A DNA stretch of 64,000 nt from NCBI GenBank assembly GCA_030062745.1, contig CP099840.1, positions 35,095,101 through 35,159,100 of the forward strand, read 5' to 3'. The translations under genes and the position numbers were made by a program. This document shows positions 1 through 64,000 of this stretch, one piece after another. Under the pieces are notes generated by a model, which was not told the origin of the DNA, ran no database searches, and saw nothing but the letters and a program-made list of their open reading frames with translations. This DNA comes from Capitulum mitella. Its lineage: Eukaryota > Arthropoda > Thecostraca > Pollicipedomorpha > Pollicipedidae. Each line of letters starts with the position of its first letter. Position 1 is the stretch's first letter.

Positions 1-133
1 TCGGTGGACACGAGCACCGTCTCGTTGGTGCAGATGTAGGTGACGGTCGTGCCGATGGGCACCGGTCCCGTCACGTTGGCGTCCAGGTCCCACACCTGGG
101 TCAGGTTCTCCGGCGCCGGCGGCTGCGGACAGT
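1..133 (-). CDS. Lectin gene exon 23: CCP module 12 (cut by window edge)
   Basis: Phase 1 entry (GTCGACAG). It reads CPQPPAPENLTQVWDLD, then VTYICTNETVL, up to the window edge, covering Cys1 and Cys2 of another CCP. The gene therefore continues to the left; number of further modules and any membrane anchor are unknown. Confidence 0.82.
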
Positions 134-3100
134 CTGTCGACAGTGGGACACAGACGGTGGCAGTCTGTCTACCGTCTACTGTATATGTCTATTGTATACC
201 ACTGCAGCACACACACAGCGACAATCCATTCACGACAACGCGAAGACGGTGACAACCTGTTGAAAGTGGCGCATAGACAACACTAGTCACAGTAGCGCAA
301 CGAAGGGCAGTTTGTTGACAGCGCTAACAACTTAAATACGATAGTACACGTATGCTGACATTCCACTGACAGTGACACACGCTGAAGCAAGCTTGGCAGA
401 TGTAAGACACAATGGACACCTGAACAAGAGTCAGCTTTCTTTTAATGGAGCTGCAACACTACATACGACGACAGCAAAACAGCATATACCGACCACTGCA
501 TAAAAGTAAAGAGACCAGACGCTCGTCGACTGAGCTCCAGAGGCCACCTGTATTGCCCCCCCCCCCTCCCGCTGCCGGCAAGGGAGGCTCGGACCAACGC
601 AGCTGAAATCCAGCCGGACTGCTCACGGTCGCAGGAGGCCGGCGGCCGGCTCCAGCCAGACGCTTTGCACTTCATGGTCTGCTCCCGCAGGCCGGCCTCG
701 GTCGTCATCGAGTCGGTGCAGATGTAGAGCAGCGCGTTCTCCAGCTTGCCGGTCACCTCCCCCGTCCGATTCTGGGAGGCCCCGGGCTCGGCCGGGTCTC
801 CGATGCACGCTGAAACGAAACACCGCGAGATGAGCAGACACCCTGAAAATGCACTCCGACGGGAAAATAACAGTCTGAAATATCGCGAAACGAACAGACA
901 CCCTAAAAATACAACGTGAGGGAAAGGGAAAAAAATCAGATATCATGAGATGAACAATTTAAGAAGACATGAGACGACAATGAAGAGATACCGTGAGGTA
1001 AACGGACACTTTAACGGGGCACTGCGCGAGAAACCAACATTGGAACGACACGCACGAGACGAACACTAGCGAGACGCCGCTAGGCAGTCACGGTGCGGCG
1101 CGCCGGTCTCCGTGCTCACTGTCGCAGTTCAGGGCGTGCTCGCCGGTCCAGCCGGTCTCCGTGCAGACGAGCTCGCGCTCCTGAGGGCCGGAGACGTCCT
1201 GCATGCCCGGCCGGCACACGTAACGAGTCGTCCCGCCGCGCGCGATGCTCAGCTCGCTGATCCGGGAGCCCGGCTCCGGCTGCGGCGGCCACCGGCACGC
1301 TGTCGGCGGAGGCACGGAGCCGTGCAGCAGCGCCCTCTGGGCCATCACAGGGCTGAGTTTGGTCGGTAGCAGGACGCCCAGGAAGCGCTGCTGTTGTCTG
1401 TATACGCTCCGTTTTCGCTAAGGTTAACGCTTTGTTCCTTTGTGATGCTGGGCAGGGAGACATTTTAAAGGGAAGACGGTCGCTTAGTTCAACGATAATG
1501 ACAAAGCCAAAAAACTGTCATGGCAAACGGAAAGTATAGAATAAACTTTGGACGATGTTTGACGTTGAAATCATGACAACGAGCGCCTTTTACAAAGCAC
1601 AGTTAGCAGCTGACGAGGGATCTTGTATAGATTGCTGGCGCTGAGACTCGGATAGCAGAGCATGAGAAGACAATCACGTCAACTCTACACCATTCCCGAA
1701 AACTGATCCTTCCGCGTAAACCGCCACTGTCTACACGGACGCATCCAGTCGGTAAGGCATCGCGCAAAGCCGGTCTGTCCCAAACCAGACCTTAGCCTCG
1801 CAGTCGCGGTCCAGAGAGCCGGCCTGCGGCAGACCAGACGGCCGACTCACAGTCGCACTCGGGTACGCAGCCGTCCCAGCCGGTGGGCGAGCAGGCGAGC
1901 CGGTACCAGTGGCGGCCCCAGGGCAGCTGGGACGCGTCCGAGCACTGGTACGTGGCGGCCTCGTCTCCCAGCGTCCAGTCGACGGTCGACGCCATGCCGG
2001 AGGCCGGCGGCGGCGGGGCGGCCGTGCACACTGCGGGCCCGTCGGCCAGCCGTCACCCGGGGCCAGCCCTGACCTGACCCTGCACAGGCGGACTGGACGG
2101 CCTGCTGCTAGAACACCTCAACTTTACGGAAACAGCCAGCTCAGAAGTCACGTAAGTGGGTCTGCCGTGGCAAAACTAGCGTACTTTGGTTTTGCAACGT
2201 CAGTCTGGCAGCCCATTGCGGAATCTGTTAAGATGACTGATGTTTAGATAAGGGCAAAGCTCCGAAAAGACGAAGAAATCTGCCAGATGCGCTAGGAAAT
2301 TTGTCACTCCAGCGACTAATCGGAGAACATCTGTCAGCCGTCAGAAGCACTGTGGACATGAAACACTGTCGGAAGGCATCGCTTACTAAAAAAGGAAGGC
2401 ATTCTTCCCGTCAGGGGCCAGATACGGCATTGCATGACTAAGGCCAATTTGTTGGGGAAAAATTTATCCGAGATTCCCACACATGCCAAGCAAGACAAGG
2501 TCGGACTGTCGGCGGAGGGCGGGTTAGACAGTCGGAGGATGGCGGGCCAGACTGTCGGGGGGTCAGATTGCCGGCGGATGGCGGTTCACGCTGTCGGCGG
2601 ATGGCGGTTCAGACTGTCGGAGGAGGGCGGGTCAAACCGTCGGCGGAGAGCGGGTAAGATTGTCGGAGGCGGGCGGGCCAGACTGTCGGGGGTCAGATTG
2701 TCGGCGGAGGGAGGGTAAGACTGTTGGCGGGGATGGTTCGCACTGTCGGAGGCGGGCGGTTCACACTGTCGGAGGAGGGCGGGTCAAACTGTCGACGTAG
2801 GGCGGGATAGACAGTCGAAGGAGGGCGGACCAGACTGTGGGGGGTCAGACTGTCGGCGGAGGGCGGGTAAGACTGTTGGCGGGGGTGGTTCGCACTGTCG
2901 GAGGCGGGCAGCTCAGACTGTCCGAGGCGGGCGGGTCAAACTGCTGGCGGAAGACGTGTCGTTCTGTCGGCGGAGGGCGGTCGGCCGGCGGTGGAGGGCG
3001 GGCTGCCTCACCGGTGCAGGACTGGACGTCCGTGTCGTTCCAGCCGCCGCTGCCGCAGGCCACCGTCTGCGTGGTGCGCAGGCCCTGCGGCGTGGCCAGG

Positions 3101-6100
3101 TCACTGCTGCAGGTCAGCGTCACCACGGAGCCGAACGTGTTGTTGCCGTCGTAGTCCCAGGTCATGGTGCCGTCAGGCAGGTGCCGCAGCTCAGGGCCTG
3201 AACCAGCACATCATAAGGTTAAGGGGTTAAGGGGTGGTAGGACAACACCACGGTGGTAACCGGTTAAGGACAACACCACTGGTGTTGTCATGTCATGTCA
3301 TGTCACCATGGCAAGAAGCGGGGTGAGCGGTACGGCTGATAAACCACAACGGCTAAAGGGACGGTGCCCGAAAACTGTCGTTCCCCGCTGCTGATGCCTG
3401 AGGTACTAGTCATGTGTGTTTCAATAATAGTTTTGCATCTCAAACAGCTAGAATATATGCATAGAACGAATTATAATATGCATAGAAGGAATTATAATAT
3501 GCATAGAAGGAATTATAATATGCATAGAATAGTCACGCATTCGCACAGGTTCTATTTTCTTTGTTTTCATTGCTAGCTTATCTTTTTTTGTACGTTTTGA
3601 GGGCTTGTAAAACAATGCGTTATCCAGAGGCTTGCTTTTGTTTTTGTTTAAACATTTTTTGTTACTTTAATAAAATGTAGCAAATCGTTACTAAACCAAA
3701 AACAGGGATCGGCGTCAAACACCGTGGCAGGGTGTCCGACTGATCAACTGACGGACTGGCGCACACACCATCGCATCTCGCTCCGTCAAACTCAGCTGAG
3801 TTTAATCAGGAGAAAAACTGCCCCAATGCGTTTAAACGGAAGCGACGGCGGCGGAGCGTACAGCTGCAGTGGATCTCCTGGTCACAGTGGCTCCAGCCGG
3901 TCTCGGTGCAGACGGAGGTGATCTCAGTGGAGCCGTCGGTCGTGTTCAGGCCGTCGACGCAGCGGAACACGATCGCCGCGCCCAGCGAGTGGTTGCCGCT
4001 CGTCGTCACCGACGCGATGCTCGGGTGGTTGCCATCCGGCGGATGGAGACACTCTGCAACCGTCGACGAAAACACCGGTCTCTGGCGTCATCAGCCGTGC
4101 GGGAGATTGGGACGCTCCGCAACAGCCGACGGAAACATCCGTCTCTGACGTCACCCGTCGCCTAGCAGACTGTGGCGCTCCACAGTAGCCACGACAAAGG
4201 CATACAGGGAAGAGAATGCTTGCAAAGTAGATCCTTTACGTTCAGCTCTTGCAAACATTTTGAGCTGTTTTCTCCAGTTGCCAGCAAGCGTTGCCTACCA
4301 GGCGGCAACGAGTCCCGTAGTGGATCTATTCATTAATAGTTATTAAATACAATCAGCCACAGGTCCCCAATATCTGTCACAGATGCCCAGTCACATAAAC
4401 CCGCACTGGCGGTCACAGCCCCTCCTTCGCTGACAGTCACATGGCCCTACTGAGGTCACAGGTCCCCACTGACGGTGAAAGGTCCTTCTGACGACACCAG
4501 TGAGTCACAGTTCCCAGTGGCAATCAAAGCACCACTGACAGTCACAGACCCTCGTTGGCAGGCGACAGTCACATGTCCCCAGTGACGACCGTGACAGGCC
4601 CCAGTGACAGTCATGATTGCCATTAACGGTCATTGCCTCCCACTGATAGTTACCATCCCTCACTACTGGTCACAGGCCCCAGTTGGTGTCCTCCAGTGAT
4701 AGTCACACACCCCCCGTCACTGACGGTCACAGATCCGCCACTGACAGCAATAGTCCTCCAGTGACAGTCGCAGCCCCCCCCCCCCCCGCCACTGACGGTC
4801 GCAGGGCAGGAGTTCGCCCTGCCAGCCGCCGCCGCCGCAGGTGAAGTTCTGCTCGGTGAGGCCGGCCAGCGTCTGGAGGCCGGCCGCGCAGCTGTAGTGC
4901 GCCACGGCGCCCAGCTCGGAGTCGCCGTCCGTCCAGTTACTGGCGATCGTCGTCAGGCCGGTGACGTTCGGCGGCGAGCCGGCGCAGTCTGCCGACAGGC
5001 GGGGCGCGGGTCAGCGGCCGCGCCGCGGCCCGGCGGGTCCAGGCCCCGGGGACACGGCGCGGGGACGGCGAGAAACCGGCGCCGGCGTCGGCCATCGTGG
5101 CGATCGCGGCGAGCGGACTGGGAGGGCCAACGCGCCCTAGCGCGAGACAGGCCGCGAGAGGCACGTGAAAACGTTGACTGTCGTTTGAGTGATGTCGTGA
5201 ACTAGCAACGTTTCACGAAGAGTACATTTCGCGAATGAAGCGTGGTGACAGTTTTGGCCAGAGACGTTCAAAATGCCCGAGCCCGCCAGCAGCAGTGTGG
5301 GGTCGTCTTCACGTTATCGTGAGCTGGGTGAGGGTGCCTGGCGGCGAAGGACTGACGCGTAACCCGTTTGGACTGCTCCGACCAGCGGAGGGACTGACGG
5401 CCACCTGCGGTGGTGTAGGGAGGGGCTGGCGGCAACCTGCCGTGATGCAGGAATGGACGGTGACCACAGGCAGGAGTGGCGGCGAGCTCCGGAAGAGGTC
5501 TGGTCAGGTAAGGAACGATGGGCGTGTGCAGGGCTAGTGGTAGCCACCGTTAGCCCCGGCCGTCTGGAGCTGACTCAGTCCGTCGGTTACGCCGGGGATG
5601 GGGAGCACCGGGGAAACAATGCGCCATTCAGAACCGGAACAAGTCAACGAGTTCCATTTCCTCGGCGTGGCAGCAGTGTGTTATCAGCATCAATGAGATG
5701 CTGAAAAAAATAACGTTTTTACGTTTAATTCCCTCTTTGTTTTTCCGCGATTTCGAAATACTAAAATTGTACGGTACTCTGACCGAGGCTGAGCATCGTC
5801 CCGCAAAACGGAACTTAGCACAAGGACAAAGGAGCCTTTGGCAGCAACCAGGACAGGAGCTCCCTTTCCGCCCCGCCGTCTGGCCTGCGAGCGAGCTGTC
5901 CACCGAAATCGACCGAGCGACACAGGCCGGCTCCAGGCCAGCGCAGCAGCGCGTGTCCGCGTCCCGTCCGTTCACGCCGGGGGTCACGACGCAGCGCCGG
6001 CACGCCGAGGCCGTCCGTACGCGTGCAGTTGACGAAGTCGGGGCACAGCTGCCAGCCGGAGGGCAGGCAGATCGCCGTCGTGTTGGTCTCGCCGCCGACC

Positions 6101-7066
6101 GACTGCACGCCTTCGGGACAGCTCAGCTGCAGCAGCGCGCCCAGCGACTGCACCTCCGAGGCGTTCGTGGAGACAGGCCGGTGTTGTTCAGCTCCAGCGG
6201 GGCGCAGAACGAGCACGCCTGCACCTCGCCCACCTGAAACAGCGGCCGCCGCTCCACTCCCGGCACCGGAGCGGCGCTGCATGGCTTCGCAGGCCGCCAC
6301 ACAGCACTTCGTCCCGGGTTTCAGATGGAGAGCGTGACAATGGAGCGCGGGTCCACCAGCCATATGTTTTCGTTCTCAGTGCAACTCTTACGAGTCAAGA
6401 AATAGCCGCAAACAGAGCAAGGCCAGGGGCGAAAAGGGAAACGTAGGCTGCGACGGTAGCAGGGGCCGACATTGCCTATATATATACTAAAGTATCTGAC
6501 ATGGACCAGGCAACCTTCTGTTATAGAACTTTAACACTCCTGGCTGGATAGACCTCAGAATAATGGAGGAGGGAGCGAGCCTGGAAAAGACATCAGGCCG
6601 TTTCTTTCCAGTCAGTTTCATAAGTTCGATGTTAAGACCTCTGTAAAGTCAGGAGTCCAGACCTTCTCAATCCCCGCCCCCAGATCACGCTCCTCTCAGT
6701 CAGACATTGATCCGGGCCCGTTCCGTTTACCCAGCCGTCCACTGTGCAGGTCTGGTTTTGCTCTGTGTCGCCGCCTGCGGTGGTGAGGCCCGGCAGACAT
6801 CTGTAGGTGACCACAGTGTCGAGGAGACGCGAGGAGGCCAGCTCTGTGGCCCAGTTGCTGACGTAGGTGGCGTCTTCGTCCGGCACGAGCGGGGGCATCA
6901 TGCAGTCTGAAACACCCAGCCGGACGACCGACGTCAGGTCACGTGACCGGCTTTTTGGCGCCGTTCGCCGAAGTGTTTTCCTAATTTTCGTTTCTGTAGA
7001 TGGCTTATGGGTGAAATGTTGAATCAGTTTTAATATATATATATATATTAAAACTGATGAAACTGA

Positions 7067-7121
<55 letters not shown>

Positions 7122-10100
7122 GGTGGGCACTGGTCCGTTACTCCGTTACTCCGTTACTAACGAAGTTACTTTTTTGAGTAACGGAGTAACGGACCCGTTA
7201 CTTTTATTTTACTGTAACGGACTGAGTAACGGAAGTTACTTTTGTGGTCCGTTACTCCGTTACTTTTTGGTCCGTTACTCCGTTACTCCGTTACTCCGTT
7301 ACTTTTTAAACTCCTTACAGACACCGCCCGGCTGTATTTGCATCGGCACACCCATTGGCTACTTGAATACCCAACACCCAATAGCGTGCGGCGATACAAG
7401 CGCGGCTGGGCGCGCACTCAGCTGGCAATCGCGGAGTCGACTTGTTGACAATATTCGTCAGCTGATAAACGTTGACGGCAAGCTGGCGGCAATGGTTCAG
7501 TATAAAGGCCAGCTGACTTTGGTCTCTTTTGGGACAAAAGTATTGAATTATGCGTAAGTTTGATATGACTTAAAATGATAAATTAACCAGTCGTCATTTT
7601 TCAGGCTAAAAGATATCAAAGTTATTGTCATTTATACTGGAACAGCCAGCTGACGGCAGTTTTCAATGTTGTCTGAAGTCGGTCACGGATTGCTTACCAC
7701 CGCCACACGGTTCCCCGCCAAGATTACTCAAGGCTGTTGAGCACATGATTACTGCCGCCATGGCCTTGGATCTGTGATGTCCATGGGGCGATGGAGTGGT
7801 GATTGATTCTTGACTGGCCTGAAATTTTAACTACCTGACACTAAAATGTCCCATCAAAGCGTCTTTACGCCGCCACTGGAGGTCGAAAACCTTGACTCCG
7901 AGTCCGACGGTGCCTCAGCTTCGGAGGCAGAGGACGAGCCCGGTCTGGGTCACCCATGGCCACATCTAGAAACGTACTTTGAGTTTAAGGAGGAGAGGAA
8001 AAACGTCATTTTTACGTGTGTTCTGTGCCGACCGAAAGAGGTTATAATCAAGGCTCACAAGAGTAGCCTTTCAAACTAAAGGCACATATCAAGAGGAAGC
8101 ATTATTTACGGTATTTCCAGGTGAGAACAGAATGTGCACAATAAGTTGTCAGTAGTGAAGCATAATTATGAAGCTTGTAGACTATTGCTTGGACTATTTG
8201 CCTTAACCATATTCTCTGCAGGCAGTGAGATTCACATTACCCTGGGGGGGGGGGGGCAGATCTGCGGTAATCTACCTTTCGGCCGACGCTTACGCGTAAT
8301 TTTCGGAGACGCGGAAGTGGCAACACAAGTTGTGTGAACAATTTAGCCCATTCAGGTATTTTTCTAAGCACTGGCCCCTACTGGGTGTGTAAACTGACTT
8401 GGTTAGGTAACTCTTGAATTTTGATTCAGTTGACACATGTTTGCCTTCAGCCGATACGAGCTAACCAAACCAAAAAACAGGCAAATTGAACCTAACAGAA
8501 AATTAGTTTTACATGCCCATCTAGGGCAATCCCTGCAACCATACAGTAGGTTTTAGGTTAGGTTAGGTTAAATCATTTTTAACTTGGAGGACAGGCTACA
8601 TTGTCCATGCGATTCGAGTTACCACTTCTGCGTTCCCGAAAAAATATCAACTGGCCGAAACTCCTTTCGGCTGACACATTATTTTTTGTAGACGCAGAAG
8701 TGAGGACCCAAACTCAAACATGATATGAGCCGTTGCCACTTTTGCACCTTCGAAAAATATGCATTGGCCGAAAGGTGAAGATTACCAATTCTGCCTCCTC
8801 CCGTCCCCGCCCTCCCAGAGATCTCGAGATTCATTCGTCCAATGTTGATGGGATGAATGCCATTTAATATGTTTCAACGAGATCTCCAATTCCGGACCCC
8901 AAAAATCCAAAAATTGCGAAAATAGGGCGTGGGGCAAACAAACTCCAAAATTTGGGGATTTTTGAAAGGTCACTGCGGCCGTGTTTACCAACCAATTTTC
9001 ATGGGAATAACACGGTTAAGCTTGGAATGTCCAAGTCTTTTATATACCGAAAGCTGAAATTTAAAATAGAAAACCATAGGCAGTTCCAGGGAGGGCAAGA
9101 AGGGTGATTTTTGAAATAAGAAATTTCCTTTGTTTTTGTTTGTTTTGGGTGATATAAACATCAGATGTATAACTAGCAAGCCAGTTTAAGTTTATATGTA
9201 GCGCAGAGGTGGATCCAGGTAAACAAAATTGGGAGGGCACCATAAGCACAATAGTGTGCTCCCCCATTTTTTCAGTACTTGGGTGTGCGTTCGCCTGAAA
9301 ATGTGTGTGTATACGCATTGTTTAGGATGTGTATGACTATATAAATGAGTCAGTGATCTTTATTTCTACTCAAAATGTCACGATAGTGAACCGCACAACT
9401 TTGCAGCTTCACGGACAGCACATTACCGCCGAAAACGGGGGCTTGGAACCACCTCTTCGGGACCGATTTTTTTTTTAAATGTTGACAAAACACGTATGCA
9501 TGAATTCCATGAAATGCCAGAAAATCTTGTGGCGCTGCGGCGAACAGTGTGGGAGCGACAAGCAAACAGACACAGGTAGCAGAATCTGCCCTCCCCACAG
9601 GGAATAGGGTTAAATGAAGTGTTTTTAACCCGTCTCCGGCCGGGCTCAGAATGCCCTTTGCCCGGCCGGAGGGGGGGGGGGGCGCGGATTTCCGCACCTC
9701 CCAGGATCTCGGCTCCCATATATCGCACGGAAAAAAGGAAAACACCGGCGGAAAGGTTTTGTCAAACCGAGACGAAAACATTCAAGAGTTTTGACCTCAG
9801 GTCAATTTTGAGGCCACCAGACGCCATGAAAGGTCAAAACACGTCCTTGGAATTAGGTAAATAGACACAATACCTTGTGCCTGAAAAGCTGAACTTAAGC
9901 GACATATACTGAACCGTAAGACAATAGCGAGTTCATTGACATCAATTTTGGCTTTTCACAGGGGTCAGGTCAGGTCACGTCATCGTTCCAAAATGTTCCA
10001 CTTGTGAACGGCTAACATCCTCCGTTGCATCTTACTTATGACCATGTTTTTATAGCTAAATTGCCTTTTCAAGGTTGGTGAAGAGGTACTAAAGTACCTT

Positions 10101-13100
10101 TTTTAGTCTTTTATTTCACAATAATAAAATCCATATCAGTCATGTTTTTTTGAGTCCTTCGTCGTTTGGTATTAAAAAAACGTCAGGGGTATCAGGAATC
10201 TTACCTCCACGTACGCGCACGTACACAAACTAATACACACACATGATTTCAAAACAAAACAAGAAGTTCGCGAGACCGAAACGAGCTCTGAACGGAGACC
10301 ATTATGTTCAGGGCGGATACTTCGAGAGGCATTGTTGATCAAACCCAGTCGATAGATGTCCGCTGTTTGTCGCATTTTGCATGCGTCCGCTCCAGCGCCG
10401 GTTGTTCCCGCTCCGTCGGCGCCGCGGGCAATGAACAGGAATTCGTTGGTTTGAACATTGTGGCTAACACAGTGGTAGAATACCCGCCGCGGCTGTTGTC
10501 CCGGCGCCGCCGACTCTACAACGGCTGGTGAGGGCAGTGGGCAGCTAGCGGAGTGTTTGGGGTAAGCGCTTTTTGTTTCTTTCCTATGTATATGGAATGC
10601 GTTTTACAACCACAAAACAGCGTAAAAGACATAAAACCCGCGTTCGCTTGGTTTTCACTGCATTTCAAAAGTAACGGAATAACGGAGTAACGGTAACTTC
10701 CGTTACTTTTTAAGGCAGAGTAACGGAGTAACGGGTAACGGACTGGCTTTTTCGAGTAACGTAGTAACGAGTAACGAAGTTACATTTTTTAGTAACGATG
10801 CCCACCTATGTATATATATATTATAGTGTGTGTGTAAGCCTAAGTTCTCCTACTATGGAGGCTGCTATTTCTTCCCATAGTTATGTCCAAGTCCCGGAAG
10901 CCTATGAAGACAACTTTTGATGTTATCACAATGACCAGAGGAACTCCTCGTGGGAAGGTTAAGTCGCCTTAAACTGACATTAAGTTCGCAGCTCCCATCG
11001 CACAAAGCACCGCCCATCAGTTCATAGACATTTACAAGACATGACAACTTTGACAGCGGTTTTTGGCGCTTGACATGCTGTAGTCATTCCAGCCTTCTCG
11101 TATTGTCCTTGATAAGCATAAAAACATCATGACTGTCATGACATTTTGTCATCGACCAGCTCTTGTTAGCGATAGCCTACCGATTACAACCTTACGACAC
11201 CAATCAATGGACATCAGCTCGCCAATCGTTAGGGGATCAGTTTCCTGCCTTTCTGGACATTAACAGTTCAAAAACGACCCGAAATCATTAATGGGCTGAC
11301 GGATACCGATTAACGATGGCACCACAAATTGGTACCGTTCAGCCAAGTACAACTGTTCTACCAATAAGCGCAGAACGTTACCTATGTACGCATGATCATG
11401 AGCCTCAATGCCTAAGCTTCTGAAATGCCACGGGGCGACACAGCACGGTCACGGCTGAGGGGCGACGCCAGCCGGCCGACAATCACTCGGCTGCATGGCT
11501 GCAGCGCACGAAGCTCAAGACTGAGCTGCGACACTAGCGCGCCAGTGCGCTCGAGGGAGCAGTGCCGTGCTGAGCGGAAACTCGTGGCTGAGCCGCGCCG
11601 CCGGCCCGCCCGACAACTCACGGTCGCACGGCAGCATGGAGCTGATTGCAGGGCTGAGCTGTGACGTCTGGTGGTCGCAGTTGGTGGCCTGTTCAAAGGC
11701 ACCGTCGATGGTCGTCAGTTGTGTGCGGCAGTGGAAAACGATGCGAGAGTCGTTCACGGTCAGCTGGCTGTTGGCGGGCGCCTCCGCTATGTTGCTGAGG
11801 TCGCAGGCTGCCGGGGCAGAGCGTGGCGCGGGTCGGTGTTGCATTCCAGACCAGGGAGGGGGAGCGACAGCTCAGTGCAATCGCCATGACCCGAGCACAA
11901 GGAGTGAAGGTCATCGTGACTGGTATTGACAGGTACTGTTAAGAATTAATGTTAGCATTTTCCTTGACATTTGCATCTTTATTTGTTTTGAGAGCCTGGT
12001 AAGTGTGCTAGAAGCACATGCGTTAAATATACACACTCGCTGCCTGTCCCATTAGACATATGGTAACCAGTGTTGCCGTCCGAATGCCAATAGGATGTAC
12101 GCTGGAACGTATTCTGTTCCATTTCATCGGGGTCTCGTGTGTTCTCCATTCCTCGCAATCTTGACTACTGCATACTAAAGGTGGTGCATATTACATGGAT
12201 GGATGTAAGGATGCACATAATGCCGCATCCTTGAGGGGTACGAATTTTGCCCACCCTTGCTTGAAAGTTTGGCCGCGTTCAGTGAGGGTTAAATGATAGC
12301 TTGGAATATTATTTACGTGTACATCTTTAACCATTTCCCCGTGAGGGGGGGGGGCCGCTTTAGCAGCCTCCTCCCTCCGGTTTCTTTAGCAGCGCCATGA
12401 TACTTATGGATTCTCATGCCTATTCTTCATACGTAGCATCCCAAGTTTTCATAATTTCGTTTCTCCCAGGGACGCAGCCAGGCCGCGTTTTTGGGAGGCA
12501 TCTCATACCATTTTCGGCACTGTCGAAGACAAGAGAAAAATGGCTGCCAAAAGCGGAGTTCTTAAGATAAACTGAAAAAAGATCGTGAGGGCTACGACCA
12601 GAAACTAAGTACATAGCGTTTTGATGTAGATACATTTGAACGAAAACTCAGTAATCTTGAAGCGTATGCCATTATCACGACCTATGGCACGTGAGAACAA
12701 TTTCTGCTTGGGCTGCAGGAGGAATGTCCCACGCAGTTTCGCAGAAGTGGTGGTTTATCCCCTGTAATTTTTAAGGTATCAAATAGGTATTTTCCATTGA
12801 CGACATATTTACTTGAAACCTGAAATCTTACAAAGAGAATTTTAACCGTAGTTTGTCATGCATCGCCGGAAAAAATTATTCTTACCTTCGCCGTACCTAT
12901 TCTTGGTGAGCTGCAATCAGCTTGCCTCCCCCAACTTCTGAACCGTGGCTACATCCACGTAATTCTTACCCCCGCCGTACCGATTCTTGATGATTGCAGT
13001 CAGCTTGCCCCCTCCCCCCACAATTTCTGAACCGTTGTTACACCCACGCTATGGAGAACTATGTGTCGATGGCCGAAAGAAATTTGAGGTTTTACATCGC

Positions 13101-16100
13101 CTGTTTCCAACCAGCGCCCAAGAACGTTATTTTGCACTTTGCAAAAGCCGAGGAGGCGTTCGGCCCCGCAAACGAAGGCGGAGCCCACTGACCACCTACC
13201 CAGGACGCAGTCAAGCTGGCGTCCGGCAAACTCGGCGGGGAGTGGTGGTTCGTGCGTCCAACCGAGTTTGAAGCCGCGGCACCAGACTACGGTGTCGTGC
13301 AGCCCGGTCACGTTGAAGAGGTTGTAGCCGGACGGGCAGGACAGCCGGACACGGTCGTTTTCGGCCGTGGGGAAGGCTGCCGGATTCTGGCCCTGGAGCG
13401 TCAGCTGCTGGCCGGATGCCGTGGCTCGCAGCTGGTCGTACCGCACTGAGCAGTAAGCTGCAGGACAGCAGTCACACGTCGTGACACCAGAACTGCGCCG
13501 TTCAGTACGACCGCGAGAAAAAGGATGTAAAACGCAATGAGAAATGCCCTGTAAAAAGAATACGTTTGAAATGTATTTTATAGAAACACAGCTTTTTTCG
13601 TTCTGTTGTCAGTCATGGTCTTACACAATAGCCATAGGGCACTGGAGCCCTCCGCGGCCCACGGCCAACGACACCAACATATTTACATAAACTTTGTCGT
13701 GATTCCATTGTACGGGCGGGACTGGAAAAGAGATGTGTATGCAAAAGACATTTTGAGGAATAGTCTGTCATTCGACACAGATGGAGCCATTCTATGGTGG
13801 CGTGGTTACGTTTTTCCCTCACCCGACGGAACGGGCTACTGACAATCCTAGAGACCCGGCCGGCAGCCAACAGTCGCCCCCCCCCCCCATCACTTCCCGA
13901 CCCGTCGGCAGGCGTCAACCGGCAACGGCGAGGTGTCAGCAAAACAGGATCCGGCCAGCTACCCCGGTCGCATGGGGAGACCCAGGCTCGCACGCGGCGG
14001 CAGAATTGCAAATGAAAGAAAGAGCCAAAGAAAGTGACCAGCGCCAGCTGCACAGCTGTGCTCGGACGATCCAAAACAGTCATTAACTGAACAGGCGACA
14101 CCAGCACAAACGTGAGCAGAATCCGACGGCCCAGAAGACGCCGTCGTTGGTTTGCCAGCAACTGCAGCGTGCTACCTTGCAACATTGCAATCTCTCGCAA
14201 CAATGAAGACATCGAGGGCTTCTGTTAGAGTTCAACCTTCCGAGCACGGTGGTAGTGTTCGTTCGGTGCTCCGGCTGACCGTTCCAGCCCGCTATGGTAT
14301 CACGCGGACCATCCCCGAATGGTGACGGTGCACAACGCCCCGTGACCGCAGGCGACGGCTCTTTTTTAACAGAAATGCGAACGGCCACAACTGCGTCTGG
14401 CAGGCACGGTAGCGTCCGGGAATCCGAATCGCACCTGGCATGGTCTGGTGAGATTCAGAACGGCGACCTTACGCGTCGTTCTGGCCCATGTTGCGCATTT
14501 CTGCGGAATGTTGCGCAATGTTGCAAAGGCCAGTATCTCAGCAACGGTCAGTCAGAGTGCCGAGCAGACACTGCCAGCAAGCTCGCACGGTCGAGCTCCT
14601 CCAGAAGACCTCGAGATCTCTGTTGTTGCAAAATGTCGCAATGCTGTTAAGTTACACACTGCAGTTGCACGCCAGACTGTTTTCAGAAAATCTTGTGATA
14701 TAGGGGGTCCTTGAATTACACTTGACTTAAAAAGTGTTTGGGCAAGATAAACAACTGAAAACAAACGTTACGTGAAGCTCATGAATTATGTTAATCATTC
14801 ATCATAAATTATTAATCATCATGAATTATATCAATTGCCAACTGCATTACCAGTGCGTTGAGGTGGATAACGGAGCCAGACAACAGAGTCGAGTGCATGG
14901 GAGACAATGGGTACGAGGCCCAGCACAGGATCTGTATGTGGTCCGGGACCGGATCGTTGAACCAGTCGCGTGCGTCCGAGCCGTGGAGTTATACGGCACG
15001 GTAAAGATCCCAAACGGTATCTGGTCCGGTGCCTGGGGCAAAGTTACTTCGTATTCGAGGATACTTGGCGGCGGAGGGCCATATCCCAGGGCAGTATCGG
15101 GGCCCGACAGGAAACTCGGCTCAGAGTGAACTCTGATCATCCCAGCGTTACCCGTCTCAGCAAGCTTGGACTAAATTTATGATAGATCCAATGCTCCCAG
15201 CTCGGACATTTTTATAACTATTTCCTTGTTTTCTTTCATATTTGCATTTGACATGGAACAAGAGGGCTACGCAAAAGCAACAGAAATACGCTTTTTTAAA
15301 CGTTTACCTCACTGCAGTATCCCTCAAACAAACTCTATACGTTTTTGACCGCCAGTCTGGCACCAGTCAACCCCATGAATTTCGCGTAATGACATTCGAC
15401 CACGTCGGCGATTCCGTTTTTTTTCCTCATACGTATACGATCACCCAGCCAAATACACACCCAAACGCAACCCCGCCCACGCTCACAAACACATACACAC
15501 CGACACACGATTTTTTGCGACTGGTGCACTGGTTGGCGACTGACCGACGACTGACTCAATGGCTAACTAGCTAACTCCCAGCAGTCCGGATCCCATGACG
15601 AAGCTGTCCGTTTTCGCCAGTCTCGGCAGCCGTCGCCCGCCCAGAGCACGAGGGACGATCTACAGCAGTCGTGGGGCGGCGTTCGCGGACACGCTCTCTC
15701 GCCCAGCCCCCTGCTCACAGGTGCCCGCAGTCTCGTAGCCGGGCGTCTGGCAGATGACGCCGCGGGGGGTCGGGTCCGTGCAGTCGATGGGCTCCAGCTT
15801 GGTGGCGTCGGTGGCGGAGAGCGCGGCGCACTCCTGCATGTCCTGGCCGTACGTGCCGCCCACGAACGCGGTCGGCGGCAGGAGGGCGCCGCCGTGGGCC
15901 CAGAACACGCCGTGTCGCCTGCCGGCACGGGCAACAGGCCGGGGCTGGGCGCGCCGCTGCCGCGCCAGTGTTGACGCTCGGCGACTCGGAGGGGGACACG
16001 GGCGGACGCGCTTCGGCTGGCGCCAGTCAGCTAACGAACGCTTCGTGACTTCTAAGGGACTTCTTGGTTTCCGGATAATACCAGCGAGGAAATGGGGCTA

Positions 16101-19100
16101 CTACACCCTCCAAACTCGCCTCATGGAAGCATTGGCTATCGGGTTCAGCAGCTTTACAAAGACTGAGGCATTCATGCAAATGCTGTTCCAGAACATTACC
16201 ATCCGCTACAGTCACGAAGCATTGAGAGTCCCGGACGCCTTGCTGCGCACGCGACACGGCAGCTTTCTGTCTACGTAACCCGCGGCGACGTGTTCGTCTG
16301 ACGACGTACTTGTAAGCGCCCACCAGAGGACCAATCGCGCCGGCGACCGGCAGTCGCGGGACCACGCTGTTTACGAGGTCTTCCGAGAAGTTGGCCGGGG
16401 ACGCGCCCAAGGGTCTGCACGCGTAGATGTGGTTGGAGGCTGTCGCAAGCGTCGCGTGCGTGAAGCAGAAGCCTTTGTGGAAGACGGCGCCATCGCGGCA
16501 GTCAGCTGAAAGGGCAGCGAAACGGGTCAGACGCGCCGAGCACGCTACACACTGGAGCGAGCTGGTCGGCTGAGGAGCTAAACGAGGAGCGAGGCTGCTC
16601 TTTAAGGGCCTGTCGCTTACCTGCTGGAGGCTCTGAGGAATCTGAAGGAACGCCTCTGAGGGACGGCTGCAGAGATGGACAGTTAGTGGACTCACTCGCG
16701 CCCGCCGTCCTGCTTTCCAGTAGGTTTCCCACGGCCGACAGCGTGTTACCGACAGCAACGTTCAGCTGGCGGCTAACTGTTGTCACTCGCCCTATATTGC
16801 CTCGTTCATCGATGTGTTGCTGTTAGTTAGCTGTGAGAGTGGGGTCTCCTTTTAATTACCTAACGGCGAGAGAGGGGGGGGGGGTCGTGACCGATGTTTT
16901 ACCAACGGCCAAGACATTCGGATTCAGTTCCAGTTTACCAGGTAAAACAAACGACATGAGTTTCCTAATCCCCGTCAAGACAGCGATTGCAAATGAGGGC
17001 GTAGAAACCAACGCTGGTGAGATTCGCCATCGAATGTGCCTAAAACATCTGAGCCTTGCGGCGACCGGAGGCAGGCGTTTCCGTGCCAGAGCAGCGCGGT
17101 ACGCAGAAGCAGGCTGGGTTCGGGACGGACGGCACCGCGAAAGGTGCGGCGAGTCGGAGCCGGACAGGACGCCCCTCGCCTGTGGCCACCGGAGACTAGT
17201 GCTCGTGTTTGCAAGAGCGCACACAGGAAGGCAGGGGCCTCTTTCTGGTTCGTCGTCCGGTACACTTTAAGATAGTCCCGTTGATGGACGAGACAAGCTA
17301 ACCCTATTCCTGCAAAGGGGGGGGGGGGTCCACCCGTTCCCCTTGAGGTTTAACACTTGCTGATTCCAAATCGGCAAATTCGTCCCTCATCTTGAGATTT
17401 TACTCCTGCTGACTCCAAATCGCTTTAATCGTAGCAGTGGGATTCGGTGAAGTTTCTTAACTTTCTCAATACATCTTAGATATGAACCTATTCAATGTTT
17501 AGGTTATGAAGTGTCTGCTGTGGGTCTTGAGCGGTTTGCAACATCCTTGGTAGGTTTACAGATGATCTGAGTGTGACAGGAGCGGCTTGCTGTGTTTTCA
17601 GTTTTTTTTTTGTGCAAGGAAATTCACGATATCATGGAGAAAGCTGACGCAGATGTCATAAATCAGATATTCATCTGTGCGTCTATTCCACAATGATGCC
17701 GCCATGAAGCGACCCATTTATCCTCTCAATTTTGGCGGATGGGGGGGGGGACAAGAAGCCATGCCCCCATTTGCTGGGAAAAGGATTATCAACATGTCCT
17801 CTGCTCCCCCTTCATACGGAAATGCGTATTTTCGGTTTTCGGCGCATTCATTTTAAATGCATGTGGATTTTTGAAATTGGTTAAACGAAACGGGCGACAT
17901 CCGGGGAGAAAACATTTAAGATCATGCTAGGTTACACGGATGGAGATTTTCTCTTTCCCCTCATTCTAAGCACTTGGTCTGGATCCGCCCTTACTCTCCA
18001 CATCTTTCTGCTTTAATTACTTTTTGTCTTACCTCCGCCCCACTGGACGTGCATCCGTCACTGACTTTTAATTTTGGTCTCAGAAAATATGCTGACGGCT
18101 GCTGCGCGCCATGGAATTAAATTAATTATAGGTCATCCAATTGTCAGGTACCTTCTTCCAAGAACAAGGAATCAAAGTCATCCATGCTGTACTTAAATGC
18201 TTGATTTTATGTTAAAACATGGATGGTGGTCCCTCATATGTCGCCCATTACAGGGCAAAACATTCTCAATGTTTCCATTTGGTTCCGACATAAATGGCGA
18301 ATATTTCCTCACAAACACTTCCCCACTTTCATGTTCCTTACCTATCCTATCAGGAAGCTTTTCAGAACCGAAGACGTCAAAATGTAGTAAGCTACACTCT
18401 AAGGATTCGTTTTCATCTCAGTATGAGCAAATCGGAAAGAAACAATGCGGGATCGGGGGAGACAGAATCCACCTCCCACGGGTGCACGTCTCAAAGGTTA
18501 ACGATGAACTGGTATACATGTTGGCGATATCTTAACGATGCGAGTTGATGATATGCCTTGATTTTCCGCGCGTTTTGTCCAAACACGCCTCGCTGAGTCG
18601 CTGCAGTGACTCTCACCGTTGGTCATGCAGATGTAATGAGGATGCTGGTCTCCACGGGATTCTTCCGTGCGGCAATGACTCTGCTGCGGAGGGGCCGGCA
18701 TTTCGTTGGCGTCGTACTGCAGATGCAGGCAGTTGGGCTGGGATGCTACTCCGAACGATACTGGCACGTCGGGGTCGCGAGTGTTTCTTACGGACGTCTT
18801 CCTGGAGGTAAACAGGATATCAGCTGCGACACATTCTTTGCATTCTAGGATAGCGCAGTTACTCATAACAAATGACGTTCGAGAGGTATGTGCAAAACAT
18901 AAGCATGGATAGTCAACCATGCCCACAGATACCTTAAGTATGTGGGCTACATCTAATTTTTTCGTGGAGGAAATGGCGTCTGATTCTACTATCTTGATAG
19001 CGTTTACATTAGTACGCTTTATTTGCTGCATCAGAAAGGGAATACGACCAGGGAAAGATGAAAACGTGTCAAAGAGACAAACTCAGCGGGCTATCAGAGT

Positions 19101-22100
19101 TTCAGGTGATCAATGAGGAAACGACATCAACTTTCTTTTTCGAATGAATTACAGAAACAACTGAAACTCACGACGGCGCCAAATGCAGGTTGAGGATGTA
19201 GCGCTGGGACGTATCCACGTCACCGATGAAGGCCTTGGCCGGCACGAAGTCCAGCAGCTGTTCATCCCTCTCGCCGCACCTTCCGGCGGCCTGCACCAGG
19301 CCCAGGGCGGTGTCCGACGAGGGCGGCGACAGGCACGTGACCCGGTCCGTGAACGGATCCAGCCGGTGGGCCGGGTCACGCGTGTATAGTGAGTAGCCCT
19401 CCGGGCACCGGCCTGGAGTCGAAAGCGGTCATGGGACCGGCGTTGGGACAAACGCGAGGCGACGACAAATGCTGCGCCGGCGGTCCTCGCCACATCCGTC
19501 CTCCGTTCGTGGTTGAAACGGACAGAGCTGGTGAGCATTCAAAAGAAAAGGAGCGTGTATGATCAGGAACATGAAGGAATGAGTAGACGTGAAGAGTAAG
19601 TCTATCTGTAACAAAATGGTGCAAAAAGACGACGCTCTTCATCTCATTATACAGAGAGAAACCATACCAAAGAAGGCTGGTTTTCGTTCTGTGAGATCGC
19701 ATTTGTCCGTAGAATGCTCCACCTTGAAAGTGTGTTCTTAACTGAGATAGCCGAGTTGTGGCTTGCAGCAGTAAAACCGTATTTACATTAGACACGGCGT
19801 ATCTAAACTTTGTACTGACAGGTCTGCAATGTGACTTCCCGCGAATTTCCTGTGTCCTATTGATCTGCGTACCGCTACCAGCTGATGCGTGGCAGCACTT
19901 GCAGGCGTCAGTAAATGTTAACAACCCCGCCCGTCATCATCAACGGGTTACGCTAAAACATGTTTTTCGATTAAATACACTTTTGAAGGTTTTAGATCTT
20001 TTCCACAAAAACGAAACTGAAAACGTGGTTAGCGACATTTTCGGAGCAATGTAATCTATTTCTGGAAGGACGACCACATTCAATATTCTCTTAATGCGCC
20101 AAAAAACCTCGCCACATGTCATAAAGGAAGCCTGAAGGCTGCTGTCAATATGCCCAAAAATTTTAATATGATTTCACTATTATATATATTTCATTTCAAA
20201 GCACTGTTTCGTGCAATAGCAAAAGCATTGGCAAATGCAAATGCTTCTTTGTCGTGGCGAGTTTGTGAGTCTTTGAACGCTGGTGCCTGATTCTGAGTCA
20301 AATCGAACCAACACTGCGTCAGTTCAGGAATTTATCATTTTTGTTAGGAAATGGAATCTGAATCGATGCAGTTCATATCTGCAATGAATCAGAATCGGAA
20401 TTGAATGGCATACTTGTCCGAAGAATCAGACATGAAAGTATTCACCAGAAAATTAACAAAACACAACAGCAAATCAAACAAGCTACAGTTTTACATCTTT
20501 GAAAATCGTTTTTAATTACTAGTATTTCAGCGTTCAATAAAAATGTGCATTATATATATGTATGTACATCTATATTAACAATGGTGCCCATATGGCTCTA
20601 AACCGCATCAAAACTGAATCAGTTCACTTCTGATTCTGGACTGGAATTGAATCGATTCGATAAAAATGCGATGAATCTGAGTCAGAATCGATTCCCCGAT
20701 CCGGAAACCCGAAAGTGAATCGATTCACTTCCGGCGAATCAGCCGCAAGCCTGAAACGGAGAACAAGTTAAGAGTGCATCTACTTTTTCTGAATTTTAAG
20801 ACACGCTTTAAAACGCTGTAAGGGAAAAATCGTCTCAGAAGTCTTTCACTGCCCTTACCCTTTCACCTGCCCAGCGCCCAAATGTCGAACTGAGCTACGC
20901 AATGTTCAGAGGCGTCAGCTACACCAAATTATTTTTCCTTGATTGCTGGGACTGTGCAATACTGGTACCTTAGTCCCAGAGGAATTACGATGTGATACGG
21001 GTGCAATATTTACAGGGTTCTTTTTACTCGCCTCCAGTCAGAAGGTGTACAAAAACACCATGAAGCGTTTAAATCGATGTGACCGTGAACGTGTAAGGTT
21101 CACTGGTTACAAATGAATGTAATAGAAATAATCGTACATTTGTTTCGGACTAATTTGTTAAGATATCAGCAAACTCTCAAGAAGCTACTGTTTTCATTTC
21201 GAGGCATAAGTCGAAGCGTAGGCCGTGATGTCACGTACCCCATCACTGGCATGCGATGTCCAAACCACTACTTACGCATGCAGGGATTTCCAGCGAGCAG
21301 GGGGACGTCGTTCATGCTGTAGGTTGAAGATCCAGAGTCCAGGCTGCAGGAAAACGTTGCCGAACTCGTCAGGTTCGCAACGTGATGCAGTCGGGTTGGA
21401 ATAATCTGGAAAATAACATCATGCAGCGGAACGATGATTTGGTGGCATCAGGGGTGCGGGAAGCGCGGGAGGCAGAGGGGCAAATGCCCTCTCATTTTTT
21501 ATTTAGCATTGACCCTGTGGGCGTTGACTGGAAAAAGCGATATGCTTCTTTGCCGTCCCCCCCCCCCACCATATCCCCTACCGTGGAGGAGTTCCCGCGC
21601 CCCTGAGTGGGAATGGCGTTAAAAACGAATAGGACTTTTTCCAGCAGTGCTCAGGGCAGTTCAAATCGGATGTTCCAAAAACAAAGGGAAAACATTCTCC
21701 AATCTCTCACCAAGCTCTCGGAGATCGGCGTGAATATGAATCATGTTTCATGAATCATGGATCAAGGCTGGAAAACCGGGGGCCCCCCTCCCTGTTTGAT
21801 TATGTCGGTCCGAGTGGTCCAAGTTCTTTTTACATCTTTTTTATGTCTTATTACTTCTATATATTTACATTTTTACATATTTATATAAAACTTCGTGCCC
21901 TTTTGGAGATGTGGGCCATACCGGTCAGGGGTCCTCTAGGCCTGGACTCCGCACCCCTACTTCTCAAAGGAATTCTCCAGCCAAACCCGGTTCAAAATAT
22001 GGACCCGGCTCCACGTGCGGTATTGCCGTCGCTCTTATGATCCGGAGCGCGAGTACACGGGCCTGTTCTCAGACCGCGGCGGCGTGCAGCGCTGCGGTGC

Positions 22101-25100
22101 GGCGCCACGGCTGACTTACCATCGACTGGTCTTTGCATGATATTTTGAACGTGTCTCCCTCGCCAATGAGCTGAGGCAGCGTGTTGTCAATCGCTGTCAA
22201 GACGTCACCATCAAATGCGAAGGCGTTCTGCATGTCTGAGCATGCATCTGTGGACGGGAAAAGAAGATCGTGCCAGAGTCGCCCTTAATGCAATGTGATG
22301 ACAGCCTGGGGCAGCTGACCTGAAACAGCGGTCTTCGCATTCACGGCCCCGCTCTTTTTGGAAGATTCTTCGCGTGGATAATCTGAGAGGTAGCCAATAG
22401 CAGCTTCATCTCAACATACTGCAAACCGCGCAGGCAATGAATATGCCGTAACGTAACGTTCTGAGGCGGCAGTCAGTAACACGAAATGCGCGTGACACGA
22501 TTCCCAGAATGCTCCGGCACACGCCGCCGTCCCGGTCAGATGTCGGCCGGACCGGACGGGCGTCGGCCGCTCGTACCTGACGTGTCGGCGCGCAGCTTCA
22601 GCGAGACGGCCTTCAGCTCGACGGGCAGCGTGGGCCACGGGAACGAGCCGCCTCGGTGGTTACTGCCGTCCAGCGGCAAGGTGAGAAACGGCCCCTGCGG
22701 CAGGCGGAGCACTCGGGCCATGGCCAGAGCTCCTGGAGCTCGCGGTGGTATACGCTGGTATGAACATCTGTTTGTACCGCGGTCCGGGAGGGCGATTATT
22801 TCAGCGTTGCTTTTCCACAGCGCTCGCACTGTATATTCCGTCGTCAGGAAACAACGCAACGACAGCAGATGGTCATTGTGTCCGCAGCCATGCTCATTTA
22901 ACGTCACAAAGCACGATCATAGAGTTTCGGGTTGTATACGTCACAGCCACATAAGGCTGCCGTCTGGAACTGCTCACGGCAGGGACCACTGAAATCGATC
23001 ACACTTGAACTGCACACTGGCACAGCCCACAAAGAGAAAGGCGGCGAAACGGGGGGGGGGGGTGGGGGATACACGTTCCACCCAACTGACAGCACATCAT
23101 AAATCTGTGCAGGGGCGGCGGAACCTAAGGGCGTTGATGTGCTGTGCCTTCCTTTCGTTGGGCCGTCACACCTTTTTGGTGAAATCCACTTTAGAAATGT
23201 TGTTTATATAAATGCATAATGCACCTCTCCCCCCCCCCTTTTGACGTTCCGTCGTCAATGAATCATGGGCAGGGGCGAATCGAGCCGACCATCTTGCTGT
23301 ACGTGAAGCGCTTGGGCGGAGGAGGAAGGTTGAGTTCATTGATGTAGGTACCACAGACCCTTCCAAATGGTATCGGCAATTTACATCAGGCGCTAAATTT
23401 CAGGATATCCAGACACCTTGCTTTGCCGCATTTGAAGTTTGAGGCGCCTTCAACACACAAACCATTAACATTTTGGTGCCCCCCCCCCCCCTCCCGGTAC
23501 AAAACAAGCATTTGTCCCGTACCGTGGGCATGCCAGGGAGGGTGGTTTCCTTGTCACCCCTCCAGCGGGTCCTCCGGCGTTCCGACGTAGGCCCCGTTTA
23601 CGACCTATTGTACGGCCATACACGGCGACCATGCAGTGCGCGGTAAACACGGCTCGGTAATTGTTTCCGCTCGATCCCGCCGACGGCCGGACCTGCTGAC
23701 GGCCGGCAGTCCCGGCGACTCAGGCCGCCGCACTGCAGCTAACATGTGACAGCGACGGTCGTCGTTCAAAGCCGCAACGACCGGCAGCGCCGTTTGCGTG
23801 CGAGCCACTCGGGGCTGCACGCACGGCGGGCACTCGCTGTAATTGCGGTATGGCTGCTTGTGCGGTCTGTCGGCGCCGTATTAACATGTCCCGCATACGC
23901 GTGGTGCCATCGATCGCCACCAGACCTTCAACCAAGGCAGGCTTGTCGTCGGACGGGCGATACGAGGATTATCGGTCCCTAACGTCCACGCGAACGTGTT
24001 TACATATATACTTTTGCCAGAGCTTCATCAGTATCAACAGGTAATTGTTGCCGGCGAATACGGTGGGGGAGGGGGCGGAGGCGCAATGGTAGCTCCCCTT
24101 CTGACAAATTTTGAATAAAGCGGAAAGGTCTGAGCGATGACCTAAGAGATGAAAAGTGCTGATCACCGCCACTAACAAAACAGCCCTTTCCAAGTCTGGA
24201 ATCCGTGCATGGAAACGCGCGTATTGTTGACGTCATAGGCCCATAATACACCATTTATTCGATTAATGACAGCCTCAGCCGCCTCTCAGTGACCAGCGAA
24301 ATAGAATGCACTAGATGTTTCCTGCCGACTTGATCCGTTCATGTGCCGCCTGATAATACATTGGTCGTGCGGAGCACCGAAAGTGTGACTTCTCCGTAAA
24401 GCGCATCATGACTTCGAAATGACGACCTGAGACTGGAATAAGCCCAGTAACTCTGGGTGCGGCAGCCGGAATAGCTACCTGGTTGGTAGTGGCGTCACAA
24501 GTGCCGGGCGGTGCAAACCACACCGTCGGAGTGCATGAGTCCGAATAAACTGCTGTATCCAAGGCATCTAGGTTTCCGTCACCTGAAACAGACATCAGAG
24601 AGGTGCACGTGGAAATGATTTCCCATGTTTTTTTTTGCAATTCCTTGGAAAATAAGGAACATTCTCAGCATGCGGCATTTTTTAAATATACCGTTCATGA
24701 ACTTTGACCCTATTTCCGGGAGGGAGGCTGAATCCGCCTCCTCGGGGTTTTTGCTTGCCAGTTCCAGGGTTTTTGGCGCAGCTTCACGAAAGCTGGTCGC
24801 TTTTCCTAGCTATCCTGTCTACGTGCTACACCAAGTTTTTGTAATTCCATTTTGCTCAGGGGACGAGCCAGATAACATTTTTAGGACGCACCTCAGGCCT
24901 TTTTTGGCCCTGTTGAGAGTGAAAGGAAAACGGCTTCCAAAAACAACATTTTTAAGATAAAGCTAAAAAATTTAAATGGGTATATGGATAAATGCCTGGG
25001 CAATATACAAATGCAATTTTGTTTATCTTAGGTCACTTTGCAAGGTCAGATCAATGGTCAAAAGTCGAAATTTGGTTTTATAGTAACAATTTTGGCACTA

Positions 25101-28100
25101 TTTTTTTCAAACCGCAAACCCCAAACCCATAATACATATGACGTACTAGGGTGTCCTCTACTTGTGTACCAAGTTTCAGCTTGGCATCAGGTCGGGCCAC
25201 GAAGCTATGACGTAACATGGCAATGTGCGAACCCTATATCACAACAGTCGTGAAATGGGGCTTTAGAAATGGAGTAAATTCAAATGATTGGAAACGTTTT
25301 CAAATAATACGAAATGCGCACGAGATCATTCCAAGTGACTCTAAGGTCATTGGAGATCATTTACGGTAAAAACTCGTCTGTTGATCTGAAGAGCGTGTGA
25401 CAATAACAGTTTCCCCTTTTTCACGTCACTGGCGCCGCCTATGCCAACATTATACAAACATTGTAATACAGTTTGTAATTTTTCAGCATAGCATGATTAG
25501 CAGAAGGTAAAAATGTGTTTTTAGCTTTTTTTGCTAGCTCAGTTTTCAAGAAACTAATCCTCCTGTTCCTGAGACCATGTGAACGCCTATGAATTTTCTC
25601 AAAATTTCAAAAATATGGTCCTATGGTAAAAGTCCCATTTATAATCTCCTCGGGTCATGCCAATTTCATCAAAATTGATCTATAAACAACAGACATTCAA
25701 GAAGTCCAAAAATATCCCCATTTTGACTTTTTTGCCCCTATATCCAGCCCTTTCAAAATTCTGAAACCTTCTTCTTATAAACATGTAGTTGACGTCATGG
25801 TCAATCGATTGCCGTTTGTTGCGATGAAATCGGATCTATAGTTATCAAGATCTCAGCGGGGCCGAATCGCCCCCCCCCCCCGCTGCCAGCAATCGACCAT
25901 ACCGTCTAGCCCTCCGGGAACAGGGTTAAGCTGATTTAAGTTGCTGACAGACCAGGTTGAACTGCAAAAAAACATGATTGCCTTTAATGTTACTGTTCCG
26001 TGGTGCAGCATATTCATCGATTATATCCCATTTTTTCCAGAACCATTAGTCTGACTGGTTTAGTGCTTCAGTGAAAATGGGCATCAATGGATCTGAAAAC
26101 CAGCAAATGATTTCGAAACATCAAAACAAGCCATGTATTATGGCTTTCGGGTGAACAGGAATTGAACGGGTTATGAAGATCGTCAGGTGTTGTCCTACAG
26201 CTTGGTTGCGCAATAAGTGAAATTCCGTGGGAAGAACCACTGGTGAAACTGCCCTATTCCCGCACTTATAGTGCTAGGGCGCATGCCCATGTTTGTGTGG
26301 GGGCTTATCCCACTCCCAGAGACCTAAAGAACTATCCGTCCGGTTTTATCGCAACAAATGACAGTCAGTGCGCCATGACGCGTGCTCCGGTTCTTCATAA
26401 AAGACGTTTTCTTAGTCTTTATTTACAGGGGCCTACTCGCCCCCTCTCAGAGATCTCAAGAGCTACCCGTCTGGTTTCACCCAACAAAGGAGAATCGATT
26501 CGCCGTGACGTAAAATCTGATTTATTAAAAAGAAGTTTGAAAATATTGAAAAGAATTGATACCAGGAGCAAGGAAACCAGAAGAATGGTTTTTTTTTTAC
26601 TTGTTATACCTCCTCTAGTCATGGGCCGACTTTGACACAATTGGCATTAATTGAGAGCTAATCGATTGTACTTTTCCAATGAGATATACCTTAAGAATTT
26701 TAAGCAAAGGAAAGGAGTTCATGGGGCTTGTAAAACGGAATGATATTTTTATTTCAAAAGTCAACTAAAATACATAGAAGTTAACAAACTGCTTGCTTTT
26801 ACTAGTCATATTGTACTTGAAAAGCACGAATCGTATTAGACTGTTTCTATAATGCTGACATAGGCGGCGCCAGGGACATCGAAAAGGGGAATTGTCATTT
26901 ACAACTCCTTAAATGGCCTCAAATGACGCCATAGTCACGTGGAATGACCTTGCTTTCATTCAGTGATACTTGAAAACGTTTCCGGTCATCTGAATTAATT
27001 AAATTTCTAAACGCCCGTCGTGATTATGGGGTCGCCCGTCATTTATGGCCTTTGCGATATAACGTACGTGCGCGGACATTTTAGGTCACGGCTCCGAGAA
27101 AAAAAAGAATCTGTTGTGCACATGAAACTTCACATACGAGTAGAAAGCACTGTTTTGAGTCACACTTCTTACGATTTTTTTCATTCGAACAATTAGCCTC
27201 AAAAACATTGGCTTAAAACCGTATTTTCACTTTTGACCTTAATCCAACCTTGTTAAGCGACCTAAAATCAACAAAAACATTTTTGTTTGTTTTCCTCTGA
27301 ATATTTGGCTGTATGCACATTCAAAGTATTAAATTCTTTCCTAAAAACTCCATTTGTGGCAGCCATTTTTTACGTACCTTCAACAGTGCTAAAAATGGCC
27401 TGAGGTACCCCCGAAAAATTCGGTCTAGCTTCGCAACTGAGTGCAACAAAGACGGGAAAATTTGGCATAATACGTGGAAGAAAAGTTAAGAAAGCGACAA
27501 AGTTTCGTGGAGCTGCTTGGAGGAAACCTGGAAATGGCGAGCAGGAAACCGAAGGGAATGCTTCTGAAGACTCCCCCCTTCCGGAATTGAGTTGAGCATT
27601 CTTTGTGGTCTCCATAATAAATGAATTGTAAACATCTGTGATGTTCCTGTCGTGACACCAAAGTTTTGCAAAAATAACCGAGAGTATCGGTCTTCCTTGG
27701 TAATATACCAACACAGAACGCAAGCTAACCTGCAGTTCCATATCTGTAGGATATCGCAGAAAGTTGCAATTCGCCGTTGTTCATCGCGAAGCCGTCAAAC
27801 ACGCTGAAATATCGTTCGTCATCCTGTCCATGCACGTCGACCTTGAGACGGATGCTGTTGGCGTCCACAATCCTCCGCAAGTTAGCATTCCCTGCGGGCG
27901 GTAGATGGCAGTGACGCTGACTGTGCCTGGGAACGGCCAGCACGGCGCCACGAGAGTTGCCCTCCCCGCGGGCGAAGGGGCCCGCGGTCCCTCGGAGGGG
28001 GCGGGCAGCGCGGCCGTGACCGCCTGGTGTCAGACGGCGTCCACTTGTGGCGGCCAACATCAGAACATGGCTCGCCGACGGAAGCGTTCAACGCGTCGGA

Positions 28101-28863
28101 TGAGCAGGTTTCAGGCTCATACGGTCACTAATCACTGCACCGGGTCATCAAACACCATAGCGCTGTTGGGGAGGAACTGGACGTTTACTGAGCTCAGGGC
28201 ATCGCACCACATGGACGATCTTTACACGACATGCATAGCCGCACAAACCAGACCTCTTCTCATCAGCGATCGTTGACTGGGAAAAGCGTCATAAAAAGAC
28301 ATAAAAAGATAGAGGCCCCGCAACGACCGACGCCTCCCCGCCCACGGCGCGCCGGCTCCACCTCTCACCGACGTAGAACTCCCCCGCCTCGCGGTCGCCG
28401 AACCCGTCCTCCATGTCCTCGGGCGTCACGTCCGGCGCGGGCCCGGGCGCGAAGGATTTCTGCGGCGTGACTGGCGCGCCGGCGGCGTCCTCGCCGCGGC
28501 GGAACACCTCGGTCCAGCGGCCCGAGTCCATGTGGCAGAACACCTGCCGCACGCCGGCGCTCGTCACCGACCGACGGGAGCGCCCGCCGGCGAGCAGGCG
28601 TCCAGCCGGACCGGCGTTGGCGGTGTCAACGCCGGTGGCGCAGCAGGCCTCTGCACAGCGGACCTCTGGCCATACGGTGATCCACGCCACCGCGCGTCAC
28701 GACGTAGTTAAAGGGCTGCGCGATAAATGACTCAGCCAGTGCCTTTTTCAGAAGATAGTGTCAGGATGCACAGCGAATGTCGTTCCCTGGAAACTCAACG
28801 TTTTTCACGAAGAAATGGCAGTGGCCGTGATTGTGCGCATCGTTTCTTATCTCTGTCTTTGTA

Positions 28864-28923
<60 letters not shown>

Positions 28924-31900
28924 GTATATTTGGCCGACCGACTTACATTAATCAGACTGTCGGCATGCTGCATGACGTAGACACCTGAGACGTTGAACCC
29001 TTCGTCGAGCTCGTCACATAGCACGACGCCTCGGCAGGCGTCTCGAGGGTAAAAGAAGTCAGCCTCGGCTGCCGCCGCCAGCAGCGCCGCTGAAACGTGG
29101 TCCTGATAAAACGGCATGCCGCAGGAACAAGACACCACTGAAACAGGCCGTCCCTGAGACCGTCCGGCGTCGAAAAGAACCGGAAATGATCGTCTGCTTT
29201 CTGTGGTGAACTGGGCTCAACGCTGTGCTCAGAGTATGCATTAGTGCGCCAGTGTTTTCATGACTTCTGAAGTGCAACTTCGGCGAGGGTGAACTCGGTG
29301 AAACGTTGCTTTGACGTCCTGTGTTTAATGTTTCCCCGTTTAAATAATCCTAATTTTGGGGTAGATGAACATGCTGGTACGTCGAAGATAGTGCTCACAG
29401 CAGAGTGCTGACCTAAGACTTGCAAAAATAACTTACCGTGAAACGCACTTGGGTATCAAGGAACTCTTGGCTCAGATTTATTCATTTTTGCAGTTATGTT
29501 ACCAAACAGATTAGGGATCAAACACAAATCGCAAAACTGAGTCGTGCTTAACCCTATTCCCGGAGGGCTACACGGTATGGCCGATTCCCGGCAGGGGGGG
29601 GGGCGGATTCGGCCCCCCCCTGAGATCTCGAGAACTACTTGTCCGATTTCATCGCAACAAACGGCAATCGATTTGCCGTGACGTGAACTACATTTTTATA
29701 GAAAGAAATTTTCAAAATTTTGAAATGTGTGGATACAGGGGGGCAAAAATGTCAAAATGGGGGGCACTTTTGGACTTCTTATAACTCCGTTGTTTATGGA
29801 CCGATTTCAATGAAACTGGCATGAATCGAGAGATTATGGATAGGGCTTTTACCATGGGTATGCAAATCTGAAATTTTGAGAAAATTCATGGGCGTTTACA
29901 GGGTTTCAAAAATAGGAGGATTAGTTTTCTAATAACTGAATGAACAAAAGAGGCCAAAACACTTTTTTAGCTTCTGCTAGCCATGTTATGCTAAAGAAGT
30001 ATAAATCGCATTACAATGTTTGTGTAATGTTAGCATAGGCGGTGCCAGGGACATGAAAAAAGGGGGAACTGTCATGGTCACGCGTTCTTCAGATCAACTT
30101 GTGACCTTTGACCTTAAATGACCTCTAGTGACCTTGTGGTCGCTTGGAATGATGTCGTGTTCATTCAGTATTATTTGTAAACGTTTTTAATCGTTTGAAT
30201 TCACTCTATTCCAAAAAAATCATTTTTTGGCTTTTGCGATATAGGGTACGCGCACTGACATTTTAGGTCATAGCTCCGTGACCCGACCTGATATCAAGCT
30301 GAAATTTGGTACACAAGTAGAGGGCACCCTTCTACGTCATATATATTCCGCGTTTGGTATTTAAAAAAACGGCGCCGAAATTATTGCAAAAAAACAAATT
30401 TTGAATTTTGACCTTGACCTGACTTTGTAAAGTGACCTCAGATAAAGAAAATTGCATACGCGCATTGCCCAACTATTTAGCTATACACCCATATAAAGTT
30501 TTAAGTTCTATCTTAAAAACTCTGTTTTTGGCAGGCATTTTCATTTTACCCTCAACATGGCCAAAAATGGCCTGAGGTGCCTCCCAAAAACGTTACCTGG
30601 CTCCGCCCCTGAGCAAAACAGAACTTTGAAATTTTGTCACAGCACGTAGAAAGAATAGCTAGGAAAAGTCACCAAGTTTCGTGAAGCTGCGTTAAAAAGC
30701 CTGGAATTGGCAAGCAAAAAACCCGAGGGTGGGCGGATTCCGTCCCCCCCTGCCGGGAATAGGGTTAAGCCAGGGTAGAAAAACTGCGTAGAAGCCAAAG
30801 CTGCGAAGTTTTGAAAAATTGGAAACGGGCGTAGCAATAAACCAAAATAACGGAACATAGAGACGCAGAACTGCGTAGCCATGTGAGAGAAATGGTTCCC
30901 AAGTAGAACCGTTTATCAGCCCATACGAAATAATTCAATTTCTTCAGCGGGACGAAAACACCATCATGGTTTGTCAGTTCTTCGCAGGAGCGTAGGAACA
31001 TCCAGAAGAAGTGCATGGGGGAGGACAGGGAAGTTTTCTCCCATAGGGCTAATGTTATGTTTTATCAAAAGTGTGGGGGCCTGAACCCTCCCCCTAATCC
31101 CGTCCCTCTTCCTATGTCAATGACTCCTCGTACTCTTGTATTGCGTGATGACTGGGCAGTGGGCATCACGGACGTATTTCAATGCTAAGAAAATGTCGCA
31201 AAGCCGACTCAGTCAGGTACGGTGTTTTGAAGTCACGCAGAAGGCCCCGTCGTAAGGCGGTCCTTGGGCTATACATCTTTTTCAGAAAACGTTTAATACT
31301 TTTGTTAAGAGACATTGACTGGGGCCTGTGGCCAATTTCCAGCCCCAGGAGTGGCATTTTTGCTCCCTGTCTATCTCACGAGTCAATGGCCGACTTTGGT
31401 GATTCAGTTGAGAGATGATATCCCTGCATCGTGAGGCCTAAGGTATTTCCAGTTTATTTACATCACGGACGCCGACTACATCACAAGCCAGGACAAAGCA
31501 TAAAATTTGACGGCTCTTTGCCAGCTGTTTCAGAAACAAATTACCAGGACAAGGATAGTAGACACCAGCCTTATGTGGCATATAATGAATGAACCTTGTT
31601 ACAGTAAATCACGTTTTAACAAAAAGTGGCCAGAGGTACAGTTAAGTCATGAGTCAGCATTAGGCTATAACCTCACCTTTAACTTTTTATATGTTGATAT
31701 GGAAGAATTTTACCAAGAAGCGAAAAATGGCACACAAATGCCGTTTTTGTGCTCTGTAACCCATAAATTCAAGTGTTCTTTACCTGCAATATTTTGGTTG
31801 GTACATGTATACTTGTCCCAGAAAAGGCTAAAAGGACGCAGTTAAAAGTTAGCAAATAGCTATCGTTGACCTAATATGGGGTCACTTACGACTTGAGCGG

Positions 31901-34817
31901 ACTGATATTTGGTCTTTCGACCACCCCTGACGACCACCTTGCAACACATGTAAAAGGAAAAAGATAGAAACCGTAGTCTAAACATAACTGAAAAACGCGA
32001 CTATCACTAGTTTACATATCCCGACCCATGGTGAGCAGGTCAGCTGTTGTTTCTGCCAAAAGATGGATGTGATCTCACATACGAGTACTGAAAACCTCCG
32101 GACAGCTGGCTTTCGCCGTTTAGAAGATCCGATGAATAAGCCATGGTTTAACCGTGGTTTTCCCCTCCCTTTCCTGCAGGACTGCAAGAGAGGCAAAAAG
32201 GACCCAGGAACTCGTGGCTTAACGGACCAGCATGTAGTCAAAAGCCTTTATTTCCGAAACACTCGTTTCGGGAGCAAGAATAGACCGAACTCAAGTGGCC
32301 TCAAAAACCTAAAGCCGTACGAAATAATTCCATTTGTTTTTCGTTCTGGAAGAATTTTCGTCCTTATTATTCGAGACTTTCTGATAACGGGCAACCGGTT
32401 ACGCGATTCTCATCCTTACTGAGGCGTCTGGCCCGTCAAGTGTCTGTGTCGATGCCATAAATTCGACAGAAACATATTCGGGCCGGGCTAACAACTGCAA
32501 GGACTGGTAGAATCAAGGTCACGTGTAACAAATTAAGCCTGAAGAAATGCCCCGTAGTGTCCGTAAATGAGCCCAAAGTGAAGGGAAATTGCCGCTGTAA
32601 TGGGATTGCCATAATGGGATTACTGCAGTTTACTCGCATCTAAATTATGGTAGAAAAGCGCCTTATGCTGATTACAAGTGTTCCATACTGATACAGATAC
32701 TACGTTTGAAAACTCATTCCCATCGCAGTGCATGTCTCAAGTCTTGACATGCAATATATATGTAATGGAACAGTCGTCTCACGACAAAAGGCAATACGAG
32801 TAACTCATTATGAAGCAAGCTATTGTGTTAAATGAAATACAAAAACTTTCAAATCCAAGGAAATTTACCCAGGTTTCTTACAAAATTGTCAGCTGGAAAG
32901 ACAATGAAACGATTATTTTGCATATCTCATCAGAGCGATGGCACGCGTTTAGGGCGCACTGTTTTTTTCAAGCACAGTGGTGCGCTTCGCGTTACAGTAA
33001 CCCTTTCAGAATGCATACGCAATGCAATATGCAATACGCCCTCAGCTGATATTGGATTGGTGGAAATTTTGGTAATTTTAGTACTTTTTTGTATTTCATT
33101 TAAAACGGAAAATCAATGCGCTGGAATGTGTCAAAAATGAGGCGGATAATTTTTCGGAACAGTCATCTATAAAATTTAGTCTTTTTAATACTAAATGTAT
33201 AATCTACATCAAATCCTTATTTGTTTCACAAAGCTTGATACTTGCATTTTCAATATATCCATTTTATTAATTTATTTATCTATTCAATACTTAATATTTA
33301 ATTTAATAGTCCGACATCTACTGTGAATACTTGCTTTTACCGAAAACATACGTGTGTCTAATCTTTCTGTAATACTCACCATTACCATTCCAATCTGGTA
33401 TGAAAAGAAAACCATAGCGAGAAACCCATTAGGAATGTAACATCGCATTTTAGGGTCTTCATGACAACAGAACATTCAGCTTAGTCTCAGACTGAGCAAG
33501 TTAAAAAGATACAGTTATATATCAGAATATTTTAAATGGTGTTAGTTACGATGCCTGTAGGCAAAGATTCTGAAAGTGGTGCCGGTCAAAAGCAAGGTCA
33601 TATGTCATGTTCTAACTAAATTTATCCCGAGTGTACGTAGGTATCCTAGGGCTGAATTCACATGTGGCTGACTTTGGGATTAGGCTTCAAGCCAAACTGA
33701 GCTTGTTCCGTTGATGCTGACCTTGTTACTCGGGTGCTTCAAAAATGTGGAACGCTCTTCTACGTTCAGCGAACCTAATGTTGCTAGAGTATCTTCATTG
33801 CGCCATGCAACTCCAACCGTCTTTGTGATCAGCAGCGCAAACCGATTGAAATGCCCAGTTGTACACTGAATAACTCATCCAACTTTGATCCTGTCGCAGG
33901 CAAGAATTTCGCAAGTGTCTGTCATAATTTCGAACTCCCTGCGATGGGTTGGCTAAGCCACAGACAGAAAAGGCCCCACTTTCGTCGGTCCTTGCTCGCG
34001 ACACCGGGTTCGCATAGTCCGAAGACTTGCCACTACAGACCACGATTTTATTTGTTACTAAGTCTGAGGAAAATGGCATGAGCGTGCGACCAATGGTTAC
34101 CGAGATACCGGCTCCGAAAGCGAACGGTTTGGCTATATCGTGGCTGTTTAACACCTAATTTAGAAAAGCCCTTTTTCGAAGAAGTACCTTCGCCTGCTTG
34201 GAGATGACTAAAAATTTCAAGGGAAAAGTTCAAAGGTTTGGCATAAAGGTAGTGCTATCAAGGCAATATATTTGCCTTTCATTTACAAGATATATTTCGG
34301 AAAGGATTTTGGTTAATGCAAAGAAGCTTACAATGTATTATACCTTTTCCAGGGAAAATTAAGCCTGAAAGATGGCGAAAATATCGGGCGTTCTTGGTCA
34401 CGCTAGGACTGAAACCATGAACAATTATGGCGTTGGCACAACATGGTCTATGCGAGGAATCGTATTGTCCAGTAAATTTCTTTAATACGTTTCTGGGTTT
34501 GCAATTACGCTATGCTTCTTAAAATGTGGCAAAGTGAACATTTTTCGGCCTTTTTTAATGTTATGCCCTCGTTTTTCTAGGAGATGTCATAATGATGGTT
34601 GCAATCATAGCAAAAAATGACGAAATTTAGAAAATCACAACCTTTTTCAGGGTCTGGGTCGGAGTTGCTGAAACAAACAGATTTCAGATCTGATCTCGAG
34701 TTTCCAAGTTTCTTCATAAAATAGTACAACTTGAAAATGGCTCCGACAAGTCACTGCCGCTTTCCGACACTGCATTCACTGGGGAGACTCACCCAGGAGG
34801 CCCACCAGCGGCGCCAT
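1..34817 (-). CDS. Multidomain secreted lectin: FReD - CCP - CTLD - CTLD - CCP(n) (whole gene, 3' partial)
   Basis: Spliced gene of 23 recognisable coding exons; the ATG is at 34817 and the gene leaves the window at base 1. Concatenated exons give about 1300 residues: signal peptide (1-25), fibrinogen-related domain (about 28-242), CCP module (about 245-328), two C-type lectin-like domains (about 330-470 and 472-603), then at least eleven CCP modules. Every splice border read is GT-AG, and donor and acceptor phases match at each junction; only the exon 15/16 border is uncertain. No transmembrane segment is seen, but the C-terminus is missing. By family knowledge such ectodomains bind glycans or partner proteins at the cell surface or in hemolymph; an adhesion or immune-recognition role is inference. 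The CTLD plus CCP stalk resembles selectins and insect Furrowed, but an N-terminal fibrinogen domain is not part of those. An exon 16 frame break may be an assembly error. Confidence 0.85.
134..626. other. Intron 22 of the lectin gene
   Basis: Ordinary AT/GC-mixed intron with a poly-C run near 556-568. I see no further gene or RNA in it. Confidence 0.6.
627..809 (-). CDS. Lectin gene exon 22: CCP module 11
   Basis: Phase 1 entry (GTTTCAG), phase 1 exit (C|GTGAGC), 183 bases. The module reads CIGDPAEPGASQNRTGE, ALLYICTDSMT, TMKCKASGWSRPPASCD, with all CCP landmarks and one N-glycosylation sequon (NRT). Confidence 0.86.
1120..1299 (-). CDS. Lectin gene exon 21: CCP module 10
   Basis: Phase 1 entry (CCGACAG), phase 1 exit (A|GTGAGC), 180 bases. 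The module reads CRWPPQPEPGSRI, TTRYVCRPGMQ, ELVCTETGWTGEHALNCD, a complete four-cysteine CCP with its Trp. TETGW is shared with exon 18, a sign of module duplication. Confidence 0.87.
1300..1850. other. Intron 20 of the lectin gene
   Basis: Intronic sequence between CCP modules 9 and 10. No recognisable repeat or gene seen. Confidence 0.6.
1851..2030 (-). CDS. Lectin gene exon 20: CCP module 9
   Basis: Phase 1 entry (CCCGCAG), phase 1 exit (T|GTGAGT), 180 bases. The module reads CTAAPPPPASGM, AATYQCSDASQL, RLACSPTGWDGCVPECD, with the Trp two residues before a paired Cys. Confidence 0.84.
2500..2990. repeat. G-rich irregular minisatellite in intron 19
   Basis: A motif close to GACTGTCGGCGGAGGGCGG recurs about twenty times with spacer changes on the plus strand, giving strong G/C strand asymmetry. 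The ORFs running through it on the plus strand are repeat artefacts. It ends just before exon 19. Confidence 0.85.
3012..3197 (-). CDS. Lectin gene exon 19: CCP module 8
   Basis: Phase 1 entry (GGTTCAG), phase 1 exit (G|GTGAGG), 186 bases. Cys1 is created across the splice (T|GC). It then reads PELRHLPDGTMTWDYDG, VVTLTCSSDL, TVACGSGGWNDTDVQSC. All CCP cysteines and the Trp are in place. The following intron holds a dense G-rich minisatellite. Confidence 0.85.
3455..3530. repeat. 21-bp tandem repeat, about 3.6 copies
   Basis: ATATGCATAGAAGGAATTAT recurs at 3455, 3476, 3497 and 3518, lying in intron 18 of the lectin gene. The ATGCAT core is palindromic. Confidence 0.9.
3862..4053 (-). CDS. Lectin gene exon 18: CCP module 7
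   Basis: Phase 1 entry (GTTGCAG), phase 1 exit (T|GTACGC), 192 bases. Cysteines: ECLHPPDG, IVFRCVDGL, TSVCTETGW, then SHCDQEIHC, so one cysteine beyond the usual four. The last base (T) pairs with the first two bases of exon 19 (GC) to make the Cys1 codon of the next module, so the phase is confirmed by the domain. Confidence 0.84.
4360..4795. repeat. Degenerate short tandem repeat in intron 17
   Basis: Degenerate repeats built on AGTGACAGTCACAGGCCCC and variants fill this intron and end in a poly-C run beside the exon 17 donor. No gene seen. Confidence 0.65.
4797..4988 (-). CDS. Lectin gene exon 17: CCP module 6
   Basis: Phase 1 entry (GTCGGCAG), phase 1 exit at a less common donor (C|GTCAGT), 192 bases. 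The module reads DCAGSPPNVTGLTTIASNW, VAHYSCAAGL, QNFTCGGGGWQGELLPC. It holds all four cysteines, the Trp and two N-glycosylation sequons (NVT, NWT). A poly-G tract (poly-C on the plus strand) follows the donor. Confidence 0.85.
4989..6020. other. Intron 16 of the lectin gene
   Basis: About 1 kb without recognisable coding modules. The left third is GC-rich and the right side AT-rich. ORFs present here lack domain or splice support. Confidence 0.5.
6021..6218 (-). CDS. Lectin gene exon 16: CCP module 5 with a frame break
   Basis: The exit is clear (C|GTACGG, phase 1). The 3' part encodes STNASEVQSLGALLQLSC, then AICLPSGWQLC and FVNCT, a good CCP end. The 5' part that matches the module start (CAPLELNNTGL) lies in another frame. 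The two frames meet at about 6166-6180, as if one base were missing or two were extra. The entry acceptor is 6218 or 6234, both phase 0 for the 5' frame. An extra Cys (WQLC) is present, as in exon 18. Confidence 0.65.
6689..6906 (-). CDS. Lectin gene exon 15: CCP module 4 (3' border uncertain)
   Basis: Phase 1 entry (TGTTTCAG). The module reads DCMMPPLVPDE, VVTYRCLPGL, NQTCTVDGWVNG and DQC, with the Trp correctly placed. Two donors are possible. The one used here (AGC|GTGATC) leaves phase 0, which matches the only acceptors before exon 16. The other, at 6706 (T|GTCTGA), leaves phase 1 but cuts inside the Cys4 codon. The module itself is secure; the exit site is not. Confidence 0.75.
6930..7117. 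repeat. (TA)n microsatellite, hAT target site
   Basis: Two AT tracts (about 7030-7050 and 7070-7117) flank a short inverted sequence. The second tract abuts the hAT element start; the same TATATATA follows the element end at 10811, consistent with an 8-bp target duplication, although the simple-repeat context makes this hard to prove. Confidence 0.8.
7118..10810 (+). mobile_element. hAT-superfamily DNA transposon, decayed, about 3.7 kb
   Basis: Terminal inverted repeats: the left end starts CATAGGTGGGCA and the right end finishes TGCCCACCTATG, flanked on both sides by TATATATA. Subterminal regions are packed with CCGTTACT on the left and AGTAACGG on the right, the short subterminal transposase-site arrays typical of many hAT elements. 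Inside, at 7846, lies a broken BED-type zinc finger ORF. The rest carries no intact transposase, and 8.8-9.7 kb seems to hold nested remnants related to the TTAA element family (a GGGAATAGGG end before TTAA at about 9608). It sits in intron 14 of the lectin gene. Confidence 0.82.
7846..8118 (+). pseudogene. BED zinc-finger N-terminal part of hAT transposase, frameshifted
   Basis: The ORF opens MSHQSVFTPPLEVENLDSES, has an acidic linker, then FEFKEERKNVIFTCVLC, the aromatic lead and C-x-x-C of a BED finger. The reading frame stops at 8077-8079. The expected zinc-binding H-x(4)-H part (AHIKRKH) follows directly in another frame up to a GTGAGA donor-like site at about 8120. So one base has been lost or gained, and the finger is broken. 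No downstream catalytic or dimerisation domain was recognised. Confidence 0.72.
11622..11807 (-). CDS. Lectin gene exon 14: CCP-like module 3
   Basis: Phase 1 entry (CCCGGCAG), phase 1 exit (C|GTGAGT), 186 bases (62 codons). The cysteines are ACDLSN, IVFHCRTQL, QATNCDHQ and MLPCD. The usual Trp near Cys4 is missing. The next intron downstream is the one carrying the hAT element. Confidence 0.75.
11808..13199. other. Intron 13 of the lectin gene, with an 84-bp tandem duplication
   Basis: No coding module found. At about 12881-13050 an 84-bp unit is present twice (the CCGTACC-ATTCTTG motif at 12891 and 12975). Near 12332 a sequence like TTAACCATTTCCCCGTGAGG resembles a degraded end of the TTAA element family. 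Confidence 0.6.
13200..13457 (-). CDS. Lectin gene exon 13: CCP-like module 2, enlarged
   Basis: Phase 1 entry (CCTGCAG), phase 1 exit (G|GTAGGT), 258 bases. The four cysteines are YCSVRYDQ, VRLSCPSGYN, VVWCRGFKLGW and RQLDC. The Trp follows Cys3 as in CCP modules, but the Trp-to-Cys4 loop is about 18 residues long, so the exon is roughly 25 codons longer than its neighbours. It directly follows the second lectin domain. Confidence 0.75.
13458..15718. other. Intron 12 of the lectin gene
   Basis: About 2.3 kb. A 199-codon minus-strand ORF (13613-14212) has no domain, start context or splice support and is treated as chance. An AT-rich patch at 14770-14840 contains repeated AATTAT/CATGAATTAT words. 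Otherwise nothing recognised. Confidence 0.5.
15719..15918 (-). CDS. Lectin gene exon 12: C-type lectin-like domain 2, C-terminal half
   Basis: Phase 2 entry (TGCCGGCAG), phase 1 exit (T|GTGAGC). Residues HGVFWAHGGALLPPTAFV correspond to the W-x-x-G core, followed by MQECAALSATDATKLEPIDC and GVICQTPG, the conserved C ... C-x(n)-[FV]-I-C end. No EPN/QPD or WND motif is present. This half joins in phase to exon 13. Confidence 0.83.
16310..16505 (-). CDS. Lectin gene exon 11: C-type lectin-like domain 2, N-terminal half
   Basis: Phase 1 entry (CTTTCAG), phase 2 exit (AA|GTACGT). It encodes DCRDGAVFHKGFCFTHATLA, with the paired opening cysteines of a long-form C-type lectin domain, then IYACRPLGASPANFSEDLV (the alpha-2/C-x-x-x-G-x-x-[LP]-A region) and VGAYK. 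It has the same phase pattern (1 then 2) as exon 9, suggesting the two lectin domains arose by duplication. Confidence 0.83.
16506..18616. other. Intron 10 of the lectin gene
   Basis: Separates the two lectin domains. At 17303 a CTAACCCTATTCCTGC sequence followed by a poly-G run looks like a degraded end of the TTAA element family seen at 24.7 and 29.5 kb. No coding module recognised. Confidence 0.5.
18617..18801 (-). CDS. Lectin gene exon 10: C-type lectin-like domain 1, C-terminal half
   Basis: Phase 2 entry (ACCTCCAG), phase 1 exit (G|GTGAGA). It ends with PNCLHLQYDANEM ... SHCRTEESRGD ... HYICMTN, matching the family's C-(x)n-C-x(n)-[FY]-I-C close. Neither EPN nor QPD is present, and the WND motif is missing, so a canonical Ca2+-dependent sugar site is not expected. 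Confidence 0.8.
19172..19412 (-). CDS. Lectin gene exon 9: C-type lectin-like domain 1, N-terminal half
   Basis: Phase 1 entry (GACTCCAG), phase 2 exit (TC|GTGAGT). It starts with RCPEGYSLYTRD, the C-x-x-G-[WY]-x-x-[YF] opening of a C-type lectin fold, and continues through VTCLSPPSSD, GLVQAAGRCGERDEQLLDF and AFIGDVDTSQRYI. The last stretch corresponds to the [FY]-[IW]-[IL]-G strand. The next exon, entered in phase 2, supplies the C-terminal half. Confidence 0.82.
20270..20760. repeat. Degenerate GAATC/GATTC-rich repeat
   Basis: Dense variants of GAATCGATTC and TGAATCAGAATCG on both strands. Related strings recur at 53.73-53.83 kb and 55.25-55.37 kb, so this is a dispersed repeat family of unknown class. 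It lies in intron 8 (19413-21275), in which nothing else was recognised. Confidence 0.6.
21276..21405 (-). CDS. Lectin gene exon 8: second half of CCP/sushi module 1
   Basis: Phase 0 entry (TTTTCCAG), phase 1 exit (C|GTAAGT). It encodes the third and fourth module cysteines (ATFSCSLDSG ... LLAGNPCM). The usual Trp between Cys3 and Cys4 is absent, so this is a divergent CCP. No long ORF marks this exon; it was found by following phases and splice signals between exons 7 and 9. Confidence 0.68.
21440..21612 (-). repeat. Dispersed repeat, copy A
   Basis: Contains GGGTGCGGGAAGCGCGGG, GGGCGTTGACTGGAAAAAGC, a poly-C run and GTGGAGGAGTTCCCGCGCCC. The same order of motifs occurs in inverted orientation at 55998-56190 (CTCCAGTCAACGCCCATAG there). 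It is a short non-autonomous element of unknown type. Confidence 0.65.
22120..22247 (-). CDS. Lectin gene exon 7: first half of CCP/sushi module 1
   Basis: Phase 1 entry (GTCCACAG), phase 0 exit (ATG|GTAAGT). It encodes the first two cysteines of a CCP-like module (ACSDMQ ... FKISCKDQSM). Unlike the later CCP modules, this one is split over two exons and joins in frame to exon 8. Confidence 0.72.
22577..22694 (-). CDS. Lectin gene exon 6: end of fibrinogen-related domain
   Basis: Phase 0 entry (CTGCCGCAG), phase 1 exit (G|GTACGA). It begins GPFLTLPLDGSNHRGGSF and ends LPVELKAVSLKLRADTS, matching the C-terminal W-x(4)-[YW]-x-LK-x-[VAT]-x-[MI]-K-[IL]-R-P of fibrinogen-related domains. An alternative acceptor about 48 bases further downstream exists, but it would break the phase match with exon 5. 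Confidence 0.78.
22695..24478. other. Intron 5 of the lectin gene
   Basis: Non-coding as far as I can see. Poly-G/C runs occur near 23050-23062, 23228-23240 and 23479-23492. Several flanking phrases resemble the dispersed repeats of this window, but I could not define element ends. Confidence 0.5.
24479..24582 (-). CDS. Lectin gene exon 5: fibrinogen-related domain, P-subdomain cysteine loop
   Basis: Phase 1 entry (TGTTTCAG acceptor), phase 0 exit (CAG|GTAGCT). It encodes GDGNLDALDTAVYSDSC and CTPTVWFAPPGTC. The two cysteines flank a VWF core and align with the conserved C-A-x(n)-GGWWY-x-x-C loop that closes the ligand-binding pocket of fibrinogen-related domains. The usual WW is degenerate, and a canonical D-x-D calcium site is not obvious, so ligand choice may differ from ficolins and tachylectins. 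Confidence 0.75.
24708..25925 (-). mobile_element. piggyBac-like non-autonomous element, copy 2 (about 1.2 kb)
   Basis: Ends: CCCTATTTCCGGGAGGG on the left, preceded by TTGA (from TTAA), and CCCTCCGGGAACAGGG on the right, followed by TTAA at 25926. Internal sequence matches copy 1 (29552-30764) in reverse orientation, including the CGCAACAAACGGCAATCG-type motif near the poly-G end. There is no transposase ORF. TTAA duplication plus CCC...GGG ends are the marks of the piggyBac superfamily. It lies in intron 4 of the lectin gene. Confidence 0.8.
26252..27592 (+). mobile_element. piggyBac-like element, copy 3, degraded and rearranged
   Basis: Starts CCCTATTCCCGC and ends near CCTTCCGGAATTGAGTTGA, a worn version of the TIR and TTAA. 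Near the start the element head appears twice in a row (an AGAGACCTAAAGAACTATCC-type string, then AGAGATCTCAAGAGCTACCC about 130 bases later). The body otherwise follows copy 1 in the same orientation. With copy 2 it fills most of intron 4. Confidence 0.68.
27730..27891 (-). CDS. Lectin gene exon 4: fibrinogen-related domain, middle
   Basis: Phase 1 entry (CCCGCAG acceptor), phase 1 exit (G|GTTAGC). It encodes GNANLRRIVDANSIRLKVDV followed by a Y-F-S-V-F-D-G-F segment and ISYRYGTAG. These correspond to the family's GN-x-x-[LI]-x-x-[LI]-T ... LR-[VI]-x-[LMV], the 'A-x-Y-x-x-F' strand, and the Y-x-GTAGD turn. Phases agree with exons 3 and 5. Confidence 0.87.
28369..28543 (-). CDS. Lectin gene exon 3: fibrinogen-related domain, core N-terminal part
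   Basis: Phase 0 entry after GCGGCAG, phase 1 exit (G|GTGAGA). The translation carries VFCHMDSGRWTEVFRRGED, equivalent to the family's [VI]-[YF]-C-[DH]-M ... GGW-T-V-x-Q-R-R-x-D, and ends in GFGDREAGEFYVG, equivalent to GFG-x-GEFWLG. The loop between these motifs is Pro-rich and unusual. The joined protein reads through exon 2 into exon 3 without a gap against the fibrinogen domain pattern, which supports both splice sites. Confidence 0.88.
28860..28925. repeat. (TA)n microsatellite
   Basis: Uninterrupted TA dinucleotides over about 55 bases, just inside the intron that follows exon 2. The ORFs reading Ile-Tyr repeats through it are artefacts. Confidence 0.95.
28947..29089 (-). CDS. Lectin gene exon 2: end of signal peptide and start of fibrinogen-related domain
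   Basis: Phase 1 entry, phase 0 exit (AAT|GTAAGT). It completes the signal peptide and then encodes the N-terminal strand of a fibrinogen C-terminal domain. The key string is CDELDEGFNVSGVYVMQ, matching the family pattern C-x-[ED]-[IL]-x(2)-G-x(2)-SGVY-x-[IL]-x. Two cysteines (C-R-G-V-V-L-C) sit at the domain start. The downstream intron begins almost at once with a (TA)n tract. Confidence 0.85.
29552..30764 (+). mobile_element. piggyBac-like non-autonomous element, copy 1 (1213 bp, best preserved)
   Basis: Flanked by TTAA on both sides (29548-29551 and 30765-30768). The left end is CCCTATTCCCGGAGGG and the right end CTGCCGGGAATAGGG, sharing a 12-bp terminal inverted repeat CCCTATTCCCGG. There is a poly-G tract about 50 bases inside the left end and a matching C-run inside the right end. 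No ORF of size; a MITE-like derivative. Inserted in intron 1 of the lectin gene. Confidence 0.85.
30769..34792. other. Remainder of intron 1 of the lectin gene
   Basis: AT-rich, non-coding as far as I can see. Plus- and minus-strand ORFs here are short and lack domains. Confidence 0.5.
34793..34817 (-). CDS. Lectin gene exon 1: start codon and first half of signal peptide
   Basis: Short coding exon of eight codons plus one base (MAPLVGLL), ending at a strong donor (G|GTGAGT). Joined in phase 1 to exon 2 it gives MAPLVGLLAALLAAAAEAD, a textbook signal peptide with a hydrophobic Leu/Ala core and a likely cut after AEA. An in-frame upstream ATG near 34979 would give a long Arg-rich leader and is less likely. 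The 5' UTR probably lies in the GC-rich stretch 34818-35000. No TATA box was identified. Confidence 0.75.
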
Positions 34818-35180
34818 GCCGAAGCTGTCGGCTCCCGACTGCACCAGCCAGCCCGCCAGCCACAGCGCTCCAGCCGCGGCCCCTGGCGGTCGGCGCCAAC
34901 TCCAGCGGGGCGCGTCGCCCCGGCTACTCGACTGGACCCCGCGGCCACGGCGCACCAGCGCGAGCGTGACTGCATGCACGTAGAGCCTCGGAAACGATGG
35001 CGGGTGGCGGCCGCAGTCGATTTTCCGCTGAATAACCGTCCCCCTCCGCCCTGTAAGGCCCTGGTCAAGGCTGCATAAACGCAGTCGTCAGGTTGGCTGC
35101 GCGGCGTGCCCCCCCCCCCCCCCCCCCCCGCCACGCAGCTTAACCGACCTGGCGGAAAGCGATGGTAGGCTCGCACACGA
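34818..35180 (-). promoter_or_regulatory. Probable 5' UTR and promoter region of the lectin gene
   Basis: The stretch upstream of the ATG at 34817 turns GC-rich and CpG-rich to about 35090, then carries a poly-C run of about 20 bases (near 35109-35130). This position fits a CpG-rich core promoter or 5' UTR. No TATA box or initiator could be assigned, so this rests on position and composition. Confidence 0.4.
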
Positions 35181-37200
35181 TCCCCTGCAACCCCACCAGC
35201 GGCTTAACGTCCACGAAGTAAGCCGGATTTAGATAACCACTAAGACTGATTGACGGTTTACCGACGCAGGGTCACGTCCGTAAATTTGGATGGATTTAAG
35301 GATAAAATCGAATGGAATTTCATGTTACGAAGTGAACGGAAATCGATAAACCACTCAGTTTCGTCAATGTCGGTTCAGGTTTGACTAATATTAGGTACAC
35401 CCACAAGCAGTAAGGTTATGACGAGCCAAAACAAGCTCGGTGATGCGTTTTTATCGGTGAGCCAGGCCAGTCCCGTACCACCTTACCCTCGCCGGACCGG
35501 CCTTTGAATCCACCTTCACTGGCCCCCCAACATCTCGAGAGCTATAGTCGCACAGAAAAAGTAAAACCACCGCAGAAAAGCTTTTGCTAAACTAAAAGAA
35601 AGCACGAAGATTCAGCCCAATCAGTTTCCTCACTAGAGGTTATCTTATGTAAATTTTCCTGCTTGCATCTCCGGCAGGACGCTTTAATAATCAAGCTGTT
35701 TAAGTAATTCAAAGAGGTTAGAAATGAGAAGGAAGGTCCGAGTTGTCTATTTCGGTGCAGCAAAATTTCGCCTGGGGTCAAATTTGGCCATTTCAAGCGA
35801 AACGGTCTATTTTACTTCTCAAAAAGATATCATCGAACATCAAAAACGGTAGTGCTACACATTGACAAATGCCACCATTTGCCCATGTGAAACGAAAAAA
35901 AAATCTAAAAAAGAAAGTGGCGAGCAGATAAGAAAGATTCTGGAAGTCGCGCATATAGCCACCAGAGGCACGTTTAATTCTAGAAGTTTCGTGACTTGGG
36001 CGTCACTGGCAGCGCAACTAACCGTAGGAGTGTCTTAGTTGATAGCGCACATGATTTTTTTCAGGCTAGGTCAAATAATTCATGGCGGATATCTGCTTTG
36101 GGACTTTCTTTCTACCTCTCCAATTGCTTTCCACTATGAAGTGATCAAGTCACCGTGCTGTCGAAGCATATGAAGTATATATAACATAATTTGAATTTTG
36201 CTTGTCGCCTTGATCCATGTATGTCTCTGAAGCACTTATGACTACTGTACACAAACACTGTAAACTGATGCATTTCAGTCGGCCGCTGGTTTTAAAATTC
36301 GCTACAAAACGTGACTTCACCCCAAATCACGGGTCAAAAGGTAAATTTACATATGCAGCGGATGTGAGCAGCACTAGAGCGTGTATTCAGACAAAAAAAA
36401 AACACCGAACTAGGCCCACAGCCTCAAACAATAGCCTAAAAAAGGCAGAAAGTTTAGCTGACCTGAGGACACTGACCATGGCATTTCGGAGAAAAACGAA
36501 ATAGCGGAACTGTTGCATCTGTCCTATTCTGCCAATGTAGCAAGTTTTATGTTCACGATTAACTTCACAAGAAGTTATGGCACTACTTTTTTGGGGAGCA
36601 TGATCTTATTTGGCCTATCCTGTGTCAGTGATCTGAGGTGACCTCAATCAGAAAGAAAAATGATGAAATGCGCAAAAGGGTGCATAAAAAGGTATCCCAA
36701 GTTTCATGTTTTACGCCTCTTCGTTTCCGGCCGTTTTCAAAAAGGCGGAGAGGGGTCTCATCAGGCCCCCCTTGCTCGGTGAGGGTTGCCAGAATGAAAC
36801 GTCCTGTCTAGCTACAGCGACACACACTTATATGGATAATCGCCATCTATCGTAGGTATAATCACCATTTTGCCCTGCCATCTAAGAGTAAACACCATCA
36901 GTCGTAATCACCATCTGGAAAGAACACTCTGCAAAGAAGTGCAATTAAGATGGTTGGAAAATAATTGCGTACGAAAAAGTCATTTAGATGTCCCGAATGG
37001 CATGATTCTGGAAAGGCCTGACAAGCATGTGACGATTTATAAGTTAGCTCTTGGTCATGGTTGGGTATTCGGCGTAGCGTAAGGGTCATTGCACGTCAGA
37101 TCGCACAAGACTGGATACTTTTGGACAGACCCCTTTTAATTTTAGTGAAATTTGGTAGGCTCGTAGCACCTAAGGAAAGATAGACATCCGCCAGCTTTTA
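35181..37200. other. Intergenic region
   Basis: AT-rich sequence between the lectin gene and the palindrome. No gene, RNA or clear element recognised. Confidence 0.5.
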
Positions 37201-37209
37201 GCCCTGGAT

Positions 37210-39085
37210 GGTCTGTGAGGTCAAAGTTGCATGTCATGGAGGGTCACCGATTTTTGCAGAAGTTGCGTGATTCAAATACCCATAGCTTTGTGGTAGACTG
37301 TCACAAAAAAGTGTGATTAGCACGATTTCATGCAGAAATGTCCCAGTTTTCATAAATGGGTAAAATTGTTACTTTAATCTCACGATGACCTTTGACTCAA
37401 CTATGTCAGCTTAAGCATTTTTGGGTTTGACCCTGATTTCCGTGGAGTAGGATAATACGTGCCTTGGTATCTGCAAAAAGCGTGACAACAAAACAATTCT
37501 GGGCAAATTCCAACTTCTTTAGATATCTCAATTTATGTAATGCCGAGTGGAGCTTCAGAAATATCGCCTGAAACCATCTAACGAACATTGGTTGATTCTG
37601 TACCTCACGTTTGTCCGATCAGCTTGCAACAGCTTGGCGTGCACAATGCCCGCTTGTGTAATACACATCCGCTTAATCTTAAATTTCTTGACCTGAAAGG
37701 CCAATGATCAAAGACCATGACACCTCAGCACCAATCGATCTCTGCCACCCACATTTGACACATACCTTTTCTCCACTTTTTAACGAATGTGGGTCTACCC
37801 GATGTTCTAAGACCCTGAAGTCAACTGAGACGATCTTAGCCGTGTATCGGGATCATTCGAAGGTCAACCGAGGTCAACCGTCATTTGCCTTGGACGAGCT
37901 ATGATAGCCATGGATTTAATTTTTGAGGGCTCTGACTTCGAGCTTCACATTTATTTATATGAATGAAATGATGCGATGCCTCCTTCTTGAAAAGCTGGAG
38001 ATGTTCTTGCAACTCGCGGTGTGCACAAACATACGATGCATGTTTTCGAACTACCGACTCAAGGAATGGAGCCATTATTAAAACGTTAACACCCTATAGG
38101 GGACATGCAAGAAATATCCGATATGTGAATGATCTGATTAAGTAGAAATGCATCTGAAATTCGAAATCAGTGCCCTAAAAAAACTAAATCCATGGCCGTC
38201 ATAACTCGTCCATGGACAATGAAAGTTTCTTAGTAATGGTGTCATTCCTTGAACTGGCAGGCCGGAAAACACGTATCGTGTGTTTGTGCACACCGCCAGT
38301 TGCAACAACAGGTCCAGCTTTTCAAGAAAGAGATGTCAGAACATGTCATTCACGTGAATAATTGTGAAATTCAGAATCGATACCCTGGAAACCTAAATCC
38401 ATGGCCATCATTGGTCGTCCAAGGCAAATCACAGTCAGTGACCTCGCTTGATCTTTAAATGGTCCGGGACACACGGTTAAAATTGTTTCAACTGACCTCA
38501 GGGTCTAAGAACATCGAATAGACCCACATTCGTTAAAAAGTGGAGAAAAGATCTTTGTCAAACGTGGATGGCAGGGATCAGTTCATGCAGAGGTGTCATG
38601 ACCTCTAATCATTGACCTTTCAGATCAACAAATTTAAGGTTAAGCGGATGTGTAGTACACGAGCGGGGCATTGTGCACGCCAAATCTTAGCATAATCGGG
38701 CAAACAAAAGGCACGAAATCAACCAACATTCGTCAAATAGCCTCAGGTCATATTTCTGAAGCGCCACTTGGCATTACATAAGATGAGATATCTAAAGAAG
38801 TTGGAATTCACTGAAATATGTTTTTTCCTTGCTTGTCGCAGATACCAGAGCACATATGGTGCGACATTTTTGCTAAGATCAGGGGGCAAAACATGGTCAT
38901 GCCTGGAATTGCTTAATTTGCCCCAGTGAGGTGAAAGGTCATCGCGAAGTTCACAAAAACTACCCTTAAACTTATGAAAAACTTATGAAAGCTCAAGTAT
39001 TGCCGCATCGAATCGCGCTAATCGTACCTTTCCGTATCAGTCATGTATGTAAAAATCGGAAACCTGTAACTTTGACCTCATCAGC
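37210..39085. repeat. Imperfect palindrome, arms of about 0.9 kb (foldback element)
   Basis: Left and right arms match as reverse complements about an axis near 38155. Matching pairs include CTTGAAAAGCTGG (37986) with CCAGCTTTTCAAG (38313), AACGAATGTGGGTCTA (about 37782) with TAGACCCACATTCGTT (about 38519), and AGGTCAAAGTT (37218) with AACTTTGACCT (39068). Arm identity looks like roughly 75-85 percent by eye, with small indels. No ORF of note. Probably an old foldback or MITE-type element, or an inverted duplication. Confidence 0.82.
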
Positions 39086-39417
39086 CGCCCGCGCGCACTG
39101 GAAGGGGGTCTTTTTGTGCCTCCCCCACTTGTTTTTCTTGAAAATCTCGAGAATAGATCGAAGCTGGCTGCTGCTACTTTGTGACATGACAAATGAATGA
39201 CTCGTCAACTGACGCGAAAAAATAAAAAATCAACGGGAATTCTTGAAGTTTCAATCATTTGAAGTCAAGAAAACATGACGAAAATGACGGTTGTCGCTGA
39301 TAAATGAGAACATTGTGAGAACTAGCGTTCTACATAACATTACAGCTTCAACACAATCGGGCGACGTCATTCGGGCATAAGTGATGAATATATCAAGACC
39401 AAAGCCAGGGTCAATAA

Positions 39418-39720
39418 GGGTCAAGGCCATCAAAGGTCAATGTCAACCAGCTTGTGACTTGGTCCAGAAGTGCTTTGCGACATGCCGATCTGCATGAAAT
39501 ATGCATTCAAAGACCCAAATAAAAATACGTGTGCACACATGGATACGCTTATACATACCAGAGTCAGTGCAGGTCAAGGTCATCAAAGGCCAAGGATAAG
39601 TATTTTGTGACCTAGTCCATATTTACTTTGCAATATGTAGATATGTATGAAATATGCATTCAAAGACCCTACTAAAACACATTGATACTCATATGTATAT
39701 ACATATACACATATACATAC
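39418..39720. repeat. Tandem duplication, 153-bp unit, two copies
   Basis: GGTCAAGGCCATCAAAGG at about 39419 and GGTCAAGGTCATCAAAGG at about 39572. GAAATATGCATTCAAAGACC also recurs at the same spacing. It is followed by TATATACATATACA-like simple sequence to about 39735. Confidence 0.8.
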
Positions 39721-39735
39721 GTACATAAATATAGT

Positions 39736-42384
39736 CGCTGGAAGTGATCAACTGTACCCATGTTGGCCACCTTCACAAACGCCCTTTTCCCGTTTCGTTC
39801 GAAAAGTTGTGCGGAATGGCCTGTATGGACAGAAAAAGTGTCCAAAGTTGGCCTTTTCGACCCCATTCGACCTGAAAGATATTGACCTATGGTCATGAAA
39901 ATTGCTACAGTGTAAATCGTTATTGTCCTACCCTGTGCACAAAATTTCATGTCTCTAGTCCTTTCCATTTCCGAGACCGGAGAAGGCCCTTTTGGAAGAG
40001 GGGCCCAAAGGCCCCACTTCCAGTGCGCGTTAGCGCGAAACCTCTTTCCACTGCGAGGGTTGAACAAGATGTACGTAAATGGAACAGTCAGGAAGGAGAT
40101 GTTTTACCACGTCTCCGAATTGGCCACATACAGCTCACACATATTTTTCTATTCTCTCATGAACCTCGTCCAGCCTGCCGAAATTGCCAGGTACACATCA
40201 CATCCGTCCATTTGTTCATCAGTTGTGGTCTGTATGATACTCATCGTCGAATTCCCATTAGCCAGTGCCAGAGACCCAAATGCTACCCTTTCATTTGCGA
40301 TCTTACTTCGGGACGGTTATCCAGAACTCATCTGGCTTTTACCTGATTTCTTTCGCAACACTGACTCGATACACCAGCTTTAATGCACGGCGCAGACGAC
40401 AATTTAATCCATGACAAAACACAACACACCCACAGGTCACGAATTGGTCCTAGTGGGCCGAAATGAGCCTTAATAATCCAACAAATGAAATGAAATCCAT
40501 TATCAACAGCACCTTCCAGAGGCGTTATTTCAAGACACCTCACATATAATTCATGAATTGCCGAGTATTACTGACACCGGGCTTTAAGGTGCCCCGGGAG
40601 GGGGTCGACGGCACCAGCGCACAGCACGGGCGGGCAGTCGCTAAGATGCTGGTTTACAGTGCCGGGCTGGAGGGGGCTTGCGCATTAGGCAGAGGCGTAA
40701 CAAGTCCCTGTTGCTGCAAGCCGGGAATGACGAGAACTGCCGTGGATAACGGAACCCTGGTCGGAACGCACCCTTACCATTGAGCTCTGCCGTTGCAGCA
40801 CTCAAAGCGTTTGTTTTCAGCGGTCATGCCGGACTCAGGAACGCGACGCTGAATTGTTCCTTGAAATCTTTCAATGAATGAAGATTTAGCAGTTACACCA
40901 ACTAAGTTGGGATCGCGACGTAGAAGTCATTTAATCATCACCTGCATGCATAATGTTTTAACTTTACGCAACTGAGAGTGTAGAGTGATTCTTTCCGTTG
41001 GTTCGAATCGTCTAGTATAGCAGGTTTTCTGTTATATTTTGCGTTTTAGATTCAGTGTCTAAAGTCCAAATTTTGGGTTGGAGAAAAACGCCCAGCTTAA
41101 ATAATTTTCCCCTACCAATACCCGATTCCTGGTGCAATTCTGCGCCGCATAATCCAGGAATTACAATGGTCCAGAGCGATCTGCACCTTTCGCTGCAGCC
41201 TTGCTCCAGCTCGACTACCAGTGGTGCAAGGTCGTGTTCGCGATGCGTCGGTCCGGTGAACGTGACCTTAGGTCGCCGGCCAGACCCGGCGGCGGCCCGC
41301 AGCCGGCCGTGCCCGGGCGTGACCCGGTCCCGGCGCACGAGCAGCCGCCACACTGCACCGCCGGCCGCTGGGGCCCGGCAGAGGGCCGCCCAGTACCGCG
41401 CTGGGCCGTCAGCTCCGTGTGACGTGCCTTCTGGTGGGAGGGCGCTGCCTGGGATGCTGCGGAACTCTTGTCAGTGGCCGCGACTGGAGTCAAGAGTTTC
41501 AGTGCAGAAAGTTCTGGATTCGCGTCGGTTTGTGTGCTGCTGGTGAAGACAGTTTTGGGTGTAGTCGGGAATGAGTTTGTATTTTTGCGGCGTACGTTTG
41601 TTTGCTTCTTGTCGCTTCAACGGCTTTCTATGCCTGTTGATAAGGTAAGCCTGTTTCAGCCTTCATGATGCAGGTTGTTGGCATGCACCGAGCCCTCATA
41701 GCTGATGCATTTTGAAGGTGTTTAACAGGGTCTGTCAGTGTTTGGTGTTTCGCCAACACTTCCAACATCTAGCGGCCTGCCTGCATGTCTTGCTGTCATG
41801 TCCAAGTCGTTGACGGTTGAAGCACAGGTTTTGGAATGAAGCTGCGCACCTCATACCGCAGGCAGCCGGCGATGAGTGGTTTTGGCGAGGTCGACAATGC
41901 GAAAGTCAGTGCCAGCAGACTACAGTTTCTCGGCGCTCGCCGTCTCGTGACATCAAATGGCGAACGTGGACGACTCCGTCGGCTTTCAGTACTGCTGACG
42001 TCGCGAACGACCTTCTTTCGTCGTTCTCTTTTGTGGAACAGTAGTGGGGCTTGAACAAAGACGCATTCGTTTGGGAAAGAATGATTCGGAATGACCTATC
42101 CAAGTGAGAATGAAGCTTTCATTAATGCACTGGGGAGCAGCTGAGCGGTCCTGCTCAAAAACGGGTGAACGAGGCACTGCTGTGCCATCGGCCGATGTTG
42201 TTTGTCCATTATTATTTACCAAAAGGTTCTCTTCAGCACGAACCGTATTCTTCAGAGCCCCATCTGCACGGCGAACGAAACGCAAAAATGCAGGCATCTT
42301 TGCAGCGCGTCCGAATTCATACTGTATGCGAACACAGCAATGCACACAAAGGCCGCGTACTCGCCGACCTCAGGTCCGTAGGCT
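39736..42384. other. Intergenic region with a GC-rich patch at 41.2-41.45 kb
   Basis: No gene supported. The GC- and CpG-rich patch at 41240-41450 has open frames on both strands but no domain or convincing splice borders. It could be a CpG island or a first exon of an unrecognised gene. Confidence 0.4.
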
Positions 42385-42843
42385 CACGGTGCACCGTCCA
42401 CCGCACGGTGCACCGTCCACCGCACGGTGCACCGTCCACCGCACGGTGCACCGTCCACCGCACGGTGCACCGTCCACCGCACGGTGCACCGTCCACCGCA
42501 CGGTGCACTGTCCACCGCACGGTGCACCGTCCACCGCACGGTGCACCGTCCACCGCACGGTGCACCGTCCACCGCACGGTGCACCGTCCACCGCACGGTG
42601 CACTGTCCACCGCACGGTGCACCGTCCACCGCCCGGTGCACCGTCCACCGCACGGTGCACCGTTCACCGCACGGTGCACCGTTCACCGCACGGTGCACCG
42701 TTCACCGCACGGTGCACCGTTCACCGCACGGTGCACCGTCCACCGCACGGTGCACCGTCCACCGCACGGTGCACCGTCCACCGCACGGTGCACCGTCCAC
42801 CGCACGGTGCACTGTCCACCGCACGGTGCACCGTCCACCGCCC
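42385..42843. repeat. 19-bp minisatellite, about 24 copies
   Basis: Unit CCGCACGGTGCACCGTCCA, head to tail. It contains the perfect 12-bp palindrome ACGGTGCACCGT. Variants: CACTGTCC in a few copies and CCGTTCACC in a block at about 42660-42725. Because 19 is not a multiple of 3 and the unit lacks stops, long Thr-Val-His-Arg ORFs arise in several frames on both strands; they are not genes. Confidence 0.97.
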
Positions 42844-45800
42844 GGCTGCGGAAACCCCACACAGCCCAGGCGCGGGCGGGGCGATCGGGGATTGACGGCG
42901 CTCGGCACGCCAGGACGTCGTTTGGAAGCATGGCCGGTACGTGGCACGGCGCAGTGCTGGCAAATGGTATGGGCCTGACTGCACCGGCTCACGGTTGCCT
43001 GGAAACGAACCGGCCCTCAGTGGCTGCTCGCATACCACGGTTTCCTGTATGATTTACCCGTCTACCCGACGTCTGCAACTGCATACTCGCATGTGAGTCT
43101 CTCATCGAAGGCTCCAGCTTCTGGTTTTGACTATTTCATACTACTTCATACCAGGTGTTGCCGTTGTTAACGGCGTCGCAGGTGCCGGGGTCGGGTGGAC
43201 ATATCCGCGGGTGGCGTTAGGGTTTTGATCATGGGTAAACTAGTCTTATTACATTCCTCTGTCTCATTCTTTCAACGTCTTACATGAGGTTACCGCTTTG
43301 GTATTTTCTTTGATTTATGTCTTTGCTTACGGGTACTTTCACGGATCGGTAGATATTCATAACATCAGAATGAAAATGAAAAGTGTTGTATTGAACCTAC
43401 CAAACGATGCGCCATAAAAGGTCCGTGATCTGATTAAAATCTGATCTGACTCCTCCATGATCTGATTAAAGAAGACAGGCACACCCACGAACACACCGAC
43501 TGCGATAGCAGCCTCGCCCGCCTGCCAGTTCATTTGCAAAGTGCTTTCACGAAAGGAGATTTTATCTACGACGTGCAGGATTTGGCCAAACAGACTACCG
43601 GCTTACCCCGATCGATAACTCACTTGCTTTCTTTTCCCCCTACCAACAGCGTATGTTAGTCTTCAGAAACATTTCTGTCAATAAATTCCATAGACACGAC
43701 CAAAGATCCCAACGACGAAGATCTGTTTGGACTCGTCTTTGTCAAAGCATTTTGTCGTGGTCTGTTGGTTTCATGCATAAAAATTTGGGCGATTTCAGTC
43801 TCCTAGGCGCAAGGATAAATTAAATTTTTAATTGTCGGACATCTAAGCACGCAAATTACTTCAGCCATGAGGGAAATTCCCCCAGACTAATATAATTCGT
43901 GAATAATTTGTTAAAACAGTAAATGTTTCGAACAGCGTAATACCTTGGTATGCAACGTCTTGTAAACTAAACAAGTTAGTACTTGCGTTAAACATATGAC
44001 AAAGCGACAACCTAGTTGAAGTCTGGTCAGCTAGGTAGGTAAACAACGTGTAAGAACCTTTTTCTTGCACTATGCGTACTAGAGGCAAACCAACGCGTTA
44101 TACGGTTTGTTTGGGGTCAAAATCGAAACTTGGTATTGCACGCAGACCTGTGCACCCGCGTAGTGCCTTTATTTAAATATAGGTACCAAGGCAGATATCA
44201 CAAATTTCCGTTAAACGGAGAATCCCAGGTCCTAAAAGTTGCACGCTCATATGGATGACACCAGCCCACTGATGCCCTGAATCTTGTTTGTTCTAGAAGG
44301 CGTTTGGCTGAAACCCAGTAGAAAATTTGGTGTCTCCAGCATGAACGGTTCCCAAATCAAAGGCCTTAATGGTAAAGGGGTACAACTCAGGACGCGCGTC
44401 CCGCACACACCAGGCTGAAGCTATTCGCATGCAAACAGCAACGTCTGTCGACTGCAACGCATCACGTGCTACTGTTTGCCAGTTTTCAGCATCCTAACAA
44501 TAGCAGTTTACGGCAGCGAAGAAAGGGTGACAATCGCTTCGGCACCTCGCGCTTGACGTGCAAGCTGCACCTGCTTTCCGGTGCGAATCCATCGAAATTA
44601 ATCGCCCAGCTACCCGTCCGCGTTTCCAAACCCCCGTAGCACCAAACTGCGCCGTTTGCATCCTGGCAATTAGCCGATAAGAAATACGGGGGAGGAAAAG
44701 AGGCGCTCGTGCGTTGCACGTGGCCCCTTGCACCATGCCCATTATGTGAAGCGCCGTTAGATAGCCCTTGTGCTAATCTATCTACCTGCCAAATTTCAGT
44801 CGCCTAAGTCACTGTTGACGGCACTCAGAGGTCCCCCAGTCCAAATCGAAACACGTGCCTGTGGATCGCCACATGAATCGCGCATGGGTGTCAACCACAA
44901 AAGTGAGTACCCGCAAGTGGAGCCCATGTTGTCAACGACTCTTTCATCAACAGCACCCGTCGTTTGACCAGCAACCGTGATTTACTGAATTCTGCAGACA
45001 CCAGGCTCGCGCCACATGGCACGTGCCACACGCTACGAATTGCCTCAAAACTTACACTGTAATCTATCCGTTGAGTCGGCGCACCCGATGGTGCCATCTG
45101 TGTCGCGATCGGCTGGCGCGTTCGAGCGTTAAATACTTGGAAGCCTGAATACACTAACTGAATGATTGACTGACTCACATCTCGATTTGAACGGCACATA
45201 TAGAGCTTTGATTTTAACTTTTCCGAGTGACCGCTTTGTATAAAATCTCATTGAAAGCGTGGTAAAAAAGCCATCGAAAAGCGTGCAAAGCACGCTCTGA
45301 TTTCCTTCTATTTTGGAAAATTTGTGCATAAAGAATATGTGCGACTTATTACAAGGAATGGTTAAGTATGGCATTTTATCTAAGAATGTAAGGTACTATG
45401 TTATATAGCTTGTTTAGGGTCATGAAGTAAATTCAGGCTGATAATTCTTGTTTTTCTTCGGCATAATGCGACCCATATAGCCGAACCACATTTCTCCGGG
45501 CACTGGTCTGCTGTTACGCACCAAAAATGAAAACAAAGAAAAGTTTCGGGAGCTAGAAAATAAAGTGGTCGAAATACAATACAATATAAATTTTGTCAGT
45601 TCTGATGGAAGACAGGTTTGCTCACACCCTTTCCTTGGTGAATTCCTGGCTACGCCCCTTTGTCCATGACATTAACTGGAAATGAATGTCCTGAAATGGT
45701 ATTCAGAACCCCTTTGCAGTAATTTCTGGTTATCTCCAGCCATCAACAAAGGTTTCGAACGCTAAATACTTGGTTCGGCCGTGAGAGCGCGAGATGATAA

Positions 45801-46850
45801 CTTCTATGCACCATTTTCTTGAACACAACTAAACAACAAGGCACATTCATTTCATGCAAGCAGCTTTCCTTCGCATACACACAAAGAAATTCCAGCGCGG
45901 AACAAGCACGATACGTCCGGCAGCCGGCACTGCGACACAGGCAGACTGGCTAAAAATAAATCAGATGTATGCACGACAGCTTTGTCAGACAAAGGAATGT
46001 CAAAATCAGTGCCGTAAACCATAAACCGCCTAACAAATCTATCACGAAGTACTGTCTGTTGAATGCAATGCCAAAGATGCAACAAAGGCAATCGGGAACG
46101 CGCCGGGTGACGCACTCCTCACAAATAAACACCTAAAATAACAAACAGCCTCTAGAGCCCCGCCTTCCACTTGCTCGCCACTATCGTTTACCGAGCCATG
46201 CGGCCGCCACCATCGCCTAACGAGAGCCCATACCGATCTTAAAGGCTCTCGAAAAGGATGGTCTCTGTCAACATGTATCGCTTTTGCACACCGTGGTCTG
46301 AATGCGCACCTGGCCATAGCCACACAGGCGTAGGCGCACACTTTAACCGACTGCGAAAAGTGGCCTCCAGGGAACCTGAAGATATGTGCCAAAAAACAAG
46401 TTGTGCTCGCATCACGTTATGCTGCTTGCGCTGGCCCTTATTGTTACGCATTGTTCAGGCGAATCAGAGATTATTTTTGGTCTTTAGACAGTCATTGACT
46501 GGCACAATAATCGCAAGCAACAAAAGAAAAAAAAACAGCGGCTGGTAGCTGGAAGCAAACAAAATTGACACAGCCGCTGTATGGCGCTAAACTCAAGGCC
46601 TTATAACAACTAAACTGAAACAAGACGGCTGTTGAGGATTGTTTACTACGATAAGAGGGCGTATACTGTGGTTGCTTTTTTAATAGGTTCGAGATCCTGT
46701 GAGAGGCAACATAGGGGATTACAGAGAGGCAATCAGCATTTGGAGACTTTCATAACCCGCGGATTTAATGAACTGTTCCTATATTGTCAAAAGAAACTAG
46801 GGGAGGTTAGCATTGTTTCCACAGGGGACTGAGGCACATTTAAGGAACTG
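42844..46850. other. Intergenic region
   Basis: No coding domain, RNA gene or clear transposon recognised across this stretch. Confidence 0.45.
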
Positions 46851-46852
<2 letters not shown>

Positions 46853-46892
<40 letters not shown>

Positions 46893-46902
46893 TATATATG
46901 TA
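46853..46902. repeat. (TA)n microsatellite
   Basis: TA dinucleotide run followed by ATATGTAT variants to about 46950, a few hundred bases upstream of the hAT transposase remnant. Confidence 0.9.
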
Positions 46903-47123
46903 TCTGCATATTTATATGTATACGTTTATGTGCCAGCCTGGGGATATGTATATGTATCCCCAGACCATTCGGTGCACAGGTGCATCTTTAATTTAGGGTT
47001 GCACAGTGGAAGTTGCTATCTGAGATGGCCAGCTAGGAAGTTTTTCGTGACGGACAGCATGAAATGTAAGAACTCCTTTATTGTGCCCAGACAGGAAAAA
47101 TCAAGGAAGGAAAGCGGCGCAGA

Positions 47124-48560
47124 ATGGTAAAGCCGTGCCAAACGCGGTTTGTGGAACTTCATCTGGAGGTGGAACGCTTATGGGAGCAGCTACAGGCCAC
47201 CTTGCTCTCTCTACAGCTGATGACTGAGTGGCAGGATCGCCGCACTAGCTCCAGCGCCGCTATGCTCCCGAACGACGTCGCCCAGACGGAGCTTCTGGTG
47301 GGCATCGTCATCACGAAGCGCCTTGCCGGGATCCTGCGACCCTAGCCCTGTCCGTCCAGGTGAAAGGTGCAAACCTGATGCAGTGTTTGCACGTGGTCGA
47401 AGCCGTGACGACGGTCTTGAAGAAGCTCCGCCAACATATTGGCACGGAGTTCACCACACTGAGCTCAGAGGTGACGGTGACTGCAGATAAGCTGGGAGTG
47501 CAGATCAGGGATGTAACTTTATATCTTTTTGTGGGCACTCACACAAGGTATTCAGACACATGGCCTGTGCACCCACAAACCAAAAAACAGTTTATGGCCC
47601 CAAAAGCAAAACTTGGACTTTTTCACAAGACGAAATGGATCCGTATATATACAAAGAAAGCAGGTATGCGTGGAATGTGTAAGCTTAATGACTAAAAAAA
47701 AACACTACATGGCTTAAAAAACACTAGCGTGTTTTTGTTTGTTTGTTTAAAAAATTTGCTTTTTTAAAAAACCATAATCGCAGCCAAGGGGCACCAACCG
47801 TCTTTATGTTCTCAAATTTTGTACATTTTTATCTCGCAAAATGAAAAATCCCGAACGTTTGGTACACCAAAATAAAGTAACTAAAACTCGAGAAGGTTTT
47901 GGTTGCCAGTGGGTTAGGGCTGCCAGGGCCCCTCCCGTACAAGAATCCTGGCGCCCGAGTGCACCACAACTGATTTTAGAAAATTACACCCCTGGTGGGG
48001 GTCCGCACTCCGCGCCTGGTGACCAGATCCGTCCATCGACCGCACGCTGGCCAGGGTCCGGATCTCTCCACCGAGAGCCACTACTGCGTCGACCCGTTCA
48101 TGTCTGTTGTGGAGGCTGTGGTGCAAGATGTCACCCTGCGATTCGGTGCACATCAGAGGCAGACCTTCTCGCCGTGCCAGTTCCTACCAAGACAGGGCTG
48201 CCAAGGTGCATGTGGCGATGGCCTGGAGACAGTACAGAGAGCTGATCGGGAGCTTAACGAAGACTCAGATGACGGCTGAGTTTGATGTGTGGTTAGCTGT
48301 GTGGACCAGGCACGACAGCAATGTGCCAGTGACGGTCATCGTGCCCTCAACGAGTGTCCAGCCACGATCTTCCTGGGCGTCCACCGTCTGTTGCGAATGA
48401 TGGCGGTTCTACCGCCCTCAGCTGTAGAGGTTGAGTGTGTCTTCTCGAAGGTGCCCCGCACTCTCGCTCCTCTGCGGACGACGATGACGCAGGACCGTCT
48501 GGAGACCTTGCTCCTCCTGTTGCCGCACCGCGATATGCTACCTCCTACCGGCAAGGTGAT
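47124..48560 (+). pseudogene. hAT-superfamily transposase remnant (THAP12/ZMYM-like type)
   Basis: Three recognisable blocks lie in order on the plus strand. Block 1 (47124-47510, one frameshift near 47340) begins PCQTRFVELHLEVERLWEQL and has the RLAGIL ... LMQCLHVVEAV segment of the helical region before the insertion domain. Block 2 (about 48000-48200) reads RTPRLVTRSVHRPHA ... HYCVDPFMSVVEAVVQD, matching the PR-x-x-x-R-[QS]-x-H-R ... YY-R-x-x-x-x-PF-x-D pattern. Block 3 (about 48380-48540) reads PPSAVEVECVFSKVPRTLA and DRLETLLLLL, the C-terminal hAT dimerisation domain. A foreign-looking AT-rich piece (47512-47960) and frame changes interrupt it. It is dead as a protein. Confidence 0.78.
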
Positions 48561-49689
48561 CGGCTATTTTGCAGCGTCCGGTGTCCCTCGAGTGCCGAGT
48601 GTCTCTTTGAGGGGCTGTCACGCAAGTACAGTATCAACGGCAGCCTTGGTACCAGCAGGAGACCCATTCTGGGAGGGCTTCTCTAGCTGTCCTGGGCCTG
48701 GAGGGGACGGAGGTCTGCTCCTCTCATTCGGGAAAATCTACTTTGGTTTGGAGGAAGATGACTGTGGTTCTGGGACGGTCTGAAAACGGGACAGTAATAA
48801 CTTGTGCTGCACACGAACCGTATGGATCGTGTGCGCGGATCGCGCGCTATATTCAGAGCGGACTGAAGTCTGTGCATTTTGGTGCAGTGACGAGTGAACA
48901 GAAAAAAAAGAAAGAGAGATACTGGCAAATGACTGTCTGTGTTTAACAACGTGATGCGTTCTGATTTGCTGCCTCAGCGTGGGAACAATGGTATTGAAAT
49001 TCTTGCACTCAGCTAGGTAAAAAGCCTCGCCAGTTAAGTTGATTACTGGGTTCCGCTGAGTGAATTTGATACCCAAGAAGAACGGAGGATCACAGCCCCT
49101 GAAATCTGCCGATTTAAGTTAATCTGTTTGATGATGAGCGATTACGTCACGCCATATTGTCTACATGCGTGGTCAATATGATTTTCACTGGGTTCCCTAA
49201 ATACAGCTGACGTTTGTGTGCGGTGTGTTCACTTGGAATCGAATGTTAAGCCCGCAAACAAACAATGAGTTTTTTTTTCTACTAAAAACATTTGGAAAGA
49301 GTTGCAGTCAATAATAACCCTTTTTAATCTTTTCATGTGCTTCGCAGAAACTGACAGACTTACCCCTGCGTAACACATCCCCCGAATAAACAGCTATCGG
49401 TTAGCTGATGCGCCACAGAAGTACCTGGAAATTCAAAATGATACATTACAGTAACCAAAATCCGGGGAGTTTTTTGGGGGGTCTGCCAGCATGATTTCCC
49501 CCCTCCTTTGCGAGCCGGCCGGATCCGCCAGTGCCAAAATTCCGCCATTTTCCGCCGAGTCAGCGCCCAACCTCAGTTGCTAACACACTACGCAAGTGAA
49601 TGCATTGCCCCTAACAACGTTGCCATGCGGAACGTCGGCAAAAGTCGAATTGTCCATCTAGATATTATTGTGCGTAAATGAATGGTGTC

Positions 49690-49916
49690 ATTTTACGTAA
49701 GATCGCGCAGCTGCGCCGTCGGCAGGTCTGCGCTGTCCGGGGCAGGGACGCCGCGTCAGCTGATTGCCATCAGCTGTCCACGGCGGCCTGAAAAGTGCCG
49801 TCCGTGACCGGCTGGCCGGAGCTAACATCTGCTAATGAGATGCGACACCTGAGCGGCGGCCTCGGCCCCGAAGAGAGCCAGTTGTGCATTGTCACCGGTC
49901 CGCCGCCCCACCGAGC
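49690..49916 (+). promoter_or_regulatory. Putative promoter and 5' UTR of the sugar transporter gene
   Basis: A CpG- and GC-rich stretch begins at about 49700 in an AT-rich background and ends at the start codon at 49917. It contains CAGCTGAT-TGCC-ATCAGCTG (49757-49776), an inverted repeat holding two CAGCTG E-box-type sites. No TATA box was assigned. The call rests on composition and position. Confidence 0.4.
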
Positions 49917-49934
49917 ATGGGCAAGGGGCGTCAG
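49917..49934 (+). CDS. Sugar transporter exon 1 (MGKGRQ)
   Basis: Six codons after CCGAGC, ending at CAG|GTAGGT. Its phase 0 exit matches the phase 0 entry at 50237. It is too short for ORF scans and rests on start context, donor quality and phase fit. Confidence 0.6.
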
Positions 49935-51829
49935 GTAGGTAAACAGGCAGCGACGAGAGTTTGGAGTCGTCTGCTTACGTCATAGTGGGTGGCACTGGAA
50001 AGTCCTGTGGCCCTCCATGGCGGTGATAATAGGAAAAAGGGACTAAACGTATTCGATTGAATTTAATTAGGAACAAAGTGTCCTTGTCGTCAACGTTTCG
50101 GTTCCACTTTCATTATTGTTTTGTATGTTACTGGTCATGAATCGCGGCCAACATACATACGGAAAAAAACTGGGGATTCTGTTTATGCAAGGATATTAAA
50201 CGGCCCAGTCAGTCTCTGCTAATCTTGAACCTGCAGTGCACCAGTTTCAGAGCCTATACTTTATTTGATGAAGACACGGAGAACGTCTTGCAAGCTTGCC
50301 CTAATCTAACGCAAATGGCGCCTGGCAGCCGGCGCCTACATGCTCCACCCCCATCGCCGCTCGTCAGCGCGCGCATGCCTCTCGGTCCACAGATACTGGG
50401 CTCGGTGGCCGCCAACGGCTTCCTGACGGCGTATGGCCTGCTGGAGGGCTACACGACGCCGGCGCTGCCGCAGCTGCGCCTGCCCGGCTCCGGCCTGGCC
50501 GTCAGCGACGACCAGGCCTCCTGGATCGGCAGCATCTTCCTGCTCGGTATCGCGCTCGGGACGCCGCTGCAGGGCCTGATGCTGGCCTTCGGTCGGCGGC
50601 GCTCTCTCATGCTCGTCTCGCCGCTCATGTGCCTCGCCTCGCTGCTCATGACCTTCCCGGTCAACGTGGACATGCTGCTGGCCGGCCGCTTCATCAACGG
50701 CCTGAGCATGGGCACCGTGCTGCCGATGCCGCACATCTTCATCAGCGAGACGGTGGATCCGCACCTGCGCGGCGCGCTGGTCGGCTCCGGCATGTTCTGC
50801 ATCAACATCGGCCTGATCGCCGTCTACAGCATGGGCTTCTTCCTGACGTGGCAGCAGATCGGCGGCGCCATCGCCGCCTTCTACGGCCTGTACCCGCTGC
50901 TGCTGTGGTGGCTGCCCGAGACGCCCAACTGGCTGGCCACGCACGGCCGCGAGGAGGCGGCGAAGCGCTCGCTGCTCTTCTACTCGGGCGACGCGGACGC
51001 CGCCGCCGAGCTGGAGCGCATCAAGCAGCGCAGCCTGGCGCACAACCCGGACCTGCCGCCGCTCGGCGACGTCGTCCAGCCCGCCTTCTACATGCCGCTC
51101 ATCATCAGCGTCACCGTCACCATCTGCAAGGCCACCTCCGGCACGCCGGCCATCCACCTCTACAGCTACGACATGTTCCTGGCGGTGGGCGGCAACGCCG
51201 ACCCGCTGGTGGCGTCGGTCGTCAGCACGGCGCTCAGCTCGGTCGGCTCCATATTCGCCTTCGTACTGATGGACCGCGCCGGACGGCGGCCGCTCTTCGT
51301 GCTCGCCATGCTCACGTGCGGCGCGTGCTGGATCACCATCGCGCTGGCGGCCATGCTGATCCGCGACCCGATCGCCACCGACTGGGTGGCCATCCTCGGC
51401 TTCTCGGTGGCGCTCTTCGTATACAACGTCGGCATCGGCCCGGTCGGCATGGTCATCATGGGCGAGATGATTCCGCTGCGCTACCGCACCGTCATCTCGC
51501 CCACGCAGTCCATGATCATGTGGATCTCCAGCTTCGCCATCGGCAAGACGTTCTTCGAGCTGCGCGACGGCCTGCAGTTCTACGGCCTGTGCTTCCTGTA
51601 CGCCGGCACGTGCCTGCTGTTCACGGCGCTCGGCTTCTGGCTGGTGCCGGAGACCAAGGGCAAGACGCTGTCCGAGATCGAGGAGCTGTTCGAGAAGCGC
51701 GGCCTGCCGGCCAGCCGGAAGGCCAGCGTCGAGTACGGCAAGCTGGAGAACGGCGAGCTGGAGGCCGTCAACAAGACGCCGCGCCCGGCCGTGTACGGCA
51801 CCGACACGACGCCGGCCGAGACCACCTGA
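49917..51829 (+). CDS. Facilitated trehalose/sugar transporter, MFS family (Tret1-like), two exons
   Basis: Spliced CDS: six-codon exon 49917-49934 (MGKGRQ, good Kozak context, donor CAG|GTAGGT), a 302-bp intron, and exon 50237-51829 entered in phase 0 at CTGCAG after a pyrimidine-rich tract and a CTAAT branch-like site. This gives about 536 residues with the twelve hydrophobic segments of a major facilitator. Sugar-porter signatures (numbering for this model): GRRRS loop at about 125, GRFINGLSMG at about 156, PETPNWL at about 233, DRAGRRPL at about 352, GIGPVGMVIMGEM at about 405, PETKGKTLSEIEELF at about 477. The product would carry trehalose or glucose across the plasma membrane; substrate is inferred from family likeness. 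If exon 1 is wrong, the first internal ATG codons are 50315 and 50375. Third positions are very GC-rich, unlike the flanks. Confidence 0.88.
50237..51829 (+). CDS. Sugar transporter exon 2 (all transmembrane segments, stop)
   Basis: Single exon coding for the whole MFS fold; stop TGA at 51827. The first 25 codons (50237-50312) are AT-rich and may be a poorly conserved cytosolic tail, after which codons become strongly GC-ending. The C-terminal tail after PETKG is about 55 residues, hydrophilic and cytosolic. Confidence 0.87.
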   Translation, partial: CTSFRAYTLFDEDTENVLQACPNLTQMAPGSRRLHAPPPSPLVSARMPLGPQILGSVAANGFLTAYGLLEGYTTPALPQLRLPGSGLAVSDDQASWIGSIFLLGIALGTPLQGLMLAFGRRRSLMLVSPLMCLASLLMTFPVNVDMLLAGRFINGLSMGTVLPMPHIFISETVDPHLRGALVGSGMFCINIGLIAVYSMGFFLTWQQIGGAIAAFYGLYPLLLWWLPETPNWLATHGREEAAKRSLLFYSGDADAAAELERIKQRSLAHNPDLPPLGDVVQPAFYMPLIISVTVTICKATSGTPAIHLYSYDMFLAVGGNADPLVASVVSTALSSVGSIFAFVLMDRAGRRPLFVLAMLTCGACWITIALAAMLIRDPIATDWVAILGFSVALFVYNVGIGPVGMVIMGEMIPLRYRTVISPTQSMIMWISSFAIGKTFFELRDGLQFYGLCFLYAGTCLLFTALGFWLVPETKGKTLSEIEELFEKRGLPASRKASVEYGKLENGELEAVNKTPRPAVYGTDTTPAETT

Positions 51830-54340
51830 CCTCCCGGGGGCGGACCGACCGTCAGCAGAGCACCTTAAGCTAACACCCTTAGCACCAGGCCGTCTGATCG
51901 CCGATCACTGCCCGCCGCAGCGCCGCCGCCTCACCGTCCGGCGCGCCGGGAGCGGCCGCTGTGTCCCGGCGGAACACCAGACTACCGCACCTCCTGACCA
52001 CGGCCAACGCTCAACACCTGTCTCCTCACTGTCTGGTCGCTGCCCGGTGCAGCAGGCGACAGTCGGATCGCCTCCAGTGCACCATGCATTAGCTCTATGT
52101 TCTGCAATAGACCAGCCACGAACACCAGATCGCATGGCCTCTTGAATCTACGCAACGTTCGGCCACCTGACTCCTGCCCGGCGAACCAGCTCTGGGCGGT
52201 CCAACGCACCGGCGGAACAGCACACCAGCTGTCGACCTGACTGACGTATAACGCACCATCAGGCACTGCAGCTGACGGACCTTCCACCAGCCGTCCAACT
52301 GACCATCAGGCTCCCTGACCGCCGTCCGGCCGGCGGCCTCACTCGGCCCGAGAAAACTCCGCGCTGTGACGCAGCGTCAGCCGGCAGCCTGTTCTCCGCC
52401 GGCTTAGAGGCATCACTGATATGGACAATTTGCTGTGTGTGACCACGTTCGACGACCTTCTGAAGACTGTCATCATAACTTCCCAGACGCGATAGACGGC
52501 ACAAAGACGAACATGTTCTTTTCGTTAATTTTGTTATACATTCAAGCATTCCAGTAGCAATGGATGAGGAGACCTTTTGTTTGCAAGGGTAGTTTACAAA
52601 TGACGCCGCTGTTCGTGCGAGTCTTTCTCGCGAGCTCCACCGCCATTCACATAAGACGTATTCACTATTTAATATCTACATTCCACAGGCAAACACCGCA
52701 CAGTCTCGAAAGGCAAACGATAAAAAGGGACAAAGGAATCAATGCAAGCCTTTTTACAGGCGTTTTGCAGGTAGTCTTCTTCAGATATTTGCCGCCACAT
52801 TCCTGACGGTTGGTTAGTTTTTTTTTTCGCCGAGCAATATTGGTCATATCATTTTGACTCAACATGTAAAACGGCAGCAGAAAATATCATCATAATATTC
52901 TATGCCTTCGCTGTTGCTTACTCAGGGACTAGCCAGGGAAAGGGGAGGGGACGATGGTGGCGGTCGTCCTCTCCCCATTTGGGGAAAGGTAAAGCCTCTT
53001 TGATCCCTTTGAGATTTTACAAGATTCTCAACTATGGTCCCTGAAGTCATAGATGGCACTCCATGTTGCTATAAGAGGTCCAAAGGGTAAGAGGTCCTTA
53101 AGCCCATGGGAGGACCTCAGGGGGATGTTGTTCTTACTAGATTAAAGTGCCCACTTTTGCAGAAATTAAATGAACCTCCAAAGACTTTCCAAAGATGGAA
53201 AGTCATCAGACATCCCGTCAGACACAACATCCTCGTGCCAGCCCGTGCCATGTTATGTAAAGATGCCGTCACGGCCAGTTAGCTTGAACACGATCATTGG
53301 GGCGGATGGCCATACCTGGTACTTACAGCTTTGGGAGGACCCACTGACGACATAGTAGGCCCCCTTCATGCTTCAGGAGGCTCTCTGGAGGCTATTGGAG
53401 GCCCCTTTGTGCTATAGGAGGCCTCTGCAAGTGATAAGGTAGGCCATGGCAGGCTATCCGTGCCCCGAAGAGGCTCATCACTTTTTGATGGAGGTCCCTT
53501 TGAGCTGAAAATGTACCCTTGGGGGACGAAGGCACCTCTTCTGAGGATACCCTCACCCCCTCGGCCCATTTCTGGCTATGTGCCTGTGTCTTCGTGAAGG
53601 AAAGCTTTCCCTGGGGTAGCGAAGCCATAATACTTTTTGCTACGTCACGACAGATTTTTGCTTGATTTCGTTGGACCGGAATCCATGCCAACTCCATGAT
53701 GGGGCAAATGACTCCGAATACGAATCCAACTCCAAACAAGCAGTTACTAGTAGAATCGATTCCGAATCCAGTTCAAATACGGTTGAAATTGTCTGATTCC
53801 GAATCCGAATCTGATTCCACCGAATTCTGTAAATGCCATACAACCATAAAATTATACAGATCGATGACAAATGATATATATACATATATACGTGCATACG
53901 TCACACACGTATACACATATAAATGTCAAAGTATCAGTAAGCCGCTAGCTACAGCTACTGCTACCATGGTTCAATTTATACTCTGGCAGCTGCCATGGCC
54001 ACCCGATGTGGATTTGCTCCCCCCAAGGTGATTTAAACGGGTCCCCTCCCAATATTTTCTGTTAGTTTCAAGGACGCAGAGAAAGCTTTGTAGATGGTAA
54101 ATGGTAACCAAAAATTAAAAATGAAAATTAGCGTCGGTCAAAATAAAGTGGCTAAATCCGCTGACAAGCTCATTCGGAAGGAAGGTTGGGTAGTCAGGCC
54201 CTTGACTTTCCCCCCCCCCCCTATTATATACACAAAACGTTACCCCTGACTGCAGCTACCTAAACGATAAATCTACATCACGACCATCCAAACTTCTCAG
54301 TTGTAGCATGTGTTTTGTCTGTTACTTGACTCACCTCACA
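51830..54340. other. Intergenic region downstream of the transporter
   Basis: The first 550 bases stay GC-rich and are probably 3' UTR; no clear AATAAA signal was seen. Beyond that lies AT-rich sequence with GGAGGC-rich degenerate repeats at about 53360-53480 and GAATCCGATTCC-type repeats at 53.73-53.83 kb. No gene supported. Confidence 0.45.
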
Positions 54341-54346
54341 CAGAAT

Positions 54347-54347
<1 letters not shown>

Positions 54348-54400
<53 letters not shown>
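54348..54400. repeat. (TA)n microsatellite
   Basis: Pure TA dinucleotides over about 50 bases. Confidence 0.95.
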
Positions 54401-54402
<2 letters not shown>

Positions 54403-57400
54403 CACAGACATTCCACGCAACGGTACAAACGCGGTTCGAGTCGGCGCGAAGTTGGGTGCATAAATGGTATTGGTAATAGTATCTAGCAGCAACAGTAAAT
54501 ATTTGAATATAGACTGCTGTCATAAGCGAAAGAAAATTTTCACTGTTTTCATAATATTTCCTTGTTAAGAAATCGAGAAAAGAAAGCAAGCATGACGTGG
54601 TACCTGAATATTGGCACGGCGTTTCCGCACTATTTATAATGCACAGTTCTGGCGCTCTTGAGACGTGCCTGAAGTCAATAACAACAGTTGTCACCAGTCA
54701 AATATCTATGACTTAAGGCAGTCAGAATAAGAATTTACGGTCTATTTACACACTATTTACGACGTCCAATTCTGGCGTTTCTGCTACATGCCTTAAGTCA
54801 ATGGCAATCGACATCCGTCACCAGGCAAATACCTATGAGGCGGTAAAAGTAAGTGGAGGCATGATAACACTACTTAGTACCTGCTCACGGTCCCCCAGGA
54901 AACTGGTACCAGTGATATCTGTGTACCCTTTTCTTACTTCTTTGTCTTGCCGTGAGTTGAGGATACTTTGATCTGATGTTAATTGTTCTATATTTTCGAG
55001 CACAGTCTCATTCCCAGTTACCTGCCTACCTACCTGATGGGGAATGTCCAGCCCATGCCAACATAAATAGACCATCGACATGAAGCTGCCCAAAACTACT
55101 TTCAAAGTCCTTACTGCATATACATACATGACTGTTAATGGTTATACATATCTTTTTTGGCACGAAAGCAGTGGTAGGCTACTCTGTGATACAAAAACGA
55201 AATCAGACATTTTGCGATTTTATTCGCTTCCGATTCCATTGTTTCCACAGATTAACCGAATCAGTTCCGAATCGGACTCAACACATCTCCCAACTAAATC
55301 GATTCCGAATCCAGTTCCGGGCCAAATGGAAGCGAATCCGGATTCGGCTCTAGTTCCGCTGGAATTGAGCTCAAGTCTGGTTGCAGGACTTCATATTTTT
55401 TCCATTTTATCCTGGGGCAGATGAAGTGGAATACCAGTACGGCATTCATCGGAGGATATGAAGAAGCTCGCTGTTACATGCGTCATGTTTAAGCCAAAAT
55501 CCCCGCCCAGCGCTGAAGCTTCGAGCCATATAGGCTGTGCCGCATTTCCAGCAGCTCAGCGGTGCAGCCGGTATCAGGCGGTGCCAACATTTCCACCACC
55601 CTGCCCCGGCGCTCGTTACATTGGTAATGAACTGAGTACGGGGGGGAGGGGAAATCTGACGCCACACCCCAGAAAGTGGAGGGTAGCGGCATACCCCTGC
55701 AGCTGCCGAAATAAACGTCATCTGGTTGCAGAGAATACAACCAATCACATGACCAGAGGGCCATGATTATTGGTCCAGGTGAAACAGTTCACTAAATCTA
55801 AAGATCTGAGTAGATAACTGATACGTTTTACTGACGTGACGTAATGTTTTACTAGTCTAATAACATTTGGTCCCCGCCAACTTGCGGGTTGGCTCGTGTC
55901 GTCGACGTTGCCACAGCATTACCGCACTGATCAATGTAACGCCGGTTCTGACCCGAACCCGGCATGGTTTGCCCCGAAGTGTACTTTGATCTAATCCAGG
56001 GGCGCAGGAACTCCTCCACAGTTAGGGGGGACAGAGAAACATTCTGGGCCAATTCTCTCCAGTCAACGCCCATAGCGTCATATATCAACATAGGATCAAT
56101 GTCAAAATTCAAAAAGTTGAGGGCAGCTGCCCCTGCCCAGCACCCCTTCGCACCCCCCCCCCCCGTCGCTTCCCGCGCCCTTGGTCTAGTCTGGCTCATT
56201 TCGGTCGTAAAGAGCTTTGCATTAAGTGCCATTTTACACCAGTGGGACTCAATTCTGGCGCCAGTGTTCCTAAACGCCCCACAGCAAGGATCGCTGGGGT
56301 TTAGGGTGCCATAAAGAGCGAGAACTGTAAAAATGAGTGATGAAAAGGCCAGGACAGTAAGAATCGCATACAAAAAACACAAAAATGTGGCCACGTATGG
56401 TCTAATCGGGTAAAAGACTGACACAAAAGTTTCCGTAGCAATGGCATAACGTTGTGCCAAGCTAGCGCGTTACATCGCAGAGGGTAGGGGAGACGGAATA
56501 GGTTACGGCAATGGGACAAACTGGACTTCGGCAAATCGACGCGCAGACTCCGAGCGTTCTGGGCTCACTGAGCTCAGTGCGCAAGCCGCTGCTCCACGCC
56601 AAGACATACTGCACCGGCAGTCTTTGGAGAGGACAGCGGCGTTCTCCGGTAGATCTTGGTGACTGGACTCCCCATCAGAATGCCTTGAACTTGAACTTGA
56701 ACTTACCCCGCGAAAGGCCTGCCTTTACAAAATGCTATTTTCGTGGCCACTACATCGGCTCAAAGGTACAACTATTTACCAATTTTGCGGTAACAAGGAA
56801 TGGACCGATTACATTAGTATTGGTTTTGTTGACAATTTCGGTTTCCTGGTGGCTTAACACATCTCAACATCGCTACAGCGAATACTTCGTTTAATTTGGT
56901 TTCTTTTCCACGTAGATGGACAGGGAAGCCTGCCCCAATGACAGTGACGCCCAGCTGATCTGCAGGCAAAACAATAGGAACCAGGAAGATTCAAAGCCAT
57001 CAAAAGCCTTCCAGCCATGGGTGCCACCACAGGGGGTACATGTGTACGTGAGGCGCACGCTCTCTCCATCATTTACAGCGAGGTACGAAATGTTTTTTTT
57101 TGTATCACAGCCTTCCTGGCTGTTGGCTGTAGGTCAATGTCGTGACAAAAAGAAAACACGTTTATTATGGACAGCCTCCGAGGGCGTTGATAAGATTTTG
57201 TTCCTATGGCGAGTCAGATACTGTAAAAAGCCTGCATAAGTATGCAAGCTTGCCAAGCTTTCTCGCATGCCTTAGCACTGCGGCAATCATCGCCATATCT
57301 TTGACCGTTTCGAATTCGAAACGCCATAGAAGGCATAGCAGGGAACTAGGAAACACTCAAAAGTAACGTTGTTTTTGCCGAAATAAATTTGTATCAATGT

Positions 57401-60300
57401 ATGGATTTTGTATGTGTAAATATCTACATATTTACATCAACAGTACCTATGTTTTCATTTAAAATATATTTTGTTGAAGGTTAGTGCACTGGTAAGTCTT
57501 TTCTGAAACTTTTACAAAAAGCAATCGAAATCAGAGGAGAGAACAGAATTTAGGGGTGGGCAAAGTATGGATCCGTCAGACAATACACCCAAGTCAGGGC
57601 ATGCATGGCATAAAGCAGACGTCATGTGCAAGCTGTTGATGACCCCATAATGTAAGGCTGGTCATTCCGCTGAAAGCAGTAAAATTCTGGTAACTGGTGC
57701 AGGTTTTAAAATATAGATTACTTACTGTTTGCTTCGAATTTACTTCTACAGCCAGTGTGTGGCTGCCGGTCAAGCCACCTGGTAGGTCTGCTGCACAAAA
57801 TTGGCTAACTGCTAAGGCATGAGTAGGTAACATGAAAATAGATAAATTCCATTAGGCCACAGAACAATATAGTGATTTCATTAAAATGTGCGCGACTTGC
57901 AGTCAATTTGCGACTGGGATTTGACTCAGAAATTCTTTCATTTGTCTTACGATAAGGTCATCCGAAATCAGTCAGATTCTCCGATAACTGCATTTTTGAC
58001 CTGTTTTTAATGATAGTTCGGGTTTGAGCATAGTCTAAGTATTGAATATGATTGAGGCATTTCCCTACGCACCAAAAGAGTTGGTCAAGGAAGCGTAGTT
58101 GAGGGGTTACTTGTAAATTACATTCATGCAAGGAAGTACACAGGACTCTGAAATGTGTGACGGCACTCATGGTTCAGCCGAGTTACCGAGCACGAAGAAA
58201 CGATTCGGTTTGCTGCTCAGAGCCATTTGGGACAGCTCTTGCTGGACATGCCCAACGCTTTGGATTTAACTTATGATCCTGCCTTTTTTTCAGCGTCCCT
58301 TTAAATGGCAATCAATACTCACAGAAGCTATTAAACAATGCCATGATATCTGCAATGCATGCAGTTGTTTCCTTAAATATGCTATTCTCCATTTTCTGTC
58401 TGTCTTTCTGTCTGCTATTCTCCATTTTCTTTCTGTCTGTCGAACACAGCATTGTCATAAAAGGCTTCATTGGAAAAGGAATCTCCGCAAGCTGTACAGT
58501 GTATGGGGGAAGGGGTTTTAGATGGACAGGTAATATAATGACATTGGCTCTAAAGTTTTGACAAACTTTCTAGGAAACCAGTAATTGGCCTCAGAATTAC
58601 GGAGAAAGTAACAGGAAGGACACTGGGGCACACTTCAGGTTTCAGGCTCGAACTAGAATGGGCTTTCTGCTTTCTGGTTCGGCCACCTTCTGGTCCGTCT
58701 GTCACCGCAGAACTGCAGCCCATCAGTTCAGTCTGTCTGTCTGCCGTCTAACAGTCTAACAGTCTGCCGCCCGTCCGTTCGTCACTGCGAAATTGAAACT
58801 CAGAATTCCGTACATGGCATCCACGGCGTTCGGTGCCGTGGCTTAGGACCTATTCGATAATATTCTTAGTATGTCCTGACCCTGAACTGTGTCTGGTCAC
58901 CAGAGCAATTTTGGTAGTAATTAAGGAAGCAATCAGATATGATGATATAAAGTAAAGGAATAAACGGCTTCAAGGCACGGTAAAGCATCGACCGGCGCCC
59001 GTCAATGAGTCAGTGCAATGCTGGGCTTTAGTGGCTTCAGTAGTTTTATCACACACGCAAGCCGAGGCGTACGTACGATTTTCGTAAGGGAGGGGCCGGG
59101 CTCAGGGCAAACATAAAAAGGGTAGCCGTCCTCCCCCAAAAAAGTCCGGCTTCGACCACTTCATTCTGAGGCTGGTGTAATAAGTTTTTCCCGAAAAATT
59201 GGAATGTTATGCATTGGGCTTCAACATGCTATTAATCGTGAGCATAGGGCTATTTTACATGTCAGATAGGGTAAACCTATGCTCGTTTACGAAAAATGAG
59301 AAATGTAAATTAAAAAAAAAAACGCTAAGGGTCAAAACCCGTGCCGCTGGACCCTTCCCATGGGTGCGCCTATGCACACAAGGTCGACTGTATAAGTCAC
59401 TGTATAAGTCAGGGACAGGAGTAAAGTTTTGCTGTAATATCCTAAAAAGTATATCGCAGACATACAGCCTTCTCAATGCTTTACGAGAATGGTTCGCCCC
59501 GTTCGGATTCCATTGGGTGCATGCGTCATGATGCAGTCCCCCGTGTCTCGAGTCTTCGTTCGGAGCGGAGTCACGACATGCTTTTGTTAACTCTGAGCGA
59601 TCCAATGCGACGTATGGAATTAAAGCGTCTGTTGAGAAGATGGCTGACATATCTCGTCGCACGTACAAATCAGAGAGTGTAACAATGGAACGAACACATT
59701 CATACACTATGAAGACTGCACCACGCAGTGGGGGGAGACAAGTGGCTGGAGCACACATACACGTGCAAGACAGCGGAAACTATCAGGCCAGATGACACAT
59801 ATGGCTGTGTGGAAAAAGAGGCAACCACCCATGGGAAAGATAACGCTGTTTAGCCGGCTAGGGATTTCCCTACTGCGGGAGGAACCGTGGGCACCACCAA
59901 CCGGCGAAGCTACTGAAGCAGAGCATCAGACGGCCAGCATCTCAGTTGCCAGTAGGCTTACAAGGTGGAGGAGGCTGTTTCGGTATGGCTGCAGCTGAGG
60001 GCCGAGTGGATCAAAACCCCAATTTATTTTGGAGCTCGCTGGATGCGCGAAATATATTTGTAGTGTTTTTGCCAGCCTCAGTCTATATATTTCCAGGAGA
60101 AGTAAAATCAGGTCGTTGTTTCTGTTTTGCTTGAGACGATGTGCACTGTAAGGATTGGTTAAATCAGTGCTACCACCAAGACTGAAAAATGGTAGTCATC
60201 TCCATTCGTCTTTCCGTTATTCTGTTTTGCCTGCAATATATTTCATCTCACTGCATTTTGTCGGTTGGATTGATGATTGGTGCGGTGACTGATAGTGACT
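54401..60300. other. Intergenic region
   Basis: No gene recognised. It contains GAATCC/GGATTC-rich repeats at 55.25-55.37 kb, the dispersed repeat copy at 55998-56190, and TCTG-rich simple sequence at 58390-58445 and 58690-58790. ORFs up to about 200 codons on either strand lack domains. Confidence 0.45.
55998..56190 (+). repeat. Dispersed repeat, copy B
   Basis: GGGGCGCAGGAACTCCTCC, CTCCAGTCAACGCCCATAG, a poly-C run and TCCCGCGCCC follow in the order seen in reverse in copy A (21440-21612). Identity is moderate. No coding capacity. Confidence 0.65.
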
Positions 60301-60520
60301 GGTGACTGGCGATGTGCTCATCTTTGATTCTCGTGGTGCAGACGACCATAATTTCGGTCCCGGCTCACACGCCTACGAACGGGTGCCCTCCAAGTGCCCG
60401 ACAGCTGCGAGCCCGTCACGGATGGGCGGCCGTTCCTGAGATGGCGGTGGGCGGTCGTCGTCCGGCTCTCGACAGTCCGGCGCCGGCAGTGCTGCGCCGC
60501 CTCTCCCGGCCGATCCGGCC

Positions 60521-60770
60521 GGGACGCTGCGGTCGGCGGAGTGTCCCCCAGGCTCCGTGAGGTGAGACCTGCCGCGTCCCTGCCGACCGCCCCGGGCTGT
60601 GAGGGCTCCCTATCTCCGCGCCGCTGTAATTCGAGTGAGCCGGCCGGGACGCTGCGGTCGGCGGGTGTCCCCCAGGCTCCGTGAGGTGAGACCTGCCGCG
60701 TCCCTGCCGACCGCCCCGGGCTGTGAGGGCTCCCTGCCTCCGCGCCGCTGTAATTTGAGTGAGCCGGCCG
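60521..60770. repeat. 125-bp tandem duplication, GC-rich, two copies
   Basis: GGGACGCTGCGGTCGGCGG at 60521 and again at 60646, with nearly identical sequence through CCGCGCCGCTGTAATT and GAGTGAGCCGGCC in both units. Minus-strand ORFs of up to about 250 codons run through the duplication but carry no domain. Confidence 0.9.
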
Positions 60771-60904
60771 CCCCGGAGCCCCTCCGCGCGGCGGTCGCCG
60801 GGCCGGCTCGGCAGTCCGTCGGCGCCGACGCGTCGGCTCCGATCTGGGCGGGATCGGCTGGGGATCTGACACTCATGGCGGGGTTGGTCTGAGCAGCTGA
60901 CGCT

Positions 60905-61050
60905 CACGGAGGGGGCCATCTGAGGAGGTGAGGTCACGGAGGGGGCCGTCTGAGGAGATGAGGTCACGGAGGGGGCCGTCTGAGGAGATGAGGTCACGGA
61001 GGGGTCCGTCTGAGGAAGTGACGGCAACGGAGGGGTCCGTCTGAGAGGCT
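60905..61050. repeat. 30-bp tandem repeat, about 4.5 copies
   Basis: The unit CACGGAGGGGGCCGTCTGAG plus GAGATGAGGT starts at 60905, 60935, 60965 and 60995, then decays. The period of 30 keeps one minus-strand frame open as a repeated Ser/Asp/Pro-rich peptide. There is no independent evidence of expression. Confidence 0.9.
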
Positions 61051-62940
61051 GAAGGTAATGACATGGTCTCGCGCTTGGCTGTTTGTTTGGCACATTCCCA
61101 GCTGCAGCACGCCAAGACTGGACTCGAACGGCTATAATCAGGTGTGGCATAGACAAGTGTTTGGGTTACGAGAGAATTTCCTAGTGGGGTTTCGGTTTGT
61201 ACCAGTCTTTCTCGAGCAAGCCACCGTTTTGGCAGCCTTCACAGCCAGCAGCCACTCCAGCACGGAGCAGAGACAAATGTAGGTATCGCTCAACGCTAAA
61301 TTATCTCGCTTCAACAAAACATTAGTTGCACCACCGCTCCCAACACTAACGTCTACGCGTCCGCAATTACTGTCTTCCTATAGCCGAGTCTGGAGCCGAC
61401 CACCACAGAGCAGCACAGAGCATAACGATCGAAAACCGACGCGGCATAACCAGTACATATAAACGGAAATGGTTGCATTTTTGATATTGCATTGATATCA
61501 CTTCTAACCAGTTAGAATGAATGGCTTAAGCTGAATGTTCCAGAAAGACAAAAAATTAGTCAATGGGCTAACCTTGCAGTTCCCAGAGGTGGCTAATGAA
61601 ACAGTTTTGAGATCCGTGCTGTGAGAAGGTTTTTCGATTCAGAAAAAGGAAGTAGCGTGTCACATTGCCGCAATGTGACACGCTACTGTATGACACGTAA
61701 TGTAGTCCGCTTTATAGGTTTACATTAACAACGCCGCAGTTCTATGGGGGGCTACACGACATGGCGGCAAGAAGAGGTTATAGTTCAGAAAGCCACCTCA
61801 GACGGCCAGGTGACGGGCCTCAGAAATGGTCCACATTGACCTGATACGCTGATTTAAGACGCCAGGTGGCACGAAAGCACGACTGATATACTCTCTCCTT
61901 CAATGGGCTTTCAGACGTCTTTGCCCTGTGTTTGTCTGTCCCTGCAGCGACGACTCCGAGAACAGGAGTGGAGGAATTTTGAAGCTCTAAAAAATCCTCA
62001 AACTCATAGCCTTAAGAATCTAGGAATCCTTAGAATGTCAGAAACCGTCGGAACTTGACTGCTTTCCGACGCGGTAACTTTAGAACCAGGGAGTAAACTT
62101 TGCTATGTGTAGACGCCTGAGCTCCACGTCGCATTATACGATCAAGCTACCAAACATAGGCGATACGTTCGTACTGTGCCAAGCATTCATGATGGGTACC
62201 GCCGCATCCCGAACCCTTGGAGCCGTCCCTCGGACCGCGATTCCAGGAAAACGTGGCCGTAGGCTTTGAAAGGCCGCACCAAAGCTCGAGGCTAATGACA
62301 CTTCTATGAATGGCTAGACTGAGAGCGTCAGTTTTATTGTACACGGCAAAAACAGAACGTCTTTCACACAAATGCTACCAGAGGATTAACATGCTCCTAA
62401 GGTAGCATACTCCTCTGATCCAGGACTACAGAGAGGACGGAATAATCAGATATCAGAGCCCGTTGATAAGCAATGATAAGCTTGAGATACTGTTACTCCG
62501 CCAACACCCTCACAAGAAACCCTGTTTTCGCTGACAGGACTGAACGACCTAAGGCTAACCCATGACGCTGGTCCTTAGTCTACTAACAGCCCTTATTCGT
62601 ACCTAAGCCATAAAAAATTACATCAAACCTGACTGGAAAACAAAGACTACGTATGCAAATATCCACATCAGGCGTCCCTATCCGGAACAAGCAATCGTCA
62701 CAACACCCTAAATAAGCTGCAGGCCGACACTCTTCGGCCGTAAACTAAAATTGACCATGATTAGATTACGCTGGTTGGACCACGATTAGGTGGACAGCGA
62801 CTTTGATTAGATTACGCTGGTTAATACATTAGAAATATTGTGTTCAGACGATTTTCACTCGGATCTTGAGCGCTGACATTGTGAAACGCAACCCAGAACA
62901 CCACCGACGCCGATGGGACGGAACCATTTCAGACAGGCGC
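61051..62940. other. Intergenic region with a perfect hairpin
   Basis: No gene recognised. The notable structure is the inverted repeat at 61651-61687. Confidence 0.5.
61651..61687. repeat. Perfect 17-bp inverted repeat with 3-base loop
   Basis: AGTAGCGTGTCACATTG, loop CCG, then the exact complement CAATGTGACACGCTACT. It could form a stable DNA cruciform or RNA stem-loop. No flanking T-run or other sign of a terminator or known RNA family. Confidence 0.9.
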
Positions 62941-62942
62941 AG

Positions 62943-63206
62943 AAGACGGTACCCTGTAACACCGAATAAGGAGGCCCCCGGAACAGTACCCTGTAACACC
63001 GAATAAGGGGCTACAGGACAGTACCCTGTAACACCGAATAAAGGGGCCTCAGGACAGTACTTTGTAACACCGATTAAAGGAGCCTCAGGACAGTTCCTTG
63101 TAACACCGAATAAGGGGGCCCAGGAAGGTACCCTGTAACACCGAATAACGGGGCCCCAGGACGGTTCCCTGTAACACCGGACGAGGGGGCCCCTGTAACA
63201 TCGGGA
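62943..63206. repeat. 36-bp minisatellite, about 7 copies
   Basis: Units of 35-37 bases around CCTGTAACACCGAATAAGGG start at about 62954, 62991, 63026, 63062, 63098, 63133 and 63169, with variable GGGGCC spacers. It sits just past the stop codon of the EF-hand gene (minus strand), so it is probably in or next to its 3' UTR. Confidence 0.9.
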
Positions 63207-63243
63207 AGCCCCAGGAGGTGGAGGCCGGCGGGCCGGTCCCGCC

Positions 63244-63463
63244 TCACTTGTCGCTGTCGAACCGCGGGAAAAACCGCATGAAGCGCGCCGGGTCGTGGCT
63301 GTACATCTCAGGGACCGACAGCACGCCGTCTCCGTCCACGTCGAGCTCGTCGAAGACGTCCTCCGCTGCGTCCGCCTCCTCCGGCAACAGGTTGGCGTAC
63401 AACTTGGAGAAGACCTCCAGAGTCAGCTGCGTGTACCCGGCCGCCTGGCTGATCAGGTCCGAC
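63244..63463 (-). CDS. EF-hand protein, last exon (C-terminus)
   Basis: Phase 2 entry (CCGCCAG), stop TGA at 63244-63246. It encodes 72 residues including FDELDVDGDGVLSVPEM, a canonical EF-hand loop (D-x-D-x-D-x-V-L-x-x-x-E/P region; Asp at 1, 3 and 5, Gly at 6), preceded by a helix (LTLEVFSKLYANLLPEEADA) and ending RFFPRFDSDK. The loop should bind Ca2+. The protein identity is not recognised. It joins the upstream exon in phase (CA|G). Confidence 0.78.
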
Positions 63464-63825
63464 CTGGCGGCGGCGGCCGGCCGCTGTCAGGCGCCAACTC
63501 GGCCAACACAGAGTACTGTATTGTGCTGTATTGTATTTAGTACCAACGAAATCAAGCTTAAACATCAAGAATGTGACCCACATGGACCTCACCGAATACG
63601 ACGAACACGCGGAAAAGTGGCTGGGTTGTGGTGGTCTCTCAGGTCCCAGCAGCTGAATGGAAGCTTCCGAAGCGGACAGACAGCCCCAGCACCAGCGTTT
63701 TGATCGCAGCTGACCGGAGTTGCCTGGCGGTCCGTCCTGGACGAGCTGCTCTGTCGCCCAGAACGAGGCGTCGTCGAGCCGGCCCGCCCAGCCGGCGGCG
63801 GCCGCGGGCCGTCCCATCCACTCAC

Positions 63826-63954
63826 TGGTACATGAAGACCGACTCGTGTGGGTCCATGTCGCTCATGCTGATGGCGTCGGGCAGCTGTTTCCCGGCGCAG
63901 TCTGTCTCGTTCAGCCACACCATGCGCGCGAACCACATGTTGACCGCCACGTTC
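63826..63954 (-). CDS. EF-hand protein, penultimate exon
   Basis: Phase 2 entry (CCGCTGCAG), phase 2 exit (CA|GTGAGT), 129 bases. It encodes NVAVNMWFARMVWLNETDC, then KQLPDAISMSDMDPHESVFM. NET is a potential N-glycosylation sequon if the protein is lumenal or secreted. No domain recognised. The gene's 5' part is outside the window. Confidence 0.7.
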
Positions 63955-64000
63955 CTGCAGCGGCGGCACGGCCAGTTATGATGACATCACTGCGCGCGAC

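Follow-up and report, generated by a model that had tools for sequence, protein, structure and literature searches.

The 64,000 nucleotides of Capitulum mitella DNA analysed here (the window) belong to a genome assembly of 477 Mb in 16 contigs, with genes split by introns, and hold a gene on the minus strand whose 24 exons run from position 34817 to about -2103 in window numbering, that is, across base 1. In order, this gene encodes a signal peptide, a fibrinogen-related domain (FReD), one CCP, two lectin-like domains (called CTL1 and CTL2 below) and 12 CCPs. Splice sites and reading frames served to reconstruct its exons, with DNA from beyond the window for the end of exon 23 and for exon 24, and the exons were compared with three paralogous loci of the same genome, P1, P2 and P3. 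Exons 1 to 14 are stop-free, have AG acceptors and GT donors throughout and agree in phase at 13 of 13 junctions, although the sites were picked to preserve phase, and this agreement by itself is no independent proof; exons 17 to 24 are eight phase-1 exons of one CCP each, joined in frame via AG/GT sites and stop-free. The exon tracing of an earlier sequence-only reading was largely right, but it missed a broken frame in exon 16, to which we return below. Elsewhere in the window there is a long frame for an MFS sugar transporter, upstream of the gene and on the opposite strand (50387-51829, plus; Pfam Sugar_tr, E 4.4e-64), an EF-hand-like exon (63247-63486, minus; EF-hand_5, E 3.4e-5, below its cut-off), a 19-bp unit repeated 24 times in an array with 97% matches (42385-42845) and a tandem repeat with a unit of about 36 bp (62945-63200).

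The start ATG lies at 34817 and opens exon 1 (34793..34817), which carries the first part of the signal peptide (MAPLVGLL) and, once joined to exon 2 (28947..29089; spliced frame, P1 counterpart), with the rest of this peptide and the start of the FReD, gives the signal-peptide-like N-terminus MAPLVGLLAALLAAAAEA. The choice of exon 1 is supported by hydrophobicity, its value of 2.26 being the highest among three upstream ATG-donor candidates (the others reach 1.23 and 0.97) and above the best of five candidates on the control strand (1.60), with the donor threshold placed at 3.9, just under the 4.0 of exon 1's own donor. An acceptor for exon 2 at 29102 conflicts in phase with exon 1, and the acceptor at 29089 fits instead. 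The FReD continues in exons 3 (28369..28543) and 4 (27730..27891), both backed by the spliced frame, Pfam and P1 counterparts, in exon 5 (24479..24582; spliced frame, P1 counterpart, motif check), which has the cysteine loop, and in exon 6 (22577..22694), its C-terminal end, backed by the spliced frame, by 66% identity to P1 over residues 200-243 and by hhalign. An additional exon around 24270 (VINRINGVLWAYDVNN) has no splice sites and was discarded.

In the joined translation, the fibrinogen domain claimed by the sequence-only reading is present by two profile tests. The spliced FReD matches Pfam Fibrinogen_C (PF00147) at E 2.4e-11 (44.3 bits, cut-off 22), and a profile of the window, P1 and P2 copies aligns to the genome's eight best FReD matches with an hhalign probability of 99.5% (E 3.3e-23, 195 columns). 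Taken singly, the P1 domain matches Fibrinogen_C at E 3.1e-9 (37.4 bits), and that of P2 has no match to this family. The window FReD is recognisable only after splicing: hmmscan in two of three frames over 14000-28998 found 0 families, and a genome-wide single-exon search, with at least 65 matches for Fibrinogen_C, at least 134 for Lectin_C and at least 61 for Sushi, placed none inside the window among the matches listed. The gene shares the fibrinogen fold with the arthropod fibrinogen-related proteins of the tachylectin-5/ficolin type. Yet each of the eight best FReD matches of the genome fits into a single open frame and has D-x-D-N-D, the canonical FReD calcium motif, whereas the window FReD is N-terminal, is spread over five exons and lacks the motif, which is absent from the three family copies examined (window, P1, P2) and present in all eight other FReDs examined.

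Between the FReD and CTL1 lies one CCP, with its first half in exon 7 (22120..22247) and its second in exon 8 (21276..21405); both halves are placed by cysteine pattern only and have P1 counterparts, and the unit they form has no Pfam match. CTL1 is encoded by exons 9 (19172..19412; P1 and P3 counterparts, six-cysteine pattern) and 10 (18617..18801; spliced frame, P1 counterpart), and CTL2 by exons 11 (16310..16505; spliced frame, P1 counterpart) and 12 (15719..15918; P1 counterpart, profile alignment). Neither matches Pfam Lectin_C in any of three copies (window, P1, P2). The assignment of CTL2 as a C-type lectin domain (CTLD) is moderately supported, by an hhalign probability of 77.5% against 15 CTLDs of the genome, over 43 columns, and by a PDB search in which CLEC5A (E 0.006) is the best of two matches. 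For CTL1 the corresponding hhalign values are 0.1-0.2% and the PDB search gave nothing convincing; PDB phmmer matches of the two domains to RecA, Scone-R and ribulose-phosphate epimerase look like chance. We call CTL1 CTLD-like because it has six cysteines, as CTL2 does, in each of three copies, in what we take to be the CTLD long-form order (matched to this scheme by eye for both domains), because its P2 version closes with CVGFRQGAYRFKACFRKSHFVC, which looks typical by eye, and because the introns splitting CTL1 and CTL2 have the same phase. Taken as lectin domains, the two are very divergent. The signal peptide, FReD and CCPs of the sequence-only reading are confirmed, and its two adjacent lectin domains stand as a pair of six-cysteine CTLD-like units, with less support for their being lectins. 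Several other CTLDs of this genome also lie in close pairs, e.g., at C9:12830247 and 12830640.

None of the sugar motifs EPN, QPD, QPN and WND is found in CTL2 of the three copies, nor in CTL1 of P1 and P2, and the sole instance among the CTL1 and CTL2 units of these copies is a single QPN in CTL1 of the window copy. Absence of these motifs is weak evidence, since 7 of the 15 other CTLDs examined in the genome also have none of them, the remaining eight having at least one.

Behind CTL2, exons 13 to 24 encode 12 CCP units, ten of them complete within the window, in addition to the one before CTL1. Exons 13 (13200..13457; also by cysteine count) and 14 (11622..11807) each have a CCP, placed by spliced frame and P1 counterpart, the unit of exon 14 lacking a tryptophan behind its third cysteine; exon 15 (6731..6906) is the best Sushi stretch of the joined exons 13 to 15 and holds a CCP up to its tryptophan, with a phase 0 donor, and exon 16 (6021..6233; intact P1 counterpart, end counted by eye) completes this CCP and adds one more. 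One CCP each follows in exons 17 (4797..4988), 18 (3862..4053), 19 (3012..3197, where the intron interrupts the codon of the first cysteine), 20 (1851..2030), 21 (1120..1299) and 22 (627..809), all by spliced frame and P1 counterpart, then in exon 23 (133..-61, of which 1..133 in the window), by its frame with the fetched DNA, and exon 24 (-1930..-2103, outside the window), by its frame in that DNA, both with P1 counterparts. A tandem repeat with a 23 bp unit occupies 2499-3002, between exons 19 and 20.

The joined exons 13 to 15 match Pfam Sushi (PF00084) at E 6.7e-5 (23.6 bits, cut-off 20.7), and three of six single exons, exon 17 having been in this search, match at E<=1 (best 6e-5, the first of the three below cut-off), whilst the joined exons 17 to 24 of the window copy match no Pfam family at E<=1; the P1 stalk (exons 15 to 24) matches Sushi at E 4.5e-24 (85 bits, five stretches). 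At least four cysteines are present in all 12 units of a list that omits exon 16 and completes exon 15 by hand with the start of exon 16 (five in exons 18 and 20), and in 10 of these 12 a tryptophan follows the third cysteine. The structure predicted for exon 17 (mean pLDDT 82.0, pTM 0.62, from an alignment of six window exons) gave 140 Foldseek matches, the 50 listed being factor H, CD46, CD55, C1s, MASP and similar CCP-bearing structures, with a best E of 0.017 and none at 0.001.

Extension past base 1, suggested by the sequence-only reading as a way to find a membrane anchor, added the end of exon 23 and exon 24 and brought no convincing anchor. Exon 24 terminates at a donor, so the gene probably extends further 3′. 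Neither scans for hydrophobic exons nor a three-way comparison of the DNA downstream of the window copy, P1 and P2 gave a convincing anchor there, and the isolated hydrophobic candidates, e.g., at +4829 of the window copy and +393 of P2, are without counterpart in the other copies. About 14-15 kb past exon 24 of the window gene lies a repeat with GWAQTNI/INIGWAR-like frames that also occurs in the downstream regions of P1 and P2 and is mobile-element-like, judged by its spread.

A genome search with residues 1-809 of the model gave 44 matches at E<=1, of which 15 fall in the window, 11 in P1 (C3:9.268-9.296 Mb), seven in P2 (C2:31.186-31.240 Mb), five in P3 (C3:32.079-32.016 Mb) and six in other FReDs. 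P1 has a counterpart for each of exons 2 to 24, with 34-46% amino-acid identity to the window copy by domain group (22 exons compared) and with equal phases, which are partly so by construction, only sites of the expected phase having been admitted. P2 keeps the order of exons 2 to 24, with exons 2, 5 and 10 placed only by weak matches or by eye, exons 7 and 8 not securely found, and two further CCP matches between exons 16 and 18. The P3 matches, of which one has E 3e-7 and the other four E 0.11-0.59, are weak yet follow the order of the gene; within one 10-kb piece, its exon 9 counterpart matches exon 9 of P2 at E 6e-17 and that of the window copy at E 8e-8. The strongest evidence for a single gene is this repetition of the domain order at the paralogous loci, because of which its status as one gene, and not two joined, is well supported, as the sequence-only reading had it. 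The large introns between the blocks, in a model built from genomic DNA alone, could be taken to mean that a FReD gene and a neighbouring CTL/CCP gene were merged by exon tracing. With matching phases at every junction of exons 1 to 14, and with the FReD-CTL-CCP order found again at P1, P2 and, by weaker matches, P3, such a merger is highly unlikely.

By alignment score, the window copy appears to pair with P1, and P2 with P3. At exon 9 these two pairs score 121 and 144, respectively, as opposed to 28-81 for all others, and for the FReD the scores are 486 (window-P1), 258 (window-P2) and 232 (P1-P2), whilst percent identity at exon 9 is less clear (40% to P1 vs 45% to P2). The window copy and P2 are located on contig C2, and P1 and P3 on contig C3. 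Because each pair spans both contigs, the arrangement fits a tandem pair duplicated along with its chromosome, which would be in line with the whole-genome duplication in barnacles described in PMC11331182.

Over 1243 codons compared between the window copy and P1, pN is 0.39 and pS 0.54, a ratio that is a rough guide only, given a pS high enough for saturation to limit it; with pN below pS, the protein would seem constrained yet fast-evolving. The frame of exon 16 in the window copy is broken near 6170: the exon starts as VGEVQACSFCAPLELNNTGLS and continues in another frame as STNASEVQSLGALLQLSC. Read as a normal phase-1 exon it has no first cysteine, and P1, in which the whole exon is in one open frame, supports the other frame at its start. 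Skipping the exon would not mend the frame, since exon 15 ends in phase 0 and exon 17 starts in phase 1. The break may reflect an allele, a pseudogene or an assembly error. Decay of the window copy, perhaps already to loss of function, while the other copies are active, is suggested by a break in exon 16 that P1 does not have, but all remaining modelled exons of the window copy are open and have AG/GT sites, pN is below pS, and assemblies may be wrong at a single base, which makes decay rather improbable.

A CTLD on a CCP stalk is also what the vertebrate selectins have, which are not known to contain a FReD. They combine a single CRD with an EGF-like domain (PMC9954269). Similar in general plan is also Furrowed, or CTL15 in the beetle Tribolium, a protein of the CTL-X (invertebrate selectin-like) type, with which the gene described here shares an N-terminal binding domain, a C-type lectin region and about eleven or more CCPs, all extracellular. 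The beetle orthologue has one F5/8C, one CRD with QPN/WND, eleven CCPs and a TM, and a CCP of fly Furrowed is cited there as mediating homophilic adhesion (PMC9954269). In place of the F5/8C, the window gene has a FReD at its N-terminus and, in place of one CRD, two divergent six-cysteine CTLD-like units; no TM was found in it, and a CCP lies between its FReD and CTL1.

Its likeness in plan could nonetheless mean that the gene is the Furrowed/CTL15 orthologue itself with its N-terminal domain mis-read. This is very improbable, as that domain is a FReD by both Pfam and hhalign, and as F5/8C, CTLD and Sushi matches of the genome profile search come together elsewhere, at C10:19.054-19.059 and C12:18.033-18.037 Mb (the CTLD match at C10 contains one stop codon within its stretch). 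F5/8C matches with Sushi arrays are found at C6:18.901-18.912 and C11:9.552-9.563 Mb as well, these four Furrowed-like loci possibly being two pairs, and all seven F5/8C matches of the genome are outside the window gene. Since the Furrowed-like loci sit elsewhere in the genome, the gene is most likely a separate, analogous receptor and not Furrowed, and the contrast with Furrowed drawn by the sequence-only reading holds. Among the titles and abstract openings listed by searches of an open-access library, none names the order FReD-CCP-CTLD-CTLD-CCP.

We favour, at a probability of about 60%, the interpretation of this gene as encoding a secreted or surface adhesion/recognition receptor of selectin/Furrowed-like kind, with a FReD head, two CTLD-like domains and a stalk of at least 12 CCPs. 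One gene would give a signal peptide, a divergent FReD, a CCP, the two six-cysteine domains and the CCP chain, with a C-terminal anchor being probable. Whilst this anatomy and the family rest on sequence (weakly so for CTL1), we infer the rest, from the anchor to the ligand and the tissue: the CCP chain could act as a spacer keeping the multi-domain head off the cell, and this head would use surfaces that change fast, and not canonical calcium-dependent sugar sites, to bind a partner that is a protein or glycoprotein.

The sequence-only reading had named a pathogen sensor first among the roles that would suit the protein, and the corresponding interpretation, in which the stalk displays the FReD and lectin domains on haemocytes for the binding of microbial sugars, is less probable, though one would expect it to be right perhaps once in several such cases. 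A review counts FReDs and C-type lectins among the pattern-recognition proteins of crustaceans (PMC11602452), binding to LPS, PGN and bacteria is reported for beetle CTL15 (PMC9954269), the protein changes rapidly between copies, and the motif-free CTLDs elsewhere in the genome leave sugar binding possible. On the other hand, the lectin-like domains are mostly without sugar motifs, the one QPN of the window copy apart, and D-x-D-N-D is absent from the FReD in all three family copies examined and from none of the other FReDs examined, so that the proposed role is not borne out.

If the favoured receptor is taken one step further, the gene might represent an undescribed family of FReD-headed, CCP-stalked receptors with a double CTLD, in which a tandem pair older than the whole-genome duplication gave rise to four fast-evolving copies that shifted from sugar to protein binding and took on cell-cell or conspecific recognition (in haemocyte adhesion, in telling self from non-self or on the larval surface). 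This larger proposal is tentative. On the favoured reading, a FReD-headed branch would join the receptors with a CTLD and a CCP stalk, known so far from Furrowed and the selectins. As the family probably has four copies that repeat one exon plan, function, loss of sugar motifs and sub-functionalisation after duplication can be compared directly within one animal.
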